IMG/VR virus record: IMGVR_UViG_3300046791_000336
Coordinates: 1 to 54,797 of that record
Source: a virus
DNA: 54,797 nucleotides
Strand: one strand, 5' to 3'
In this document: positions 1-54,797 of the stretch, one piece after another
How positions within the stretch are numbered: position 1 is the stretch's first letter
How the letters are laid out: each line of letters starts with the position of its first letter
Notes under the pieces: generated by a model
Seen by the model: only the letters and a program-made list of their open reading frames with translations
Databases searched by the model: none
Told to the model about the DNA's origin: nothing
Program-made: the position numbers and the translations under genes

Positions 1-179
1 TCGATGACCCGCACGACATGGCGGACACCGAGAACGAGATCACCAAGACGGTAGACGACTACAACGCTGCGGTAGCGAACCGTATCAACGACCCCCGTAC
101 GTCGATTCGCACGGCCATCATGCAGCGCTTTCGAGAGCGGGACTTCTCAGGGCACGTGCTCGGGACGTCGCCCGAATGA
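1..179 (+). CDS. Terminase large subunit, middle segment (partial, 5' end outside window)
   Basis: This is the end of the terminase ATPase domain. Read from base 3 it begins DDPHDM, the Walker B/DDP signature of phage large terminases, and ends GHVLGTSPE followed by TGA at 177-179. The 5' part is very probably the gene that runs off the right end of the window at 54250-54797, whose last residues GEGADWI normally sit just before DDP. Joining the two ends directly is out of frame; two missing bases (or one extra) would restore it. The TGA interrupts the terminase just before the conserved LPMEY strand, which continues in the overlapping gene downstream. Confidence 0.8.
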   Translation, partial: DDPHDMADTENEITKTVDDYNAAVANRINDPRTSIRTAIMQRFRERDFSGHVLGTSPE

Positions 180-985
180 CGAAGTGGTTACACCTGCGGC
201 TCCCCATGGAGTACGAGTCCGTTCCCTCGTGCAAGTGCGGCACATGTGTAGGCAAGAACGTGTACGGCTGGAGCGATTGGCGCACCACGGACGGCGAGGT
301 TGTACACCCACGGTTTACGCCCGAGTTCCTCGAGGCCGAGCGCGTTCGCCTGGGCTCCATGGGCTACGCCGGGCAGATGCAACAGCGACCATTGCCCGAG
401 GGTGGTGGGCTGTTCCCGCTGTCTGCATTCCAACGTAGGTGGGATGAGCTACCCGAGGAGTTGGACCGCGAGATCATCACACTCGATGCTTCGTTCAAGG
501 CTGGCACGAGCTCGGACTACGCGGTCATTCAGTATTGGGTGGCCAAGGGTGCAGACCGCTACCTGGTGGAGCAATGGCGTAAGCAGGCGGGGTTCACGGA
601 TACGCGAGACGCGCTCAAGGACATGCACGCCAAGCATCCCAGGGCCAAGATCCTGGTCGAGTCGGCGGCCAACGGGATAGCCATCTTCGAGCAACTATCG
701 CGCGAGATTGCCGGTGTACTCGAGGTCAAACCTGTAGGCGGCAAGCGGTCTCGTGCGCTCGCGGTGCAGGGCATCATAGAGAGCGGCGCAGTTCTGCTAC
801 CACGCCATGCGTCATGGGTATCGGCGTTTGTCAGCGAGGTCTGCTCGTTCACCGGCGATGGGGATGCGCATGATGACCAGGTGGACGCGATGGTGTACGC
901 GCTGCGGGACATTCAGGATCCTGGCACGCGCCAGAAGTGGGCGGCCGTCAACCGTGGCCTGATGAAGGTGGCGAGTCGCCGATGA
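176..985 (+). CDS. Terminase large subunit, nuclease-domain part
   Basis: 269 residues. The N-terminus carries the LPMEY strand that closes the terminase ATPase domain, followed by the RNase H-like nuclease that cuts concatemeric DNA during packaging. Nuclease acidic residues are visible: Asp in the LDASF strand, Glu in the LVESAANG motif, and DDQVDAM near the C-terminus. The ATG overlaps the upstream stop as ATGA in a different frame, so the terminase is either made as two coupled polypeptides, joined by frameshifting, or broken by a one-base sequencing error. Ends in an ATGA overlap with the next small gene. Confidence 0.85.
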   Translation: MTKWLHLRLPMEYESVPSCKCGTCVGKNVYGWSDWRTTDGEVVHPRFTPEFLEAERVRLGSMGYAGQMQQRPLPEGGGLFPLSAFQRRWDELPEELDREIITLDASFKAGTSSDYAVIQYWVAKGADRYLVEQWRKQAGFTDTRDALKDMHAKHPRAKILVESAANGIAIFEQLSREIAGVLEVKPVGGKRSRALAVQGIIESGAVLLPRHASWVSAFVSEVCSFTGDGDAHDDQVDAMVYALRDIQDPGTRQKWAAVNRGLMKVASRR

Positions 986-1143
986 AGCGCGGAACCGAGC
1001 TCGATGCGTTCTTGGCTCACGTCAGGCAGTGCGCGGAGTGCAGACCGCTACCGCGTGTGTTGTGTCCAGAGGGCTATCGGCTGTTCGAGACAGGCGCTCA
1101 CGAGCTGTCGCAGAAGCTTGACCCCAAGCGCGCTCAAGCCTGA
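982..1143 (+). CDS. Small Cys-containing protein
   Basis: 53 residues, starting at an ATG that overlaps the terminase stop (ATGA), so it is translationally coupled. It has a single CxxC knuckle (CAEC) plus one more Cys, and a charged C-terminus. I do not recognise the family. Its place between terminase and portal is common for small phage packaging accessory proteins, but nothing in the sequence shows a function. The portal promoter begins two bases after its stop. Confidence 0.6.
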   Translation: MKRGTELDAFLAHVRQCAECRPLPRVLCPEGYRLFETGAHELSQKLDPKRAQA

Positions 1144-1144
1144 C

Positions 1145-1182
1145 GAATCGACCGCTCAGCATATTCCCAGCAATTTAAAGCA
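1145..1182 (+). promoter_or_regulatory. Leaderless late promoter of the portal gene
   Basis: GAATCGACC occupies -38 to -30 of the portal ATG. TCGACC is exactly at -35 to -30; after a 17-base spacer CAATTT lies at -12 to -7, with the A at -11 and T at -7 seen in all copies. The predicted transcription start is the A of the ATG, so the mRNA should lack a leader. No Shine-Dalgarno sequence is needed or obvious. Confidence 0.75.
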
Positions 1183-2661
1183 ATGGGAAAGCGTGGCAAT
1201 CCGAACTGGCGTAAGGGCGGAGAGAGCCCCAATCCAACTGGCAAGAAGCAAGAGCGCCGAGACGGCTGGAGCAACAGTGCCACCGGGCACGGCACCAGCC
1301 TGGACCGTCGCCGCCTGACGCGGTACGGCATTGATGTCGTTACTGACCTCGAGGCGCGCCAACTGTGGCGGTCCGAGTGGCTGTGTAGGCGCATCATCGA
1401 GGTACTGCCAGGTGAGGCAAATCGCCGCGGCTGGGACCTCAAGTGCGATGACAAAGACCTGGTCGAGCGCGTAGAGGCTCGAGCAGAAGAGCTTGACCTA
1501 GACGGCGCCATGACACGGGCTGCCGAGTACGAGCGCGCATACGGCGGGGCTGCGATCCTACCCGTGGTGAGCGGCGCGCTGGGCACGTTGGCACAGCCAC
1601 TCGAGGATGACGCGACCATCGTAAGCGTTGACGCACTGCATGTGCTTGAGCCGTGTGAGCTCACGCCCACCGCGTACCACACGGACCTCTCGTCCCCCAA
1701 GTTCGGCAAGCCTGAGAAGTACCGGTTTATGGCTCAGGGCTCAGGGCGATCGGGGTATCTCCCCATGCAGGAGATCCACGAGTCTCGGCTCATCATCTTC
1801 CCCGGTCGCCGCGTCTCGAGGCAGACACAGCCGGGACAGCGCGAGGGCTGGGGTGATTCCGAACTGAACCAGGCGCGCTCTGCGATCGCAGACGTGGGAC
1901 TCACCTGGGGCTCGGTGGCGACGCTACTCCACGAGTTCGGCCAGGGTGTCTACGAGATAAAGGGGCTGTCCGACATGATGGCGCAGAAGGACGGTCCCGA
2001 GCAGTTACAGCGGCGCATGGATGCAATGGACTTCTTCAAGTCAACTATGCGCGCCACGGCCATCGACGCCGAGGATAGCTACACGCGGATGGATACACCT
2101 GCATCGGGGCTCGACGGCCTACTCATGCAGCAAGCGCAGTGGATATCCGCGATCGCCGACATGCCGATCGAGGTGCTGTTCGGGCGTGAGCCAGCTGGGT
2201 TATCCGCCACTGGCGAGATGACCGTGCGTAACTGGTACGCCAAGGTGGAGAAGGTTGACGCCACCCATTACGCACCGCGTAGAGAACAGATTGTCAAGCT
2301 GCTGATTCTCGAGGATGGCGGCAAGGAGCCCGAGCTGTGGAGCGTCGAGTCAAAGCCGCTGTGGACGCCGAGCGAGGCAGAGGTTGCCAACACCAGGTTG
2401 GTTGACGCACAACGCGCCGCGATTCTGATTGACAAGGGCATCGCGAGCGCAGACGACATCGCAGAATCGTTCTACGGCGGGGATACCTACTCGCCAGAAA
2501 TCAGCATCGACTGGGCTGCTCGAGAAGAGCAGAAGAAGATTGACGAGGAACAGGCCACTGCAATGCAGGAAGCCACCCTAGAGGCGATGAACAAGCCAGC
2601 GGTGGATCCGAATGCGCCTCAAGCCGATGAGCCGCCGGCGCCAGCTCGGGGGCCAAAGTGA
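1183..2661 (+). CDS. Portal protein (DUF1073 / Phage_portal_3 type)
   Basis: 492 residues, usual size for the family. It forms the dodecameric ring at one head vertex through which DNA passes and to which the tail joins. The recognisable signature is the segment with MPIEVLFGREPAGLSATGEM followed by RNWY, typical of DUF1073 portals; the SEWLCRRIIEVLP helix in the N-terminal third also fits. The first 45 residues are basic and low complexity. The start is the ATG placed exactly at the +1 of the leaderless promoter. The gene ends in a GTGA overlap with the collagen-like gene. Confidence 0.9.
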   Translation: MGKRGNPNWRKGGESPNPTGKKQERRDGWSNSATGHGTSLDRRRLTRYGIDVVTDLEARQLWRSEWLCRRIIEVLPGEANRRGWDLKCDDKDLVERVEARAEELDLDGAMTRAAEYERAYGGAAILPVVSGALGTLAQPLEDDATIVSVDALHVLEPCELTPTAYHTDLSSPKFGKPEKYRFMAQGSGRSGYLPMQEIHESRLIIFPGRRVSRQTQPGQREGWGDSELNQARSAIADVGLTWGSVATLLHEFGQGVYEIKGLSDMMAQKDGPEQLQRRMDAMDFFKSTMRATAIDAEDSYTRMDTPASGLDGLLMQQAQWISAIADMPIEVLFGREPAGLSATGEMTVRNWYAKVEKVDATHYAPRREQIVKLLILEDGGKEPELWSVESKPLWTPSEAEVANTRLVDAQRAAILIDKGIASADDIAESFYGGDTYSPEISIDWAAREEQKKIDEEQATAMQEATLEAMNKPAVDPNAPQADEPPAPARGPK

Positions 2662-4247
2662 AACTACGCCGCACAACATCCGACCCCCGCCTGGCAGGCT
2701 CATCGGTCAAGAAGCCGCTTGACATGCCGCTTCTGATTTACGTGGACGGCGACGACGTAGAGTGGCTGTTCAAACACAACGGTGGAGATCAATACGACTG
2801 GGAGCCTGTCAACGTCATTGGCGCGACGGGCGACACTGGCGACACCGGCGGCGACGGTGATCAGGGCGACGACGGCGGACAGGGGATACCTGGTCCGACT
2901 GGACCACAGGGCCCTATCGGTGCAACTGGTGCGCAGGGACCGCAGGGGCTGACCGGTGAGACGGGGCCACAAGGTGAACAAGGGCCGCCAGGCGCCGACG
3001 GGGTGGACGGAGAGGATGGGGCCGACGGATCCACTGGTCCTCAGGGCATACAGGGTATTCCAGGTGCCGACGGTGCCGATGGATCAGACGGTGCCGATGG
3101 CGACACCGGACCACAAGGCGAACAGGGGATACAGGGCGCGACGGGACCACAGGGGATACAGGGATTGACCGGGCCCCAGGGTGCGCAGGGCATCCAGGGG
3201 GAAACCGGCGCGACTGGCGCGACCGGTGCCCAGGGCATTCAGGGCGTACCTGGTGCAGATGGTCTCGATGGCGAGGATGGCGCGGACGGCGCTACCGGAG
3301 CGCAGGGAATACAGGGCATCCAGGGCATCCAGGGGCCAGCTGGTAACACGGGCGCGGACGGAGCAGCAGGCGCAGCAGGCGCCACAGGACCGACCGGACC
3401 CGCCCCATCGGGCACAGGATTCGTCAAGGTCATCTCTGGCGTTCTCCAGGTGCCGAGCGCTGCGATCGCCCAGGCCGACGTTACGAGCCTGGTGTCGGAC
3501 CTGGCAGCAAAAGCGGCAAGCTCGAGCCTGGCCACAGTAGCCACGAGTGGAAGTGCATCGGACCTCGGCACTGGCACGCTACCGATTGCGCGAATCGCGG
3601 CTGGAGCGGTCACGCTAGCTAAGCTAGCTAACGTTGGCGCAGCCAGCATCCTTGGCAGCGTTGCCGGCGGCACACCAGCCGAGCTTACAGGCACGCAGGT
3701 CACAACGCTGCTTGACGTTCGCACTGAGACGCTCAAGGGGTTGATGCCAGCCAACATGGGGCGCAAGGCGTCCCTGGCGACGAACAAGAGCATCGCGAAC
3801 ACGCTTACGCAGGTCGTTGGCTTCACCGCTGCGGCGAACACGCTAGCCGTCGGCACCACGATCCGGTTCCGTGGGATGGGGCTGCTCACCAACACGACAT
3901 CGGCGAGCACGAGTGTGCTCACGCTGCGCATCAACAGCGCCTCGCTTGGCTCCACCATCGAGGCGTCGTGGTCGGTGGCGCTTGGCACAACCGCCCGCAC
4001 CAATTGCCCGTTCATCGTTGAGGGCGAACTGATCGTTATCTCCACGGGCGCAGGCGGTACGGCATGGGGCGTCATCGTGGTCACCGTGAACACCACCACC
4101 GCGATCGCAGTGCCGACATCGATGATCACTGGAGCGGTTACCTGCATCACCACGCAGAGCAACGTGGTGGAGCTTACGTGTGTCAGCGGCGCGGCATCAA
4201 CGACGTGGAACTTCATCTCCGCGACGATTGAGGTTGTGAATCCGTGA
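2658..4247 (+). CDS. Collagen-like fibre protein
   Basis: 529 residues, GTG start overlapping the portal stop. Residues 1-54 form a globular N-terminus; residues about 55-248 are an uninterrupted collagen-type Gly-X-Y tract rich in GPQ, GIQ, GAT and GAD triplets; the rest is an Ala/Thr/Ser-rich region and a beta-rich C-terminal domain from about residue 355. Such proteins trimerise into stiff fibres on virions. Its place between portal and MuF-like genes suggests a head or neck fibre rather than a tail fibre. The glycosyltransferase three genes downstream could modify the repeat, as glycosylated collagens are known elsewhere, but this is inference. Confidence 0.85.
2820..3401 (+). repeat. Gly-X-Y collagen repeat coding tract
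   Basis: About 194 codons with glycine at every third position. At DNA level there are many imperfect direct repeats of the 9-18 base unit around cagggcatccaggg, which may recombine and change the length of the tract. The opposite strand is open across part of this region only because of the repeat composition. Confidence 0.9.
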
Positions 4248-5521
4248 GCATCGCCGCACTCGTCGCCATGCACAGGCGCATGGGCACGGATACCCGTAGG
4301 CGTAAGGCGCCCAAGGCGCGGTTCCCCACGCTCGTGGAGTCGGATTACGCGAAGCAACTGGTCGAAGGTGTCAAGGCATGGCGCGCGGCGATACGTCCGC
4401 TACTGGACGAGCTACCGGCGCTCATGGCTGGTGCCGAGTCCCGTATGCGAGCGGACGATATCGTGTCTGGAAAGCGCGCCAGGGTGCTGATTGACAAAGC
4501 CCGGTACACGGTAACCGCGACGTCGCGCAATCGCGTTGAGCTCATCGCTCAGCGTGTGGCATTGCGCACCGCTGCACACAACAAAGACGAGATGGTTGCC
4601 CAGGCCAAGGCGGCACTCGGCATCGACATCCCGATCAACGACCGCAGGATCGCCGGCATGGCGGAGTCATTCGCACACGAGAACACCGTGCTCGTCGAGA
4701 AACAGGGGCAGAAAACCCTTGACGAGGTAGAGAAACTCATCACCAAGGCGTTTGCGCGAGGTACGCCGGTTGAGGAACTGAACGCCGAGATCGCCGGCAT
4801 GTTCGCTACAGCCGAGAACAACATGCGGTGGTTCGCTCGTGACCAGGTCGCCAAGTTCAACGCGTCCGTTGCCGAGGTGAGGCGCGAGGACTTGGGGCTA
4901 AAGAAGTTCGAATGGGTGACGATGAACGACCGCTACGTGCGGCATACGCATCGCGAGAGGAACCGCAAGGTCTACCCCTACAGCGGAGCAGGTGCGCCGC
5001 CTTACATGCCTGGCGAGGAGTTCGCCTGTCGCTGTGTACCGCGTCCAATCTTCGACGAGATCCGTGTCAAGGCGCAGGAAGGCACGGCCGCGAACCGCTT
5101 TCGCCTGGCGCTACCGCCCAGGTCCAAGGCGAGCGAGCGAGGCTATCGTGGAGACGTCGCTGGGATGCGCGTAGTGATTGCTGGTGGTCCGCGTAGCGGC
5201 AAGACAACGCTAGCTGCCACGATGGGTGAAGCCAAGCACACCGACGACATCATCGATCTTGGGTGGTCAGAGGCGAGCTCGGCCGCGATGACATGGTTCG
5301 ATGCGCCCGGACCATGGGTCATCGAGGGCGTGGCGACTGCTCGCGCGCTGCGTAAGTGGCTCGATGCCAATCCACAGGGCAAGCCGTGTGACGTGGTGTT
5401 CTGGATGCCAGTCCCACACGTCATGCTAGCCAAGGGACAGTCAACCATGCTCAAGGGCTGCGAGGCTGTGTGGCGTCAGGTTGAGCCTGAACTCGTCAAG
5501 AGAGGGGTGGAGATTCGATGA
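4244..5521 (+). CDS. MuF/SPP1 gp7-like head morphogenesis protein fused to a P-loop kinase-like domain
   Basis: 425 residues, GTG start in a GTGA overlap. Residues about 180-275 are a MuF/SPP1 gp7-type domain, shown by the FEWVTMNDRYVRHTH segment and the Cys-rich end motif FACRCVP. These minor capsid proteins enter the procapsid with the portal. From about residue 308 a second domain begins: VVIAGGPRSGKTT is a textbook Walker A loop with GxxxxGKT after a hydrophobic strand, and VVFWMPVPH is a plausible later strand, as in nucleotide or adenylate kinase folds. The fusion is unusual. Ends in ATGA with the next gene. Confidence 0.8.
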   Translation: MSIAALVAMHRRMGTDTRRRKAPKARFPTLVESDYAKQLVEGVKAWRAAIRPLLDELPALMAGAESRMRADDIVSGKRARVLIDKARYTVTATSRNRVELIAQRVALRTAAHNKDEMVAQAKAALGIDIPINDRRIAGMAESFAHENTVLVEKQGQKTLDEVEKLITKAFARGTPVEELNAEIAGMFATAENNMRWFARDQVAKFNASVAEVRREDLGLKKFEWVTMNDRYVRHTHRERNRKVYPYSGAGAPPYMPGEEFACRCVPRPIFDEIRVKAQEGTAANRFRLALPPRSKASERGYRGDVAGMRVVIAGGPRSGKTTLAATMGEAKHTDDIIDLGWSEASSAAMTWFDAPGPWVIEGVATARALRKWLDANPQGKPCDVVFWMPVPHVMLAKGQSTMLKGCEAVWRQVEPELVKRGVEIR

Positions 5522-6087
5522 TTGACATCCCGGCACTCAATGCCCGCATGTGCGAAATCGCGCTCGAGCGTCTGGAGACCATGGGCGAGGAAGGTGGTGG
5601 GCTGTTCAACTACTACTCTCACCTGGCGCGACGCGGGACGATGCTGCGCGCAGAGGAGATTGCGGTCGCCGAGTACATCGATCGCACGGTCATCAAGGGG
5701 ACTCCAATCATGGAACTGTGCGCTGGGGCTGCGCAGTTGAGTCACTTGCTGGATCGGATGGATCACCCAACGTATGCGGTGGAGATTGACAAGCGTAGAC
5801 ATGCGTTCGCCGTTGCCTTGGGCAAGCGTCTCGGCAGTTGCTGCAATGTCATCCTTGACAGTTGGCAGAACATAGAGTTGTCCAAATACGGTCTTTTGGT
5901 CACATTGAATGCAGCCACCACCCACATCTTCCCAGACGACTCCAGGTGGCTCATCGAGTACGCCAAAGGCGGCGGCGAGTTCATCATCCGTCCGCGTCAG
6001 TTCGGCAAGGCTGGCATACCGGTAGAGATTCCAGGGCTACAGTCGACTAAGGTGTTCGAGGATGTCTACCATTACCGATGTCTGTAG
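5518..6087 (+). CDS. Putative SAM-dependent methyltransferase-like protein
   Basis: 189 residues, ATG overlapping the MuF stop. The segment IMELCAGAAQLSHLL resembles methyltransferase motif I (E/DxCxGxG) and YAVEIDKRR the acidic motif II strand that binds the SAM ribose; both lie about residues 62-92. A target-recognition or NPPY-type catalytic motif is not seen, so nucleic acid is not an obvious substrate. With the deacetylase-like and glycosyltransferase genes next door, a sugar or protein substrate is possible. Small for a methyltransferase; the Rossmann call is moderate. Overlaps the next gene by 26 bases. Confidence 0.55.
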   Translation: MIDIPALNARMCEIALERLETMGEEGGGLFNYYSHLARRGTMLRAEEIAVAEYIDRTVIKGTPIMELCAGAAQLSHLLDRMDHPTYAVEIDKRRHAFAVALGKRLGSCCNVILDSWQNIELSKYGLLVTLNAATTHIFPDDSRWLIEYAKGGGEFIIRPRQFGKAGIPVEIPGLQSTKVFEDVYHYRCL

Positions 6088-7090
6088 CCGCCGCGGTATC
6101 ACGCGTGTGGTCCACTGCCACGCCGACCATTTCGAGCCCGAGGGCGTTGCCAAAGAGCTAGGCGCATCGGCAGACGTAGCCCTGTGGCTTGAGCGCTGTA
6201 AGCCGGCCGTGCCCACGCTATTCGTGAAGTGCCCGATCGGGTTTCACCTGGACAGGGATTGGCTGCTCGGCATGCGCCTGTACACGGGTAGCACGTCAGT
6301 GATCGAGGCCGATTATCTGGGTGAGCTCGTGGAACTCGGCGTTGGCATCGGTCTCCACGTTCATCACGAGGCGTGGACGTACAACACGCTTACCAAGCTG
6401 TCCCCGGGACAGCGCGAGCTACACGACTACGTTGTGGCGGAGAACGATCCCAAGATGGACCACGCTCGCATGGTTGCGATGGTCAAGACGTCACTGTCCT
6501 GGCTACGCGATGCGACCGGGCTGCCGCTCGAGACCTGGGGCTTTGTTCACGGCTGCTGGGCGTTCGGCGCGAGCGATCCTGAGATATGCCAACTCGAGAC
6601 CGAGATACCGTTGCTCTACAGCCTTGGCTGTCGTGGAGACTTCTCGTTCCCCGCCGGGCGTCGATACTGCGACCCGACATGGGATAGACCCAAGTGGGTG
6701 CGCCCTGTCGAGGGTAGGCGCGCCTATGAGTTGCCCAGGGCTAGGGTGCGTGACAGGCACATCGACGGCCGCATGCTCGTATGGGCTAGCCGCTGTGATG
6801 ACTGGTGGCTCGGACTGGACACCTACTCGCGAGACTCGCGCAAGCTTACCGAGTCGCCTGACAAGCTCGAGCGCTATCTCGAGATGTGCCCCGTGATCGA
6901 CGGGACCGCTTACATCAAGACCTGCGGTCACGGGATGAACGCTTACTACTGGCAGGGCGAACCTGTGTCCACGGTTGGAGCGTTCGCGGCAGACCTGGCA
7001 GAGAAGTGCGCAGCGGCTGGGGTACCGGTTGAGTTCCTGACCACGGATCAGGTCACGCAGGAACTCATCGCCTCGCGGCCAGCCGCCTGA
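6062..7090 (+). CDS. Putative polysaccharide deacetylase-like (NodB-fold) protein
   Basis: 342 residues. A metal-site-like HADHFEP motif sits near the N-terminus (about residue 20), followed by GIGLHVHHE (about 98-106) and FVHGCWAFGA in the middle, the spacing of His/Asp seen in polysaccharide deacetylase-like proteins of surface-glycan clusters. It would act on a glycan, but no substrate can be read. The ATG lies inside the preceding methyltransferase-like gene (26-base overlap). The 3' end overlaps convergently with the minus-strand glycosyltransferase by 26 bases. An alternative is an unrelated metal hydrolase; the fold call is by eye. Confidence 0.5.
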   Translation: MSTITDVCSRRGITRVVHCHADHFEPEGVAKELGASADVALWLERCKPAVPTLFVKCPIGFHLDRDWLLGMRLYTGSTSVIEADYLGELVELGVGIGLHVHHEAWTYNTLTKLSPGQRELHDYVVAENDPKMDHARMVAMVKTSLSWLRDATGLPLETWGFVHGCWAFGASDPEICQLETEIPLLYSLGCRGDFSFPAGRRYCDPTWDRPKWVRPVEGRRAYELPRARVRDRHIDGRMLVWASRCDDWWLGLDTYSRDSRKLTESPDKLERYLEMCPVIDGTAYIKTCGHGMNAYYWQGEPVSTVGAFAADLAEKCAAAGVPVEFLTTDQVTQELIASRPAA

Positions 7091-8036
7091 CCTCGGCTCG
7101 GTAGGCTACGCGGTCGATCCGCTCCTGGCGCCTGGTCTCGCGCGTATCGATCTTCTGCACATACGGAGGTGGGGCGCGGCCTATCGCCGCATCGAACGCG
7201 TCACCCCATGCCGGCGCTACGTGCGCCCAGGTTCGCTTCTTGAGCATGTCGAGGGCGTTCTGGCTGCCAGCCCAGCGCACGTACTCGAGGTTCTCGCGGC
7301 ACCACTGGAACGCCTGGGCGAATGCCTCTGGGGTGCGCTCTACGACCAGCCCGTTGTCACCATGGCGAACGAGATCGGGCACGATGCCGACGTCAGTGGT
7401 CACCGGAAAACAACCACAGGCCATGCCTTCGATGAGTGGCCGGGGGTCTCCCTCTGCTGTCGAGGCACACGCGATGACGTCTAGGCCGTTGTAGAAGTCT
7501 GGCATCTCCTCCTGTGTTAGGCAGCGGTCAGCCATGCGCAGGTCTGGCGCTGCGGTGGTGAGGATGCCCACGTTCTTATCGGTCGCCGTTGCCGCACCGG
7601 CCCAACCGATCGTCAGGTCGCCGCCGCGCATGTCGTAGTCGCCGAATGTCTCGGGGTGAAACCCCTTGGGACAGAGCGCGACGAACGGTGCCTCGGCTAG
7701 CTCGGTGTGGAGCCGCACCGATGGCACCAGCACGCCCCCGGTCTTTTGCAGGTGTCCGCGTATCAGTTTCTCGGCTGACATCTGCCCGTAGCGCTCTTGG
7801 TGGTTCCAACGGTGACTCGACACCTGTTTTACGACACGCCTGCCGAACCGCTTGTGCAGCAATCCCTTCCACCAGAAATCAACCACCAGGTCAGCGTCCT
7901 TGATGTTGACTCGGTGAGTGCTGTCTGTGTGGCTAACCCTAAACTCGAACCGGTGGGATAGGTGCTTGACAAGCGCCTGGGCGGTTAAGTCGTAGGACCA
8001 GCCCTTTAGATACGGAACCAGCCAGACACGATTCAC
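7065..8036 (-). CDS. Glycosyltransferase, GT-B fold (GT4-like)
   Basis: 323 residues from the GTG at 8036; GTG at 8042 and ATG at 8039 are also in frame, but 8036 is exactly the +1 of the upstream leaderless promoter. The C-terminal half has LTIGWAGA and EGDPRPLIEGMACGCFPV, the donor-sugar site of GT4 enzymes with the E-x7-E pattern and the Gly-rich turn after it. It probably transfers a nucleotide-activated sugar to a cell-surface or virion acceptor. It is the only minus-strand gene in the structural block, yet carries the same promoter class as the late genes. Candidate cargo (moron) gene. Confidence 0.8.
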   Translation of the reverse strand: MNRVWLVPYLKGWSYDLTAQALVKHLSHRFEFRVSHTDSTHRVNIKDADLVVDFWWKGLLHKRFGRRVVKQVSSHRWNHQERYGQMSAEKLIRGHLQKTGGVLVPSVRLHTELAEAPFVALCPKGFHPETFGDYDMRGGDLTIGWAGAATATDKNVGILTTAAPDLRMADRCLTQEEMPDFYNGLDVIACASTAEGDPRPLIEGMACGCFPVTTDVGIVPDLVRHGDNGLVVERTPEAFAQAFQWCRENLEYVRWAGSQNALDMLKKRTWAHVAPAWGDAFDAAIGRAPPPYVQKIDTRETRRQERIDRVAYRAEVRRLAARR

Positions 8037-8074
8037 CATCACAATGTGCTCTGCGTAGCACGTGCGGTCGATTC
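8037..8074 (-). promoter_or_regulatory. Leaderless promoter of the glycosyltransferase gene
   Basis: On the minus strand GAATCGACCGCA begins 38 bases before the GTG at 8036. TCGACC is at -35 to -30, A at -11 and T at -7, as in the plus-strand copies. The inverted copy with identical geometry argues that the motif is a promoter and not a coding coincidence. Confidence 0.72.
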
Positions 8075-8080
8075 CAGTTG

Positions 8081-8118
8081 AAATCGACCAATCCGGTGTG
8101 CCGGCTGACCCTTAATGG
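8081..8118 (+). promoter_or_regulatory. Leaderless late promoter of the protease gene
   Basis: AAATCGACCAAT begins 38 bases before the GTG at 8119, with TCGACC at -35 to -30, A at -11 and T at -7 (GACCCT). It is back to back with the minus-strand promoter; only six bases (8075-8080) separate the two conserved nine-base elements, so one bound factor could serve both. Confidence 0.75.
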
Positions 8119-9201
8119 GTGCTGCAAATCCGATTCGACCGCGGCCCGCTAAACCGCCCTACGCGTCTGGCGAATACCTTTGTTGTAGAAGGTTACGCCG
8201 CTAGGACGCATAGTTCTAGCGACCCGCTCCGCTACGACCACGGCGACGAATACCGTGATGCGGCTGAGCTAAAGCGCATTGCTGACCAGCTGTCTGGACT
8301 GCCCGTAACCCTCTCGCATCCGCCTGGGATGCTTAAGAACGGGGCCAAGGGCCGGATTGTCGGTCGTGTTGACTCTGCGTGGGTGGACGGGGACAAGGCT
8401 GGAGTCCGGCTATCGATTACAGACAGCGCAGCGGCCAAGGATATAGAGGCCGGAACCAAGGAGCTGTCTCTCGGATACACGGTCCGGGTAGACGAGCGTG
8501 GCTACCAACGGGATAGCCAGGCAGACCATTTGGCAATCGTCTCTACGGCGCGCTGTGGGGCGACTTGCTCTCTGCGGACCGACGACTCGGCAGCGGGTTC
8601 GTGCGGGTGTGCCAGTCAAATCGACCAATCAAATAGGCCAACGGAAACTTTCCGTATGCCTGATGCAACTGACAAGGACCGCGCCGACGAATTGAGCGGC
8701 GAGAATAAGCAACTCAAAGCTCGAGTCACCGAGCTTGAGGGCCTTATCGCTGCTGGCGCGCAAGCTGCCGAGAGCGACAAGGTTAAAGCCGAGAAGGAGC
8801 GCGCAGACGCGGCCGAGGCGAAGGTCTCTCGTTTCGACGAGACCTTCCTCGGCGCGGTCCGCGCACGCACCAAGCTCGAGCGTGAAGCCGGCACGGTGAT
8901 GGGTCCCGAGTTCCGCATGGACGACATGACGGAGCGACAGATTCACGAGGGCGTTGTGAAGCGCCTCGATGCAAGCACCGATGTCAAGGCTGCCAATGAT
9001 GCCGAGTTGAAAGGCCAGTACACGGCCCTCATCTCGCTCTCGGCCAAGAACACCGAAAGCCAAAAGCGTGTCGCCGAGATTATCGGTCGCACTGCCCAGG
9101 ACACCCGTAAGGACGACTCCCCGTCCTACGAGGAAATCGAAAACAACCGCTGGAAGAAGACTCTCAGCAAGGGCCGCGACGCTGCGGCGGAAGGCCGATA
9201 G
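8119..9201 (+). CDS. Prohead protease (DUF2213) with C-terminal scaffold
   Basis: 360 residues from a GTG placed at the promoter +1; TAA lies just upstream in this frame. Residues 1-150 match DUF2213 capsid maturation proteases: LSGLPVTLSHPP with the candidate active-site His, a strand like AGVRLSITDSAAAKDI, and the KELSLGYT motif. Residues from about 180 form a charged, Glu/Lys-rich coiled coil typical of scaffold. The arrangement resembles lambda C/Nu3, where scaffold is the in-frame C-terminal part of the protease gene. It assembles inside the procapsid and is later cleaved. Confidence 0.85.
   Translation: MLQIRFDRGPLNRPTRLANTFVVEGYAARTHSSSDPLRYDHGDEYRDAAELKRIADQLSGLPVTLSHPPGMLKNGAKGRIVGRVDSAWVDGDKAGVRLSITDSAAAKDIEAGTKELSLGYTVRVDERGYQRDSQADHLAIVSTARCGATCSLRTDDSAAGSCGCASQIDQSNRPTETFRMPDATDKDRADELSGENKQLKARVTELEGLIAAGAQAAESDKVKAEKERADAAEAKVSRFDETFLGAVRARTKLEREAGTVMGPEFRMDDMTERQIHEGVVKRLDASTDVKAANDAELKGQYTALISLSAKNTESQKRVAEIIGRTAQDTRKDDSPSYEEIENNRWKKTLSKGRDAAAEGR
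8618..8655 (+). promoter_or_regulatory. Internal leaderless promoter for the nested scaffold
   Basis: AAATCGACCAAT inside the protease gene begins 38 bases before an in-frame ATG at 8656; TCGACC at -35 to -30, GAAACT at -12 to -7 with A at -11 and T at -7. The exact match to the intergenic copies, within coding sequence, supports a separate transcript for the scaffold part. Confidence 0.7.
8656..9201 (+). CDS. Nested scaffold protein (in-frame C-terminal product of the protease gene)
   Basis: 181 residues, same frame and stop as the protease gene. It starts MPDATDKDRADELSG and continues with heptad-rich helix (ENKQLKARVTELEGL), the expected character of an internal scaffolding protein that is needed in excess over protease. 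The start is chosen because the ATG sits exactly at the +1 of the internal promoter. Independent expression is inference; the overlap with the protease is seen directly. Confidence 0.7.
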   Translation: MPDATDKDRADELSGENKQLKARVTELEGLIAAGAQAAESDKVKAEKERADAAEAKVSRFDETFLGAVRARTKLEREAGTVMGPEFRMDDMTERQIHEGVVKRLDASTDVKAANDAELKGQYTALISLSAKNTESQKRVAEIIGRTAQDTRKDDSPSYEEIENNRWKKTLSKGRDAAAEGR

Positions 9202-9203
9202 CC

Positions 9204-9767
9204 ATGCCACAGACCGTAGTCAACAGTGCGCCACCGATTGGCACCCCCGGCGACCTCGCCGACCTCCACACCGCGACGGATGGCGACATCCTCTCGGCGT
9301 CAAACTCCGAAGCAGCCGACCCCATCGTCGTTGGGACGATGGTCAAGCGCGGTACGGCCGAGGGTCTTGCCCTCAAGCTGTCCGACAGCCACGACACGCC
9401 ATTCGGCATCGTAACTCGCTCGCACTATGCGACCCCGTCTGACCTCGAGACACTCGAAGTCGACACCGACGTATTCTTCGACGCGCTCAACCCAGATGTG
9501 ATGATGGGTATCGGCCGCACCGGTCGCTACTACGTCCTCATCGAAGAGAACGTCGACTTCGACGACGACGTCCATGTCCGCGCGGAAGCGTCGACGGGCG
9601 AGGTTGCCGGCGCGTTTGGCGCGAGCGACCAGGGCAACGACACGATCAACTGCTCGGCATTCTGCCGCTACTGCGGCGACTACGACGTCGACGGCGACAC
9701 CGGATTCGGCGTTGCAGTTGTGGAAATCAACATGGGACTCGCCTCCCTCGCAGTGACGGATTCGTAA
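9204..9767 (+). CDS. Capsid decoration / structural cement protein
   Basis: 187 residues, ATG two bases after the protease stop. It is Asp/Ala-rich and beta-predicted, with the GTMVKRGTAEGLALKLSD and PFGIVTR segments seen in head-stabilising cement proteins located between protease and major capsid genes. It probably sits on the capsid surface, though membership is judged from position and general look. A good Shine-Dalgarno for the next gene (AAGGAG) follows its stop. Confidence 0.65.
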   Translation: MPQTVVNSAPPIGTPGDLADLHTATDGDILSASNSEAADPIVVGTMVKRGTAEGLALKLSDSHDTPFGIVTRSHYATPSDLETLEVDTDVFFDALNPDVMMGIGRTGRYYVLIEENVDFDDDVHVRAEASTGEVAGAFGASDQGNDTINCSAFCRYCGDYDVDGDTGFGVAVVEINMGLASLAVTDS

Positions 9768-9781
9768 GGAGCAATTGAGTC

Positions 9782-10732
9782 ATGAAACACAAGGTAAGTG
9801 ATCAACGCCTCGACTCGGGAACTACTGTGTTCCTGGAGCGAGAGCTCACGTCCATCGACCCCGCGAAGTACATGGAGCTCTTCGAGGGTCTCCGTGCGAT
9901 GGACTTCGTCCCGCCCATCTCGGGCATCGCTCCCTACGATCGCTCGTACGAGTACTCGATGTGGGGCATCACGGGCGAGGCGAAGAACCTCGGTCCCAAC
10001 GCTCGCGACCTGCCACGCGTTGGCGTGACCCGCAAGGAAGCTAGCCGCTCGATCTCGCCAATTGGCGCATCGTACGGTTGGACGGTTGACGACATCCGCG
10101 CAGCGGCGGCCAAGGGTGTTCCTCTCGAGGAGACCACGGTAATCGCGGCGATGATGGTCATCAAGCGCCGGCTCGACCAGCGCATTGCGCTTGGCGACAC
10201 AACGCTGGGCTACACCGGTCTCGCGAACGACGCGCAGATCGCGACGGACAACTCGGTCTCGCCGGTCAACACGTGGACCAGCGCGGCTGACAAGCTCGCC
10301 TCGTTGAACAAACTGGTGGCGGACACCCGCGCGCGTTTGCTCCAGGCGACCGAGATGCCCGGTGGCGGTGGAATCCCGGCATTCCAGCGGTTCCAGATTC
10401 TGCTCCCCACGGCGGACTACGCCGCGGTTAAGCAGACTCCTGCCAGCTCAAACTACCCGCAGTCGATTCTCCAGGTGTTCCTGGATAACAACAGCGAGTG
10501 GGTCTCTGGTGTGGCCGAGTGGTCGTTGCTCGAAGGTCTCGACTCGGGTGAAGGTCGCGCAGTTTGCTACCCGCTGAGCCCTGCGGCTCTCGGTCATGCG
10601 ACGGCTCGCCTCTACACCGAGGAGCCCCCGCAGGCGAACGGACTGAATATCGATGTGCCGTGCCATGCCTCGAGTGGTGGTTGCGTTATCAGATATCCAG
10701 TTGCGTTCAGCTACATGAAGCTCGGCGCGTAA
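9782..10732 (+). CDS. Major capsid protein (DUF2184 type)
   Basis: 316 residues. N-terminal LERELTSIDPAKY and the Arg/Trp-rich segment SYEYSMWGITGEAKNL, followed by GWTVDDIRAAAAKG, match the DUF2184 group of HK97-fold capsid proteins. It builds the icosahedral shell. The ATG is preceded by a clear Shine-Dalgarno, AAGGAG, with an eleven-base spacing, one of the few strong ones in the late region. There is no long N-terminal delta domain, consistent with a separate scaffold. A short gap with two ATCGGCGCC copies follows it. Confidence 0.85.
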   Translation: MKHKVSDQRLDSGTTVFLERELTSIDPAKYMELFEGLRAMDFVPPISGIAPYDRSYEYSMWGITGEAKNLGPNARDLPRVGVTRKEASRSISPIGASYGWTVDDIRAAAAKGVPLEETTVIAAMMVIKRRLDQRIALGDTTLGYTGLANDAQIATDNSVSPVNTWTSAADKLASLNKLVADTRARLLQATEMPGGGGIPAFQRFQILLPTADYAAVKQTPASSNYPQSILQVFLDNNSEWVSGVAEWSLLEGLDSGEGRAVCYPLSPAALGHATARLYTEEPPQANGLNIDVPCHASSGGCVIRYPVAFSYMKLGA

Positions 10733-10738
10733 TTGTAA

Positions 10739-10773
10739 ATCGGCGCCGTCTGGGAAGAAGTGCCATCGGCGCC
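10739..10773. repeat. Pair of ATCGGCGCC repeats after the capsid gene
   Basis: ATCGGCGCC occurs at 10739-10747 and 10765-10773. The GGCGCC core is self-complementary, so the two copies can also pair as a hairpin with an 18-base gap. There is no T-run, so a classical terminator is not supported; processing or attenuation is possible. Confidence 0.35.
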
Positions 10774-10789
10774 CTACCGTGAGGTTCCG

Positions 10790-11116
10790 ATGGCACATCG
10801 TGTTTGGACCGGTTCGTCTTGGCGCCGTATCTCCGATACGGAAGCGCGGCTGCGCCGTAAGCGCGGCGAGCAAGTCGTTACTGACGAGCCAACCGGCGCA
10901 CTGGCGGACATCTTGGCTGAGAAATACAACCAGGTTGCCCCACTACCTCAGTACGCGGAGGCTGTGCTCAATATCGAGGAATCGATGTTCGAGCTCGAGA
11001 TCGAGCCCCAGCCGCCCAACGCATCTCTGATTGTGGCACAGGACGTTCTAGCCGAGTCGCTTACGGAAATGAGCGACGAAGAGCTCGAGCGCCTGACCGC
11101 TCCGGGCATGGAGTAG
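10790..11116 (+). CDS. Small head-associated protein, unknown
   Basis: 108 residues from the ATG at 10790, which has GAGG six bases upstream; an in-frame start at 10760 would add ten residues but has no ribosome site. The N-terminal 30 residues are basic (WTGSSWRRIS, RLRRKRGEQ) and the C-terminal half is strongly acidic (EESMFELEIE, MSDEELERL). The position between capsid and DUF4054 genes fits a head completion accessory protein. No family recognised. Confidence 0.6.
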   Translation: MAHRVWTGSSWRRISDTEARLRRKRGEQVVTDEPTGALADILAEKYNQVAPLPQYAEAVLNIEESMFELEIEPQPPNASLIVAQDVLAESLTEMSDEELERLTAPGME

Positions 11117-11118
11117 CC

Positions 11119-11484
11119 GTGTCCGATATCGACTGGACCGATGTCGAGGCGATGCAAGCCAATCTATCGACCGTATCCATGGCTGCGCAGGACCTCATCC
11201 TGGCGTACGTCAACGAATCGCTCAATCCGGGTGCGTTCGGCGGCGAGGATTCGGCAAAGTACACGCTCGCGCGTATCTACCTGGCTGCGCACATGGGCGA
11301 ACTGACGCGCCGCAACGGTGCCGGTAACGTCACGTCCGAGACAATCAGCACCGGGTCAATCTCACTGTCCTACGGTGCCATGTCCACGGATGAGGACGCG
11401 CTACTCCAGACGTCATGGGGTGCGCAATACATGGCGTTTGTGCGTCAGTCCTCGCTCCGTATTGGCGGCGGGCGAACCAGATGA
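11119..11484 (+). CDS. Head completion protein (DUF4054-like)
   Basis: 121 residues, GTG start two bases after the previous stop. The all-helical N-terminus with ILAYVNESLNPGAFG and the segment YTLARIYLAAHMG match DUF4054-type connector proteins, which lie directly after the capsid gene and bind under the portal ring. A C-terminal SYGAMSTDEDALLQTSWGAQY is also typical. ATGA overlap with the next gene shows coupling. Confidence 0.7.
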   Translation: MSDIDWTDVEAMQANLSTVSMAAQDLILAYVNESLNPGAFGGEDSAKYTLARIYLAAHMGELTRRNGAGNVTSETISTGSISLSYGAMSTDEDALLQTSWGAQYMAFVRQSSLRIGGGRTR

Positions 11485-11861
11485 GCCTCGGTAGAGACTT
11501 CTCCGCGCTTACCCTGGCGCGGTTTACTGGCCGGCTGCAGTCAGCAACGCTCACGAGGCCAGCAGAGAGCGCCTACGACGACACCGACCCGACCGCGGCG
11601 CCGACTGGCTCGGGTACGGACTACGACTGTGAGGGGCTGGCGTTTACGTACGAGCGACGTGACGTGGACGGGGTAAGAATCATGAAGTCAGATTTCCAGG
11701 TTGTCATACTGCGCGGGTCCCTATCAATCATCCCAGACACCGGAGACATGATTTCGATTCCGCCACCCGGCGAGTCCTCTGCCGTATCCGCTAGAGTTGT
11801 CAATGTGGATGCGGTAACGGAGGCTTTCCTGACCTTGCAATGCCGCGGACCGGTGTCATAG
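11481..11861 (+). CDS. Head-tail joining protein
   Basis: 126 residues from an ATG overlapping the upstream stop. It begins MSLGRDFSALTLARFTG and is mostly beta, like stopper or joining proteins found at this position. Specific family membership is not certain. An HNH homing-type gene has been inserted just after it, before the next connector gene. Confidence 0.6.
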   Translation: MSLGRDFSALTLARFTGRLQSATLTRPAESAYDDTDPTAAPTGSGTDYDCEGLAFTYERRDVDGVRIMKSDFQVVILRGSLSIIPDTGDMISIPPPGESSAVSARVVNVDAVTEAFLTLQCRGPVS

Positions 11862-11869
11862 AGTGACCA

Positions 11870-12481
11870 ATGGGGAGACCGGTTATTGATATCGCTGGTC
11901 AGAGGTTTGGTCGGCTGACGGTCGTTTCTTTCCACGGGATTCATCAACGCAATAGTGCCTGGCTGTGCGCGTGTGACTGCGGAAAACCAACGATTGCGAC
12001 AGGCCACAAGCTTAAGAGCGGTGGTACCAGGTCGTGCGGGTGCCTAAGGACAGAGATCCGCACGTCGCATGGGCTGGCAGGAACAGACACATACCGTATT
12101 TGGGGAGGGATGTTGTACAGGTGCCGCAATGAACACGATCCGAACTATGGCGGCCGAGGTATACGAGTCTGCGAACGGTGGAAGTCATTCGAAAACTTCC
12201 TGGCAGACATGGGTGAGCGCCCCAGCCAACGGCATTCCATAGATCGATATCCTGACGTCAATGGCGGATACGAGCCCGGAAATTGTCGTTGGGCGACAGA
12301 CGCCGAACAGGCACACAACACCAGATTAACAATCCTGGAACCACACGAGCCGGAACAAATCCGGTGGCTGGCGGGGCTCGGATACCGACAGGCGGATATC
12401 GCTCGATTCTTCGGCGTCACCCCGAGCACCGTTAGCGTGGTGGTTAAGAACAAACAGTGGGTTAGCCAGGTGCGCTCGTGA
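11870..12481 (+). CDS. Homing-type HNH endonuclease, copy 1
   Basis: 203 residues. N-terminal FGRLTVV followed by a zinc knuckle (CACDCG, SCGCL), then the HNH/AP2-like core NYGGRGIRVCERW, SIDRYPDVNGGYEPGNCRWA, and a C-terminal helix-turn-helix (YRQADIARFFGVTPSTVSVV). Such free-standing nucleases cut alleles that lack them and spread by repair. Two relatives lie at 31991-32659 and 39086-39721. It sits between two connector genes and overlaps the next start by four bases, so insertion left neighbours intact. Confidence 0.85.
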   Translation: MGRPVIDIAGQRFGRLTVVSFHGIHQRNSAWLCACDCGKPTIATGHKLKSGGTRSCGCLRTEIRTSHGLAGTDTYRIWGGMLYRCRNEHDPNYGGRGIRVCERWKSFENFLADMGERPSQRHSIDRYPDVNGGYEPGNCRWATDAEQAHNTRLTILEPHEPEQIRWLAGLGYRQADIARFFGVTPSTVSVVVKNKQWVSQVRS

Positions 12482-12996
12482 GCCGCATCGTACGCCGCAC
12501 AACGTCCGCTCCACGTAACGCGCGCATGACCTCGCCGCGCACGAGCACGGGCCGCACCAACTCGCCAGCCGTCATCGGCAAGGACATCCGCGCCGTTCTA
12601 TCTGGCGTGGTCCGCGACGTCATGCTCGACGCTACCCAGGCGCTTATCGCGGCGACCCCGGTGGACACCGGCCATGCCGCAAGCAACTGGATCCTGTCAA
12701 CTGGCAGCCCGCATAGCGGAGTAGACGGATCGCGAGAGGCTGTGTCCACTGGCGCCCAGGATGCTGGACTGGCTGCGATCGAGAGATACGATGTCGGCAA
12801 GGATGGCAAGGTCTACCTCGTAAACAACGTCGACTATATCGGCGACCTAGACCAGGGCTCGTCGCCACAGGCCGGCGCTGGGTTCGTTGCTCGAGCGCTC
12901 CTGTCCGGCGTATCCGCCGCTCCCAAGGGGCGCAAGACGGCAGCCCGCAAGATGCTTAAGGGCATGGCGAAGACAGCGTTTAAGAGGGGCGCATGA
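12478..12996 (+). CDS. Tail completion protein (HK97 gp10-like)
   Basis: 172 residues, GTG start in a GTGA overlap with the HNH gene. The pattern ATPVDTGHAASNW followed later by VYLVNNVDYIGDLDQGSSPQ is the hallmark of HK97 gp10-like neck proteins. The first 40 residues are basic and disordered. ATGA overlap at the 3' end couples it to the tail terminator. Confidence 0.8.
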   Translation: MSRIVRRTTSAPRNARMTSPRTSTGRTNSPAVIGKDIRAVLSGVVRDVMLDATQALIAATPVDTGHAASNWILSTGSPHSGVDGSREAVSTGAQDAGLAAIERYDVGKDGKVYLVNNVDYIGDLDQGSSPQAGAGFVARALLSGVSAAPKGRKTAARKMLKGMAKTAFKRGA

Positions 12997-13445
12997 CCCC
13001 GGCAGCAGCATACAAGGCGATTTACCAGGCCTGGATCCTGAACTGGCACACGCTGGCCGGCGGTACCCAGGCTGCGCCGACGGTTCCGTATGGGATTGAC
13101 AACCGAAAAATCACTCAACCTGAGGGTGCGTTTGCGAGTGTAGAGATAACCAATCTCTCGAGCGACCAGGCGACCATGGGCCCCGAGGGCAGGCGCAGGT
13201 TCGAGCGCGCGGGGTTTATTGACGTGCGCTTGTTTGGACCCCGCAATCAGGGGCGCGGTGCACTGGATACGCTTGCCGAATACGTGCGCGATATCTACGA
13301 GTCAACTCGCATTGGCGCGGTCGGCGAAGAGCGCGGGGTAGTCACGCTGGCGATGACAACCACAGAGGTTCGCAATGGCCGAGAGTTCCCAGATATGTGG
13401 TGTCTGCTTTGCAGAACTCCATTTTGGTACCACGAAAAACGTTGA
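12993..13445 (+). CDS. Tail terminator protein (DUF4128-like)
   Basis: 150 residues. The YKAIYQAWILNWHTL start, and FERAGFIDVRLFGPRNQGRGALDTLAEYVRDIYES resembling the central helix-strand unit of DUF4128, fit the protein that caps the growing tail tube and joins it to the head. It is the last gene of the first late operon; a hairpin terminator and a new promoter follow. Confidence 0.75.
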   Translation: MTPAAAYKAIYQAWILNWHTLAGGTQAAPTVPYGIDNRKITQPEGAFASVEITNLSSDQATMGPEGRRRFERAGFIDVRLFGPRNQGRGALDTLAEYVRDIYESTRIGAVGEERGVVTLAMTTTEVRNGREFPDMWCLLCRTPFWYHEKR

Positions 13446-13544
13446 CGCCCCGGTATCGAGTGCGCAGCATGATTGCGCACGGCTAGCTGCGCAATGACAC
13501 GGCGTGACACGGCGAGACATGGCCGGGCAAGGCAAGGTGGATAA
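13446..13544. other. Intergenic spacer with inverted repeats
   Basis: No gene seen. It holds the inverted repeat GTGCGCA-N7-TGCGCAC at about 13459-13479 and a short series of CGGCGTGACAC/CGGCGAGACA imperfect repeats. It leads into the terminator. Confidence 0.5.
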
Positions 13545-13577
13545 GCGGCAGGTCTGTACGACTGCCGCTGATTCTTT
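13545..13577 (+). terminator. Rho-independent-type terminator
   Basis: Perfect 7-bp stem GCGGCAG / CTGCCGC with a 10-base loop, followed by TGATTCTTTG. It separates the head operon from the tail operon and lies just before the tail-tube promoter. The T-run is modest. Confidence 0.6.
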
Positions 13578-13582
13578 GTCCA

Positions 13583-13620
13583 AAATCGACCGCATACCAA
13601 TCCAGCCTGACGCTTAGCGC
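13583..13620 (+). promoter_or_regulatory. Leaderless late promoter of the tail tube gene
   Basis: AAATCGACCGCA begins 38 bases before the ATG at 13621; TCGACC at -35 to -30, GACGCT at -12 to -7. Directly downstream of a terminator, as expected for an independent promoter. Very similar to the copy at 17676, including GACGCTTAG around -10. Confidence 0.78.
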
Positions 13621-15135
13621 ATGGCTGAATCAAATGCCGAGGGCCTGAACATTGCCGCGGTCGAAGAGACCGAACAGGGCGACTCTCCGCCGCCGACTAC
13701 TGGCTGGCTGAACCTTGAGGCAGACGCCGTCGGCGATCCGGGACCGCAATACAAGAAGATGGCGCGATCGCCATTCACGATCACGCGCCAGTTGCGCCGA
13801 CCGTTCATCTCCGGTCTTGACGTCGCGCTGACGCTCGACCTGGACGCCATCAAGGATCACGTCGACTTCTTCGGTGAGGCGATGTTCAAGAGTGTGTTCT
13901 TGCACTCTGGCGGCAACGACCAGTCCATGTTCCGTCCGACCGACGTTACCGCGACTGGCTACACGGTCGCCACCAACGGCGACTTCCCCGATGGCACGCT
14001 CGTTGTGGCTCGTGGCTTCCCAGACGCCGAGAACAACGGACTAAAGGTTCTCGCTGGCACGTCAACCGCTACCGAGATCAAGACGTCTGGTCTGGTTGTC
14101 GACGCGGCTCCGCCGAGCAACGTCCAACTCGAGGTTGCGGGCTTTCAGTTCGCAGCGGGCGACTTGGAGCTTGACTCCGACGGCAACCTGACGACGACTA
14201 CCAAGGCGTTTACGGATCTCGGTCTCCAGGTTCATCAGTTCGTTTACCTGCCCAGCCCAACCGAGGTTGACCCGCCGCACTGCTTTGATACAGACGCGTA
14301 TCACGGCTTTGCCGAGATCCTCGAGATCGCCACGAACAAGTTGACGCTGCGCCGGCGCGGCTGGACCCCGGGAATGGCCGACGACGGCGGCGACAACACG
14401 ATCCGCCTGTTCTTCACCAAGTGGATCCGCGACGTGGCACGCAACCACGAGGACGAGAAGCTGGTCTCGCACGCGTTCGAGGTTACTTATTCGGACCTCG
14501 CAGCCGGCCCAGCGGATGCGTACGAATATCTGCTGGGCTACATGCTCGATCAGGTCACGTTCAACATGCCCGCCGAGGCCAAGGTCTCGATGCAGTGCAC
14601 GTTTGTCGGCACATCGGCAAGCGATCCGAGCACGAGCCGTGAGGATGGACCCGAGGATGCGATCAACGTGGTCACGTCTCTCGCTGTCTCGACCAGCTCG
14701 GACGTCACCAGGCTCTCGGTCGATAACGTGGACGAGTCCGGTCTGATGACGGACTTTCAGGATCTGAAGATCATGCTCAAGAACAACATTGCCGGTAAGA
14801 AGGCGGTTGGTGTCCTGGGTAACCGGTTCACTCCGCTCGGCGTGTTTGAGGCGCAGACCGAGGCACAGGTGTACTTCACGGACCCCGAGATCGTGACCTG
14901 CGTACACGACAACCGGATCCTGCGGCTCGCAGCTGGCATGCGTAACGACGACTTCGGCATGCTGCTGGACATCCCGAGCATGGGCGCCATGGAAGCCCCC
15001 AAGACGATCGCACACAACGAGCTGGTGACCATCGCCTCCAAGATGGCCGGCTTCATGGACGCGCTCAGTGGCTTCACCGCTGGCATGTCCGTGTTCGCGT
15101 ATCTGCCGACGATTGCCCCGGGGACTGAGACCTAG
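13621..15135 (+). CDS. Major tail tube protein (Phage_tube_2-like)
   Basis: 504 residues. The opening AAVEETEQG, then TGWLNLEADAV and FTITRQLRRPFISGLDV, and the paired FEVTYSDLA / VSMQCTFVG segments fit the long tube proteins of the Phage_tube_2 type. It polymerises into the hollow tail; its abundance fits a promoter of its own. An internal domain around residues 95-240 looks like an added beta domain. No sheath gene lies beside it, supporting a non-contractile tail. Stop and next start overlap by one base. Confidence 0.75.
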   Translation: MAESNAEGLNIAAVEETEQGDSPPPTTGWLNLEADAVGDPGPQYKKMARSPFTITRQLRRPFISGLDVALTLDLDAIKDHVDFFGEAMFKSVFLHSGGNDQSMFRPTDVTATGYTVATNGDFPDGTLVVARGFPDAENNGLKVLAGTSTATEIKTSGLVVDAAPPSNVQLEVAGFQFAAGDLELDSDGNLTTTTKAFTDLGLQVHQFVYLPSPTEVDPPHCFDTDAYHGFAEILEIATNKLTLRRRGWTPGMADDGGDNTIRLFFTKWIRDVARNHEDEKLVSHAFEVTYSDLAAGPADAYEYLLGYMLDQVTFNMPAEAKVSMQCTFVGTSASDPSTSREDGPEDAINVVTSLAVSTSSDVTRLSVDNVDESGLMTDFQDLKIMLKNNIAGKKAVGVLGNRFTPLGVFEAQTEAQVYFTDPEIVTCVHDNRILRLAAGMRNDDFGMLLDIPSMGAMEAPKTIAHNELVTIASKMAGFMDALSGFTAGMSVFAYLPTIAPGTET

Positions 15136-15551
15136 TGGGAGACTTCTCGAATTACGAGAAGCAAGGCGCACAGGCTGGCAAGACGGTTCCCTACGAGGTG
15201 ACCGAGCTCGTCAATCCTGACGGCTCGCACCCGCTCGTGCACGTGGAGCACCTCGGCATGGCGAACGCGTCCATCCGCCAGTGGGTGATCGCGCGCGCGG
15301 GTGACAAGGCTGAGGAAAAGAACGACGACAACTTCAGCCAGGATCGTGACCTGGTAGCCAAGCATTGTGCCAAGCGGGTAGAGCGGTTGTTCTTCAGCGA
15401 CGGTACGCAGGCAACCGAGGCGGACATCCCAGACTTCATCCGCAAGATCCCGCTACAGGTGTTCATCCGCATGCGTAACTTTGTGCAGAAGGAAGAGAAC
15501 TTCTGCGAGTTCCCGATTGCCTCGGCGCCCAAAGACATCGCGGAAAAATAA
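15135..15551 (+). CDS. Tail assembly chaperone, short form (G-like)
   Basis: 138 residues, GTG start sharing a base with the tail-tube stop. Position between tail tube and tape measure, and a -1 frame extension without stops, identify it as the lambda G equivalent. Content is charged and helical (QVFIRMRNFVQKEENFCEF). In lambda the short form and a frameshifted long form together keep the tape measure soluble during assembly. The stop TAA directly follows GAA AAA. Confidence 0.75.
   Translation: MGDFSNYEKQGAQAGKTVPYEVTELVNPDGSHPLVHVEHLGMANASIRQWVIARAGDKAEEKNDDNFSQDRDLVAKHCAKRVERLFFSDGTQATEADIPDFIRKIPLQVFIRMRNFVQKEENFCEFPIASAPKDIAEK
15543..15551 (+). other. Programmed -1 frameshift site
   Basis: The end reads GAA AAA TAA. 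A tRNA-Lys on the last AAA can slip back one base within five A residues and keep full pairing, with the stop codon waiting in the A site. Reading then continues ATA ACG GCC in the -1 frame. It is not a perfect XXXYYYZ heptamer, since GAA would re-pair as GGA if both tRNAs slipped. Confidence 0.6.
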
Positions 15552-15943
15552 CGGCCCGGCTCGACTGGGAGGACCAGGCGGCTCACGTCAGACGGTCGAT
15601 CGAGTTGGGTAAGAAGAAGCGCCGGCCACCGACCGCGGACCAGGTAGCGCTTCTTGCGCGCGAGCCCAAGCTTGACATCGGCGAGGTAACCCTCGCGTAC
15701 GCCTACGCTGCGTTGTCTACGTGTCGCCAGGGAGGCATGGGACTGAGTCCTATCCCGATGACGGCTGTGTGGCAGTGGGAGGACCGCAACGGGATAACAG
15801 ATCCTGTGTTGCGCCGGCACTTTGAAGGCGTCATCTCCGCGATTGACTCGATTACGCTGCAAAGGGCGAATCGACCACAGGCAAAGCAAGAGGCACCATC
15901 TAAGAGTGAGCACCCGAAGATGGGTGGAAGGCGGCGAGCATGA
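15548..15943 (+). CDS. Tail assembly chaperone, -1 frame extension (GT-like)
   Basis: Beginning at the slip site the -1 frame encodes ITARLDWEDQAAHVRRSI and runs 131 residues to a TGA overlapping the tape measure ATG. The fusion with the short form would be 269 residues. The segment lacks a sensible own start near its beginning; an ATG-like start at 15605 would remove conserved-looking sequence. The C-terminus is basic (GGRRRA). Analogous to lambda T, which binds the tape measure. Confidence 0.7.
   Translation: MTARLDWEDQAAHVRRSIELGKKKRRPPTADQVALLAREPKLDIGEVTLAYAYAALSTCRQGGMGLSPIPMTAVWQWEDRNGITDPVLRRHFEGVISAIDSITLQRANRPQAKQEAPSKSEHPKMGGRRRA
15868..15905 (+). promoter_or_regulatory. Candidate late promoter before the tape measure gene
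   Basis: GAATCGACCACA inside the chaperone extension has TCGACC at -35 and CACCAT at -12 to -7 relative to 15906, fitting the consensus including A at -11 and T at -7. A GTG stands at 15906, but its frame closes after 31 codons, so the likely target is the tape measure ATG at 15940 with a 34-base leader containing GGAAGG. Weaker than the other copies because the geometry to a real gene differs. Confidence 0.4.
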
Positions 15944-17676
15944 GCGATTTCAATTTCACCATTACCGCAGCAGCCGAACAGGCCAATCGCGCGATCGATG
16001 AGGTTGAGAAGGGGCTTGGCGGTATTAAAAGACAGGCCGATGAAACCACCAAGGGTATCTCTGGTCTTGGCAAGGGTATCCAGGGCGCATTCGCAGCTGC
16101 CGGCGGTATAGCGCTGATTCATCAGCTCGCTGAAATCGACGACGAATTCACCAACCTGTCTAACCATGCGCTCAAGTTCGTAGATGCCGGTCACGATGTA
16201 TCGCAGATCCTAGAAGAGCAAACAACGCTCGCTCACGAACTACACATGGGACTAGAGACGACGCTGAACGCGTACGACGCGGTTCGTGATGCAACCGACG
16301 AGATGAACCTGACGCACGGTCAGCAGATCCGGTTGACGCAATCACTCGGGGAGGCCGCGACGCTCAGCGGTAAGTCTGTCGAGGGTATGGCCGACGCTAT
16401 GCACGGGCTTAAGGTCGCGATGGAAACTGGGCAGGATCCGGCACGCGTCATCCGCGGTCTCATGAAGGAGTACCCGGACCTTGCGGAGACCTGGCGCATC
16501 GCACTCGGTAAGACGAACAAAGAGATCATCGATCTCGCCGACAAGGGGCAGCTCAGCTTTGAACGGTTGACCGATGCGCTTATCGCGCCAGGCGATGCAC
16601 TTGATAAGCTAGATAAGCAATTCGCGCTGCGCAAGGTCACGTGGTCCCAGCAGTGGGCCGAACTCAAGCACGATCTCGAGCAGCCGATCGATTGGCAGGG
16701 CACGATCGACAACATGTACAATGTTGACCGGGCAATCCTTAAGGTCGTTCACGACCTTGAGACTCAGCGCGAGTTGCTAGAGAAGCTAAACACGGCAGGT
16801 CGCACCGACATTACCGCCTCGTATACGCCCACCCGCATCGAGGTGCCGATTAAGAAAACGTCAGACGCAACCAGGGTAGCCAAGGAAGAGCTTTCCGAAT
16901 ACGAGAAGGTTCTTGCCGCTGCGCTAGAGACTGAGCGCAAGGCGATTAACGAATACAACCTGCTCTCGCAAGCGCTTATGAATCACCCCGAACTGTACCG
17001 ACAGATCAGCGTAGAGCTCGGCAAACGACGAGACATCCTGCTCGAGCTGGGATTACTCGAGGCGAAGAGCGTCACCAATGGGTTTGCGGCCCCGGTCAAC
17101 GACACGGCTGGGATTGATACCGAAAAGCTCCTCGCACAGCAGCAGGCGGTTGTCCTGTGGACCGATACCGCCGCAGGCAAGACCGCAAAGTGGAACGAAG
17201 AGCTTGAGAAGAACAAGAAGACCACCGAGGCGTGGGCCGCAGGACTCGGGTCCATCGCGGCCGAGTTTGTGAACATGGCAGAAACCGGCGACATCTCACT
17301 GGAGAAGCTAGGCTCCTCCCTTGCCAAGCTCGCCCTCCAAATCGCCGCGATGCAGATCGGCGGACCGTGGGGCGCGCTCCTGGGCTCGTTCGCCGGTAGC
17401 GTCAGCCTGCCTGGCCACGCCACAGGCGGTCAGTTCATGGTTGGCGGCTCAGGCGGGACAGACTCCAACCTCGTGGCCTTCCGGGCCAGCGCCAACGAGC
17501 GGGTGACCGTAGAGACCCCGGCACAGGTCCAGGCTGGCGCGTTCGGCGGGGGCGGGACGAGCGTGACCGTGGTCGCCCAGAACAACGAGCGCGACGTAAT
17601 CGCCGCCAGTGGCACTTACGCGGCTCAGCGGGTGTTCGTCCAGAATCAGCGCCGTTTCCGCCAGCGTAACCGCTGA
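15940..17676 (+). CDS. Tape measure protein
   Basis: 578 residues, ATG overlapping the chaperone stop. The first 240 residues form the tape-measure domain seen in many siphophages: helical, with SLGEAATLSGKSVEGMADAM, and DKGQLSFERLTDALI. Hydrophobic Ala/Gly segments (GLGSIAAEFVNMAE, GAFGGGGTSVTVV) and long charged helices follow. Its length sets tail length; at roughly 1.5 angstrom per residue about 85-90 nm is expected, short to medium for a siphophage. It ends where the next leaderless promoter begins. Confidence 0.85.
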   Translation: MSDFNFTITAAAEQANRAIDEVEKGLGGIKRQADETTKGISGLGKGIQGAFAAAGGIALIHQLAEIDDEFTNLSNHALKFVDAGHDVSQILEEQTTLAHELHMGLETTLNAYDAVRDATDEMNLTHGQQIRLTQSLGEAATLSGKSVEGMADAMHGLKVAMETGQDPARVIRGLMKEYPDLAETWRIALGKTNKEIIDLADKGQLSFERLTDALIAPGDALDKLDKQFALRKVTWSQQWAELKHDLEQPIDWQGTIDNMYNVDRAILKVVHDLETQRELLEKLNTAGRTDITASYTPTRIEVPIKKTSDATRVAKEELSEYEKVLAAALETERKAINEYNLLSQALMNHPELYRQISVELGKRRDILLELGLLEAKSVTNGFAAPVNDTAGIDTEKLLAQQQAVVLWTDTAAGKTAKWNEELEKNKKTTEAWAAGLGSIAAEFVNMAETGDISLEKLGSSLAKLALQIAAMQIGGPWGALLGSFAGSVSLPGHATGGQFMVGGSGGTDSNLVAFRASANERVTVETPAQVQAGAFGGGGTSVTVVAQNNERDVIAASGTYAAQRVFVQNQRRFRQRNR

Positions 17677-17713
17677 AATCGACCGCATCGCCTGACGGCG
17701 GGACGCTTAGGGC
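17676..17713 (+). promoter_or_regulatory. Leaderless late promoter of the signal-peptide fibre gene
   Basis: AAATCGACCGCA begins 38 bases before the ATG at 17714, its first A being the last base of the tape measure stop; TCGACC at -35 to -30, GGACGCTTAG across -10 with A at -11 and T at -7. No Shine-Dalgarno is seen before the ATG. Confidence 0.78.
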
Positions 17714-19660
17714 ATGAGACGACCCTTAGTGGCTCTGGTCATGGGGATCATGATCGGGCTGGCCATAGTGGCGATTCCGTCATCGGCGCAGCCTGTCCTC
17801 AGCGGCGGGCTACGGCTACCGTCCGGGTGCTCCACCAACGATCTGCCAAAGTGGACCGGATCGACGTGGGCGTGCTCGGGCGGCCCCGCTGTCACGGGTA
17901 GCGGCTCGAGCGGCAGGTCTACCAGGTGGGCGAGCTCGAGTTCGATCGGTAACGGCGCCTGGACCGACGACGGGACCAACGCCACGTCACAAGGCACGGT
18001 CACGTCGACCGGCGCGTTCACGACCGGCACCTCTTCATCGCTCGTCGGCGCCACGATCTGGGGCCCGTCATCGGTTCGCAACCTCGCCAGCACCGGCATC
18101 CCGACATCACTAGCAGGCGGGGCGGCGGGAACGTTCTACGTGGTCTCGCCATCCGGTAACTACGGGATCGTTTCAGCGCGCGCGACCAACGACGCCAACG
18201 GTGCACACATCGCTCTCTACAAGACGAGATCAACGGACGCGTCCGTCAAGACCGCGGTCGTCAACGCGGACACGATCGGCGGCCTAGACTTCCAGGCCGC
18301 GAGCGATTCGTCGACAGTGGTCTCGCCGTCATCGCTCTATGCGGTTGTCGATGGCGCCGTGTCGGCCGGCGTTGTTCCGACGTCGCTTCGGTTGTTCACC
18401 GGCTCCACGTCGCCGATCCTCGCGCTGAATCTCGACTCGTCGCAGAACGCAACCTTCTACGCGGCAGTGACGGCGACCGGTCTCCTCACTGCAACGGCTG
18501 GCGGAACGACCCCAGCGAACTGGACCACAACCGGAACCGGCGACCTGGTTTCCGCCGATGACCTTACCGTCGGCGACGACGCTACGATCACGGACACGCT
18601 TTCGTGTACCGGAGACTTCGCAGTCAACACGAACAAATTCAACGTGACCGCGTCGAGCGGCAACACCACGGTCGCCGGCACGCTCGCATCAACCGGCGCG
18701 ATCACTGACGGCGGCAATCGTGTGTTCTCCGTAGCTGGAGCTGGACTCACGAGCACGACGAGCTCAGTCGATGTTGTAGCCGCATCTGGCGGAGGTCTCG
18801 TAGTCAACGCGAACGACGTCGGCATGATCACCACATGCAACACGGGCGAGCGGCTCGCGTACGAGGGCGGCTCGTGGGTGTGCCGTCAGATCCAGAACGA
18901 CTACAGCGCCAAGCATTACGAATGGAACGACGAGTACACGATGCTGAACTGCGCCAACACTGGGCAGTGCGGCAGCTTCTTCACTGCTCGCGTGTCGGGC
19001 GCGAGCGCTGCATGCACCGGCATCGGCATCGTGGCCAACAGCAACCGGCCCGGAATGATGGAGTTCCTAACCGGATCTACCAATACCGGGTTGGCCGCAC
19101 TTACGACCGTTGCCAACATGCTCGACTTCGCCGCCACTACGTCGGTGTCATTCGAGGCGACGGTAGGGTGGCCGACTCTGTCCACATCCGGCGAGGGATA
19201 CGCGAGCGTCGTTGGATTCGCTGATTCGTTCAACCTGATCGACTTCGCCGACGGCTGCTACTTCCTCTACGACGAGCGAAACGCGGCGGCTACCGGGTCG
19301 AACACCAGCAACCTGAACAAGCTCTCGTGCTGGTGTGCGAAGGGCAGCAACCGAACCAAGTTCTTGATGGACGGTTCAACCGTCAGCGATGGTTCGTTCA
19401 CCACAGTTGATGCACCGGTCGCCGCTGCGGTGCTGCCGGACACGAACATGTACCGGCTCAAGATCACGTTCGACGGTACGACCGCGAAGTTCTATCGCAA
19501 CGGCGTCGACAGCTGCCACATCACGACTAACGTTCCAAACTCGAGCGCTTACACGGGCGTTCAGCTCAACATGCTCAAGTCGGTCGGCGGCACGACCAGG
19601 AGTATGTATCTCGATCAGACGCGCATCGTGCTCGACTACAGCGCAGTGAGGTCACCGTAA
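17714..19660 (+). CDS. Tail fibre-like protein with N-terminal signal peptide
   Basis: 648 residues. Residues 1-26 look like a Sec signal peptide: MRRP, then a hydrophobic core (LVALVMGIMIGLAIVAI) and an SSAQP cleavage-like site. Next comes CSTNDLPKWTGSTWACSG, a Trp-rich Cys-flanked repeat seen in surface fibres, then a long Ser/Thr/Gly beta-repeat region, and from about residue 390 a jelly-roll-like C-terminal domain with several Cys pairs. A signal peptide on a virion fibre is odd: it may be an exported cell-surface protein rather than a structural one. It has its own promoter. Confidence 0.7.
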   Translation: MRRPLVALVMGIMIGLAIVAIPSSAQPVLSGGLRLPSGCSTNDLPKWTGSTWACSGGPAVTGSGSSGRSTRWASSSSIGNGAWTDDGTNATSQGTVTSTGAFTTGTSSSLVGATIWGPSSVRNLASTGIPTSLAGGAAGTFYVVSPSGNYGIVSARATNDANGAHIALYKTRSTDASVKTAVVNADTIGGLDFQAASDSSTVVSPSSLYAVVDGAVSAGVVPTSLRLFTGSTSPILALNLDSSQNATFYAAVTATGLLTATAGGTTPANWTTTGTGDLVSADDLTVGDDATITDTLSCTGDFAVNTNKFNVTASSGNTTVAGTLASTGAITDGGNRVFSVAGAGLTSTTSSVDVVAASGGGLVVNANDVGMITTCNTGERLAYEGGSWVCRQIQNDYSAKHYEWNDEYTMLNCANTGQCGSFFTARVSGASAACTGIGIVANSNRPGMMEFLTGSTNTGLAALTTVANMLDFAATTSVSFEATVGWPTLSTSGEGYASVVGFADSFNLIDFADGCYFLYDERNAAATGSNTSNLNKLSCWCAKGSNRTKFLMDGSTVSDGSFTTVDAPVAAAVLPDTNMYRLKITFDGTTAKFYRNGVDSCHITTNVPNSSAYTGVQLNMLKSVGGTTRSMYLDQTRIVLDYSAVRSP

Positions 19661-20494
19661 GTGTCCGCTGGCTGGGCAAAGAACGAGGTCACCGCGGTCA
19701 AGCGACGCTGTGGGCTCATCATCCTTAAGAACGATGGCGCGATGTCCCCGCGCGAGACCAACTTCTCGGGGCTCGCCATCATCTGCGGCGTCAACTCGCC
19801 GCACTTCGATACAGCGCTCGGAACGATTACGAACCAGCGCAAGCCGCTCAACGTACCCGGCTACCCAGCGCTCACTGGCGGACTGATTACCAGCGTTGAC
19901 GATGACGATGACACTGTGGAGATCGCTGGCCACGGGTTCGAGATCGGCGACGGACCGGTCCAACTGACAACCGGATTCCCGATTCCGGCCGGCACTGCGA
20001 CGCTCACCGACTATTGGGTGGTTCCAGTTGACGTCGACAATTTCAAATTCGCGCTGTCTGTCGCCGATGCCTATGCGGGCATCGTAGTTGACATCACTGA
20101 CCTGACCGATGGCGGCATGGTTGAGGTCATTACCGGGGCGCAGCGCGGAGTAGACGGTCACTTTGTCTATGAGGCAACCCAGGCAGAGACCAACCACGAT
20201 GCGGCAGAGACCATCGTGTGCATCGACACGGCCCTTTACGAGCGAGACCTCGGCGGCGGCGCATACACCACCGTCTTGATGTCAACCAGCTTCGTAGACT
20301 TCGGCGAAGCAGAGCTCGAAAACGGATTAACACGCGACGACGCCTGGCGCGTCATCCTGCGGTCATTGGCCGCAGTCTTTAGCAAAAGCGGCAATGACTA
20401 CGTGTTCCGAGATATGGCTGATTCTAAGGACAGCCATCACGGAACCGTTACGAGTGCCGGGCGCGTTGACGCCGAGGTGGATGACCCAACATGA
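19661..20494 (+). CDS. Tail-associated protein, unknown
   Basis: 277 residues, GTG start directly after the previous stop. The C-terminal third (VFSKSGNDYVFRDMADSKDSHHG) and an acidic beta region in the middle (DDDDDTVEIAGHGFEIGDGP) can be seen; the latter resembles small beta domains found in fibre proteins. It lies between fibre and tailspike genes, so it may be an adaptor. No family recognised. ATGA overlap with the tailspike gene. Confidence 0.55.
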   Translation: MSAGWAKNEVTAVKRRCGLIILKNDGAMSPRETNFSGLAIICGVNSPHFDTALGTITNQRKPLNVPGYPALTGGLITSVDDDDDTVEIAGHGFEIGDGPVQLTTGFPIPAGTATLTDYWVVPVDVDNFKFALSVADAYAGIVVDITDLTDGGMVEVITGAQRGVDGHFVYEATQAETNHDAAETIVCIDTALYERDLGGGAYTTVLMSTSFVDFGEAELENGLTRDDAWRVILRSLAAVFSKSGNDYVFRDMADSKDSHHGTVTSAGRVDAEVDDPT

Positions 20495-22248
20495 GTGATT
20501 TCGTCGACGACTTGACCGCGCTCGCTGGGCCCAAGGTCCAGGCGACAACGATTCCAGAGGGCTCTGAGGACCTAGGTCTTTCCGCCGGCGACTGGAACGA
20601 GATGCGCCAGGCTGCGTACGACATGCGCGCGCATATCATCGCGCTCGGCGATGGCCCTACCGGCAGCTCGCTTTACTACAACGTCACGGCTTCGCCATAT
20701 AGCGCGGCAGGCGATGGCGTCACTGACGACACCGCATCGATCCAGGCGGCGATCGATGACGCTGCGGAGTTCGGTGGCATCGTCTACATCCCAGTTGGGA
20801 CCTATATGATCTCTCAGGCGTCACCATCAATCGGTTACTGCCTGACGGTGCCGAGCAACGTCACATTGCTCGGCGAGACCCGCGGGGGGTCAATCCTCTT
20901 CATGGACGGCGGGCAACCGGCCTTCACCAGGCCGATCAACATCGGGCTATCTGATACCCCAGCATCCAACGTCTTAATCAGCACGTTGACGGTTGACGGC
21001 AATAAGGACAACCAGTCCGTAGAAGAGCACCGAGCAGGAGTCTTCATCTCCGCGGATAGCTCGCTCATTCGCGGCTACAACTTGGTTCTGAAGAACAACA
21101 GCGGCGACGGCTGGGCGCATCACAGCGGCGTGGCCAACGTTCTTGTCGAGTGGTGCGATGTCCACGACAACGATCGCCACGGCGTCGAGTGCTCTGGCGG
21201 CGGGCAGAACAACATCACGGTTCGCAAATGTCGGATCTACGACAACGCAGGCATCCCGGTGAACACGGAGACCGAGGTGGGTGCGGATCCGGTCACCAAC
21301 TACTTCGTAATGGACAACTACCTGGAAAGCACCGGCGTTGGTGTCGCTTGCGACGGCGTCGGCACGGACCCCAACGAACTATCAAACGGATTTTTCATCG
21401 CCGGCAACGTGATCATCGGCGCTGTGTATTGTTTCTACTCGAACAAGATTCGCATCATCGGCAACCGGATCGCACCCACTGCCGAGTGCCAGACAAACCC
21501 CGTCTGGATTAACCGCGCCTGCTCGGATGTGATCGTCGCGAACAATCACATCAAACTGATCGTTAGCGACCTCTCCGACACCATCGGAGCCGTCATCGTA
21601 ACTGGCACCCTGGATGACGAGATGGCGGATGGGGTCAAGATCCTAGACAACGTCATCGAGACCACGTGGGTCGACAGCGTGGGCGTGATCCTGAACAACG
21701 TCAGGTCCACCGAGATTCGCGGCAATTCGATCATCGGCCCGGGCTCCGGCATCGGCGACGGCATCTCGATTCGGAGCACGACGACATTCGATATGGAAAC
21801 GTTCGTAATCCAGGACAACATCATCTCCGGGTTCCGTCGTGGCGTTCTTGCGTGGGGTTACGCTAGCGGCGACGGGCCGATCAAGAATCTGATCATCGGC
21901 GGCAACACGATCGCCGCCAACGGCAACTCGAACGCTCTGGGTGCATTTGATCTGGATTACGACGACCGCCACAACGTCGAGCAATGCGCGGTCTACAGCA
22001 ACGAGCTGATCGACATCCCGGAGGCATTCAAGAGCATCGCCGGCGGAGCGCAAACTGGTTACCCGGACTGCGCTGTGCTCTGTGGTGGCAATCGATTTGG
22101 TGGCGGTCAGTATCTCGTGCAGGCCACTCCCGAGGGAAACCTGGTCGAGTTACCCGGCGCAACGGCATTCGATGTCGTCAACGGAGAGATGTACATCAAG
22201 GTTACCGGCTCCAGCGATACCGGCTGGGCGCTTATCACCCACGCCTAG
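20491..22248 (+). CDS. Beta-helix tailspike (pectate lyase superfamily)
   Basis: 585 residues, ATG in a four-base overlap. After an N-terminal helical adaptor (residues 1-60) the segment AAGDGVTDDTASIQAAIDDA followed by GGIVYIPVGTYMIS is the classic entry to pectate-lyase-superfamily parallel beta-helices. Repeated NN/N-x-I rungs (ILDNVIETTW, IIGGNTIAANG) extend to about residue 500. Such spikes bind or cleave host surface polysaccharide. Catalytic acids cannot be assigned. It is likely the main receptor-binding or depolymerase protein. Confidence 0.85.
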   Translation: MSDFVDDLTALAGPKVQATTIPEGSEDLGLSAGDWNEMRQAAYDMRAHIIALGDGPTGSSLYYNVTASPYSAAGDGVTDDTASIQAAIDDAAEFGGIVYIPVGTYMISQASPSIGYCLTVPSNVTLLGETRGGSILFMDGGQPAFTRPINIGLSDTPASNVLISTLTVDGNKDNQSVEEHRAGVFISADSSLIRGYNLVLKNNSGDGWAHHSGVANVLVEWCDVHDNDRHGVECSGGGQNNITVRKCRIYDNAGIPVNTETEVGADPVTNYFVMDNYLESTGVGVACDGVGTDPNELSNGFFIAGNVIIGAVYCFYSNKIRIIGNRIAPTAECQTNPVWINRACSDVIVANNHIKLIVSDLSDTIGAVIVTGTLDDEMADGVKILDNVIETTWVDSVGVILNNVRSTEIRGNSIIGPGSGIGDGISIRSTTTFDMETFVIQDNIISGFRRGVLAWGYASGDGPIKNLIIGGNTIAANGNSNALGAFDLDYDDRHNVEQCAVYSNELIDIPEAFKSIAGGAQTGYPDCAVLCGGNRFGGGQYLVQATPEGNLVELPGATAFDVVNGEMYIKVTGSSDTGWALITHA

Positions 22249-22250
22249 CC

Positions 22251-23912
22251 ATGAGCGACTGGGTTTCCAAATGGAACTCGGAATGGATCCTCGAGTGGCT
22301 CGGGATGTGCCCGGCCAACACGTTTGATTTCGAGTTCCCGATCGTATTCAACTGGTTCACCAACTGCGGTGATGGTGGACCTCCGTTCACCGGATACGGA
22401 GATGCCGGCGCGATGACGCTCGTGCTTGACCTCGAGAATGGGTTCTCGGTCAAACACAGTTGGATTACTGACGTCATCAAGGCGCGCTCTGGCGTAGAGC
22501 AGCGCATCTCGAGAAACGATACCGACCGCGAGAGCTATGCTGGTGTGGCCTTCCTTACCGGTGAGAACCCGCGCGCGATCCGCGGCGCGCTGGCACGGTA
22601 TGCCGCCATTGGCTCTACGTTCTTGCTCGGCATCCCACACGAGGAGATTGCGCTACGTGCCGACTCGTTCGGTACCACGGTCTACGTTCCAGCTGGTGCG
22701 CTGGCCCTGGTGGACTGGGCAACGACCGGGCAACGCGTTGTAGTGGCTCACGTTGACGACGAGGGCGAGATCCGAGCGGTCAGCGCGGTGGTCCAGTCAG
22801 CAGACGCGGACAGCATCGAGCTCGATATCCAGCCCGGTGCCGCAGGTGCATACGGCGGCACTATCATGCCGGCCAAGGCGGCCTACCTGGAGCCTCAACA
22901 GAACTTCCCGCGCTACCAGGTCAACGCGGAGCAATGGCAGCTGCAAGCGCGGTGCGCGATGCCGATCGACTTTGCACCGGTGCTTGCGAGCTTGAGCCTC
23001 GATGACATCACCGTGTCTGCGGCGTTTGACAGCGCGGTGGTTACCGCACGCGAGTTCGGTCTCATCGGGAACACCAGATTGTTCTACCTGTTCTCGGATG
23101 TCGGCGCACCTGCCGCCGGGACGCTACTCGAGGACCTGGATACCGGTGAATTCGGGTTCACGTACAAGCCTGGCGTGTCAACCATGGGGGACCTGGCGAC
23201 CGCGCTCGATGCGTCCGTGCTCGGCAAGCTAACCGGATCATGGGTCGCCGCCGATACGATTGCCAGTGGCGACCAGTTCGCTCCTGTCGCGTTGACCGGT
23301 GCTGGTGATACCGGCGCGGTTGGCACAGGAGCGACGCTGGAGGAATACGAGAGCCGCAAGGTGTGGAGTCGGGCGCTCAACATCGAGGGCACGATCACGG
23401 ATGGCATTCACGCGATGACGCAAATCCTGGATCACGGTGGCGTCCCGTACGCGCTAGGTACCGCTGACAAGGCGGATTGGTTCCGCGCGGTCTCAATCAG
23501 CGGCGGCGACCAGTACGACTGGCAATGGTTCAAGTTGTTCATGTCTACGGTCGTTGGCAGGCAGAAGAAGTTCTGGCTCCCCACGTGGCGCGACGACCTT
23601 CTGTACTTCTCGCACGCAGGGACGGCGCTGACGATCGATGTAGACGCTGGAGACTTCACCGCATGGTGGCCAGCTCAGCGGCAACACATCCAGGTCGCGC
23701 AAGGCGACACGGTTACGTATGCCGAGGTCCTGGCGGCGGTAGACAACGACGACGGCACTCGAACGCTGACGCTGAGCGTGTCCCTGGACGTCTCCGCGGT
23801 CACGATGGTCTCGTGGCTCGAGCTCTGCCGGTTCGAGAATGCGGACGAGTACACGACCGTGCACAACCAGCACGGGTTTGACGTCACGCTGACGGCAAGG
23901 GTGGTGCCATGA
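22251..23912 (+). CDS. Distal tail / minor tail protein
   Basis: 553 residues from the ATG two bases after the tailspike stop; the frame is open far upstream, but that part overlaps the tailspike. The N-terminus is Trp-rich (DWVSKWNSEWILEWLG) with the FEFPIVFNWFTN strand; the C-terminal GRQKKFWLPTWRDDL is typical of tail-tip proteins that precede DUF2163-like hubs in lambda-like and gene-transfer-agent tails. It probably forms the ring at the tube end. GTGA-type four-base overlap with the next gene. Confidence 0.65.
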   Translation: MSDWVSKWNSEWILEWLGMCPANTFDFEFPIVFNWFTNCGDGGPPFTGYGDAGAMTLVLDLENGFSVKHSWITDVIKARSGVEQRISRNDTDRESYAGVAFLTGENPRAIRGALARYAAIGSTFLLGIPHEEIALRADSFGTTVYVPAGALALVDWATTGQRVVVAHVDDEGEIRAVSAVVQSADADSIELDIQPGAAGAYGGTIMPAKAAYLEPQQNFPRYQVNAEQWQLQARCAMPIDFAPVLASLSLDDITVSAAFDSAVVTAREFGLIGNTRLFYLFSDVGAPAAGTLLEDLDTGEFGFTYKPGVSTMGDLATALDASVLGKLTGSWVAADTIASGDQFAPVALTGAGDTGAVGTGATLEEYESRKVWSRALNIEGTITDGIHAMTQILDHGGVPYALGTADKADWFRAVSISGGDQYDWQWFKLFMSTVVGRQKKFWLPTWRDDLLYFSHAGTALTIDVDAGDFTAWWPAQRQHIQVAQGDTVTYAEVLAAVDNDDGTRTLTLSVSLDVSAVTMVSWLELCRFENADEYTTVHNQHGFDVTLTARVVP

Positions 23913-24814
23913 GCGATCCTGTTCTTGACCTGGAAGCGGGGGAGGAATCGTCTAGTCCGCGTGAATACTTTGACGTGATAGTTGGGGCTGTAACTTATCG
24001 ACTGACGAGCGGGACTCGCGATCTACTGATCGGTTCTACGCTGTATCTCGCCACTGCGATCAGTCGGGCCGACCTGAGTACGATGCAGGTTCGCTCTGGT
24101 GGCGACAACACGATAGAGGTCCGCGTCCCGGTAAATCACGCGCTTGTCAAAAGATGGTTGCGCGGTGGGGTGCCCCCAAAAACCGCATCACTCACCGCTT
24201 ACCGCGCATACATCCCATCTATGGACACCGAACGATTTTGGAGCGGCCCCATTGTATCAATGGACTTCAGCGAACAGGGAATCGCCAAGCTCGTAGTCGC
24301 ATCGCAGATGGGCGAACCGCTACGTAAACGGCTGCCCACTATCACGGCGGGGTCGCAGTGCAGCCACGTCCTATACGACTCGGGATGCAAGATCGATCGC
24401 GACGGGGTTAACGGAGACGGCTATCCGTATCTCTGTTCAACAACTGTGCTCGCGGTCTCAGGCAGAGACATCAGGGTGGACCTGTCGACGATCCCGGCCG
24501 GCTACACGCATCGCGCGACCTGGCTTGCGCTAGGCGAGGTCATTGCTACCAGCGGCGACGCTATCGGCGATCGGATGAGCATCCGGGATCAAAACGATCC
24601 ATCTCCTGGGGTAAGCACGGTTACTGTGGTCGGAATGCAACTGCCAATGTCTGGGCTCAAGATTGGCGACACCGTCACCCTGATGGCTGGCTGCGCGCAC
24701 GATATCGCCGCCTGTAATTCCAAGTTTTCGAATAAAGAAAACTACGGGGGGCTGCCCTTCATGAATCCAAACAACCCATATCGCGCACCGCAGTCGGGAC
24801 CGAGGCGATCATGA
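23909..24814 (+). CDS. Tail-tip hub protein, DUF2163 / Phage_BR0599 type
   Basis: 301 residues. The C-terminal motif GCAHDIAACNSKFSNKENYG and the upstream Cys pair in QCSHVLYDSGCKID are diagnostic of the DUF2163/BR0599 family; the four Cys likely hold an iron-sulfur cluster, as in lambda gpL and the gene-transfer-agent hub. It forms the tail hub beneath the TipJ-like protein. It starts and ends with ATGA overlaps, so the three tip genes are one translational unit. Confidence 0.85.
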   Translation: MSDPVLDLEAGEESSSPREYFDVIVGAVTYRLTSGTRDLLIGSTLYLATAISRADLSTMQVRSGGDNTIEVRVPVNHALVKRWLRGGVPPKTASLTAYRAYIPSMDTERFWSGPIVSMDFSEQGIAKLVVASQMGEPLRKRLPTITAGSQCSHVLYDSGCKIDRDGVNGDGYPYLCSTTVLAVSGRDIRVDLSTIPAGYTHRATWLALGEVIATSGDAIGDRMSIRDQNDPSPGVSTVTVVGMQLPMSGLKIGDTVTLMAGCAHDIAACNSKFSNKENYGGLPFMNPNNPYRAPQSGPRRS

Positions 24815-26454
24815 ACCCGTGGCTCGTAGGTGCATACGTTGTCTTTCTCGGTGGCTCTATCCTTTGGAGAAAAATCACAGAGAAAAAGCCAGCATTACCC
24901 CGTCCACCTGCGGTGTCGTTGCCGCGGACAGAGGAGGGTTCGAACATCCCGATAGTGATCGGCAGGGTGCGAGTTCGGTCTCCTATTTTGGCGTACGACG
25001 GAAAGCAGTTCGCGCTAAGCGTTCCAGACAACATCGAGTTCATCGGACTATCTCTCGACACCGCGCCGAGTCGATACGTCTATCTCAAGAACCTCCACTG
25101 GGTTCTCGGTTTTGCCATGGAGGATGGCAACGGAACAAGCCACATCTACAACATGTGGCTTGGTACCCAGAAGCTTGGTCATTCGGGAACAGTCCTACCC
25201 GAGGAGTTCACCGGATTCGGAAACTTCGAGCCGCTAACGCTTGGACGTGCGGTGTGGGATTCCGCATTCGTTGCTCTGCCGTCGATCGTCCCGGCGGTTG
25301 CAGTGGAAGATGAGAGCAGGTTCCAGTTTCCGTTCCAGTGCGATCTTGAATTCCTGAACGGACACCCGAACCAACTGGTAATTCTTGGTGATGACTCGCC
25401 GTCCACATACCTCGGCAAGCACATGACCGTGACGACGAGCGACTTCTCTGAGACGTACAGAGATTACAGCGGCACGATTCCGCCCGAGCAGGTCCCTGCG
25501 TATCGCGGGCTACTCAGCGCGTTCTTGTTCCATCTCGGAGATACCAGCGACCTGCGCCAGTATTGCTGTCTCGGCGGTCCATCTATGCCGTCTCCGAGTT
25601 TTGAGGTTTCCAGCAACGCCACGAGTCACGCGCTGCTTGGACCATACGCAACCATCTTTGGAATTGATGCGAACCCGGCTGTAGCGATCTTCGATTTGCT
25701 TACCGGCCGAATCGGAAAACTGGGAATACCCGAGAGCAATATCGATGTCGATTCGTTTGTTACCGCAGCTCAGGATTTGAACGCGGAACATCACGGCTAC
25801 TCCAGATCGTTTGAGAACGGAGAGACCGCGGAGGAGATGCTAGAGGAGATCCTCACGCAAATTCATGCCGTCTTGTTCGAGGACAGGGCAACCGGAAAAC
25901 TGGTGCTGCGCCTTATCCGACCAAACTACGACCCGTCCGCGCTGCTCGTGCTGAACAAGAACAACTGCGAGAAGTTCGATCTTGAAAGCGTTGGCTGGAG
26001 CGACCTTCCAAACAAGGTCCGCGTGACCTACGCCAGTCGCGCCAAGGACTATGAGCAGGACAGTGTTGCGGCTCAGTCGCTGGCCAGCATCGTGGCTGAG
26101 GGGCGCGTACGCGAAGAGGTGATCGATTACCCAGGCGTAGCTACCGCAGCGCATGCCGGCGAGCTCGCCGAACGAGACCTCGCTGATTTGTCCCGTCCAC
26201 TGATGGCCGCAACGGCACTAGTCAACCGTGAGTTTTTTCGGGTGGAGCCGGGTCAGCCGATCATGGTCGTGATGTCAGACCCGGATATCTCATCGATTGT
26301 GTTCCGCGTGATCTCAATCGATCTGGGCACGCTCGAGCAGGGAGCCATTCGGCTTGGATTGGTTCAGGATAGCGCGTACGTCCATCGGCTGAGCACGCCA
26401 CTGCCGCCGGACTTTGGATCGTCTGGTCTCGATGGACTCGGTATCGGCGGTTAG
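24811..26454 (+). CDS. Tip attachment protein J-like central hub
   Basis: 547 residues, ATGA overlap. N-terminal hydrophobic helix (VGAYVVFLGGSILW), then SNIPIVIGRVRV as in J-type hubs, a mid-region Trp/Asn-rich insert, and a C-terminal part (EMLEEILTQIHAVLFEDRATGKLVLRL and LPNKVRVTYASRAKDYEQD) matching the phage-tail TipJ family. Shorter than lambda J, lacking the long fibronectin tail. It likely closes the tube and contacts the tailspikes. Its end overlaps the minus-strand lipoprotein gene. Confidence 0.8.
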   Translation: MNPWLVGAYVVFLGGSILWRKITEKKPALPRPPAVSLPRTEEGSNIPIVIGRVRVRSPILAYDGKQFALSVPDNIEFIGLSLDTAPSRYVYLKNLHWVLGFAMEDGNGTSHIYNMWLGTQKLGHSGTVLPEEFTGFGNFEPLTLGRAVWDSAFVALPSIVPAVAVEDESRFQFPFQCDLEFLNGHPNQLVILGDDSPSTYLGKHMTVTTSDFSETYRDYSGTIPPEQVPAYRGLLSAFLFHLGDTSDLRQYCCLGGPSMPSPSFEVSSNATSHALLGPYATIFGIDANPAVAIFDLLTGRIGKLGIPESNIDVDSFVTAAQDLNAEHHGYSRSFENGETAEEMLEEILTQIHAVLFEDRATGKLVLRLIRPNYDPSALLVLNKNNCEKFDLESVGWSDLPNKVRVTYASRAKDYEQDSVAAQSLASIVAEGRVREEVIDYPGVATAAHAGELAERDLADLSRPLMAATALVNREFFRVEPGQPIMVVMSDPDISSIVFRVISIDLGTLEQGAIRLGLVQDSAYVHRLSTPLPPDFGSSGLDGLGIGG

Positions 26455-26777
26455 TCGCAGGTGTAGAACCGCATGATTTGGCGCGGCTCGGCGGTTGGGC
26501 TATCCGCTGTATGTGACCCGTAACAGCATCCACGCTGGCCATCGAACTCAAACGTACGCGCGCACGTCAGGCTTACTGGATCCGAGCTCCACCCATTGGC
26601 GTCTGGATTTGACGCCTTGCACTGTACGCTATCGGTCGCGGGCTGCGAATCGCACGGCAGATCGCAAGTCCACTCACCGCTGGCCGGTTGCTGTGGCGTG
26701 CATGAAATCTGTTCGTGCAGGTCCGCTCTGCCGTCAACACACCCCACCAACAACACCGCTAACCAGATAGCTCTCAT
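26451..26777 (-). CDS. Secreted Cys-rich lipoprotein (candidate moron)
   Basis: 108 residues. MRAIWLAVLLVGC is a short lipoprotein signal with the LVGC lipobox; the mature part has eight further Cys (for example CTP, CDLPC, CCYG) suggesting disulfides. On the opposite strand to the surrounding late genes with its own promoter, it may be expressed in the lysogen and alter the cell surface. The ATG at 26777 is preferred over an in-frame TTG at 26783 because TAGGAT lies at -12 to -7 of the ATG. No family recognised. Confidence 0.6.
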   Translation of the reverse strand: MRAIWLAVLLVGCVDGRADLHEQISCTPQQPASGEWTCDLPCDSQPATDSVQCKASNPDANGWSSDPVSLTCARTFEFDGQRGCCYGSHTADSPTAEPRQIMRFYTCD

Positions 26778-26812
26778 AGCCAAATCCTAACCACAGCCGC
26801 CCGTCCGTGGAA
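26778..26812 (-). promoter_or_regulatory. Candidate leaderless promoter of the minus-strand lipoprotein
   Basis: TAGGAT at -12 to -7 of the ATG at 26777 on the minus strand, a good -10 with A at -11 and T at -7. At -35 to -30 stands TTCCAC, a poor match to TTGACC. There is no Shine-Dalgarno. It diverges from the plus-strand late promoter at 26837. Confidence 0.4.
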
Positions 26813-26836
26813 GCGCTCCTGGGGTAGCGGTTGGCC

Positions 26837-26874
26837 AAATCGACCAATCCACATGTCGGGGCGAGGCTGTGTAT
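26837..26874 (+). promoter_or_regulatory. Leaderless late promoter of the lysis/lipoprotein operon
   Basis: AAATCGACCAAT begins 38 bases before the GTG at 26875; TCGACC at -35 to -30, GAGGCT at -12 to -7 with A at -11 and T at -7. It selects this GTG over the one two codons upstream at 26869 and heads a run of tightly coupled small genes. Confidence 0.72.
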
Positions 26875-27114
26875 GTGACCCGGGTAGCCATCTTAGCCGC
26901 CCTAGCCGGCTGTACGGTAACGCACGCGCTCCGCCGCCCGCATGAGCCGACCCCTGTCGCGGCCATGCTGGTTGACGCTGCATTAGCGGGCGTTGGCGCG
27001 TGCCTTGGGATGTCCGAGCAGTTTGCTCCATACCCCAACAAAGAGCGCATGGTGCTCGGCTACGGCGTTGCCATGGCGGTCTACCTGCCGCTGTGGGTGG
27101 TGGAGACCAAGTGA
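26875..27114 (+). CDS. Small lipoprotein with C-terminal membrane segment
   Basis: 79 residues from the promoter-defined GTG. VAILAALAGC forms a lipoprotein signal with LAGC lipobox; Cys 13 would be lipidated. A second hydrophobic segment (MVLGYGVAMAVYLPLWVV) lies at the C-terminus. First gene of the presumed lysis operon; it could act in the envelope before or during lysis. GTGA overlap downstream. Confidence 0.65.
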   Translation: MTRVAILAALAGCTVTHALRRPHEPTPVAAMLVDAALAGVGACLGMSEQFAPYPNKERMVLGYGVAMAVYLPLWVVETK

Positions 27115-27398
27115 GGGGCGCGCTGGCACTGGCCGGATTGTTCGCCTGCGGAACGTATGAGCGCGTCAGAGACGCCGATGGCGAGGTCTACGAGTGCAAC
27201 CTTCACGGCGACACCGCTGAGTATTGCTACTTCGCAGACTCAGCCGCAGAGCTCGCCGACCTAACCGGCTCCACCGCGTGCAGGCTAACTGATCGCTGGT
27301 TCCCGTTGATAACGAATGCCATCGGGCGCGGGTGTCGATACGTGTGCCCCGGGCAAACTGGCTGTAACGCGCATCTTGGGTGCTGGTGCCCCCAATGA
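27111..27398 (+). CDS. Cys-rich small lipoprotein
   Basis: 95 residues, GTG in a GTGA overlap. MRGALALAGLFAC is a short lipoprotein signal. The mature part contains nine more Cys, with the C-terminal CRYVCPGQTGC and CWCPQ, suggesting a disulfide-bonded envelope domain. I do not recognise it. The next gene starts in an ATGA overlap. Confidence 0.6.
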   Translation: MRGALALAGLFACGTYERVRDADGEVYECNLHGDTAEYCYFADSAAELADLTGSTACRLTDRWFPLITNAIGRGCRYVCPGQTGCNAHLGCWCPQ

Positions 27399-27652
27399 TC
27401 CGTCAAGTCCTCCCAGCCCGCCGCCGCTGGCTAACCCCCGGCACCGTCGCCCTCATCGCGATCCTCGCCGGCTGTGCCGTTGGCGCCATCATCCCGGTTC
27501 CTGTCACGCCATCACCTGGCGTAGCGCCGTCTGTCTGGACCATCCGCTTCGACGGCGACTGCGACTCCATCTGGCAGCAGCCCGCAACGTTCTGCCGAGC
27601 CGGCTCGCTCACCCTTGTTGACTCTTGCCACTGGGAATGCGTGGGGCAGTGA
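27395..27652 (+). CDS. Small lipoprotein or membrane-anchored protein
   Basis: 85 residues. A basic start (RQVLPARRRW), a hydrophobic stretch (TVALIAILAGC) with LAGC lipobox, then a Pro/Val-rich linker (IPVPVTPSPG) and a short domain with four Cys. Coupled on both sides by four-base overlaps. The Pro-rich linker recalls outer-membrane spanins, but the spanin pair is identified further downstream. Confidence 0.55.
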   Translation: MIRQVLPARRRWLTPGTVALIAILAGCAVGAIIPVPVTPSPGVAPSVWTIRFDGDCDSIWQQPATFCRAGSLTLVDSCHWECVGQ

Positions 27653-28101
27653 GCAAGCGCCGCCCCACCGATCGCGACGTCTTCATTCCAAAGCACACCG
27701 CCACGCCCGAGTTCATCGAGGACCAGGGCACCGGCAACTGCTCGGGCGACGACCTTCGCCGCGTTCGCTCTCGCCGTCCTACCAGCAAGCGTCTCGAGAT
27801 GCTGGAAGCCAAGGATGACCAGCGAGCCGAAGACATCGCCGAGATCAAGGTCGCAGTGGCAGACATCCGCGGCGATCAGAAGGCACAGAACGTAGCGCTG
27901 TCATCGATCCAGAAGTCGCTCGAGCGCCAGGCCGCCCGCGATGACGCCGAGTTCGTAGCGGACGTCAGCGTTGATGCCGCGCAAAAGAAAGACGTCATCA
28001 CCGCTCAAGCAGAGAAGCGAGCGCTGGCGCTCAAGGCGCTGGGACTTCTGCTCGGCGGCGGTGTTATCGGCAAACTCGGCAACATGTTGGGGCTGTGGTG
28101 A
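27649..28101 (+). CDS. Coiled-coil protein with C-terminal membrane segment
   Basis: 150 residues, GTG in a GTGA overlap. A basic N-terminus is followed by a coiled coil from about residue 45 to 130 (RLEMLEAKDDQRAEDIAEIKV, IQKSLERQAARD) and a C-terminal hydrophobic helix (ALGLLLGGGVIGKLGNMLGL). This is the layout of haemolysin/XhlA-like proteins that sit in lysis cassettes beside holins. A role as holin partner is inference from layout and position. Confidence 0.55.
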   Translation: MSKRRPTDRDVFIPKHTATPEFIEDQGTGNCSGDDLRRVRSRRPTSKRLEMLEAKDDQRAEDIAEIKVAVADIRGDQKAQNVALSSIQKSLERQAARDDAEFVADVSVDAAQKKDVITAQAEKRALALKALGLLLGGGVIGKLGNMLGLW

Positions 28102-28424
28102 GCGACCACGACGACGACAACGGCGACTCGACCAACGGGCACAACCACGATCTCGTTCCTGTCTCGGACGAGCGCGCTACGTCACTCGAGCGCCGCATGG
28201 GCTTGCTGGCTCTCGAGATGGAGAACCTGCAGGGTTCACTCAACGCGTTCCGCACCAAGTTCAACAGGCATGCCGAGCTCGTTGAGGACTTCATGCGCGC
28301 CATTGACAGCAAGCTTAACGACGCACTCAACAACACTCACGGCTACGGAGTCCTGAAAAGACTCGGTGCCATCGAAGATGCACTCGCCTCAAAGCCAAAG
28401 CGCACTCGCGCTGGAAGGAAATGA
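28098..28424 (+). CDS. Small acidic coiled-coil protein
   Basis: 108 residues from the GTG overlapping the previous stop. An Asp/Asn/His-rich head (SDHDDDNGDSTNGHNHD) is followed by helix (RRMGLLALEMENLQGSLNAF) and a basic tail (KPKRTRAGRK). Not membrane-spanning. The His/Asp head could bind metal. No family recognised. A strong GGAAGGAA ribosome site for the next gene overlaps its end. Confidence 0.5.
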   Translation: MSDHDDDNGDSTNGHNHDLVPVSDERATSLERRMGLLALEMENLQGSLNAFRTKFNRHAELVEDFMRAIDSKLNDALNNTHGYGVLKRLGAIEDALASKPKRTRAGRK

Positions 28425-28426
28425 CA

Positions 28427-28567
28427 ATGACATTCTGGATTGCTCTCGTTGGTGCTGTGCTCGCTGCTGCTTCGTTGATCCTCCACGTGGTTGCACCGAG
28501 GACGAAGAACACGACCGACGACAAGTTGATGGAGTTGGTGGACAAGGCGAAGGACAAGTTGTCCTAG
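28427..28567 (+). CDS. Small membrane protein, candidate holin
   Basis: 46 residues with one clear N-terminal membrane helix (FWIALVGAVLAAASLILHVVA) and a charged C-terminus ending DKAKDKLS. Preceded by a strong Shine-Dalgarno, GGAAGGAA, unlike its neighbours. Size and layout suit a single-span holin or pinholin, and it is close to spanin and endolysin genes. The function is inferred. Confidence 0.5.
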   Translation: MTFWIALVGAVLAAASLILHVVAPRTKNTTDDKLMELVDKAKDKLS

Positions 28568-28569
28568 TC

Positions 28570-28656
28570 GTGCGCGCCGCCCTCCCATACGCGATGGGGA
28601 TCAGCATGTGCCTGCTCTATGGCTGGTGCTGGCTCCAGGCTCGGAGGTCACGGTGA
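28570..28656 (+). CDS. Membrane micro-protein
   Basis: 28 residues from a GTG just after the previous stop: a hydrophobic segment with Cys and Trp (MGISMCLLYGWCWL) and a basic tail (QARRSR). The next gene starts in a GTGA overlap, which supports translation. It could be a second holin-like or antiholin peptide; nothing further can be said. Confidence 0.4.
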   Translation: MRAALPYAMGISMCLLYGWCWLQARRSR

Positions 28657-28835
28657 CCGAATCCGACGACGAGCTGCGCAAGCGCCTGCTCTACGTTGCC
28701 GGCGATGGCGACGTGATGTCAGCGCGCATTGCCAGCGCGTGGTCGGCAAGACTCGACGAGTTCGCCAATGCGCTGGGGCTCGAGCGACGGCGCACGGTAA
28801 CGAAGCCGTGGCCGCAGATGGGGACGTGGGTCTAG
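28653..28835 (+). CDS. Small soluble protein, unknown
   Basis: 60 residues, GTG in a GTGA overlap. Charged helix (ESDDELRKRLLYVAG) then a basic section (RRRTVTKPW). Its stop TAG shares a base with the next GTG. No family recognised; translation supported by tight packing on both sides. Confidence 0.45.
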   Translation: MTESDDELRKRLLYVAGDGDVMSARIASAWSARLDEFANALGLERRRTVTKPWPQMGTWV

Positions 28836-29230
28836 TGGGCGCCGCTATCGCACTGGCCATCGCGGTGGCGGCGGCATGCGGTGCGGTGTTGACGATGGCA
28901 CTGAAGGCACTGAGCGCGGAAAGGCGCGCAGGAGAGCAGAAGGCACGAGCAGATTCGTTAGACGTGAACCTAACCAGCATCGCGGCGCTACTGGCTGACA
29001 CGACCAAACAACTACAGGACGCAAGGGAGAGAATGGATGCGCTCAGCGAGATGGCTATTTCGGACGCTGCTAACCATCCCACTGATGGCTCATTCAAGCG
29101 CCTGCTGGCGCTCCTCGGCGTCAACCACGCCAAGGGTCCTGACGGTGCAGGTAACTCTGCCGTGCTTCACGGGCAGCCCACCCCCGCCAACGACCCTGAC
29201 GGATTGCTTGACCCTTCAAGCATCGACTGA
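28835..29230 (+). CDS. Inner-membrane spanin (Rz-like)
   Basis: 131 residues. An N-terminal membrane helix (AIALAIAVAAACGAVLTMAL) followed by a long charged coiled coil (SAERRAGEQKARADSLD, KQLQDARERMDAL) is the i-spanin layout. A signal-bearing proline-rich ORF is nested in its 3' half in another frame, exactly as Rz1 in Rz. Together they would fuse inner and outer membranes in the last step of lysis, so a Gram-negative host is implied. Confidence 0.65.
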   Translation: MGAAIALAIAVAAACGAVLTMALKALSAERRAGEQKARADSLDVNLTSIAALLADTTKQLQDARERMDALSEMAISDAANHPTDGSFKRLLALLGVNHAKGPDGAGNSAVLHGQPTPANDPDGLLDPSSID

Positions 29231-29330
29231 CGTGGACTGTCTCGCTCACGAGATTGAAGTCCTGCGCGCATACATCCAAGTGCAGCAACTCAAATGCGGC
29301 AAGCGCCCGACTGCCGAGGTGAAACCATGA
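29037..29330 (+). CDS. Outer-membrane spanin (Rz1-like), embedded in the Rz frame
   Basis: 97 residues from the ATG at 29037, in a different frame from the Rz-like gene it overlaps by 194 bases. Basic start (MRSARWLFR), hydrophobic core (TLLTIPLMA), then HSSAC as a possible lipobox, and a proline-rich stretch (FTGSPPPPT) typical of Rz1. The lipobox lacks the usual Leu at -3, so lipidation is uncertain. ATGA overlap at its end supports translation. Confidence 0.55.
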   Translation: MRSARWLFRTLLTIPLMAHSSACWRSSASTTPRVLTVQVTLPCFTGSPPPPTTLTDCLTLQASTDVDCLAHEIEVLRAYIQVQQLKCGKRPTAEVKP

Positions 29331-29416
29331 AGACAGACACCATCCTCATCGGCGCTACGTGTTTCTGCGCTGGCTTCGCATCCGCGTGCTTTGTCGCGAT
29401 GTGGTGGCTCACTTGA
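29327..29416 (+). CDS. Membrane micro-protein
   Basis: 29 residues: a single hydrophobic segment (TILIGATCFCAGFASACFVA) with three Cys and a WW end. ATG overlaps the Rz1-like stop, and the next gene begins with a TTGA overlap. Tight coupling supports that it is real; function unknown. Confidence 0.4.
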   Translation: MKTDTILIGATCFCAGFASACFVAMWWLT

Positions 29417-29580
29417 AATTCCGCGGCTTCCAATCCGAGCGCTCCTACTCGATCGCAACCGGCGATCCAGACGGGCCAGTGCCTGTCGCCAAGGGGGACT
29501 ACGTGGTGTTGCTGGTCGGCCCGCCCAAGGGTGAGTGGGGGATGAGGCTCATCAAGTTTCTGCTGGGGGACAAGCAGTGA
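29413..29580 (+). CDS. Small protein, unknown
   Basis: 55 residues starting at TTG in a TTGA overlap. It is beta-like (SYSIATGDPDGPVPVAKGDYVVLLVG) with a C-terminal basic helix. No signal peptide. Not recognised. GTGA overlap with the phosphoesterase gene. Confidence 0.45.
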   Translation: MKFRGFQSERSYSIATGDPDGPVPVAKGDYVVLLVGPPKGEWGMRLIKFLLGDKQ

Positions 29581-30782
29581 GCCATGTCGACTTGCGCCGG
29601 TTGTGCGCGAGCGGCAAGGTGGCTGCGCTGTTCGACGAGCTCGGCACGTGGCAAGCGGTGGCCGCACGGCTTGGCGTGAGCGAGACAGCGTTGCGGAGGG
29701 CGAGGGCGTTTCGTGCGCTGGAAACATTTCCTGCACAGGAAATACATTTACCCGTTACCGAAAACACCCCGAATCAGGAATCGGACATACCGATTGTCTG
29801 GGACGTTATCGAGGATGAGAAGACGGAGCCACATCGGCTGGACAGTTTTTCGTCTGAATCGGCGAACGTGGACAGTTTTTCGTCTGGTATCAGGCCGCCG
29901 GTCAGTTTCGCATCCGGCTCCGCCATCTATCGCAATCCGTTCGATGAGCCACAGCAATCCATTCGACACCTCACCAAGGAAGACTGCCCAGACGGCTCGC
30001 TGATTCTTTGGGCGTCTGACGTCCACATCCCGATCCACAATGAGCCCGTACTGCGCCTCATGGTTGAGTGCGCCGAACGTTCTGGTGTTAACCGCGTGAT
30101 CGCTGGCGGCGACATCCTCGATTTCAACTGTCTCAGCAAACACGCCAAGGAATCGCGGCGCACGGTAGAGCACGCAACCGTACTCGAGGAGGTGGAGCCC
30201 GGGCGCTGGTTCCTGAACTGGCTCGCCACCAAGCAGACAGACTTCCTCCTCGGCAATCACGAGGACAGACTCAAGCGATTCGTAGATGAGAACCCGGCGT
30301 TTCACGGCACCGTAGCGAGCAACTTTGCGCACGTGGTCGATCTGCCAGCCGGCATCAACGTGTTGGACGGCGAGGTGCGTCTCGGCAACCTGTCCGCATT
30401 CCACGGCCACAACGAGTTCAAGAGCGGCACCGGCGGCAAGTATCCGGCGCAGCGCATTCTCGATCTGTTCCCGGACCAGTCATCGATCTACGGCCACCTG
30501 CATCGCAAGGGTACGGCGTACCGCACGACTCGCGACGAGTACGGAGTCCAGCGAACCAGGCGCGCGTACGGCATGGGACACCTTAGTTGGGAGCACATGC
30601 ACTATGGGTACGTGGGTCGCTCGCCGAACTGGCAGACCGGCTTCGGGATGATCCGCGCATGGTGGGAAGACGATCGCCCGAGGTGGACGGTGCATCAAAT
30701 CGAGGTGCTGTTCGATCGGAACGGCAGACCGACGTTTGAGTTCGAGGGGCAGGTGTACGGGCGAAGGATGGTGGCGGCGTGA
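29577..30782 (+). CDS. Calcineurin-like metallophosphoesterase with N-terminal helix-turn-helix
   Basis: 401 residues, GTG start in a GTGA overlap. Residues 20-45 (WQAVAARLGVSETALRRARAF) look like a helix-turn-helix. A low-complexity linker with two VDSFSS/LDSFSS units follows. From about residue 135 the metallophosphoesterase motifs appear in order: SDVHIP, GGDILDF, LGNHEDRLKR, FHGHN and GHLHR, supplying the two-metal site. It may hydrolyse phosphodiesters such as cyclic nucleotides or nucleic acid ends; similar proteins occur in many phages. The linker DNA has repeats and a palindrome (see below). Confidence 0.8.
   Translation: MSHVDLRRLCASGKVAALFDELGTWQAVAARLGVSETALRRARAFRALETFPAQEIHLPVTENTPNQESDIPIVWDVIEDEKTEPHRLDSFSSESANVDSFSSGIRPPVSFASGSAIYRNPFDEPQQSIRHLTKEDCPDGSLILWASDVHIPIHNEPVLRLMVECAERSGVNRVIAGGDILDFNCLSKHAKESRRTVEHATVLEEVEPGRWFLNWLATKQTDFLLGNHEDRLKRFVDENPAFHGTVASNFAHVVDLPAGINVLDGEVRLGNLSAFHGHNEFKSGTGGKYPAQRILDLFPDQSSIYGHLHRKGTAYRTTRDEYGVQRTRRAYGMGHLSWEHMHYGYVGRSPNWQTGFGMIRAWWEDDRPRWTVHQIEVLFDRNGRPTFEFEGQVYGRRMVAA
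29726..29743. promoter_or_regulatory. 18-base palindrome in the phosphoesterase linker
   Basis: ATTTCCTG-CA-CAGGAAAT, 8-bp perfect arms, in an unusually AT-rich stretch of this GC-rich genome. It could bind a dimeric regulator or be a recombination remnant. It lies in the low-complexity linker where protein constraint is weak. Confidence 0.35.
29839..29886 (+). repeat. Two perfect 18-base direct repeats
   Basis: TGGACAGTTTTTCGTCTG occurs at 29839-29856 and 29869-29886, 30 bases apart, encoding the DSFSS units. The unit length is a multiple of three, so copy-number change keeps the frame. Confidence 0.8.
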
Positions 30783-30976
30783 AGCGACGACACCGTGGCC
30801 GTATCGGTCGCTGGCGGCGTGCACGAGAGCAATTCGAAGAGCGCATGTCCTCATGGCTCGGCGTGTCCGCTGCCGAGGCCATTGCGATGTTCGATGCCGG
30901 CAAGCTGCGCGGGACCCTCGCCGGCGTTGAGATCGAGTGCTTCCGATATCTCGTTGAGATGGAGCCACCGAGATGA
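30779..30976 (+). CDS. Small basic protein, unknown
   Basis: 65 residues, GTG in a GTGA overlap. Very basic N-terminus (KRRHRGRIGRWRRARE) then a helical part with WLGVSAAEAIAMFDAGKLRGTLAG resembling a small DNA-binding or helix-hairpin unit. Not recognised. ATGA overlap downstream. Confidence 0.5.
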   Translation: MKRRHRGRIGRWRRAREQFEERMSSWLGVSAAEAIAMFDAGKLRGTLAGVEIECFRYLVEMEPPR

Positions 30977-31167
30977 GCATCCACACCAAAGTCAGAGGAC
31001 GCCGCGGCAAGCTCGTGCACGCCCTCACGTACACCGGCGAGCGCAAGGACCTGGCGCCCGAGGATGTGCCGATGCTCGTCTGTGGCAAGCGGATGAAGGG
31101 CGTGTTGGTCACTGACGATCACATTAGTTGCCCGCAATGTACCGAAATTTTGTGGAACCAAAATTGA
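30973..31167 (+). CDS. Small zinc-ribbon-like protein
   Basis: 64 residues, ATGA overlap. A Cys in MLVCGKR and the later CPQC give at most three possible zinc ligands, plus a His. Basic first half (KVRGRRGKLVHA). One of many Cys-knuckle proteins in this genome. TTGA overlap with the next gene. Confidence 0.5.
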   Translation: MSIHTKVRGRRGKLVHALTYTGERKDLAPEDVPMLVCGKRMKGVLVTDDHISCPQCTEILWNQN

Positions 31168-31301
31168 CCACCATCGCCAAAGACGCCATCCGCAAGACCG
31201 CCATGCGCATCTTCAAAGATCCAACGAGCGCCACCACCGATGACGCCAAGAAACTGGCGCGTAGCATTTTGCTACTCGTGGATGGGAAGTTGCCGCAGTG
31301 A
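31164..31301 (+). CDS. Small helical protein, unknown
   Basis: 45 residues starting at TTG in a TTGA overlap. One helical unit with a DDAKKLARSILLLVDGKLPQ end. Preceded by AAATTGACC, a promoter-like hexamer, but no start codon lies at the right distance. Not recognised; reality is supported by the overlap and compact fit. Confidence 0.4.
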   Translation: MTTIAKDAIRKTAMRIFKDPTSATTDDAKKLARSILLLVDGKLPQ

Positions 31302-31320
31302 GGGAATATAGAGTTTCCAT

Positions 31321-31332
31321 TAACCGCGGTTA
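31321..31332. promoter_or_regulatory. 12-base palindrome upstream of the endolysin
   Basis: TAACCGCGGTTA is a perfect palindrome 19 bases before the endolysin ATG, in the only short gap of the lysis region. The endolysin has a GAGGAA ribosome site between the palindrome and ATG, which could be occluded by a bound protein. Confidence 0.35.
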
Positions 31333-31350
31333 CGGTGAGGAATACTTGCC

Positions 31351-32022
31351 ATGACGCAGACACAAGACGCCTGCGCCTCCTCCACCCAAGAAGACAAACT
31401 CCTCGCTGCCGGCGAACGAGCGCTAGCCGAAGCCGTCCGCCTGTGGAGCCTGGACGTCTACGATCCCAAACGATCGGACAAGACGCCAGCGGGCGAGCAC
31501 AGCCGGAAGATCATCCAGGAGATCGTTAACGCCGCGGGGTGGACGTGGATCGATTACGACGGGGACGGTCGGGTAGAATGGTGCGGTCTGCATGCCGCAG
31601 CCTGTTGGCGAGCAGCAGGCATCGATCCGAAGTGGCTCGCTACGTTCTGGGCGTCAACGTACCGGCTCGATGCGTGGGCGACATACCGAGACTTCAACAA
31701 CCACAAGAACCCCAAGCCAGCGCAGGGCCCGTATCGCCTCGTGGCCAAGTTGGACTCGAGTAGCAAGGTGCTACCGTTCGAGCCGCGAGCCGGCGACATC
31801 CTGACGGTAGGCGATGGCATCCCGGCGTTCGGGGATCACATCACGATCGTGGAGTCGTGGGACGAGGCGAGGGGAATTTTTATCGTGTTGTCTGGGAACG
31901 GGGGCGGCTTGGGTCCCGACGGTAAACGGAGACAGGGAATCGTCAGGAGCGAGTTCCGTCTTGGCGGCTCTGGATATTGTGCCCGGCGAATTATCCGGCC
32001 TGCTCCGTCAGATCTTCTTTGA
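31351..32022 (+). CDS. Endolysin, CHAP-like peptidase
   Basis: 223 residues. The core has EWCGLHAAACW with the candidate catalytic Cys after Trp, and later AGDILTVGDGIPAFGDHITIVESWD with the catalytic His, then LSGNGGGLGPDG, the order and spacing of CHAP/NlpC-type amidase or endopeptidases. It would cleave host peptidoglycan at lysis. No signal peptide, so release needs a holin. The last 11 codons overlap the convergent HNH gene, so its original C-terminus may have been replaced by the insertion. Confidence 0.75.
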   Translation: MTQTQDACASSTQEDKLLAAGERALAEAVRLWSLDVYDPKRSDKTPAGEHSRKIIQEIVNAAGWTWIDYDGDGRVEWCGLHAAACWRAAGIDPKWLATFWASTYRLDAWATYRDFNNHKNPKPAQGPYRLVAKLDSSSKVLPFEPRAGDILTVGDGIPAFGDHITIVESWDEARGIFIVLSGNGGGLGPDGKRRQGIVRSEFRLGGSGYCARRIIRPAPSDLL

Positions 32023-32659
32023 GCCATGTCTCACCGTGCGCCACATGCCTGACTGCTGGCTCCGGCAGATTGAGCGTGGCCACGATGTCCTTGATGGACC
32101 GTCCGATGGAGCGCAGTTGCCTGATGGTTTCCACATCAGACTCCGTGAGCACGGTGGCCCGCGTGTTCCTGGCTTGCTGTGTTCGGGTCGCCCAACGAAC
32201 ATTCCCGGGCTCGTAGCCGCGGCTGTTGTCGATTCGATCGAGTTCGTGCTTGGGCGATGGGCGCTCTCCCATATCGGCAAGGAAAGCGGTGAAGTCCTGC
32301 TGCCATCGATCGCACACGCGTATGCCGCGGGCTCCGTAGTCTCTGTAATCATCGCAGCCGGCGTCCGAGCAACGCTGGCGCATTCTCTTCCACGTTCCAT
32401 AAAGCGGATGGCGCGGAACGCTGGTTCGCGAGTAGCCGTGCCTCCGTGCGCGGGTTGCCATCAGCACCGACTGTATCTCTCGCAGCAGACAGCCGCAGGA
32501 CTCGCTCCTGCCAGACCTGAGCCCGCTGGAGAGCACAGAGCGCTCTACGCCGCAATCACACCGGCACTGCCAGCGCGCGCCGCCTCCGGTCATTTTGTCG
32601 AGGGACAGCACCAGCCAGCGCCCGAATCTCTCCCCTGTCAGATCCAAGAATCTTGGCAT
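31991..32659 (-). CDS. Homing-type HNH endonuclease, copy 2
   Basis: 222 residues. Same architecture as the copies at 11870 and 39086: FGRWLVL, zinc knuckle CRCDCG and SCGCL, core DYGARGIRVCDRW, ELDRIDNSRGYEPGNVRWA, and C-terminal HTH (RSIKDIVATLNLPEPAVRHV). It is convergent with the endolysin and inserted between it and the integrase region. Opposite-strand open frames over this gene are shadows. Confidence 0.85.
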   Translation of the reverse strand: MPRFLDLTGERFGRWLVLSLDKMTGGGARWQCRCDCGVERSVLSSGLRSGRSESCGCLLREIQSVLMATRARRHGYSRTSVPRHPLYGTWKRMRQRCSDAGCDDYRDYGARGIRVCDRWQQDFTAFLADMGERPSPKHELDRIDNSRGYEPGNVRWATRTQQARNTRATVLTESDVETIRQLRSIGRSIKDIVATLNLPEPAVRHVAHGETWLKEDLTEQAG

Positions 32660-32695
32660 TTGACACTACCGTTTGTCTCAAATGAGACATGTCAA
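32660..32695. promoter_or_regulatory. Two-sided control region with nested inverted repeats
   Basis: TTGACA stands at 32660-32665 on the plus strand and, as TGTCAA at 32690-32695, on the minus strand, forming the outer arms of an inverted repeat. Inside is TGTCTC-AAAT-GAGACA (32674-32689), a perfect inverted repeat. Two -35-like elements thus face each other over an operator-like site, upstream of both the HNH gene and the small zinc protein. -10 elements at 17 bases are not clear. Confidence 0.45.
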
Positions 32696-32706
32696 GGGCT
32701 GGCGGC

Positions 32707-32913
32707 ATGAAACCGATCGGCAAGCTTGAGACGGGGCCGTGCTCCGGTCCCCACGAGTTCATCATCGGCCAGTACGGCAACTGTTTGTCCGGCGCCTGCC
32801 ACAGGCCGCGGTGTGTCTGCGGATCCCACGACACCGAACCGTTCACGCTGCCCAAAGCCGGAGCCTGGCACTGTCGCCCCTGCGGCCACGTGTTCTGGCC
32901 GGCGGTCCGCTAG
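32707..32913 (+). CDS. Small zinc-binding protein
   Basis: 68 residues from the ATG at 32707; an in-frame ATG at 32689 would add six. Cys pattern: GPCSG, NCLSGACHRPRCVC, then WHCRPCGHVF, enough for two zinc sites. Its stop overlaps the end of the integrase on the other strand. Not recognised, but typical of phage zinc-ribbon regulators. Confidence 0.5.
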   Translation: MKPIGKLETGPCSGPHEFIIGQYGNCLSGACHRPRCVCGSHDTEPFTLPKAGAWHCRPCGHVFWPAVR

Positions 32914-34433
32914 GCATACGCAACCACGCGTCTCTTAATGGTGTATTCGTGGTGGGTTCTGCACGCAGATGCCTCTACGAGTGACTCCGCCTGAACCGCC
33001 CGGAACCGCATGGTTATCGTCACGCATTTGTTCTCAACCTCCGCCCGCTTGACGATGGATTGTACTACCCGGCGCCTGTCCTCGGGTGTGCCCGATTCGG
33101 CGAGTCGGGTCATGGCGGCGATGTAGGCGGCCGGATCGATGGCACCCTCGCGATCACCCGTCACGGCACGCTCCGCCGTCTGCAACTGCTCTGCGGTGAA
33201 CGCGCGCTCCTTGCGCAGCGCTGCTAGCTCCACGTCCAGGGCGTCATCCGAGATCATCCCCTTGCGGTAGCGCGCTAGGAACGCCTGCTCCGCCTTCGTG
33301 AGACGCGCCAGGTCAGCCTTGTATTTGGCAGCGTCCTTCTCCCACGCCTTGCGGTTGCCGCTGCGCTCGTCTGCACGCTTAGCCAGCGCCTTCGCGAGCC
33401 GCGGATCCTGCAACTCGGATAGGACCGAGTCCCACACCGCGGCGTCAATCTCGGCGACCAGCGCGCTCGGCGCCTTGCATCCCTTACCGAGTCGCCTCTC
33501 GCGGCAGTAGTACCGGGCCGGGTGCCTTCCGCCGTCCGCCGTCTGGATGCAGATCTTACCGCCACATTCGCCGCACGTTGCCAGCGCTTCGAGTAGGTAG
33601 ATGTGTCGGGTTCTTCGGAGTCCGCGTTGCTTGCCGCTGGTCACGGCTTGTTGTGCCCGCTGCCACGTCACCTCGTCAACGATCGGCGGCACACGAACGA
33701 CCACGTGGAACCGCGTGTTGGCCAGCCACTCGCCGACAGGATAGCGGGCCGTGACGATGCGCCACACGAGGTGGTCGTGCCAGATGCCGGTCTGCGATGG
33801 CTCGCCTCGGGCGCGCAAGTCGTCCGCGATCGTCTTGCACGAGTCGCCTGCGATGACGCGGCGGAAGATCTCGCGGACGATCCTCGCGTGCTCCGGGTTG
33901 AGCGACCACTCCTTGGTGGCGCGATCGTAACCAAGCCCGTACGGCGTCCACCCGTTCGGCTTGTGGCCGTTCTCCGCGGCGCGTAGTAGTCCGCGCTTGG
34001 TGCGCTCGGCTCGCTTGCGGTTCTCCTCTGCCGCGAACACGGCCTGCAGCGTGACGTAGAGCTCGCCGATCATCGTGCGGAGATCCAGCTCGCCACCGCT
34101 CGGTGTGACGATGCGAATCCCGGCCGCCTGGAACGGGCCAAGGATGGCCGCGCGTTCCTGCATGTCATCGGTTCGCGTGAGCCTGTCGATGTCGATCACC
34201 ACCAGGACATCGAACCGCCCGGCGTGCGCGTCCTTCAGCAGCCGAGCGAAGCCTTCGCGCTTGTCTAGCTTGCCGGCTCGTGCGCTGCGCCCGTCATCAA
34301 TGTACGTGTCTACGAGCAACCAGCCCTGTGCCTTAACGAACGCCGGCAACACGCGTAGCTGAGACTCGATGGTCTGCGATTCTCGTTGCGCTTGGCTGCT
34401 GACGCGTGCGTATATCGCGGCTCTCGTAATCAC
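32910..34433 (-). CDS. Large serine recombinase (integrase)
   Basis: 507 residues, GTG start overlapping the upstream small gene. Resolvase domain: AAIYARVSSQAQRESQTIESQ with the nucleophilic Ser, the YIDDGRSA loop, and VVIDIDRLTRTD. A recombinase domain follows (PYGLGYDRATKEWSLNPEHARIV), then a zinc-ribbon (ATCGECGGKI ... YYCRERRLGKGC) and a coiled coil (AKYKADLARLTKAEQAFLARY). It would integrate the phage between attP and attB without host factors. An attP was not identified beside it. Tail of small early genes lies upstream on the same strand. Confidence 0.9.
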   Translation of the reverse strand: MITRAAIYARVSSQAQRESQTIESQLRVLPAFVKAQGWLLVDTYIDDGRSARAGKLDKREGFARLLKDAHAGRFDVLVVIDIDRLTRTDDMQERAAILGPFQAAGIRIVTPSGGELDLRTMIGELYVTLQAVFAAEENRKRAERTKRGLLRAAENGHKPNGWTPYGLGYDRATKEWSLNPEHARIVREIFRRVIAGDSCKTIADDLRARGEPSQTGIWHDHLVWRIVTARYPVGEWLANTRFHVVVRVPPIVDEVTWQRAQQAVTSGKQRGLRRTRHIYLLEALATCGECGGKICIQTADGGRHPARYYCRERRLGKGCKAPSALVAEIDAAVWDSVLSELQDPRLAKALAKRADERSGNRKAWEKDAAKYKADLARLTKAEQAFLARYRKGMISDDALDVELAALRKERAFTAEQLQTAERAVTGDREGAIDPAAYIAAMTRLAESGTPEDRRRVVQSIVKRAEVENKCVTITMRFRAVQAESLVEASACRTHHEYTIKRRVVAYA

Positions 34434-34588
34434 GGGCGGGACTTTTGCCCGGAATGAACGAGCGGGTCCAGCACAGAGAACAGAACGTCAACGAGATCGT
34501 CGAAGGCTTGAGCATCGGGCTCGTGTTCGACAATGACGAGCGGACGTCTTGGGGCAGGCGGGCGGCGGCGTTTGGGGAGGGGGCTCAC
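34430..34588 (-). CDS. Small protein upstream of the integrase
   Basis: 52 residues from a GTG overlapping the previous stop. Basic N-terminus (LPKRRRPPAPRR) followed by VIVEHEPDAQAFDDLVDVLFSVL, an acidic helical segment. Its stop overlaps the integrase GTG, so both are probably translated together; it might modulate integrase or simply be a filler gene. Not recognised. Confidence 0.5.
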   Translation of the reverse strand: MSPLPKRRRPPAPRRPLVIVEHEPDAQAFDDLVDVLFSVLDPLVHSGQKSRP

Positions 34589-34812
34589 GGCGCCGGCCTT
34601 CCGCAGCCTGGCGACCAACAGCCACCGAGCCGATACCCATGCTCGTGGTACAGGCGGTGGTCCTCGGCTTCGTAGAGCCCAATCTCGTGCGCCCGACACA
34701 GCGCCGCCCCGATCGCGAGATTGCGGGTGAGGGTGCGGAGCGTGTGCTGGACTTCCCATGTCCGCGTTCGATGGCACTCGGCGCACTCGCATGTGCGGTA
34801 GTTGAATTTCAC
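34585..34812 (-). CDS. Small Cys/His-rich protein
   Basis: 75 residues, GTG in a GTGA overlap. Possible zinc ligands: TCECAECH near the N-terminus, ALCRAHE in the middle and GGCWSPGC at the end. This resembles HNH-like zinc folds but lacks a clear catalytic core. Part of a string of coupled small genes. Confidence 0.5.
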   Translation of the reverse strand: MKFNYRTCECAECHRTRTWEVQHTLRTLTRNLAIGAALCRAHEIGLYEAEDHRLYHEHGYRLGGCWSPGCGRPAP

Positions 34813-35174
34813 GACTCGCCCTCGCCGTGCTTGACGATCTGACGGGCGAGGTACCCGGCGAGCCAACGGTTGCTGTGATATCGAATGTTCGATTCGGCAA
34901 CGCTCCAGCCGCGCAGTTCTTCGTCGTCACCGAAGACCCCAAACGTCCAGTCACACAGCCTGTCGGCCTCGGTTAGATCATCGGCAATCTCCGCCGCCCT
35001 TACCTCAATCTCCACCGCCTCACTCGCGTGCTCGTCGCTGTGGCCGAGGGGGAGCCAGTCGCCGCACCGCTCGCAGTACTTGCGGACAAGCATGTCAGAG
35101 CGGTCATCGGTGCGGAGGACTGACTCGCGTCGCATCCAGTGTGCAGACTTCGGGTGCTTGCACCGCTTACTCAC
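34809..35174 (-). CDS. Small protein with N-terminal Cys motif
   Basis: 121 residues from a GTG overlapping the previous gene by eight bases. N-terminal CKHPKSAHW and YCERCGDWLP suggest one zinc site (HxxCxxxxH-like plus CxxC); the rest is acidic helix (EAVEIEVRAAEIADDLTEAD). Not recognised. Confidence 0.5.
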   Translation of the reverse strand: MSKRCKHPKSAHWMRRESVLRTDDRSDMLVRKYCERCGDWLPLGHSDEHASEAVEIEVRAAEIADDLTEADRLCDWTFGVFGDDEELRGWSVAESNIRYHSNRWLAGYLARQIVKHGEGES

Positions 35175-35451
35175 TGCCCACCATCCCCATCACCGCCTCC
35201 ACAACCCGCCGCTCTTGCAGGTAGCCGCCAACCTCCGAGGTGGACAGCCTGTTCACGTCGGCGTTGGCGATTGCTTTGTCGCATGCTGCGAGACGAGCTG
35301 CGGCCCAGGTGCGGAGGGTGGAGAGGCGAGAGCGGGACGAGCGCAGTTCACGGATCACGCACGTGACAGACGCCATGCAACAGTCGTCACCGCTGGATTG
35401 CTCAAGCGTATGGAGCTCTGACTCCGTGAGGATTTCAACGTTGCCGATCAC
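35167..35451 (-). CDS. Small helical protein, unknown
   Basis: 94 residues, GTG in a GTGA overlap. Mostly helical with ITESEL-like opening ILTESELHTLEQSS, two adjacent Cys (DDCCMASVTC) and a long basic helix (RELRSSRSRLSTLRTW). No family recognised. Confidence 0.5.
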   Translation of the reverse strand: MIGNVEILTESELHTLEQSSGDDCCMASVTCVIRELRSSRSRLSTLRTWAAARLAACDKAIANADVNRLSTSEVGGYLQERRVVEAVMGMVGSE

Positions 35452-35777
35452 GACTCCCCCTCCCCGTCATCCCCGCCGAGTTCTTTGGTGAGGCGGGTGA
35501 GCTCGGCTAGCGCTGCGTTCTTGCACGCGTAAATAACGTCATACAGAGTCTTGTCTACAAGACCGAGCGGTGGTGCGAGAGGCTGCCCAGCGTGATCGCC
35601 GAACCAGCGATGCGCCGCTACATATACCGGACGCATCCTCTCGCACTCCGCCTCCGCCTCCCTCCGTTGCTCGAGCGCCACATTCGCATCTGCCTGCACC
35701 GCTGCCAGGACGCGCTCGGCTTCCTTGGCGCGTGCCCGCCAGTACACGATCTCGTCGTGCGGATCCATGCCGTGCAT
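35448..35777 (-). CDS. Coiled-coil protein, unknown
   Basis: 109 residues. The first half is a coiled coil (YWRARAKEAERVLAAVQADA, EQRREAEAECERM); the second contains KTLYDVIYACKNAALAELTRLTKEL. ATG directly follows the upstream TAA. Similar in style to the next gene, possibly a duplicated small-protein type. Function unknown. Confidence 0.5.
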   Translation of the reverse strand: MHGMDPHDEIVYWRARAKEAERVLAAVQADANVALEQRREAEAECERMRPVYVAAHRWFGDHAGQPLAPPLGLVDKTLYDVIYACKNAALAELTRLTKELGGDDGEGES

Positions 35778-36149
35778 TTACTGTCCAGCCTTTCGAAGCT
35801 TCTCCACATGTGAGTCTGAGTCTGGCTCCCAGCCGTTGTCCCGGCGTAGCTGCTCCCAGCGAAAACACGCCTCCCGCAACGCCTGCCGGGCGAGGTCGCG
35901 CTCCTTCTCCGTCTCGTCTAGCCGGATTTGAAGCTGCCCGTAGTCGACCACGATGTCCGCGCTCGCGTTAGTCAGCCTCTCATTCTCCTGCTCGAGCTCG
36001 TGGATGCGGTCGTGTTGCCGCACGATCTCTTTCGCGTACGCATACGTGCCGTCCCATGATCCTGGCCGCGCCAGATCTTGAGACGCGAATGTCCACTCGT
36101 CGTGGTCCTTGATTAGCTGTCGTGCTGTCGCGAGAATTTCTTCACTCAT
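35778..36149 (-). CDS. Coiled-coil protein, unknown
   Basis: 123 residues. Coiled coil across residues 40-115 (DRIHELEQENERLTNAS, LDETEKERDLARQALREAC), then RWEQLRRDNGWEP. No clear Shine-Dalgarno or -10 was found before its ATG in the 99-base gap, so its expression signal is uncertain. Function unknown. Confidence 0.5.
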   Translation of the reverse strand: MSEEILATARQLIKDHDEWTFASQDLARPGSWDGTYAYAKEIVRQHDRIHELEQENERLTNASADIVVDYGQLQIRLDETEKERDLARQALREACFRWEQLRRDNGWEPDSDSHVEKLRKAGQ

Positions 36150-36248
36150 CGTGCGCTGCGCCGAATCGAACGGCCTGCCCAGTCAGCGCGAGTGCGGCTC
36201 TCGCCGCGCCGTAGTTTGTCGTGCGCGGCGGTCTACGCCGCTGCGTGG
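36150..36248. other. Intergenic spacer
   Basis: 99 bases between the Cas4-like gene and the coiled-coil gene. It holds GC-rich hairpins (for example GCGGC-GAGA-GCCGC on the minus strand) and a TTCGATT loop flanked by GCCG/CGGC, but no complete tRNA fold, promoter or gene. Confidence 0.5.
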
Positions 36249-37409
36249 CTAACCGGCCTCCTCGAGTAGTCGGTTGACTTCGTTGACGTCAAACGCTGGC
36301 GCCTCTTCGTCCTTGCCGCGCGTGAACTCACCGAGTGGCATCGTGTCCGCGCCATTGCTTGCGCCGCCGAGTTCGCGGATCTTCTTGATCACCGCGGCTG
36401 CCGTCCCGCGCTTAGCACCTACTGCCCTGGCGGCACGCTCGATGGCCGCCTTCGTGGTCTTGCGCTCGATCGCTACAGCCTCGAACTCACGAGCCGACTC
36501 GCCGACAACCTGGGCGATTGCGGTGACCGCGACATCCCCACTCAGCCGCTCGTTGCCGTTGCGGACGTACCTTCCGAACATCCGCCCCTCGCCGAGATCA
36601 ATCGGTCCGTTGGCGTCCACGTAGTTCTCCAGCCGCTTGCGCGCGTCCTTGACCAGTGACTCCACGCGGACGATCTGCTCGTATGCAGCGGCGGCACGCT
36701 CGGTGGTTATTGTCGAGTCGCCGACTACCGCTAGTCCCTTCTCGGAGAACTGCACGAGCAGGGCGTTTTTCGCCGAGCAGAATGGAGTGCTGGGACAGTA
36801 CCTGCACCACGTTCCTTCGCGCGTGGCAATTACCTCGCCGCGCCTCGTCGCCTCCTGGTTGGCCGCCGCTCGGATGTGCAGTTGCTCGAGCCTGTCGGCG
36901 AACGCCGCAAGGTCGAGCGCATCGAGCGTCGCTTCGTCAACGCGGTTCGTGCGAGTGTAGACGATGCGGACGATCGCTGACGACTTGCCGAGTGCGCGTG
37001 ATGCCGCGAGTGCATAGAAGGCGAGCTGTGCGTTCGTGGCAGCTGGCTCCACGTCAGCGTGGCCCGTTTTGAAGTCGACGACCACGACTGAGTCGTTATC
37101 AATTCCGATAACGTCACAGGAACCCACGATCTCGAACGGTCCAACATCACCGTACGCGCGCCCGAGATTCTCACCGATGATGCGTCCCGCTCGCGTCGCC
37201 ACGTCAAAGCCGAGCGCAACCTCGGAGCGTGCGGATGCAGGCATCACTGCAGCGATCCAGTCCGGCAACTCCCCGCGCAGGAGTTGGTCTGCGAGCTCGG
37301 CGTGCTCTACGTTTCCAGCGTCCGCGTAGACGCTGGCGTTCTCCGCACGGGGCAGGACAGACGCGCCGGGACACGAGAGCAGCCGTGACAATGACGACGC
37401 GGTGATCAC
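36249..37409 (-). CDS. Cas4/RecB-like PD-(D/E)XK exonuclease (DUF2800-like)
   Basis: 386 residues, GTG start overlapping the Sak4-like gene. Motifs: SSLSRLLSCPGA at the N-terminus with the first cluster Cys, GSCDVIGIDNDSVVVVDFKTG carrying the D...DxK catalytic site about residues 100-118, NAQLAFYALAA after it, and WCRYCPSTPFC with the remaining Cys of a 4Fe-4S cluster. It probably resects DNA ends to give ssDNA for the ATPase and SSB next to it, forming a recombination/replication module. The C-terminal 100 residues are a separate helical region. Confidence 0.8.
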   Translation of the reverse strand: MITASSLSRLLSCPGASVLPRAENASVYADAGNVEHAELADQLLRGELPDWIAAVMPASARSEVALGFDVATRAGRIIGENLGRAYGDVGPFEIVGSCDVIGIDNDSVVVVDFKTGHADVEPAATNAQLAFYALAASRALGKSSAIVRIVYTRTNRVDEATLDALDLAAFADRLEQLHIRAAANQEATRRGEVIATREGTWCRYCPSTPFCSAKNALLVQFSEKGLAVVGDSTITTERAAAAYEQIVRVESLVKDARKRLENYVDANGPIDLGEGRMFGRYVRNGNERLSGDVAVTAIAQVVGESAREFEAVAIERKTTKAAIERAARAVGAKRGTAAAVIKKIRELGGASNGADTMPLGEFTRGKDEEAPAFDVNEVNRLLEEAG

Positions 37410-38332
37410 GCTGCGTGCTCCAACTCGGACTTACGCGCGGTGTACGCCTCCACCGTAATCTTGTACTGGGGCGTTCCGCGCGCTGGCTTGCCAGGTCCGG
37501 TCACGATGCGGTCGAGGTCTGCCAGGGATTTTGCCGACGCGATGGCGGCAATCATCGCGGTGAACGTGTCGTCAAGCGCTGCAGCAACCGGCTCATGCTT
37601 CGTTGCTGGCTGCGTCACGGGCGACGGCGCCGCACCGCTGTTTAGCCATTGTCGCAACGTGCCGGCAAACTTCTCCCCGGGCTTGTCGATAATGTCGCCG
37701 ACGCCGATCGCAGAGCACCGAGACTTAGAAACGATCAACTCGTGGTTCAGGTTCATGTCTCCGCAGACAGTGAACTCGTAGTCGAGTCCATCCCTTTGGA
37801 TGGGGGCCAGTCCGATCTTTCGCGGCGCGCTCTTGCCGGTCTTCTCGTCCTTCTCGAGGACGTACTCCATTTTCGATCGCATCGACGCGATAACGTGCGA
37901 CTTGCACGACAGGATAGTGTCGACCAGTCGATTGTGCTTAGGCGTGATGTCGCGCCAGGCTGTGAAGTTGTTCGCCTTGCCCTCGCGCTTCGCGACCTTG
38001 TCGACCTGCTCTAGCGCGCCATCCTTGCCGGCCCAAGCGTGAGACAGAGAGTCGATCACGATGACGTCGTATCCGGCTTGCTCCGCCGCCTCGATCGCGT
38101 CGCAGTAGTTCTCGGGTCCATGGCGCTCAAGATCGAGCACGTCAAACGCGAACCTGTCCGCATAGAGCGACGCGCTACCACGCTCCGTATCGATTACTGC
38201 GATCTTGCCGTTCGGAACCAGGTGAGTCGCGATGGACAAGGCGGAGTATGTCTTGCCCGATCCTGCGAGTCCGATTAACGCCAACCTCAACTTCGCTTGT
38301 TCTTTGGTAGCTCGTTTGAATGAGAGGGACAT
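37406..38332 (-). CDS. Sak4-like RecA-fold ATPase / single-strand annealing protein
   Basis: 308 residues from the ATG at 38332 with AAAGGA upstream; a longer frame exists but adds non-conserved sequence. Walker A GLAGSGKTYSA and KIAVIDTERGSASLYAD, and Walker B-like VIVIDSLSHAW, match the short RecA-like core of Sak4/AAA phage proteins. It would load on ssDNA covered by the adjacent SSB and promote annealing. C-terminal region (AASAKSLADLDRIV) is a helical tail. Overlaps the exonuclease GTG by four bases. Confidence 0.8.
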   Translation of the reverse strand: MSLSFKRATKEQAKLRLALIGLAGSGKTYSALSIATHLVPNGKIAVIDTERGSASLYADRFAFDVLDLERHGPENYCDAIEAAEQAGYDVIVIDSLSHAWAGKDGALEQVDKVAKREGKANNFTAWRDITPKHNRLVDTILSCKSHVIASMRSKMEYVLEKDEKTGKSAPRKIGLAPIQRDGLDYEFTVCGDMNLNHELIVSKSRCSAIGVGDIIDKPGEKFAGTLRQWLNSGAAPSPVTQPATKHEPVAAALDDTFTAMIAAIASAKSLADLDRIVTGPGKPARGTPQYKITVEAYTARKSELEHAA

Positions 38333-38491
38333 GAGTTGTTTGTTTCCTTTCGTCACGCGCGCCCCGACTCGACGGGCGCATGGCTTCGCTGGCTGCGCGT
38401 GTAGCGCCCTGTTCCTTTGGCCAATCGACAGGGCAACGATTTGACAGATCACAGAAGCGGGATACGAGCGCTCGTGTGATGGGCCTGGAGC
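38333..38491. other. Intergenic spacer before the Sak4-like gene
   Basis: 159 bases without a confident gene. On the minus strand it carries the AAAGGA ribosome site and a GC-rich GCGCCCGTCGAGTCGGGGCGCGC hairpin near 38358-38380, which may attenuate read-through from the SSB gene. On the plus strand CCAATCGACA looks like the late -35 element, but no start lies 38 bases downstream. Confidence 0.5.
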
Positions 38492-38941
38492 TTAGAACGG
38501 AATTTTCTCTTCCGTGCTGGGGCCAGCATCGCCAGCCTCATTGAGCCACTGGTTCACGTCCTTGACGTCACTGCCACCGAGCGGCTTGAGCGGTTCCTTG
38601 AACCGGCCGACATTGCGCACGGTCGACCACTCGCTGACCTTGCCCGTGTTCGGGTTTTCCCAGCGCGCAATCTGCACCTCGATAGGCACGGGCTTCGCTG
38701 ACGACATGATGTCCTTCACTGCCGTGGTCACGTCCTTGCCGGCCCAGCCAAGCGCGAGCATCGCTTGCTTGGTGTAGCGCGTGCTCTTCTCATTGAAGAG
38801 TCCCGAATACGGAACCTTGCGCCCTGCGCTTGGACCGTCAGTAATCTCAAACTCAACGCTCAGCTCAGCTGCACCTTTCTTATTGAGACCTAGTTCCACG
38901 GATACGGGCTTCGCTTGAAAGTTTCCTTCAATCAGACTCAT
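38492..38941 (-). CDS. Single-stranded DNA binding protein (DUF669-like)
   Basis: 149 residues from the ATG at 38941, which has AAGGA eight bases upstream; an in-frame ATG 16 codons earlier with GGGAG is an alternative. MSLIEGNFQAKP, then a beta-rich OB-like body and an acidic tail ending EEKIPF, the classic SSB C-terminal tip. DUF669-like proteins pair with Sak4-type ATPases in phages. It protects ssDNA and recruits partners through the acidic tip. Confidence 0.75.
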   Translation of the reverse strand: MSLIEGNFQAKPVSVELGLNKKGAAELSVEFEITDGPSAGRKVPYSGLFNEKSTRYTKQAMLALGWAGKDVTTAVKDIMSSAKPVPIEVQIARWENPNTGKVSEWSTVRNVGRFKEPLKPLGGSDVKDVNQWLNEAGDAGPSTEEKIPF

Positions 38942-39085
38942 TGCTTTGTTCCTTGTTTGAGTTTCCGAAAATGTTTGTTTGCTTGTCATCGTCACTCCCA
39001 CTCGTCTTGGGAAGTGGCGATTGGGGTAGCGCTTGCGGTTCATCACAGCGGCCACATCTGCCTGGTCCAGGCGCACAGCGGCATC

Positions 39086-39721
39086 TCATTGGATGTTGCT
39101 CCACGTGGCTCCGCTAACCACTCGATACACGGTCGCGGTAGTTACACCGATGGAGTCTGCGATTGATTGCGCCCGCTCGCCAGCAGCACGCCTTCGCCTA
39201 ATCTCCAGAACGGACTCCGCCGTTAGCTTCGTTCTCGTGGTGTTCTGCGACTGCTCAAACGGCGTCGCCCACCTGCAGTTGCTTGGTTCGTAGTTGCCAT
39301 TGCTGATCGGATATCGATCGATCGACTTACCCGCCGGGCGCTCTCCCATGTCAGACAAGAAATTAGCGAAATCGGTTCTCCATCGCTCACATACAGTAAC
39401 TCCACGGGCCCCGTAATTGGGGTAGTCCTTGTCGCGCTCGAGGGTGCAGCGGCGCACCATGCGGATCCATGACTCATACGTTGGCGAGTGACTATATCCA
39501 TGACGAAAGTTCGGGCCGCTGGTTCCTCTCCACACCTCACCGATGAGACAGCCGCATGATTTGGTGTGTCCAGAGTTTAGTTTCTCGGCTACAACCACAG
39601 TTTCTGCGCCGCAGTCACAGATGCACCGATATTGATATTTACGATTCGGTGTCTTGCCAACGATCTCGGCGACGGAAAGACGACCGAACCTGCGGCCAGT
39701 CAAAACGGTCAGCTTAGGCAT
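39086..39721 (-). CDS. Homing-type HNH endonuclease, copy 3
   Basis: 211 residues, ATG with GGAG six bases before it. FGRLSVAEIVG, zinc knuckle CICDCG and SCGCL, core NYGARGVTVCERW, SIDRYPISNGNYEPSNCRWA, and C-terminal HTH (RAQSIADSIGVTTATVYRVV). Related to the copies at 11870 and 31991. It separates the SSB gene from the upstream early genes. Confidence 0.85.
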   Translation of the reverse strand: MPKLTVLTGRRFGRLSVAEIVGKTPNRKYQYRCICDCGAETVVVAEKLNSGHTKSCGCLIGEVWRGTSGPNFRHGYSHSPTYESWIRMVRRCTLERDKDYPNYGARGVTVCERWRTDFANFLSDMGERPAGKSIDRYPISNGNYEPSNCRWATPFEQSQNTTRTKLTAESVLEIRRRRAAGERAQSIADSIGVTTATVYRVVSGATWSNIQ

Positions 39722-39760
39722 GGTTCACTCCAAGATGCGCGGGATGGCAGATACAGCGGG

Positions 39761-40294
39761 TCATGCTGCCCTCCTTTTTGCTTCTCGTCTAGCTTCCCTC
39801 TTCTTGGCTTCGTATTTGCGCTGATACTCGCGACCCATATTCCTATGGTGTTCGCACGTCTCTCCGCCTGGTAAGCGCGGTAGCGGACACCTGGCGCAGA
39901 GTCCCAGTTCCTTTCGTCGCGCCCTGTTCATCTTCTTTCTGTCTGACTCCGGTTGAACCACTCGCTTTACCGGATTTCCGTCTGCGTCGTACTCTCGCTC
40001 TGGTCTTTCCCGGAACACAGGCGGATCCTGCGATAGTCTGTATTCGTTGATCCTTGAAGAGACTGTTCTTTTCTCGATGCGCTTTTGTTTCGCTAACCTG
40101 TATAGCGCAGCGCTGAAAAGCATCCTCTCGTGGTCGTCTAAACACCCAATGTCGTCGCATAGGTCTGCGGCCGATATCCAGTCCCTGCTTCGGAGTGCCA
40201 GCAATGCTCGCTCGCTCGCGGTCAGCATTGGGTACCCGTTGTCGTCGTACCTGCGACACGCCTCGCGTCCGATAAGTCGTTCCGCGGAGATCAT
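39761..40294 (-). CDS. Winged-helix-like and zinc-knuckle protein
   Basis: 177 residues from the ATG overlapping the upstream stop. Residues 20-85 (LTASERALLALRSRDWISAADL ... RLAKQKRIEKR) look like a winged helix. The C-terminus has KELGLCARCPLPRLPGGETC then HH, a Cys/His knuckle also seen at 51760 and 53314, and a very basic end (KKREARREAKRRAA). Likely DNA-binding. Confidence 0.55.
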   Translation of the reverse strand: MISAERLIGREACRRYDDNGYPMLTASERALLALRSRDWISAADLCDDIGCLDDHERMLFSAALYRLAKQKRIEKRTVSSRINEYRLSQDPPVFRERPEREYDADGNPVKRVVQPESDRKKMNRARRKELGLCARCPLPRLPGGETCEHHRNMGREYQRKYEAKKREARREAKRRAA

Positions 40295-40452
40295 CGCCTT
40301 CCCTGTATCTCGCCGTAAACCGGCATCTCGTACGTGGTGACCCTGCCCTGACACGCCTTGTCCACGCAGATGCGCCGACGGCGAGTGCCAACCGCGGCGG
40401 GTCGCGTCTCCTGGACTGCGGTGTCACAGCCGCATTTTGGACATACAATCAT
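40291..40452 (-). CDS. NrdR-like zinc ribbon protein
   Basis: 53 residues. MIVCPKCGCDTAVQETR and RRRRICVDKAC ... VTTYE reproduce the N-terminal zinc ribbon of NrdR (CPxCG, VxETR, RRRRxCxxC, FTTYE), the repressor of ribonucleotide reductase genes, but the ATP-cone domain is absent. As a free-standing ribbon it may be a small transcription factor or a mimic of the host NrdR DNA-binding head. Coupled on both sides by ATGA overlaps. Confidence 0.65.
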   Translation of the reverse strand: MIVCPKCGCDTAVQETRPAAVGTRRRRICVDKACQGRVTTYEMPVYGEIQGRR

Positions 40453-40655
40453 TGCGCCGCCGCTGCCACCCGTCCGGTGACTGTCACTGAATAGCTAGCG
40501 TAGTTTTCGCCTCGCTTCTCAGCGAGACCGGACTCCACAAGTAACCTAAGGTGTCGGTTGACTCGGACCCGACTACCACCAAGTGCGGTCGCGATGTCTT
40601 CGCTAGTGGCGCTGTCGAATCGGGCCAGAGCGCGGAGGACTCGGAGTTGGGTCAT
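40449..40655 (-). CDS. Small winged-helix regulator (MarR/ArsR-like fold)
   Basis: 68 residues: RVLRALARFDSATSEDIATALGGSRVRVNRHLRLLVESGLAEKRGE has the helix-turn-helix-wing pattern of one-domain regulators. It lacks a dimerisation helix. Probably controls early or immunity genes. ATGA overlaps join it to both neighbours. Confidence 0.6.
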   Translation of the reverse strand: MTQLRVLRALARFDSATSEDIATALGGSRVRVNRHLRLLVESGLAEKRGENYASYSVTVTGRVAAAAQ

Positions 40656-40750
40656 TGGATCTCAAGCCTCCCCATTGCCACCGTAAACACTGCACCGATG
40701 GCGAGTGCGAATAGGACGAACCAAGCGGCCATGTCTTGGAGGGCGCTCAC
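40652..40750 (-). CDS. Membrane micro-protein
   Basis: 32 residues from a GTG in an overlap: a single membrane helix (MAAWFVLFALAIGAVFTVAMG). Too short for homology, supported by four-base overlaps on both sides. Early membrane peptides of this kind sometimes act in superinfection exclusion, but that is a guess. Confidence 0.4.
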   Translation of the reverse strand: MSALQDMAAWFVLFALAIGAVFTVAMGRLEIQ

Positions 40751-40830
40751 GGTTCACGCCTCGTCGTCAGAACCCACACGGTCCAGGTGATGGCGACGGT
40801 GAGAATGACGATGACGGTTTGGGCGGTCAT
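40747..40830 (-). CDS. Membrane micro-protein
   Basis: 27 residues: MTAQTVIVILTVAITWTVWVL is a membrane helix, then a basic end (TTRREP). Overlaps its neighbours as ATGA and GTGA. Pairs with the similar micro-protein downstream. Confidence 0.4.
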   Translation of the reverse strand: MTAQTVIVILTVAITWTVWVLTTRREP

Positions 40831-41018
40831 AGCTTCTTCTCCTCAGCAACCCGCGCCACGTACCCAACATCAGCGCCGTTCAGGTACGCAGCGCGAATGG
40901 CAGACGTCAGCGCAACCTTGACCATGTCGTCTGGCATCGCGAGTGGCAGGTCACAGACCGTCCTCTCCGCGTATACCCGTGCCATGTCGCGGAGGCGCTT
41001 TAGTGTTTCGGGGTTCAT
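40827..41018 (-). CDS. Small protein, unknown
   Basis: 63 residues: helical and charged (NPETLKRLRDMARVYAERTV, MPDDMVKVALTSAIRAAY) with no membrane segment. The pattern suggests a compact helical bundle. Coupled by ATGA overlaps. Not recognised. Confidence 0.5.
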   Translation of the reverse strand: MNPETLKRLRDMARVYAERTVCDLPLAMPDDMVKVALTSAIRAAYLNGADVGYVARVAEEKKL

Positions 41019-41230
41019 AGGACTCCCATCGATGCGAAGGACATGTCGTGTGCAACGTGCGTAATGCCGTCAACGGTTACGCTGTGACTCACGAACACCC
41101 CCATCCGAATCTCGACAGCCAATCGGCGATGGCGAGCGAGGGCGTGGATCTCGCGGATGAGAGAGCCGGACGAGCAGTAGTAGTTGAGGCTGCAGCGGCT
41201 GCCGGATAGGGCGTTGAGGAGGCCGCTCAC
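41015..41230 (-). CDS. Small protein, unknown
   Basis: 71 residues, GTG in a GTGA overlap. Three Cys near the start (SRCSLNYYCSSG), then LIREIHALARHRRLAVEIRMG and a beta hairpin VSHSVTVDGITHVAHD. Not recognised. Confidence 0.45.
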   Translation of the reverse strand: MSGLLNALSGSRCSLNYYCSSGSLIREIHALARHRRLAVEIRMGVFVSHSVTVDGITHVAHDMSFASMGVL

Positions 41231-41463
41231 TGTCCAGGCTCCTTCTTGAGTGCCGCGGACAAGACATCGAGAACTCGAACCACGGCGGTTCGCTCCTTGT
41301 CGATTGTGAAGTCGAACGGACCAGGCTTGAACTGGCGTCCCGCCGCGGCAACCGAGTTGAGCCGACGCAACTCCAGAGATACGGAGTCGATTCTGTCGGC
41401 TATGTCGAATCGTGCGCGCATGATCATCCTCTCCACGTCCTCGGCGTCTGGTGCGTGCCTCAC
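41227..41463 (-). CDS. Small helical protein, unknown
   Basis: 78 residues from a GTG overlapping the previous stop. RARFDIADRIDSVSLELRRL suggests a coiled segment; FDFTIDKERTAVVRVLDVL follows. No family recognised. Confidence 0.45.
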   Translation of the reverse strand: MRHAPDAEDVERMIMRARFDIADRIDSVSLELRRLNSVAAAGRQFKPGPFDFTIDKERTAVVRVLDVLSAALKKEPGQ

Positions 41464-42023
41464 GCCGCGATCCTCTTGTGTTTGAGCCAGGCTGAGGCCC
41501 AGCGGCCAATCGCCGCGATGCACTTGCACACGGCTCGAATTGCTTGCGGCGGTCGCCACTCCCAGCGCACGCGGTCAACGATATCTGTGGACGGCTCGTA
41601 GAAGCCGGGGAGCCAGCGCGTTGACTTACCGCCGTGAGTCCACGGCTGCCCCTTCACCTCTGCTACTGCAACCCATCCGGCCGCCTCGTAGCAGATGCCG
41701 GACTCGTCCTTGCGGATGTAAGAGACGACTCGGATGTAGCCCATTGAGTCTGCCGTTGACGTTGACGAGCCGAGTAGACGACTGGCTACGTTCTTGTCCT
41801 TGCCGCGGCAACACAGGCGCGTGACTTCCAGCGTGCGACCATCATCTAGTAGCCTCGCGTTGGGGCGCCCAACGATTACAACGCCAACGGTCGGCATGTC
41901 AGGCTCATCGAACAGCACAGCGGCGGTCCTGAACTTGTCGCTCACCACCGGCTTGTGGTGAGAGTGATGCGCGGCTACGTACGCGTTAGCGTCCGCTCTC
42001 GATATGGGACGCAGCGCGATCAC
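41460..42023 (-). CDS. XF1762-family (GNAT-like) protein
   Basis: 187 residues, GTG start. LRPISRADANAYVAAHHSHHKP, then GVVIVGRPNARLLDDGRTLEVTRLC and MGYIRVVSYIRKDESGICYEAAGW match a family common in phages and prophages with an acetyltransferase-like core, often annotated only as XF1762. The acceptor is unknown. The C-terminal tail after about residue 150 is extra and basic. Ends in a GTGA overlap with the next small gene. Confidence 0.7.
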   Translation of the reverse strand: MIALRPISRADANAYVAAHHSHHKPVVSDKFRTAAVLFDEPDMPTVGVVIVGRPNARLLDDGRTLEVTRLCCRGKDKNVASRLLGSSTSTADSMGYIRVVSYIRKDESGICYEAAGWVAVAEVKGQPWTHGGKSTRWLPGFYEPSTDIVDRVRWEWRPPQAIRAVCKCIAAIGRWASAWLKHKRIAA

Positions 42024-42199
42024 GCGCCGTGGCTCCTGACGTAGACCCTCGTCGGCTCATCCTCGAACGACAGCACCTCCACGATCGTGGTGTCCTCGCA
42101 ATCCCTGCACTGGCATGGACACTTCAGGCACCCATGACAAATCCACTTGCTGTGATCGTATTTGTAGCCGGGGGCGGTCTTGGTGCGGGGGCGGGTCAT
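42020..42199 (-). CDS. Small zinc-finger protein
   Basis: 59 residues, ATG in an ATGA overlap. ICHGCLKCPCQCRDCED gives six Cys and a His, enough for two zinc ions; the flanks are basic. Likely a nucleic-acid or protein-binding knuckle. Not present as a larger open frame but well supported by overlaps at both ends. Confidence 0.5.
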   Translation of the reverse strand: MTRPRTKTAPGYKYDHSKWICHGCLKCPCQCRDCEDTTIVEVLSFEDEPTRVYVRSHGA

Positions 42200-42453
42200 T
42201 GGGGATCCTTTCCGTGGAGAAACTCAATCACCGCGGCCTCCGCCGCCTTCGCTTTGTTGAACAGCGATCTGGTTGCATCCAGCGCGGCGTACGTGAGGTG
42301 CTCTCTAGTGCTCCTAGCGTCGTGCGGATTGAGTCCTGCACCGCCTCGAATGGACAACCCGCGAGCGATTACCTCGTTGCCATCCTGGATCTCAACGCAA
42401 CACACGGTGTCTCCGGCGGCTGCGTCCACCTTCGTTGTTACCCTTACGTTCAC
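42196..42453 (-). CDS. Small protein, unknown
   Basis: 85 residues, GTG in an overlap. N-terminal beta (NVRVTTKVDAAAGDTVCCVEI) with a Cys pair, C-terminal helix (KAKAAEAAVIEFLHG). Style resembles small ssDNA- or dsRBD-like domains but no match is claimed. Confidence 0.5.
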   Translation of the reverse strand: MNVRVTTKVDAAAGDTVCCVEIQDGNEVIARGLSIRGGAGLNPHDARSTREHLTYAALDATRSLFNKAKAAEAAVIEFLHGKDPQ

Positions 42454-42719
42454 GACTGCTCCTCTCGTTCACGCAGCGCCCGCTCCCACGCACCCTGGTC
42501 GCCGCGCAGAACCGCGCTACCCATCTCGCTGGTCAGGCGCATGTACTTCTCTGCTGCGACCTCAGCGCGGAGTTGCTTGACGAGGTCTTGGGCGCGGGAC
42601 AGCTCTTGTTGCAAGTAGTCAGCGCGCACGAGTTGGCGTGCGTAGTGCTGGGCAGAGCAGACGCGGCAGATGCACGACGAGTCGTGAGTGCCCGTGATGG
42701 CGGGAATGGAGACGGCCAT
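42450..42719 (-). CDS. Small coiled-coil protein with Cys knuckle
   Basis: 89 residues. CICRVC near the N-terminus is a CxCxxC knuckle; residues 30-85 are a coiled coil (YLQQELSRAQDLVKQLRAEV). TAATG overlap with the previous gene. Function unknown. Confidence 0.5.
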   Translation of the reverse strand: MAVSIPAITGTHDSSCICRVCSAQHYARQLVRADYLQQELSRAQDLVKQLRAEVAAEKYMRLTSEMGSAVLRGDQGAWERALREREEQS

Positions 42720-42859
42720 TAGCGAGCCGCCTTGATCTGACGATCCAGATCGTCAATGTGTGCTTGCAGCATCGCGCGGGCGACGACGTCGCGCTCGCGG
42801 CGCATCTCGTTAACGTTCGCGCGGCGCTCGGCGAGCAGGTCTTGGGCTGAGCGACTCAC
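42719..42859 (-). CDS. Small helical protein
   Basis: 46 residues from a GTG overlapping the upstream stop: amphipathic and highly charged (QDLLAERRANVNEMRRERD, DDLDRQIKAAR). Not recognised. Confidence 0.45.
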   Translation of the reverse strand: MSRSAQDLLAERRANVNEMRRERDVVARAMLQAHIDDLDRQIKAAR

Positions 42860-43140
42860 TGTCCACCCCCGTACTGCGCGCGGTAGGCCGCGAGTGCGAC
42901 CTCCATGGACATGACGCTGATCGGCTGCGTGGACTTTTCCCACGAGCGATCACCCGTTGCCGGGCGGCGCATGTCGCGCGTTACCGCAGAGCGCGAGACA
43001 AGCACGACCTCGGGGTCAAGCGCGTTGCGCTGCCGCTGCGCGTCTGCCTGCGCCCCGATCGCGTAGTAAACGCCCTCGGGCTTAGTCGGCTCTTCGGATT
43101 CGAAATCGTTGTTCGGGTCGGCGTCAACCGCGATGTTCAT
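42856..43140 (-). CDS. Early protein, unknown
   Basis: 94 residues, first gene after an early promoter with the start codon at its +1. Acidic N-terminus (DADPNNDFESEEPTKPEG) and a helical rest. Gene order (first of a long coupled early operon) suggests a host-takeover or regulatory role, but the sequence does not show it. Confidence 0.55.
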   Translation of the reverse strand: MNIAVDADPNNDFESEEPTKPEGVYYAIGAQADAQRQRNALDPEVVLVSRSAVTRDMRRPATGDRSWEKSTQPISVMSMEVALAAYRAQYGGGQ

Positions 43141-43175
43141 GAGCCAATCTTATAGCCGGCTCGTTATTCGGTCAA
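43141..43175 (-). promoter_or_regulatory. Early leaderless promoter
   Basis: On the minus strand TTGACC (-35 to -30), 17-base spacer, TAAGAT (-12 to -7), then six bases to the ATG at 43140, which is the predicted +1. Same geometry as the late promoters, but with T instead of C at -34, so closer to the sigma-70 consensus. Confidence 0.72.
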
Positions 43176-43453
43176 GTAATAAAATAAGCCTGACTTGTAC
43201 AGTCATCGAAAGCGTCGGCAGACACCGGCAAGTGCTCAATCAGCAGCGCTACTACCTGTCGGTAGACGTCGGGTGCTAACGCATGTAAGCGCTTGCCAGC
43301 CTGTTGCCATCGAGCGTCCAGATCTATCACCCCAGTACCATCCGCCAACCCATCCGGTGCCCCGTTGGGCGCCACGCTTAAGCTACCAAGAATGCGGCGA
43401 ATCTCATCAAGAGCTGCGGCTACGCGGGGATCGTCCACCTGTTTATCCTCCAT
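43172..43453 (-). CDS. Small protein, unknown
   Basis: 93 residues from the ATG at 43453; TTG at 43462 is in frame. Acidic and helical (DDPRVAAALDEIRRILGSL, DLDARWQQAGKRLHALAPDVYRQVV). It lies between the repressor and the early operon and may be part of the immunity region. Its stop overlaps the -35 of the next promoter. Confidence 0.5.
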   Translation of the reverse strand: MEDKQVDDPRVAAALDEIRRILGSLSVAPNGAPDGLADGTGVIDLDARWQQAGKRLHALAPDVYRQVVALLIEHLPVSADAFDDCTSQAYFIT

Positions 43454-43466
43454 TTGTTGCAACCCT

Positions 43467-43495
43467 GTTATGGGGCGTCAGCGAATGGGTTTCAA
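43467..43495 (-). promoter_or_regulatory. Promoter for the gene at 43172-43453
   Basis: TTGAAA, 17-base spacer, CATAAC on the minus strand. The predicted start is near 43460, leaving a leader of about seven bases before the ATG at 43453 and no room for a Shine-Dalgarno. Confidence 0.5.
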
Positions 43496-43532
43496 CGGAG
43501 AACTACGTATTCCTGCGTACGCTAGTCACTCG

Positions 43533-43551
43533 TTGCGCATCAATTGCGCAA
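43533..43551. promoter_or_regulatory. Inverted repeat, operator-like
   Basis: TTGCGCA-TCAAT-TGCGCAA, 7-bp perfect arms, in the gap after the repressor gene. It lies about 40 bases upstream of the -35 of the next minus-strand promoter. Confidence 0.45.
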
Positions 43552-43571
43552 ACGTTTATGGTACCCGGGGC

Positions 43572-43585
43572 TTGCTGTGCAGCAA
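43572..43585. promoter_or_regulatory. 14-base perfect palindrome, operator-like
   Basis: TTGCTG-TG-CAGCAA, with 6-bp perfect arms. It lies close to the previous inverted repeat, both beginning TTGC and ending GCAA, so they may be two binding sites of one dimeric regulator such as the repressor. Confidence 0.45.
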
Positions 43586-43617
43586 ACTGTTGCACCGCTC
43601 AGGTACGTCCGGGTTAG

Positions 43618-44061
43618 TCACTTCTTTTTGGGATCGATCTTCCTGGGGTATTCGGGGAGATCGCGTTCGAACTTTGCGACCATGCTCTCGATGAGCTCGC
43701 GCAAGTTGTCTGCCTGCTCTCTGTCGTAGTAGCGGATCGTCCTGCCGAGTCGCTGCCAGGTGCGGTCGAATTCGTCGACGAAGTGCTCTGGCGGAGCGAT
43801 GCCTAGCACGCGACAGATCCGCATAACATACGAGCTGCCGCTAGCCTCGCCGCTCTCGATGTTTGAGATCTGCGGTTGGGACAGGCCCACCTTGTCAGCC
43901 AGAACGTCCTGGCTCCAGCCGCGCGCCTTGCGGGCCTTGATCATGATGTCACGCCACTCTTCGTTGGTTGCAAGTTCTGGTTCGTTGGGCTCGCTTAGCA
44001 CGTCATCATCAGAACATAGCTCGATATCAGTTTGACTTATTTTGTCGGTTGCTTTCTTCAT
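43618..44061 (-). CDS. Repressor, XRE-family (CI-like)
   Basis: 147 residues. Acidic N-terminal arm of 35 residues, then an HTH_3 domain: WRDIMIKARKARGWSQDVLADKVGLSQPQISNIESGEASGSS. The C-terminal part (HFVDEFDRTWQRLGRTIRYY ... FERDLPEYPRKIDPKKK) is short; there is no LexA-type Ser/Lys peptidase, so induction by RecA cleavage is not expected. Divergent from the Cro-like gene, with only 24 bases between their starts. Confidence 0.75.
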   Translation of the reverse strand: MKKATDKISQTDIELCSDDDVLSEPNEPELATNEEWRDIMIKARKARGWSQDVLADKVGLSQPQISNIESGEASGSSYVMRICRVLGIAPPEHFVDEFDRTWQRLGRTIRYYDREQADNLRELIESMVAKFERDLPEYPRKIDPKKK

Positions 44062-44095
44062 AAGGCTCGCTCATAATCCTGGTCGATGGGTCGAC
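44049..44095. promoter_or_regulatory. Divergent control region of the immunity switch
   Basis: Plus strand: TTGCTT, 17-base spacer, CATAAT, then 8 bases to the Cro ATG, so the cro mRNA is leaderless or has a 2-base leader. GGTCGATGGGTCGAC at 44081-44095 holds two direct GGTCGA units and a GTCGAC palindrome over the start codon, a plausible operator. The repressor promoter is not clear. Confidence 0.55.
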
Positions 44096-44331
44096 TCTCC
44101 GCTCTGTTAACAAAGGCGCGCGGCAAACGCAACCAGACCGACATCGCACGCGCCCTTAATGTTTCGCAGCCTTTGGTCTGCAAATGGGAGCGGGGCAGCT
44201 GCGCGCCCGTTCTTAATGACGTGCGGCGAGTTGCTCGTGTGTACGGCGTTGACGCGAACGAATTGCGCGAGCTCGTAATCGCTCGCCTCGTAGACAACGA
44301 CCGCAAGCGTCGGAAGGCGAGGGCTGCGTGA
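44086..44331 (+). CDS. Cro-like XRE-family regulator
   Basis: 81 residues, HTH across RLSALLTKARGKRNQTDIARALNVSQPLVCKWERGSCAP, followed by VARVYGVDANELRELV. First gene of the rightward early operon and divergent from the repressor. It probably turns off the repressor. The start codon sits next to or at the transcription start. Confidence 0.75.
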   Translation: MGRLSALLTKARGKRNQTDIARALNVSQPLVCKWERGSCAPVLNDVRRVARVYGVDANELRELVIARLVDNDRKRRKARAA

Positions 44332-44470
44332 ATCATTCGTCAGCATTGGGTCTGAGTGACCTGGGGCGCAAGTGTGCACATGCGCGCACCGGGGTAGCCG
44401 CAACGTTCTGCTGCACCTAGCCGTCGTTTAGTTCTCCAACGGCATCGGGGGATGCCAGTCAGGAATCCGA
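44332..44470. other. Intergenic spacer
   Basis: 139 bases after the Cro-like gene with no confident gene. It contains an alternating GTGTGCACATGCGCGCAC stretch near 44373-44390. An AGGA ribosome site for the next small gene is at its end. Confidence 0.4.
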
Positions 44471-44593
44471 GTGTCTCGATTACTCATCATCTGTTTGCTC
44501 TCCTGCACCTCCCACCGCTCCGGCCCAACCTGTCACCCGCAATCGCAGGGGGCGGAGCGGACAGGCGGGCAGACGTGTGAGGTGCGGAAGTGA
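44471..44593 (+). CDS. Small lipoprotein
   Basis: 40 residues from a GTG with AGGA about six bases upstream. MSRLLIICLLSC is a short lipoprotein signal with LLSC lipobox; the mature 29 residues have two further Cys. Overlaps the next gene as GTGA. An early-region lipoprotein could act in superinfection exclusion, though nothing proves it. Confidence 0.5.
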   Translation: MSRLLIICLLSCTSHRSGPTCHPQSQGAERTGGQTCEVRK

Positions 44594-44883
44594 GCAAATT
44601 CATAGTCACGTCACAGTCTATCAGTGGCGCACCGGACCTCGAGTTCAGGTTCGACAGCGACACATGCCGGGCCGAAATCTGCGGCGCTCGGTTGTACTGC
44701 GAGGCGCGCGGTGATGGCGGCATCGACATGCGGCTCACCGATGCCACCGGCGAAGTCCTGGCGGACCTTGTGGTGAACGCTCGGTCACATCGCAACATGA
44801 CCGAGAACGTCCAGGACATCGGCTCCGCATTGCTGTGGTCGCACTGGCGGCATCAACAAGCGCTCCAGACGGAGACACCATGA
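44590..44883 (+). CDS. Small protein, unknown
   Basis: 97 residues, GTG in a GTGA overlap. Beta-rich (SKFIVTSQSISGAPDLEFRFD) with three Cys in the first half, then a helical end (NMTENVQDIGSALLWSHW). Not recognised. Confidence 0.5.
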   Translation: MSKFIVTSQSISGAPDLEFRFDSDTCRAEICGARLYCEARGDGGIDMRLTDATGEVLADLVVNARSHRNMTENVQDIGSALLWSHWRHQQALQTETP

Positions 44884-45182
44884 CCCCACTCGCAATCACC
44901 GCCATCGTTGCGGGGGCGGCGGTTGGGTACCTGTTGGCCGCTGGAACCACGTGGACGGTGTGGGGTCGCAACTTCAGGGAAGAGACAATCAGGACCGAGC
45001 CTGACTGCGTGTTGGCTGAGATTGCAACCGTGATGTGGCCATGCACATGGGCAATCGGACTCGGACTGGCAGCGCTGGCGGTCCCGTTTCTGGTCGGTCG
45101 GTATCTGTTCCTGTTCCCCGGCGCTGTCTCCACCTGGCGCAGCAACCGCAACGGGTTGCCGAAAGCACAGGTGAGGAAGTGA
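44880..45182 (+). CDS. Two-span membrane protein
   Basis: 100 residues, ATG in an overlap. Hydrophobic segments about residues 4-22 (LAITAIVAGAAVGYLLAAG) and 57-77 (TWAIGLGLAALAVPFLVGRY). Membrane topology with a cytoplasmic basic tail (WRSNRNGLPKAQVRK). Could be a superinfection exclusion or accessory protein; no match. Confidence 0.5.
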   Translation: MTPLAITAIVAGAAVGYLLAAGTTWTVWGRNFREETIRTEPDCVLAEIATVMWPCTWAIGLGLAALAVPFLVGRYLFLFPGAVSTWRSNRNGLPKAQVRK

Positions 45183-45427
45183 CGCGCATGTCTCTCGAGC
45201 AAGAGTTCTTGAGCTTCACCACCCGCCTAACCGATGACGAGCTCCGCGTGCTGATCCACCAGGCGCGGAGGATGGTGAGGATTGGGCACGCCAAGTATGG
45301 GGGGTTGGATTTGTCGAAGGAGAAACGGGATTGGACTGCCGAGATGGCGGCCGAATCCAGCGACAGACTTTTCTATGACGCATGCCGCGAAGTAGCACAG
45401 GCGATGCGCGATGGAGGTGACCAGTGA
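45179..45427 (+). CDS. Small protein, unknown
   Basis: 82 residues from a GTG overlapping the previous stop. Helical (EQEFLSFTTRLTDDELRVLIHQARRMVRIGHAKYGGLDL ... FYDACREVAQAM). The HAKYGGL part resembles the start of MazG/dATP-binding-like small phage proteins (NExxRHxKYG), but the catalytic EExxE pattern is missing. It precedes the dUTPase. Confidence 0.5.
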   Translation: MTRMSLEQEFLSFTTRLTDDELRVLIHQARRMVRIGHAKYGGLDLSKEKRDWTAEMAAESSDRLFYDACREVAQAMRDGGDQ

Positions 45428-46077
45428 TTCTCTGCATCAAGAATGAATCGGGACACGCATTCGAGAAAGCCACTGCTGGCTCTATCGGATTCGATCTGCG
45501 CGCGGTGCACCAAAACCCGGTAACCATCGAGCCAGGTCAACGCGATCGGTTCGACACCGGTATCTCTATCGAACTGCCGCCTGGCTGGGGCGCGCTGGTC
45601 CAGCCGCGATCCGGTCTCGGCTCCATGGGTGTTATCGCCATGACCGGTGTAATTGATCGCGACTACCGAGGGCGTATCTCTGTGGTGCTCATCAACCTTG
45701 GCGACCAGCCATACACAGTTGAGCCCGGCGAACGCATCGCGCAACTCGTGCCCGTGATGGTGCCGACCATTGATGCGGTGTGCGAGATGGAGGAACTGCC
45801 GAGCTCAAAGCGAGGGACGAACGGATTTGGCAGCACGGGGAGGAGCGCCTTCACCGACACAGCCAGTGCAGCCGCCCACGCAATCGCAACCGGCAGCGCA
45901 ACCGTGGTGCGCGATGACGGCAGCACGCGGGTGCATATCTCGATACCGCCGGCGTGTCCGGCGCCGGATTTTTTGGACAAGGTCGAGACACGCTCGCTCT
46001 TGGACCCGGCGCGTGGATTGGACTTTGATGTAGGCGATATCGAGTCGCCGTTGAGCGGAGTGGAGAGCAAACGATGA
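45424..46077 (+). CDS. dut: dUTPase with C-terminal extension
   Basis: 217 residues, GTG in a GTGA overlap. All five dUTPase motifs are present in order: GSIGFDLRA, QPRSGLGSMG, GVIDRDYRGRI, PGERIAQLV, RGTNGFGSTGR. It hydrolyses dUTP to dUMP and keeps uracil out of phage DNA. After motif 5 a further 75 residues (TASAAAHAIATGS ... IPPACPAPDFLDK) are added; motif 5 normally ends the protein and folds over the active site of a neighbour, so the extension is unusual. Confidence 0.9.
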   Translation: MILCIKNESGHAFEKATAGSIGFDLRAVHQNPVTIEPGQRDRFDTGISIELPPGWGALVQPRSGLGSMGVIAMTGVIDRDYRGRISVVLINLGDQPYTVEPGERIAQLVPVMVPTIDAVCEMEELPSSKRGTNGFGSTGRSAFTDTASAAAHAIATGSATVVRDDGSTRVHISIPPACPAPDFLDKVETRSLLDPARGLDFDVGDIESPLSGVESKR

Positions 46078-46205
46078 GCTGCGTTCTCGTCATCCTCGCC
46101 TTCTATCTCAAGATCGAACTGACACTCTTGTCCGTCGTTGCATACGCATGCGCGGTGTCGCCGGAGCCGGATGAGCTGCCGGTGGCGAGGGTGGTGGTGA
46201 GATGA
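46074..46205 (+). CDS. Small membrane protein
   Basis: 43 residues, ATGA overlap. One hydrophobic segment (CVLVILAFYLKIELTLLSVVAYACA) and an acidic/basic tail (PEPDELPVARVVVR). Coupled to both neighbours. Not recognised. Confidence 0.45.
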   Translation: MSCVLVILAFYLKIELTLLSVVAYACAVSPEPDELPVARVVVR

Positions 46206-46372
46206 GACCACCGCACATCTACGCCGCCTGGGACGGCAAGACATATCTCCAGTTCCGCTGCCCTCTATGCGGCAAGCAATCCGACTGGGCCGGCGTTGAG
46301 GAGTACCGAGAGACAGATGAGAGAGCGCGGAGGCATGAGGCGGAGGAGCACAAGAGGGTGGTGTACGCGTGA
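46202..46372 (+). CDS. Small zinc-knuckle protein
   Basis: 56 residues, ATGA overlap. CPLCGKQSDW followed by RRHEAEEH gives a C2H2-like ligand set: a zinc-finger-like layout with the pair of His at 5-residue spacing. Probably a nucleic-acid-binding peptide. GTGA overlap downstream. Confidence 0.5.
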   Translation: MRPPHIYAAWDGKTYLQFRCPLCGKQSDWAGVEEYRETDERARRHEAEEHKRVVYA

Positions 46373-46584
46373 ATAAGGGGCAGTGGGCGCGTGAGTCGTT
46401 GCGAGCGTGCGAGGGGTGTGACGAGTTGATTGGCTACGCCGTTGACGACTCACAGCTTATCTATGCATTGCGTGAGTCCCTCCGCTCTCTCGTCTCCCAA
46501 CTCGAGCGCGTCCAGGGCTACAGTACGCACGAGGAGCAATGCGAGTTGAGGGCGGCGCGGATGCTGGTTAGACGGGCACGGTGA
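46369..46584 (+). CDS. Small protein with CxxC
   Basis: 71 residues, GTG in a GTGA overlap. RACEGCDELIG is a CxxC knuckle; the second half is helical (IYALRESLRSLVSQLERV). Not recognised. Its stop overlaps the next GTG. Confidence 0.45.
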   Translation: MNKGQWARESLRACEGCDELIGYAVDDSQLIYALRESLRSLVSQLERVQGYSTHEEQCELRAARMLVRRAR

Positions 46585-47666
46585 CAAACGTGGCTAAGCG
46601 CGGTCGACAGCAAGTCACGAGTCCAACTGATACACAGAACTACAACACGAAAGGATCAGTATGCCGAAAATTGAATGTAGCAGAAACAAGGACGGCGGAA
46701 TCAAGATCGCCGCAGATGGGGTCGTTATCGCTAGTTTCAGACGACCACTCTTCGAAGAGTGCCAGTGTGGTGGATGGTACGAGTGGTACCCACGACAAAC
46801 CGCCGATGGGGTTATCCGAGATCAACCGGTGTGCTCCAAATGCCGTACTGGACCGTATAGAGACGCTGCGAAAGCGCGCCGAGTCAGGCGACGCAAGGGC
46901 TAGATTCCACGCCAGGGGGATTCTATCCAAGGCCGGTCTACCAATACCGGACTGGTGCGAGGTGCTCAGGCGCGGAGCGAGAACGAAGCCCGCTCCTACA
47001 GCCCACGAAAGCGTCCAGGTCGTTCGCCACGGTGATGTATTGGAGTCGCTTCAAGACATACCGATGGACGCGTTTGTGATTTCAGACCCTCCATACAACC
47101 GGGGCTATCATTACGATAGGTACGAAGATACAAAGGATATCAACGACTACAAGGAACTCATGCGTAGGGTGTTCTGGGGTCGTCGCTCCGTAATCGTCCA
47201 TTACCCAGAAGAAACGATATCTGTTCTCGGCCAGTGTCTCGGCGGATTAACGGATGTTATGGCGTGGGTGTATCCGTCCAACCAGTCAAAGCAACACAGG
47301 CTTGTTACGTGGTGGAACTGTGCGCCGGACTGGAGAAGGACCCCGCAGCCATACAAAAACCCGACCGACAAACGCGTACGAAAGCTCATTGACTCAGGGA
47401 AGAGTGCGCGCGGGTATGACTGGGTTGAGATTAATCACGTCAAGAACGTCAGCGGCATCGACCACCCGTGCCCGCTTCCGTTGGAGCTCGCCGAGCGCCT
47501 AGTTCTTGCCACGACCAGCCCAGGCGACCTGGTCGTCGATCCGTTCGCTGGATCTGGAACCGTGCTTGTCGCGGCCATCAAGCACGGGCGGCGAGCTCTT
47601 GGTTTCGAGATAAGCGAGAAATACGCCGAACTCGCTAACGGGCGAATAGCAGAGGTGACGAAGTGA
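46581..47666 (+). CDS. DNA methyltransferase, N6-adenine or N4-cytosine, beta-type order
   Basis: 361 residues if started at the GTG overlapping the previous stop. The catalytic domain begins near residue 150: VISDPPYNRGYHYD (motif IV, DPPY), a central region with WWNCAPDWRRTPQPYKNPT that may bind target, then HPCPLPLELAERLV and VVDPFAGSGTVLVAAI (motif I), and ALGFEIS (motif II). Catalytic before SAM-binding order marks the beta type, like CcrM. No nuclease partner of classical type is adjacent. The first 90 residues are low complexity and overlap another gene in a different frame, so the true start may be later. Confidence 0.8.
   Translation: MTNVAKRGRQQVTSPTDTQNYNTKGSVCRKLNVAETRTAESRSPQMGSLSLVSDDHSSKSASVVDGTSGTHDKPPMGLSEINRCAPNAVLDRIETLRKRAESGDARARFHARGILSKAGLPIPDWCEVLRRGARTKPAPTAHESVQVVRHGDVLESLQDIPMDAFVISDPPYNRGYHYDRYEDTKDINDYKELMRRVFWGRRSVIVHYPEETISVLGQCLGGLTDVMAWVYPSNQSKQHRLVTWWNCAPDWRRTPQPYKNPTDKRVRKLIDSGKSARGYDWVEINHVKNVSGIDHPCPLPLELAERLVLATTSPGDLVVDPFAGSGTVLVAAIKHGRRALGFEISEKYAELANGRIAEVTK
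46661..46903 (+). CDS. Zinc-ribbon protein nested in the methyltransferase frame
   Basis: 80 residues in a different frame from the methyltransferase. ATG with AAAGGA six bases upstream, the best ribosome site in this area. ECQCGGWYEWYP and QPVCSKCRTGP supply CxC and CxxC zinc ligands; the C-terminus is basic (AAKARRVRRRKG). The beta-start MPKIECSRNKDGGIKIAADG looks like a folded domain. I consider this gene real and the overlapping 5' part of the methyltransferase frame doubtful. Confidence 0.6.
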   Translation: MPKIECSRNKDGGIKIAADGVVIASFRRPLFEECQCGGWYEWYPRQTADGVIRDQPVCSKCRTGPYRDAAKARRVRRRKG

Positions 47667-47722
47667 CTCCCAGCACCTGCTCCACCTGTCGCCGTGAGTG
47701 TGCGGTTGGGTTTGAGAGATGA
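47663..47722 (+). CDS. Micro-protein with CxxC
   Basis: 19 residues, GTG in a GTGA overlap and ending in an ATGA overlap: TCSTCRREC is a CxxCxxxC knuckle. It may be a zinc-binding peptide or only a coupling leader that keeps ribosomes moving between genes. Confidence 0.3.
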   Translation: MTPSTCSTCRRECAVGFER

Positions 47723-47889
47723 GCAATGACGACACCACGTGTTCGGTGTGTGGCGTGACCGCCGCCGAGTTAACCGCTCCGCCTAGACGCGGAGGGGTGA
47801 TGTTGACGCATTGGGTGCAAGGGAAGAAGCGGAGAGTGGAGTGGGTGATTTGTGGGGAGTGCGAACGTAAAGAATTGAGACAGGGTTGA
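47719..47889 (+). CDS. Small zinc-ribbon protein
   Basis: 56 residues: TCSVCG near the N-terminus and VICGEC near the C-terminus form a standard CxxC...CxxC ribbon around a basic hairpin (VQGKKRRVEWV). TTGA overlap links it to the HNH gene. Confidence 0.55.
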   Translation: MSNDDTTCSVCGVTAAELTAPPRRGGVMLTHWVQGKKRRVEWVICGECERKELRQG

Positions 47890-48098
47890 ATCGCTTAGCA
47901 ACAAAAACCCAGCGCGTCCGTATATGGATTCTCCAGGACGGGAAATGCGCGTTGTGCAGTGTCGATCTAGAAAAGCAATTCGAAGTCGACCACATCGAAC
48001 CATTCCGAAGCAACGGAGCAACTGAGTTATGGAATCTACAAGCGCTGTGTCTGGCCTGCCATCGTTCAAAGACCTCCGCTCAGGCCAGCATCGAGTAG
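47886..48098 (+). CDS. HNH endonuclease, small (McrA-like)
   Basis: 70 residues starting at TTG in a TTGA overlap. Complete HNH core: KCALC, EVDHIEPFRSNGATELWNLQALCLACH, with the catalytic DH and zinc CxxC...CxxC. A nicking or double-strand DNase without added DNA-binding domain. It directly precedes and partly overlaps the helicase gene in another frame, which suggests the two act together, for instance in recombination or DNA degradation. Confidence 0.75.
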   Translation: MNRLATKTQRVRIWILQDGKCALCSVDLEKQFEVDHIEPFRSNGATELWNLQALCLACHRSKTSAQASIE

Positions 48099-49816
48099 TC
48101 AACCTGTTCAGGGAGCGCAGCGCCGTCGTCGCGCAGCTTCCGACTGGATACGGCAAGACCCTTACTGCGGCGTGCTCATATTTGACCCTGCGCTCACGTG
48201 GCGTGGTTAACCGTATGCTGGTCATCGTGCCGAGTTCAGCTCAGGCACGACAGGCCGGAGATGACATTCCGGCAGATCTGCTCAAGTTCGGTGGCATCAA
48301 GACGATGGCGTACGACGTTGGACGTACTCCAATCCCTGCCCTCAATGCCAACCGCAAGGGAACGTGCGAGGTCTTCGTGGCCACTATTCAGGCACTGGTG
48401 GCGTCTACCGCGGCAATCGATGCGATTGCTAGCATGATGGAAGTCGGCCGCTGGTTCGTCGTCGTCGACGAGCATCACCACTACGGCTCCGACAGCGAGG
48501 CCGTTTGGGGATCCCGCGTCAAATCCCTTCCGTCGACAGCATTGCTCGCGATGAGTGCCACACCACACCGACGCGATGGCGTCAGTGCGTTCGGCTAACC
48601 AGATGTCACCGTATCCTACCTGACGGCGCTAAAGGAGAAGTCGGTCAAGCCACTTGTTCTTCACTCATATCACTACGCGATTGACGCGATCACCGCAGAT
48701 GGAAGCGTCATCTCGATCTCCACTGGCGAATTGGCGGAGATGGCCGGTGGCTCCACACCAGAAGATATAGAGAAGATGATGGCATCTCGCCAAATGCAGT
48801 GGTCTCCGAAGTACATCTACCCACTGATTCTCAATCCGGCGATGCGACTATGCGAGTACTCTGGCGATGGGATCCGCGGGCAGATGCTTGTTCAGGCGAT
48901 TAGCTGTTCGCACGCCGAGATGGTGTGTCGACAGATCAGGGATATGAACCTTGGCATGACAGTTGACTGGGTCGGAACCGGACCAAACGGTCGCAGCGAT
49001 GACGAGAACCGACGAGTGCTGGATTCTTTCTGCCCGCCCAAAAACAAACTAGGAGTGAGAGACTGGAAGCTACAGGTTCTGGTTAATGTCGGTATGGCAG
49101 GAGAGGGGCTCGACTCAACCGATGTCACTGAGGTTGTGTTTCTGAACTCACCCAAGGTGAACAACACCACGCTACAAATCATCGGGCGCGGTGCACGACG
49201 CATGAAACAGGAAGGCACCGGAACGCTGTCGTGCACGATCAACGTGGACAGTTCCAGCGAGCTCGCTGCGTTCGTAGGCGCCGACATCATGTCTGTGTTC
49301 GACGGAGATATCCTAACCAAGGAAGAAAAGGAAGAGATCGAAAAGGAGGCCATGGAGCGCGAGTATCGCCCGTTGGCGGACGAGCCTCGCGTCGCAATTG
49401 CCGACGTGAAACTAACCAGCATCGAAAAGGAGCGTCAGTTGGCGGTCATTGCGGAGAAGCTCGAGTCGCGCGGATTCACAAGGGGTACGCCAGAGTTCGA
49501 TAGGCTAAAAGAAGACCTACGACTAGAGATCTTCGAACCAAACATCGAGCACCACAACGCCAGTTCGCGCATCGCGCAGGTTCGCAACGAGAACGATCTT
49601 GCAGTCAAGAAGGTGGTTGGCCTCTTGGTAAAGAGCCAAACGATCGAGCGCTCGCGCATCGGAGACCTGATCAGAAAGCTGAATGGCGCCGCGATCAGGA
49701 TCGTTGGGGCCCCAGTCGGGGCATGTGATGAGCAGCAACTACGAGACCGATACAGGTGGCTGAAGCAACAGGAGGCCATCCTGCTTTCCGGCGGAGAGAT
49801 ATCGTGGCTTCGGTAG
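48029..49816 (+). pseudogene. SF2 helicase interrupted by an in-frame TAA
   Basis: One reading frame of about 595 codons with a single TAA at 48596-48598. Before it: LRSGQHRVVNLF, Walker A PTGYGKT, VVVDEHHH (DEAH-like motif II) and SATPHRRDG (motif III). After it: NVGMAGEGLDS and QIIGRGARRMKQ (motifs V and VI), then a C-terminal helical region. Both helicase lobes are thus needed from either side of the stop. It may be an inactivating mutation, a sequencing error, or read-through. A restart ATG at 48731 would give lobe 2 alone (361 residues). Overlaps the HNH gene by 70 bases. Confidence 0.7.
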
Positions 49817-50430
49817 CAATCAGCAAGGGTATAGACCCGCTGACCGACGCGCACTCTGTGCCGCGCGACCAATGGTCGAAGCTGGTCACCGCTCGAAAGT
49901 ACTCGTGCCTTACCGAGACGCCAACGGATTGCCGCAACTTGCTCAAGTTCGTTGCAGATGCCGCAGAGTGCGAGTGGCTGGGGTATTCGTCGCGTGACGA
50001 GTATCTGAGGGTCGGCCTCGACCTCGAGCCCGAGACCGTAGATCTGGCCGTCGCGTTCCTGCACGCGATGGATATCGATCTACCTGTCGAGTTCGAGAAG
50101 GCTGTAGAGGGCGGCAGGAATCTGGCTGGTCACGGCAAGGATGCAAACGCGGAGAGAGACGGAAGCGGGCGTTTCAAACCTGAGATAGCAAGCGCTACCT
50201 CAGGATATTCGGGGGGCATAGGGCGCGGTCGCGAGTACACCATCGCCCGCCTCTACCGCGATAATCCCGATCTGGCCGCCAAGGTTCGGTCTGGTGAGTT
50301 GAGCGCGAATGCAGCGGCCATCCAGGCTGGGTTTCGCAAGCCAGTCACACCGCTCGCCATCCTTCGCTCGGCGTGGAAGCGCGCATCCAAGGCAGAGCAG
50401 AAGCAGTTCCTCGATGAGGTGTCCGAGTAG
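49804..50430 (+). CDS. Replication-region protein, possible DNA-binding
   Basis: 208 residues from a GTG with GGAGAG upstream, overlapping the helicase end by 13 bases. Contains YSSRDEYLRVGLDLEPETVDLAVAFL and the C-terminal IARLYRDNPDLAAKVRSGELSANAAAIQAGFRKP, a helix-turn-helix-like pattern common in phage proteins next to replication initiators and in ParB-like contexts. It probably binds DNA near the origin; function inferred from position. Confidence 0.6.
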   Translation: MASVAISKGIDPLTDAHSVPRDQWSKLVTARKYSCLTETPTDCRNLLKFVADAAECEWLGYSSRDEYLRVGLDLEPETVDLAVAFLHAMDIDLPVEFEKAVEGGRNLAGHGKDANAERDGSGRFKPEIASATSGYSGGIGRGREYTIARLYRDNPDLAAKVRSGELSANAAAIQAGFRKPVTPLAILRSAWKRASKAEQKQFLDEVSE

Positions 50431-50432
50431 CT

Positions 50433-51200
50433 ATGGCAGGTGGCCGCATACGCACGCTCAAGCCCGAGATACTCGAGGATGAGAAGACTGCGCCGCTGTC
50501 TGACACGGCGTTCCGTCTCTTTACCTCAATGGTGATCTTGTCGGATGACCACGGCAACGTCCGGTGTGACGTCCGGTGGTTGTCCAGTCAGATCTGGTGG
50601 GCTCACGAGTCCAAACCGAACGTGTTACTGGCGCTGATCGAACTGTGCCGAGCCACGCTGATCGAGGTGTACGGCGTCCGAGGTGGGACGTATGCACACC
50701 TAAGAGGGTGGGAGAAGCATCAGAGGATCGATAACGCCGGTAAATGCAAGGTTCCGAGACCCGATGACGCAGATGCCAATCCAATTCAGGTAGATGAGTC
50801 GATATCTGACAAACTCGCGGCGACTCGCGGCGAAATTCCGCGAACCGCGGCTGGAAGGGAAGGGAAGGGAGAGGAAGGGAATGGGATTGGATTGGATGGG
50901 GAAGCCGCGGCGAAAACGCCGCCGGCCAAGCCCGACAAACGAAAGTGCCGTATCCCGTCCGATTGGGAGCCAAGACCGGAAGAGCAGCAGAAGGCTCGTG
51001 AACTGGGGGTCGACTGCGAGGCAGAGTCCGCTCAGTTCAGGGACCACTACACAGCCAAGGGCGAGGCCCGGGCTGATTGGGATGCCTCGTTCCGTACATG
51101 GCTCCGCAACGCGGTTCGGTTCGGCAAGGGAAGACAGCAACCGGCGCAGCGCGATGTGTTCGCGCTTATCGACGGCGCCGAGATTGGAAAAAACACGTGA
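50433..51200 (+). CDS. Replication initiator / replisome organiser (lambda O-like)
   Basis: 255 residues. The N-terminal winged helix RIRTLKPEILEDEKTAPLSDTAFRLFTSMVILSDDHGNVRCD is typical of phage initiators with DnaT/DUF1376-style heads. A low-complexity linker (GREGKGEEGNGIGLDGEAAA) is encoded by a G-tract that may be origin DNA. The C-terminal part has WEPRPEEQQKARELG and FRTWLRNAVRFGK, as in DnaD-like tails that bind helicase loader. The next gene encodes a loader-like protein; the order O-P resembles lambda. Confidence 0.75.
   Translation: MAGGRIRTLKPEILEDEKTAPLSDTAFRLFTSMVILSDDHGNVRCDVRWLSSQIWWAHESKPNVLLALIELCRATLIEVYGVRGGTYAHLRGWEKHQRIDNAGKCKVPRPDDADANPIQVDESISDKLAATRGEIPRTAAGREGKGEEGNGIGLDGEAAAKTPPAKPDKRKCRIPSDWEPRPEEQQKARELGVDCEAESAQFRDHYTAKGEARADWDASFRTWLRNAVRFGKGRQQPAQRDVFALIDGAEIGKNT
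50857..50885 (+). other. G-quadruplex-type G-tract in the initiator gene, candidate origin element
   Basis: Five runs of GGG separated by 2, 2, 7 and 3 bases lie on the plus strand at 50857-50885, in a longer purine-rich stretch with GGAAG and GGATTGGATT repeats up to about 50900 and flanked by CCGCGG on both sides. It is in the linker codons of the initiator, the place where lambdoid phages keep their origin iterons. Confidence 0.5.
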
Positions 51201-51763
51201 CCAGTGAAAGCGCAAAGTCAGTCGTCAAGCTCTTGCTAGCCTCCTATCCGGCACAACGCATGCGCATGAGCGACGCCGACGTCCTCGCGATGGTGGACGC
51301 CTATGCCGGCGGATTGATGCACCTGGACGATATCTCGGTGCGCAGGGCCATTACCGAGCTCGTGCTTACAGAGCGCTGGATTCCGACGATCGCGCAAATC
51401 GTCTCCAAGGTCAGCGACCAGCACGACGGGCGTAAGCGCGAAGGTGGCGAGGCGTGGGGAGACGCGTTGGCTGCCATCCGGCGTCATGGCTACATGCGAA
51501 CGCCAGGCGTCGACTTTGAGTTTAACGACCCACTCGTGGCCAGCTGTGTCCGCTCGATGGGCTGGAGCGAACTGTGTAACAGCGAAAACATCCACGCCGA
51601 CCGGGCCAGGTTCATCGAGCTTTACGCGCAGCTCGCAGATGGCGACCGTGTTCGGCGCTCCGTGTCCAAGGCTCTGCCTGGGTCGGAGGCCAAACAGCTG
51701 CCAAGCGGGACTCGTTCCGTAGGCGACGTAATCAGACACCTACTCGGAAAGGGTGACGAATGA
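51197..51763 (+). CDS. Helicase loader-like protein (lambda P / replisome loader analogue)
   Basis: 188 residues, GTG in a GTGA overlap with the initiator. The order LLLASYPAQRMRMSD, MVDAYAGGLMHLDDISVRRAITELV and ERWIPTIAQIVSKVSD is that of phage loader proteins (sites like F/WxPTIxEI), and the C-terminal GWSELCNSENIHADRARFIELYAQ is also typical. It would bring the host DnaB helicase to the origin. No helicase or primase of its own is seen nearby apart from the broken SF2 gene. Confidence 0.7.
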   Translation: MTSESAKSVVKLLLASYPAQRMRMSDADVLAMVDAYAGGLMHLDDISVRRAITELVLTERWIPTIAQIVSKVSDQHDGRKREGGEAWGDALAAIRRHGYMRTPGVDFEFNDPLVASCVRSMGWSELCNSENIHADRARFIELYAQLADGDRVRRSVSKALPGSEAKQLPSGTRSVGDVIRHLLGKGDE

Positions 51764-52080
51764 CCGGCGCCGACCTCCAACGCCTCCGACGTGCCAGGGC
51801 TCGCGAGCTCGGGCTCTGCGGCGTGTGCTGCGTTCGCAAGCCCGACACGGGCAACAAGTGCACTGGCTGCCGGATGGCACAGGCTCGAGCTATTCGCGCG
51901 CTCAGGGCTCGTGCTGTTGCTGCTGGCATGTGCACAACGTGCAGGTGTCGCCCGATGGCGCCAGAGTCGAAGTATTGCGCTTGGTGCCTCGGGGCGTATC
52001 AGCGCAGGCGTATGCCCAGGTGGTGTGACGATTGCCTTGCGTTTGGGCATCGGGGTAGTTGCGCAAGGAGGGCGGCATGA
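51760..52080 (+). CDS. Multi-zinc-knuckle protein
   Basis: 106 residues, ATGA overlap. RARELGLCGVCCVRKPDTGNKCTGC, then MCTTCRCRPMAPESKYCAWC and WCDDCLAFGHRGSC provide three zinc sites separated by basic helix. The LGLCxxC unit is shared with the proteins at 39761 and 53314, forming a small zinc-knuckle family in this genome. Possibly RNA- or DNA-binding. Confidence 0.6.
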   Translation: MTGADLQRLRRARARELGLCGVCCVRKPDTGNKCTGCRMAQARAIRALRARAVAAGMCTTCRCRPMAPESKYCAWCLGAYQRRRMPRWCDDCLAFGHRGSCARRAA

Positions 52081-52445
52081 GTCCAACGCAACGCACGCTA
52101 GCCGAGTGTCGCAAACGGGGCTGGACTGCGGCCGTGGTCGAGCGCTGGAATCCGCATGCCAAGATTCGACAGGACTTATTCGGCTGCATCGACATCCTAG
52201 CACTCACCCCTGACGGCATCCTGGCAATTCAGGCTTGCGCAGGGGCGTCGCATGCAGCGCGCCTTACCAAGTGCCAGTCAGAACCGCGCACGAATGCGTG
52301 GCTGGCTTGTGGCGGGCTTTTTCAGGTGTGGTCCTGGTCCAAGAGGGGTGAGCGCGGAAAACGCAAGCTGTGGGCTCTACGGACCTCGGACGTTTCACGG
52401 GATGTTCCACGGTCGGGGGAAGTGTGTGCCAATGACCCCGATTGA
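52077..52445 (+). CDS. PD-(D/E)XK-like nuclease, IQ variant
   Basis: 122 residues, ATGA overlap. QRTLAECRKRGWTAAVVERWNPHAKIRQDLFGCIDILAL followed by GILAIQACA, then HAARLTKC, follows the RDLFGxxDIL ... xIQ pattern of a phage restriction-endonuclease-fold family in which Glu/Lys of the E-x-K pair is replaced by Gln. It could resolve junctions or act in DNA repair. The N-terminal half suffices for the fold; the rest ends in a charged tail. Overlaps the next gene by 14 bases. Confidence 0.55.
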   Translation: MSPTQRTLAECRKRGWTAAVVERWNPHAKIRQDLFGCIDILALTPDGILAIQACAGASHAARLTKCQSEPRTNAWLACGGLFQVWSWSKRGERGKRKLWALRTSDVSRDVPRSGEVCANDPD

Positions 52446-52614
52446 GGAACTAGCTAAGCAGCATGGAGTCCCAGAACTCGAGCTACTGGAGTTCTTTCTA
52501 GAGCGTGCCGCAATCCGCGAATACGACGCCGGTATGACACGAGAGGCGGCCGAGACTGCTGCGCTGGAGGATGCGCGGGTTTGGGCTCAGCTGTGGAAGG
52601 CGACTCGGAAGTGA
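52432..52614 (+). CDS. Small helical protein, unknown
   Basis: 60 residues: MTPIEELAKQHGVPELELLEFFLERAAIREYDAGMTREAAETAALED is an acidic helical protein with a short HTH-like start. Overlaps the end of the nuclease-like gene by 14 bases. Not recognised. Confidence 0.5.
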   Translation: MTPIEELAKQHGVPELELLEFFLERAAIREYDAGMTREAAETAALEDARVWAQLWKATRK

Positions 52615-52653
52615 CAACCAACCGCGCCAGTGGCGCACTGAGAGGGTGAGAAA

Positions 52654-52905
52654 ATGATTACGACAGAGACACAGCCCGCGACACGTCTGACCGCTGAAAC
52701 GCCGGAAAACGGGCCGCCGACCCCCGAAAACATGGGTCGAGAGACACGTGGCAGGGCCATCCGCCGTTTCTGCATCCAGTGCATGGGGGGCGGACAGGGC
52801 GGTGACCCGATGCGCGGACCGACGGGCGTGATCGCCTGCATCCGCGACTGCCCGAGCACTGCGTGTGCGCTGTACCCGTTCAGGCCGTACAGGGAGACGC
52901 GGTGA
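52654..52905 (+). CDS. Small zinc-binding protein of a common phage type
   Basis: 83 residues, ATG with GAGGGTGAG upstream. Disordered N-terminus rich in Thr/Pro/Glu, then AIRRFCIQCMGG and CIRDCPSTACALYPFRPY, a four- to five-Cys zinc site seen in many phage late-operon small proteins. Function unknown. GTGA overlap with the next gene. Confidence 0.6.
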   Translation: MITTETQPATRLTAETPENGPPTPENMGRETRGRAIRRFCIQCMGGGQGGDPMRGPTGVIACIRDCPSTACALYPFRPYRETR

Positions 52906-53243
52906 CCCAAGAGCGCCAACACCTCTACGTCCTCTGCTGCGCCATCCTGTGGTTCCTGGGCGGGATTGCGCTGATGGCGTTCAGTTGCTCGTGCGCCAGC
53001 CGTCCCGAGCCAACCTGCGAGCGGTCCATCGCGCACTACTACGACGTTGGCTGTGGCTGGACAGACGCGTTAGGTAAGCCGTACGACGTTCATAGCGTTA
53101 TCGGCGAATGCCTGTACGTACTGAGCGTGGCGCCGGTTGGATGCCTGGACGGCGTCCTGGCGTGCCTGGGCGAGGCTAGCGCGGGCGACTGCGACTGTGG
53201 CGAGGAGATTGAGGCGTATTACGAGTGCTGGGGTGGGGCGTGA
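52902..53243 (+). CDS. Cys-rich membrane or lipoprotein
   Basis: 113 residues, GTG in a GTGA overlap. Hydrophobic N-terminus (LYVLCCAILWFLGGIALMAFSCSCA) acts as a signal or anchor with a possible lipobox at FSCSC; the mature part has about ten Cys in CERS, GCGW, GECL, GCLDG, ACLGEA, DCDCGEE and YECW contexts, likely disulfides. A secreted envelope protein of unknown use. Confidence 0.5.
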   Translation: MTQERQHLYVLCCAILWFLGGIALMAFSCSCASRPEPTCERSIAHYYDVGCGWTDALGKPYDVHSVIGECLYVLSVAPVGCLDGVLACLGEASAGDCDCGEEIEAYYECWGGA

Positions 53244-53314
53244 GGGCGCTTGCGTGGCTGGTGCTGTGTGGGTGTACGAGGTGTCTGTATTCGATGCAGG
53301 GGGCGGAGCCGTAG
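53240..53314 (+). CDS. Lipoprotein micro-protein
   Basis: 24 residues, GTG in a GTGA overlap: MRALAWLVLCGC is a lipoprotein signal with LCGC, leaving only 13 mature residues. Stop shares a base with the next GTG. Similar in type to the small lipoproteins at 27111 and 44471. Confidence 0.4.
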   Translation: MRALAWLVLCGCTRCLYSMQGAEP

Positions 53315-53871
53315 TGTCCGCTCAGCTGCCTACAGCCGTTCAGCGTCGACTGGCGCTTGTCTGCGAGCGTTGTGGTGGACCGCTGGTTCCTGGCAGTCGA
53401 TTGTGTCAGACGCATCTGGACGCCAAGCGAGAGCGTCAAAGGCTGTATGCCAACAATAGGCGCAAGCGACTCCGTCATGCCAAGAAGTGCATAGACTGTG
53501 AGAAGCCGAGCGCGCACAGCCGTTGTAAACGGTGCTGGAAACGATCCAGGGGTGTCGACCACAACCACCAGGGTGTCGACCAAATCGGCGGTGGTAATTG
53601 GCGTACAGACCCCGGCACAGAATGGCTTCGCTATCGCGGCAAGGGTAGGCGTGGACGGCTTACGAGTGAAGAGCAGTTGGACGAATACGCCAGAGACGCG
53701 CGGTTTGGAATGGAGGAACTACGTAAGTTCATATCTGCGGTAGATGTGCTCAAGCAGCCATACACACAGTCGTTGCCACGTATCCAGCTGAAGGAGGCCA
53801 AACGTCAGGCATGGTCGTATGCCAGGTTCGCGGGTCGGATTATCGATGACCTGGTGGATAAGGACGAGTAA
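53314..53871 (+). CDS. Zinc-knuckle protein upstream of terminase
   Basis: 185 residues, GTG start sharing a base with the previous stop. LVCERCGGPLVPGSRLCQTH and KKCIDCEKPSAHSRCKRCW are two Cys/His knuckles with basic helices (DAKRERQRLYANNRRKRL), followed by an acidic-basic C-terminal helical domain (SEEQLDEYARDARFGMEELRKF). Two GGTGTCGACC copies occur in the gene. Possibly a late regulator or packaging accessory, since it directly precedes the terminase genes. Confidence 0.5.
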   Translation: MSAQLPTAVQRRLALVCERCGGPLVPGSRLCQTHLDAKRERQRLYANNRRKRLRHAKKCIDCEKPSAHSRCKRCWKRSRGVDHNHQGVDQIGGGNWRTDPGTEWLRYRGKGRRGRLTSEEQLDEYARDARFGMEELRKFISAVDVLKQPYTQSLPRIQLKEAKRQAWSYARFAGRIIDDLVDKDE

Positions 53872-53897
53872 CCCTGACGTGTAGGGGAGGGTTGTAA

Positions 53898-53936
53898 TCG
53901 TCCGCTACTGTGACATGTTGTCATAGTTAAACTGAA
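53898..53936 (+). promoter_or_regulatory. Candidate terminase promoter with operator
   Basis: TCGTCC (one base from TCGACC), 18-base spacer, CATAGT, predicted start near 53934, three bases before the ATG. Within the spacer ACTGTGACATGTTGTCATAGT (53907-53927) is a nearly perfect palindrome with TGACA-TGT-TGTCA at the centre. A protein bound there would block RNA polymerase. No Shine-Dalgarno precedes the ATG. Confidence 0.5.
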
Positions 53937-54266
53937 ATGCCGTTCCCGAACCCCAATGGGAGACCTCCAGTCGGACGTTCACTAGCCGATGCTCTCCGTC
54001 GGAGATTCCCGCCTGAGAGGGTGGTTGACATCGCAGAGCGTCTCATCGAATCCGACGACGATAGGGTTCGCATGGCTGCTATGCAGTTCATCGCAGACCG
54101 TGGCTACGGCAAGGTGCGAGAGGTTCCAGACGGTCAGATAGCCGATCGGGATGACGTGATTGACGTGTCACAGATTCCACTGGACGAGCGTCGTCAAATG
54201 CTGGTGGCCATTACGCGCATGTCTGCGCTATCTGCCGCTCCGGTTGGCGATGGCACTGAGCATTGA
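53937..54266 (+). CDS. Terminase small subunit-like protein
   Basis: 109 residues. NPNGRPPVGRSLADALRRRF, then RVVDIAERLIESDDDRVRMAAMQFIADRGYG, a basic N-terminus and helical repeat seen in small proteins directly before a large terminase; it would recognise phage DNA and regulate cutting. Very short for a small terminase, so function rests mostly on position. Overlaps the large subunit start by 17 bases. Confidence 0.65.
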   Translation: MPFPNPNGRPPVGRSLADALRRRFPPERVVDIAERLIESDDDRVRMAAMQFIADRGYGKVREVPDGQIADRDDVIDVSQIPLDERRQMLVAITRMSALSAAPVGDGTEH

Positions 54267-54797
54267 GTTTCAGCGCTCTCGTATAGGGCTGTACCGCAGG
54301 GCGCTCGAGCTATCGGTTGGCGGCGAGTCGCTGGCTGGGTTCTTCGACTGCGCCTGGCGGGTGGTCAATCCAACTACCGAGCTCCAAGGCGGGCCGCATA
54401 TCGAGGCGATGTGTCAGCACGTCCAGTGGCAACTCGAGGACAGGGACCGTGCCATTCGTGACCCCTCGTACGTTATGCGTGCACAGAACCTGCTGATCAA
54501 CATCCCACCTCGCTGCCTAAAGACCACCGTGCTGGTCATAGCCACCGTGTGGTGTTGGCTCAGGTGGCCGAGCATGAAAATCCTGTATCTGTCGACCAAC
54601 CCGCGCGTTGCGCACGACAGCGCACGCACGGCCAGGGACCTCATACAGAGCCCGTGGTTTCAGTCGACCTTCCAGCCGACCTGGTCAATCCGTGACGACC
54701 AGGAGGCGCTCCTATCGTTTGGCAACACGGCAGGAGGATCGCGCGCGAGTCGAGGCTTGAAATCCAACATCACCGGTGAGGGCGCCGATTGGATTTG
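54250..54797 (+). CDS. Terminase large subunit, ATPase N-terminal part (runs off the end)
   Basis: 182 codons up to the end of the window. NLLINIPPRCLKTTVLVIATVW contains the terminase Walker A-type loop (PPRxxKTT) with a hydrophobic strand before it; MKILYLSTN and SNITGEGADWI follow in the expected order. The missing continuation is the DDPHD segment at the left end of the window, so the sequence is probably circular or permuted and cut here. The frame does not match when the ends are abutted; two bases seem lost. Confidence 0.85.
   Translation, partial: MALSIEFQRSRIGLYRRALELSVGGESLAGFFDCAWRVVNPTTELQGGPHIEAMCQHVQWQLEDRDRAIRDPSYVMRAQNLLINIPPRCLKTTVLVIATVWCWLRWPSMKILYLSTNPRVAHDSARTARDLIQSPWFQSTFQPTWSIRDDQEALLSFGNTAGGSRASRGLKSNITGEGADWI

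Follow-up and report, generated by a model that had tools for sequence, protein, structure and literature searches.

Leaderless late mRNAs are already known from phages, and the arrangement that we describe here would be a variant of them. In phiYS40, a lytic phage of Thermus, the middle and late promoters reportedly have only a -10-like element in common. As summarized in one review, most middle and late transcripts of this phage carry no leader (PMC3594737), and a paper on phage AR9 remarks that phage transcripts are often leaderless (PMC5312081). Predicted promoters PL1, PR2, and PL2 of the Cluster O mycobacteriophage Corndog place +1 on the first base of a start codon, and PL2 is assigned to a structural-operon gene that is read leftward (PMC4351075). 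In light of these accounts, the view of an earlier note on this DNA that leaderless late genes lacked a described phage precedent is not supported.

In the Cluster K mycobacteriophages, the repeat known as the Start Associated Sequence (SAS) lies near the start codon, and part of it may pair with 16S rRNA. SAS and ESAS are described as brief asymmetric repeats that accompany start codons genome-wide, with SAS closely linked to translation initiation sites and suggested to have a role in translation initiation (PMC3203893). At T4 middle promoters, a phage-specific element (the MotA box) takes over from the -35 next to a retained sigma-70 -10; MotA boxes tolerate changes, are centered at -30, and depend on a -10 of good quality (PMC2988021). 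Lastly, a -10 motif next to ORFs in Deinococcus-Thermus has been described as a mode of expression with the -10 at a leaderless distance (PMC12340547).

The element described here, (A/G)AATCGACC, was found in a stretch of viral DNA of 54,797 nucleotides (hereafter, the window), and it departs from each of these systems. Unlike phiYS40, the window phage has a 9-base -35-type element as the most conserved part of its predicted promoters; it also encodes a serine integrase and has a repressor-like gene. Whereas MotA boxes are variable, the window element is nearly invariant, centered near -34, and paired with a weak -10. The Deinococcus-Thermus mode is host-wide and driven by the -10 (PMC12340547), whereas the window pattern concerns a phage gene set and a strong -35. 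Corndog has few predicted SigA-like sites, and the text on them describes no late-specific -35 family shared over structural genes (PMC4351075). SAS was proposed to act in translation initiation (PMC3203893), whereas the window element lies at -38 with the geometry of a promoter.

Exact copies of RAATCGACC number eight in the window, where a second-order Markov model predicts 1.28 and the maximum in 60 simulations under that model was four. The copies, the predicted promoters that they form, and the genes that follow are:

1145 to 1183, plus strand: predicted late promoter of the portal gene; GAATCGACC at 1145-1153, -10 CAATTT at 1171-1176, +1 on the A of ATG 1183.
8036 to 8074, minus strand: predicted late promoter of a glycosyltransferase-like gene; GAATCGACC at 8074-8066, -10 CACATT at 8048-8043, +1 on the G of GTG 8036.
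8081 to 8119, plus strand: predicted late promoter of the head maturation protease gene; AAATCGACC at 8081-8089, -10 GACCCT at 8107-8112, +1 on GTG 8119.
8618 to 8656, plus strand: predicted late promoter of a nested in-frame scaffold inside the protease gene; AAATCGACC at 8618-8626, -10 GAAACT at 8644-8649, +1 on ATG 8656.
13583 to 13621, plus strand: predicted late promoter of a tail protein gene (phrog_290); AAATCGACC at 13583-13591, -10 GACGCT at 13609-13614, +1 on ATG 13621.
15868 to 15940, plus strand: eighth copy of the element; GAATCGACC at 15868-15876, -10 CACCAT at 15894-15899, +1 on GTG 15906.
17676 to 17714, plus strand: predicted late promoter of a gene for a 648-amino-acid protein with a signal-peptide-like start; AAATCGACC at 17676-17684, -10 GACGCT at 17702-17707, +1 on ATG 17714.
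26837 to 26875, plus strand: predicted late promoter of a gene for a 79-amino-acid putative lipoprotein; AAATCGACC at 26837-26845, -10 GAGGCT at 26863-26868, +1 on GTG 26875.

All eight copies have an A at -11, a T at -7, and a start codon (ATG or GTG) at a distance of exactly 38 bases, counted from where the element begins, a combination with a joint background frequency of 0.0012. TCGACC itself occurs 50 times in the window, and the eight occurrences with both A-11 and T-7 are the same eight exact copies. When 400 columns were aligned across the copies, the only invariant columns outside the selected element were -11A, -7T, +2T, +3G, and a single column at +192; when eight positions were drawn at random, the mean was 0.06 such columns and the maximum three. 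A de novo search for k-mers at a fixed distance from start codons ranked the element first in the window. Allowing up to one mismatch yielded 30 sites, including the eight exact copies, against 25.7 expected; the signal thus resides in the exact element and its geometry. The earlier note had listed seven loci, all with correct coordinates and with TCGACC, -11A, and -7T as described, and had omitted the copy at 15868.

That eighth copy qualifies the rule of a start codon at +1, which the note had stated strictly. In seven of the eight copies a long frame starts at +1, but GTG 15906 opens a frame of only 31 codons. The ATG of the tape-measure gene (15940) lies 34 bases past this GTG, behind a Shine-Dalgarno-like GGAAGG, and the copy could yield a 34-base leader for that gene. 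Gene names proposed from sequence were backed by PHROGs or Pfam for the portal, the protease, the glycosyltransferase (Glyco_trans_1_4, E 2.4e-15), and a tail protein (13621; phrog_290, ‘minor tail protein’), while the products of 17714 and 26875 had no match in these families; the latter has a lipobox-like LAGC in its translation. ‘Scaffold’ for the nested frame at 8656 is the label of the earlier note, and the protease family match spans this frame. The protease element and the glycosyltransferase element stand back to back.

The geometry is that of sigma-70 promoters (i.e., a 17-bp spacer with -11A and -7T) in 8/8 window copies. The -35 hexamer TCGACC matches four of the six bases of TTGACA, the -10 is (C/G)ANNNT with T at -12 in none of the eight copies, and the TTGACA/TATAAT consensus is accordingly not well matched. 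A generic sigma-70 scan of positions 1-20000 listed none of the seven element sites within that range. The element is asymmetric, non-palindromic, and repeated in the orientation of the gene.

Shine-Dalgarno-like pairing, defined as -6 kcal/mol or lower, was present at one of eight element starts in the window and at one of five in a related contig (G001). The corresponding figures for the remaining predicted genes were 22 of 66 and 29 of 60, and 12% of random positions had such pairing. As a group, element genes have such sites no more commonly than random positions, whereas other genes have them more commonly. The two exceptions were the start at 26875 (-7.5 kcal/mol) and the scaffold of G001 (-8.9 kcal/mol). 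These observations support the sigma-70 geometry with the start codon at +1 that had been proposed.

G001 was the sole close relative found and has head genes in common with the window phage, with protein identities of 78% (MCP), 56% (portal), and 41% (protease). It encodes a tail sheath and hence a contractile tail, unlike the tail module of the window phage. The element, exact or with one or two bases changed, lies exactly at -38 before five G001 genes: the protease orthologue (AATTCGACC), the scaffold, 20484 (weakly tail-terminator-like), 28304 (a baseplate-wedge gene; variant ATCTCGACC), and 33564. Two of the latter three fall in the differing tail module, and the tail sheath of G001 means that the element is found with two different tail modules. 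At the protease site the element is 89% identical between the two phages and the spacer 29%; at the scaffold site these values are 100% and 12%, and across three orthologous sites spacer identity is only 12-41%. The 38-base distance predicted for relatives is thus kept at five genes of G001, a relative with diverged flanks, but not at its portal, where a degenerate copy lies at a distance of 41 and the ATG is at +4. Overall, five of six gene-associated G001 copies have a start codon at +1. Exact copies in G001 number four, one of which (50778, minus strand) lacks both T-7 and a start codon, and 5 of its 11 TCGACC sites with A-11 and T-7 are away from a convincing gene start. The de novo search did not rank the element first in G001, where copies are few.

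Based on these sequence comparisons, the eight elements are probably promoters of one late regulon that produces leaderless mRNAs, where ‘late’ is suggested by the functions of the genes. A sigma-70-family holoenzyme would make its usual contacts with -11A and -7T, while the conserved block from -38 to -30, (A/G)AATCGACC, would replace the canonical -35 and be recognized by sigma region 4 in an altered or alternative form, or else by a late activator bound on the block. RNA synthesis would begin with the start codon itself, so that every late unit would open with a leaderless cistron translated from a 5'-terminal AUG or GUG, with downstream genes translated via Shine-Dalgarno sites.

It is also conceivable, if unlikely, that these are real late promoters or activator sites from which RNA starts vary by several bases, giving many late mRNAs short leaders. 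The G001 portal ATG at +4, the long gene that begins 34 bases downstream at the 15868 copy, and an in-frame ATG at 8039 of the glycosyltransferase-like gene (-3 relative to the predicted +1) all fit such variation. However, the long-frame start codon is at +1 in most copies of both phages, and a fixed distance is hard to reconcile with a wandering start.

An element acting in translation or bound as RNA within a leader at least some 38 bases long, in the manner of SAS, would likewise be asymmetric, gene-oriented, and fixed in place before start codons, but we consider it very unlikely. The other invariant bases, -11A and -7T, are core contacts of the -10 box, and the low frequency of Shine-Dalgarno-like pairing before the element starts, together with the placement at -38, differs from what characterizes SAS. 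Descriptions of SAS, as far as the source details them, show no promoter geometry (PMC3203893). Operators, whether repressor sites or stoperator-like sites, are equally hard to credit. The phage looks temperate, with genes for an integrase and an HTH (repressor-like) protein, and repeated asymmetric stoperators are described from temperate phages (PMC4351075), but the window element is not a palindrome and all eight exact copies share one start-codon distance coupled to -11A and -7T. Chance or a recently duplicated segment is scarcely credible and already largely refuted: the copies at 13583 and 17676 do share additional bases in the spacer and -10, but almost no other column is invariant across the eight copies and the element is kept in G001 despite diverged flanks.

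If leaderless late promoters are the correct reading, a factor would be expected to recognize the -35 block. Family scans of the window proteins found no such factor, and no sigma factor was recognized among those scanned against PHROGs and Pfam families. MotA/AsiA-like phage factors diverge quickly; neither family was among those reported for approximately 75 window frames, or among the best 25 of 41 families for 34 G001 proteins. A Sigma70_r4 match in G001 was rejected as a sigma factor given that it sits within a DUF5131/HNH protein. One gene may be nominated:

53137 to 53871, plus strand: candidate regulator encoded just upstream of the terminase; the protein is cysteine-rich and zinc-finger-like.

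Its relative was found in G001 only, and a regulatory role is a guess from its position and co-occurrence (n = 2). The structure model, built on two sequences, is poor (mean pLDDT of 62).

In a more distant relative (G003; portal 40% identical), TAnnnT ends at -7 or -8 in front of five genes out of the 28 predicted, the portal and protease among them, where 0.04 are expected per offset; before these two genes the boxes lie at a leaderless distance with a different -35. Within the window, one site offers a comparison:

43140 to 43175, minus strand: early-type promoter, TTGACC-17-TAAGAT, with ATG 43140 at +1; a single case.

Promoter-like sites around 43140 were not above chance (2 found versus 4.9 expected). 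A broader and rather doubtful scenario is that the late switch is a near-minimal change of the -35, from early TTGACC to late TCGACC preceded by AA, with a phage protein (the cysteine-rich candidate) retargeting host sigma. All late units would then be leaderless, favoring phage late mRNAs at the ribosome, and the start-codon distance would be kept while the -35 code swaps between lineages (TCGACC, CTTGTG, CTTGCG).

A blind pattern scan of a viral collection returned 33 stretches from 31 contigs, three from G001 and one from each other contig. When the other 30 contigs were searched whole, 29 had one copy and one (G002) had two, which precede open frames of only 20 and 13 codons and were taken as chance. 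A 14-base pattern matched at least 119 stretches, mostly by chance, with G001 among the matches listed. In 17 stretches fetched from further portal relatives, no aligned copy had up to one mismatch in AATCGACC; when the full pattern was permitted a single mismatch, one of eight such relatives searched whole matched (G004, lacking T-7), as did one of five integrase relatives (G011-G015), and both were taken as chance. The 13621 tail protein, used in a separate scan of viral contigs, yielded no relative, and genome contigs scanned first with the MCP and then with the portal alignment yielded neither a relative nor a host. The nearest proteins from named phages and plasmids suggest several different affiliations.

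Collectively, these findings suggest a sequence rule that would name the late transcription units of a phage and their start codons without experiment, and a gene set that appears to retain its promoters across exchange of the tail module. The window phage may provide a natural system for what seems to be a tight coupling of -35 recognition to leaderless initiation and, if the factor is phage-encoded, a new way of redirecting the host polymerase.

The element RAATCGACC, a candidate late promoter block lying at -38 to -30 of a start codon at +1, occurs eight times in the window against an expected 1.28, and all eight copies have an A at -11, a T at -7 and an ATG or GTG at +38 from the element. 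The earlier note had listed seven such loci (portal at 1183, glycosyltransferase on the minus strand at 8036, protease at 8119, a "scaffold" start nested in frame in the protease gene at 8656, a tail gene at 13621, and genes at 17714 and 26875), and its geometry was borne out at each, but the list missed an eighth copy at 15868, which aims at a GTG at 15906. Across the 400 aligned columns of the eight copies, the columns invariant outside the selected element were -11, -7, +2, +3 and +192 (null mean for this alignment, 0.06). Conversely, A at -11 together with T at -7 was found at 8 of the window's 50 TCGACC sites, and these are the same eight RAATCGACC copies.

The GTG at 15906 opens a frame of 31 codons (15906-16001) that begins at the predicted +1 and overlaps the start of the tape-measure gene, which lies at 15940 with a Shine-Dalgarno-like GGAAGG ahead of it; this frame is possibly a leaderless small ORF or a coincidence. 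At 8066-8089, within one intergenic region, two elements stand back to back with six bases between them, together form an imperfect palindrome, and face the glycosyltransferase gene on the minus strand and the protease gene on the plus strand. In a single case, TTGACC-17-TAAGAT sets +1 on the ATG at 43140.

The viral collection yielded one close relative, G001 (IMGVR_UViG_3300044960_000212, 51 kb), whose major capsid protein is 78% identical to that of the window and which has head genes and an integrase in common with it. A 548-residue G001 protein matches tail sheaths (7.6e-81) and a 127-residue protein matches a baseplate wedge (3.6e-32); by these matches the G001 tail is contractile and the window's tail module is different, behind closely related head genes. 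Residual tail-side similarity comprises 70 residues over which the window's 19661 protein matches the G001 sheath protein, and a weak match between the tape-measure proteins. The promoter family is present in both phages despite the differing tail modules. G001 has four exact RAATCGACC copies, three with all features and one lacking both T-7 and the start codon, and 104 TCGACC sites, 11 of them with A-11 and T-7. The start codon distance, which the earlier note held to be fixed, was kept exactly in five G001 genes but not in the portal gene:

Protease: element AATTCGACC, gene start at +1
Scaffold: gene start at +1
20484: gene start at +1, weakly tail-terminator-like (phrog_7975, E 0.014)
28304: element ATCTCGACC, gene start at +1
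33564: gene start at +1, weak "hemolysin" match only (E 0.044)
Portal: ATG at +4, not +1

The remaining 5 of the 11 sites have no convincing gene start; one of them, inside the tape-measure gene on the opposite strand, is followed by a 125-codon frame whose ATG misses +1 by one base. Between the window and G001, the protease site is 89% identical in the element, 29% in the spacer and 20% in the upstream 40 bases; the corresponding values are 100%, 12% and 35% at the scaffold site, and 67% (element) and 41% (spacer) at the portal site. In the two phages, the scaffold starts chosen by the element lie 11 and 12 residues ahead of an ELxGENK block that both conserve.

Shine-Dalgarno-like pairing, defined as predicted pairing at or below -6 kcal/mol to a 16S tail sequence, was detected at a single element start among the 8 in the window (26875) and a single one among the 5 in G001 (scaffold). 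It was detected at 22 of 66 other predicted genes in the window and 29 of 60 in G001, a set of codon-score gene calls that includes some alternative starts of element genes, and at 12% of random positions in both phages.

Portal relatives at 31-40% identity were identified in 17 further contigs, and the stretches fetched from these contained no aligned copy with one or fewer mismatches in AATCGACC. A more distant relative, G003 (L160-L161; portal 40%, major capsid protein 38% and terminase part 48% identical to the window), has a TAnnnT ending at -7 or -8, that is 6-7 bases before the start codon, in 5 of 28 predicted genes (expectation, 0.04 per offset), with CTTGTG upstream at the -35 place in three of the five:

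432, minus strand
10265, minus strand
15779, minus strand, protease
18945, minus strand, portal
22084, minus strand

In the 729 predicted genes of 13 relatives, the summed count of TAnnnT at -7/-8 was 26, against about 2.7 expected; 14 of the 26 come from three contigs, G004-G006, and four relatives have none. These three contigs contain 15 TATACTGA sites, mostly before small genes, with an ATG 13 bases past the first T in 12 and CTTGC 23 bases ahead of that T in 11. In the same contigs (L130-L132, L148-L156), TTCTGACG...CTTGCG-N17-TATACTGAGAANN directly precedes the ATG of small genes, which lie on either strand. This repeat is apparently a second, different family of leaderless promoters in distant relatives, as judged from sequence in contigs that are mutually close and not independent. 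When the viral collection was scanned blind for the pattern, 33 stretches matched, three from G001 and one each from 30 other contigs; when searched whole, 29 of the 30 had a single copy, and the remaining contig (G002) had two, opening just 20 and 13 codons.

The window looks like the genome of a temperate tailed phage, given its structural genes (portal, head morphogenesis, protease, major capsid and tail) and genes for a serine integrase, exonuclease, Sak4-like, Mom-like and HTH repressor-like proteins, and dUTPase. Both window ends fall inside the large terminase gene, so the genome is probably nearly complete and circularly permuted; a terminal repeat was looked for in the window and none was found. 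In the region 54295-54797 and 1-185 the large terminase falls into two parts: the first part stops at a TGA at 177-179 and overlaps the second part's ATG at 176, which is in another frame. This may reflect a split gene, a frameshift or an assembly error. The Sak4-like protein (37406-38452, minus strand) is 53-55% identical to those of Myxococcus phages Mx8/Mx9 and 54% identical to that of an Alicyclobacillus phage, in alignments that cover 69-77% of the protein; these matches offer a host clue only.

Positions -11 and -7 fit a sigma-70-family enzyme making normal -10 contacts. The conserved -38 to -30 block lies where sigma region 4 would bind. An activator could take the place of region 4 there, in the manner of T4 MotA (PMC2988021). 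No sigma family member was detected among the roughly 75 window reading frames, a subset of all ORFs, that were scanned with Pfam, PHROGs or both. Apart from proteins with virion, integrase, methyltransferase or HNH matches, the window and G001 have in common, among others, a small protein (49-residue match) and a cysteine-rich protein (53137-53871, plus strand) that is encoded directly upstream of the terminase and is 28% identical overall. Only its position makes the latter a candidate regulator; G001 alone came up in a search for its relatives, and its structure model was poor.

The earlier note knew of no described phage with late promoters that define leaderless structural genes in this way. 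Most middle and late transcripts of phage phiYS40 lack leaders (PMC3594737). Elsewhere, phage transcripts are remarked to be often leaderless (PMC5312081), leaderless transcripts are predicted for Corndog (PMC4351075) and for Adephagia gene 90 (PMC11373665), and -10-adjacent ORFs are described host-wide in Deinococcus-Thermus (PMC12340547). Leaderless phage transcripts are known; among the matches listed from the open-licence literature, no phage had a common -35 family tied at a set distance to leaderless structural genes, which is weak evidence of absence. Collectively, the prior leaderless transcripts and the lack of a shared -35 family precedent among those matches suggest that the system in the window is a variation on a known phenomenon.

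What the first reader, a model, noticed from the sequence alone, without database searches (positions are those of the whole stretch)
4244..5521. MuF/gp7-like capsid protein fused to a P-loop kinase-like domain
The CRCVP-terminated MuF domain is followed by a full Walker A loop GGPRSGKTT in a 118-residue domain. Minor capsid proteins of this class sometimes carry C-terminal effector domains (toxins, ADP-ribosyltransferases) that may be injected. A nucleotide-binding kinase domain as cargo would be a new type.
Basis: partly seen in the sequence, partly recalled or inferred. Interest (0 to 1): 0.66.

Follow-up and report, generated by a model that had tools for sequence, protein, structure and literature searches.

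The report
Capsid-targeted small kinase in phages
This phage head protein carries a small, well-formed kinase-type enzyme at its tail end, and related uncultured phages attach the same enzyme to at least three other proteins that end up inside the growing head, which suggests the enzyme is loaded into the virus particle and perhaps delivered with the DNA.

Summary
ORF 4244-5521 is one 425-aa frame: a MuF/SPP1-gp7-like head protein, a 42-aa linker, and a 118-aa P-loop domain (residues 308-425). AlphaFold models the domain at pLDDT 97; fold searches return small-molecule/NMP kinases (shikimate, adenylate, gluconate). It belongs to an unnamed, apparently virus-specific family: about 98 relatives in IMG/VR, one among 50,697 phage records, one misbinned-looking contig among 84,980 genomes. 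Most relatives are separate genes beside portal, MuF, head protease or terminase. Elsewhere the domain is fused to portal (5 contigs), inserted inside MuF (8), or joined to the head protease (4, divergent variant) or a scaffold or scaffold-like protein (7); single contigs join it to TerS and TerL. Its active-site signature stays invariant and under purifying selection. Best reading: a kinase tethered to procapsid-interior proteins, packaged and probably ejected with the DNA. 'New type' is only partly right: zeta-toxin-like kinases on MuF, and Nudix enzymes on MuF, portal and protease, are published. New are this kinase family and its breadth of carriers. Substrate, activity and virion presence are untested; the C-terminal MuF fusion is known from this contig alone.

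The parts
4244..5521 (+). MuF-kinase fusion gene, 425 aa, GTG start
4244..4723 (+). MuF N-terminal helical region (residues 1-160)
   Evidence: PHROG 324 match from residue 8; long helices at high pLDDT in the full-length model
4724..5038 (+). Phage_Mu_F domain, residues 161-265, ending in the CRC motif
   Evidence: Pfam PF04233 E 3.8e-15
5039..5164 (+). Linker, residues 266-307
   Evidence: MuF proteins of relatives mostly end 5-12 aa after CRC; in-frame coding signal; low pLDDT
5165..5518 (+). P-loop kinase-fold domain, residues 308-425
   Evidence: AlphaFold pLDDT 97.2; Foldseek shikimate kinase E 2.4e-4, VIA-align adenylate kinase Z 9.2
5183..5206 (+). Walker A, GGPRSGKT
   Evidence: G, P, G and K identical in 99/99 distinct homologs
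5324..5353 (+). E-G-V-A-T-A-R-A-L-R motif: acid at the Walker B position plus two arginines
   Evidence: E and second R identical in 99/99, first R in 96/99
5165..5167 (+). Internal in-frame ATG that lines up with starts of stand-alone relatives; GGAG 11 nt upstream
   Evidence: use as a start is not shown
176..985 (+). Terminase large subunit, C-terminal part (incomplete near the window edge)
   Evidence: Pfam Terminase_6C 2.5e-17
1183..2661 (+). Portal protein
   Evidence: Pfam Phage_portal_3 1.5e-74
8119..9201 (+). DUF2213 head maturation protease
   Evidence: Pfam 4.3e-16; PHROG 530
9782..10732 (+). Major capsid protein
   Evidence: Pfam PF09950 3.5e-29

Best explanation
The C-terminal domain is a minimal P-loop kinase of a virus-specific family whose genes live in the head-packaging operon. 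In this phage it is carried by MuF. By analogy with SPP1 gp7, MuF binds the portal and is taken into the procapsid in a few copies, so the kinase would be packaged in the head and most likely leave with the DNA, acting early in infection on a small molecule or nucleotide. Relatives reach the procapsid interior by other routes: fused to portal, inserted in MuF, or joined to the head protease or a scaffold protein. Shown: the fusion ORF, the predicted kinase fold, the conserved active-site signature, purifying selection, the operon location and the range of fusion partners. Inferred: catalytic activity, packaging, ejection and substrate class.
For: Fold: pLDDT 97.2, shikimate kinase E 2.4e-4, adenylate kinase Z 9.2 over 114 of 118 residues. 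Walker A, the acid and an arginine are invariant in 99 distinct domains, fused ones included. dN/dS is 0.04-0.52, and 0.04-0.17 in copies inserted in MuF. 55 of 70 loci have a terminase, portal, MuF, protease or capsid gene within 5 kb and 45 within 500 bp, across several portal and terminase families. Fusions: MuF insertion, portal C-terminus, DUF2213 N-terminus, scaffold N-terminus directly before the major capsid gene. MuF/gp7 targeting to the procapsid through the portal is established for SPP1 (PMC6316719). The nearest kin by portal, L086 (56%), has a different MuF tail with an HExxH-like stretch in the same place, so the slot looks exchangeable.
Against: No virion proteomics or activity data. 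One contig each fuses the domain to TerS (L028) or TerL (L040), which do not stay in the virion. Most family members are separate genes, so tethering is not required. The usual lid arginines of NMP kinases are not obvious. The C-terminal MuF fusion is unique to this contig.
Confidence: 0.5

Rival explanations
1. The kinase works during assembly, not after ejection: it sits at the portal vertex or in the procapsid and handles nucleotides there, for example recycling ADP or AMP made by the packaging motor, or regulating assembly.
For: Partners cover the whole assembly and packaging machine, including TerS and TerL. Adenylate kinase is the best structural match by VIA-align. Scaffold and protease are normally lost at maturation (general knowledge).
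Against: The domain lacks the separate NMP-binding and LID insertions of true adenylate kinases (118 against 214 aa). Middling Z scores are shared by many P-loop kinases. Most phages fetched by portal similarity show no such domain nearby.
Confidence: 0.25
2. The fusion in this phage is incidental. Neighbouring operon genes merged by stop loss (or a contig error), and the kinase acts as an ordinary late-expressed soluble enzyme, possibly made from the internal ATG at 5165.
For: Most relatives are separate genes. The internal ATG lines up with their starts. Only this contig shows the C-terminal MuF fusion.
Against: In-frame coding signal across the 42-aa linker. At least four other kinds of fusion in 24 other contigs. 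Inserted copies inside MuF are under strong purifying selection.
Confidence: 0.2
3. It is a toxin of the MuF polymorphic-toxin class, aimed at competitor bacteria, with a neutralising partner next door.
For: The window phage looks temperate: a large serine recombinase and a Cro/CI-type HTH gene, and MuF toxins belong to temperate phages (PMC5576092). A 189-aa ORF overlaps the kinase stop (5518-6087).
Against: The ORF at 5518 has no significant family match, and its sequence looks methyltransferase-like rather than a typical small immunity protein. No shared downstream partner of the stand-alone kinase genes stood out in the neighbour clusters.
Confidence: 0.05

Closest known systems
MuF proteins with C-terminal effectors (SPP1 gp7 / Mu gpF class; MuF polymorphic toxins, PMC5576092; Apk2, PMC12226406)
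   Same: MuF domain, head-operon position, C-terminal enzymatic extension, temperate-looking phage
   Different: The extension is a P-loop kinase fold, not an RSH-type adenosine pyrophosphokinase or ART. No immunity gene recognised. Relatives also attach it to other head proteins.
Zeta-toxin-like kinase fused to MuF (PMC5512222)
   Same: P-loop kinase joined to MuF in phages
   Different: No zeta toxin Pfam match in any of 69 members at E 1e-3; short (118 aa); own signature motifs
NudE-like Nudix domains fused to MuF, portal or capsid protease (PMC9503650)
   Same: Same three kinds of fusion partner and the same predicted packaging and injection
   Different: Unrelated enzyme: Nudix hydrolase against kinase fold. 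Scaffold fusion not mentioned in the passages read.
Shikimate, gluconate and adenylate kinases
   Same: Core fold, Walker A, order of strands and helices
   Different: 9-19% identity in the listed Foldseek shikimate kinase hits, 10-23% in the listed VIA-align hits; no long lid insertion; invariant RALR and GQxxM motifs not typical of them (general knowledge)

Membership tests
MuF/gp7-like head protein | Phage_Mu_F domain above the curated cut-off | tested here: met
   57 bits against 29.6
MuF/gp7-like head protein | Gene in the head operon after the portal | tested here: met
   TerL, portal, MuF, DUF2213, MCP in order, with extra genes between
MuF polymorphic toxin | C-terminal extension with toxic activity | not testable with these tools
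   Extension present; toxicity needs an experiment
MuF polymorphic toxin | Adjacent immunity gene | tested here: inconclusive
   Overlapping ORF 5518-6087 without a significant family match
MuF polymorphic toxin | Encoded by a temperate phage | tested here: met
   Serine recombinase at 32910-34433 and Cro/CI-type HTH at 43618-44061; lifestyle itself is inferred
P-loop kinase (fold group) | Kinase-type P-loop fold with Walker A | tested here: met
   (predicted structure)
P-loop kinase (fold group) | Phosphoryl transfer activity | not testable with these tools
   Needs an assay
Pfam AAA_18 / AAA_28 / AAA_24 | Score above the curated cut-off | tested here: not met
   14-15 bits against 27-29 for the window domain; 26 of 69 members match AAA_18 at E 1e-3 or better
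Zeta toxin (PF06414) | Pfam match | tested here: not met
   No match in 69 members at E 1e-3
Adenylate kinase | Long NMP-binding and LID insertions (about 214 aa) | tested here: not met
   118 aa; about eight residues between the strand at 77-81 and the C-terminal helix at 90-112

The most novel reading that the evidence does not exclude
A virus-specific kinase family is a general capsid cargo: different phages have solved the problem of getting it into the procapsid independently, by fusing it to MuF, portal, protease or scaffold, and it is released with the DNA to change a host nucleotide or cofactor pool in the first minutes of infection.
Probability: 0.35. Interest if true: 0.75.

Novelty: new variant of a known kind. 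Interest (0 to 1): 0.6.

Why it matters
Repeated fusion of one small enzyme to many different proteins of the procapsid is strong guilt by association that the enzyme belongs in the head. The family is practically absent from cultured phages and has no database name, so it would be annotated as 'AAA domain' or hypothetical. It gives a directly testable case for enzymes carried inside virions, and a natural set of examples of how proteins get loaded into phage heads.

Tried and rejected
Frameshift or assembly artefact: not supported by the coding signal or by the other fusions, though not excluded for this one contig. Zeta toxin: no Pfam match. Direct relatives by single-protein scans of viral and genome collections found nothing, and plasmids gave none; alignments were needed. 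PDB sequence searches gave only generic Walker A matches. Three other members, besides the window domain, searched against named phages found only MW202476.1. A search for prophage copies found one contig, 99% identical to a viral contig. Residues 222-300 of the full-length model are unreliable (pLDDT below 50), so the MuF C-terminal region was not interpreted from it. The tree could not resolve where the window's domain sits. One call used wrong coordinates for the domain and was repeated with 5165-5518.

Full report
The window is an IMG/VR virus record. The ORF at 4244-5521 encodes 425 aa. Its first 265 residues are a MuF/gp7-like head protein (Pfam PF04233 E 3.8e-15; PHROG 324 1e-42), placed after the terminase and portal and before the DUF2213 head protease and major capsid gene. 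MuF proteins of relatives mostly end 5-12 aa after the CRC motif. Here a 42-aa linker and a 118-aa domain follow. The linker carries the same coding signal as the flanks.

The 118-aa domain has no curated family of its own. AlphaFold with 69 sequences gives pLDDT 97.2 and pTM 0.89. In the full-length model the domain keeps pLDDT near 97 as a separate unit, while residues 222-300 are not modelled reliably. Foldseek ranks shikimate kinases first in the PDB (E 2.4e-4). VIA-align gives adenylate kinase Z 9.2 (rmsd 2.8 over 114 residues) and gluconate kinase Z 8.1; these middling values support the fold group, not a function. The chain order is strand, P-loop, helix, two helices, acid-bearing strand, helix, strand, long helix, with almost no lid.

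A first relative was found in MW202476.1, a 77-kb siphovirus from a spring, as a separate gene directly after the portal. Iterated scans found 98 relatives in IMG/VR, of which the best 80 were kept. Only MW202476.1 turned up among 50,697 phage records with four queries. One contig in 84,980 genomes matched, and it is 99% identical to a viral contig. The family is therefore mainly known from uncultured viruses, within the reach of pattern searches.

Among 70 distinct loci (the window included), 55 have a terminase, portal, MuF, DUF2213 or capsid gene within 5 kb, and 45 within 500 bp; the nearest of those 45 is portal in 25, MuF in 13, TerL in 6 and DUF2213 in 1. Several of the rest have such genes by PHROGs. 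No formal background rate was computed and the loci are not independent, but the neighbours belong to several different portal and terminase families.

Fusions recur. (a) Inserted inside MuF, between sister residues about 79 and 91, in eight contigs (L060, L066 truncated, L069, L080, L081, L082, L129 truncated, L140). (b) At the C-terminus of the portal in five contigs (L052, L161, L200, L206, L211). (c) A divergent variant at the N-terminus of the DUF2213 protease in four contigs (L143, L166, L170, L171). (d) At the N-terminus of a scaffold or scaffold-like protein in seven contigs; homology to annotated scaffold proteins was tested for L187 (E down to 3e-6) and L195, L196 and L204 resemble L187, while L183, L184 and L191 are assigned only by position or appearance. 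In L187 the next gene is the major capsid protein. (e) One contig each with TerS (L028) and TerL (L040). The MuF-insertion rows form one group apart from the window in the domain tree, and the two MuF fusions differ in layout (internal against C-terminal), so they most likely arose separately, though the window's own place is unresolved.

Walker A G, P, G and K, the acid and the second arginine of RALR are identical in 99 of 99 distinct domains, fused ones included. dN/dS between related copies is 0.04-0.52, and 0.04-0.17 in copies inserted in MuF. The enzyme site is therefore kept while the carrier changes.

In SPP1, gp7 is taken into the procapsid by binding the portal, and toxin fusions to gp7-like proteins were proposed to use this route (PMC6316719). 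Fusions of effectors to MuF and portal, including a zeta-toxin-like kinase on MuF, are published (PMC5512222), as are Nudix enzymes on MuF, portal and capsid protease (PMC9503650). The present family fits that class but is a different kinase with a wider range of carriers. In the phage closest by portal (L086, 56%) the MuF tail is different and holds an HExxH-like stretch, as expected for an exchangeable slot.

The reading favoured here is a capsid-targeted kinase, probably ejected with DNA. A role during packaging and an incidental fusion remain possible, and the single-contig status of the C-terminal MuF fusion is the main weakness.

Noticed in passing
window 2658-4247 (+): A 529-aa collagen-repeat protein (Pfam Collagen 1.3e-29) lies between portal and MuF inside the head operon; SPP1 also has a collagen-like capsid-associated protein.
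   Followed up: partly
window 5518-8042: Three genes with no evident head function sit between the fusion gene and the head protease: a methyltransferase-like ORF overlapping the stop, an unidentified ORF, and a glycosyltransferase on the minus strand (Pfam 2.4e-15).
   Followed up: partly
window 32910-34433 (-) and 43618-44061 (-): Large serine recombinase and a Cro/CI-type HTH gene, so the phage is probably temperate.
   Followed up: partly
window 11870-12481, 31991-32659, 39086-39721: Three ORFs that begin with similar 'GxRFGRL' and 'CxCDCG' motifs, resembling a repeated homing-endonuclease-like family.
   Followed up: no
L086 MuF ORF 9431-11260; L069 and L080 MuF ORFs: MuF proteins with other C-terminal tails, including HExxH-like stretches, so these proteins carry varied cargo.
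   Followed up: partly
L158 and L162: MuF proteins fused to ADP-ribosyltransferase exoenzyme domains (Pfam 2.7e-6 and 1.2e-13).
   Followed up: no
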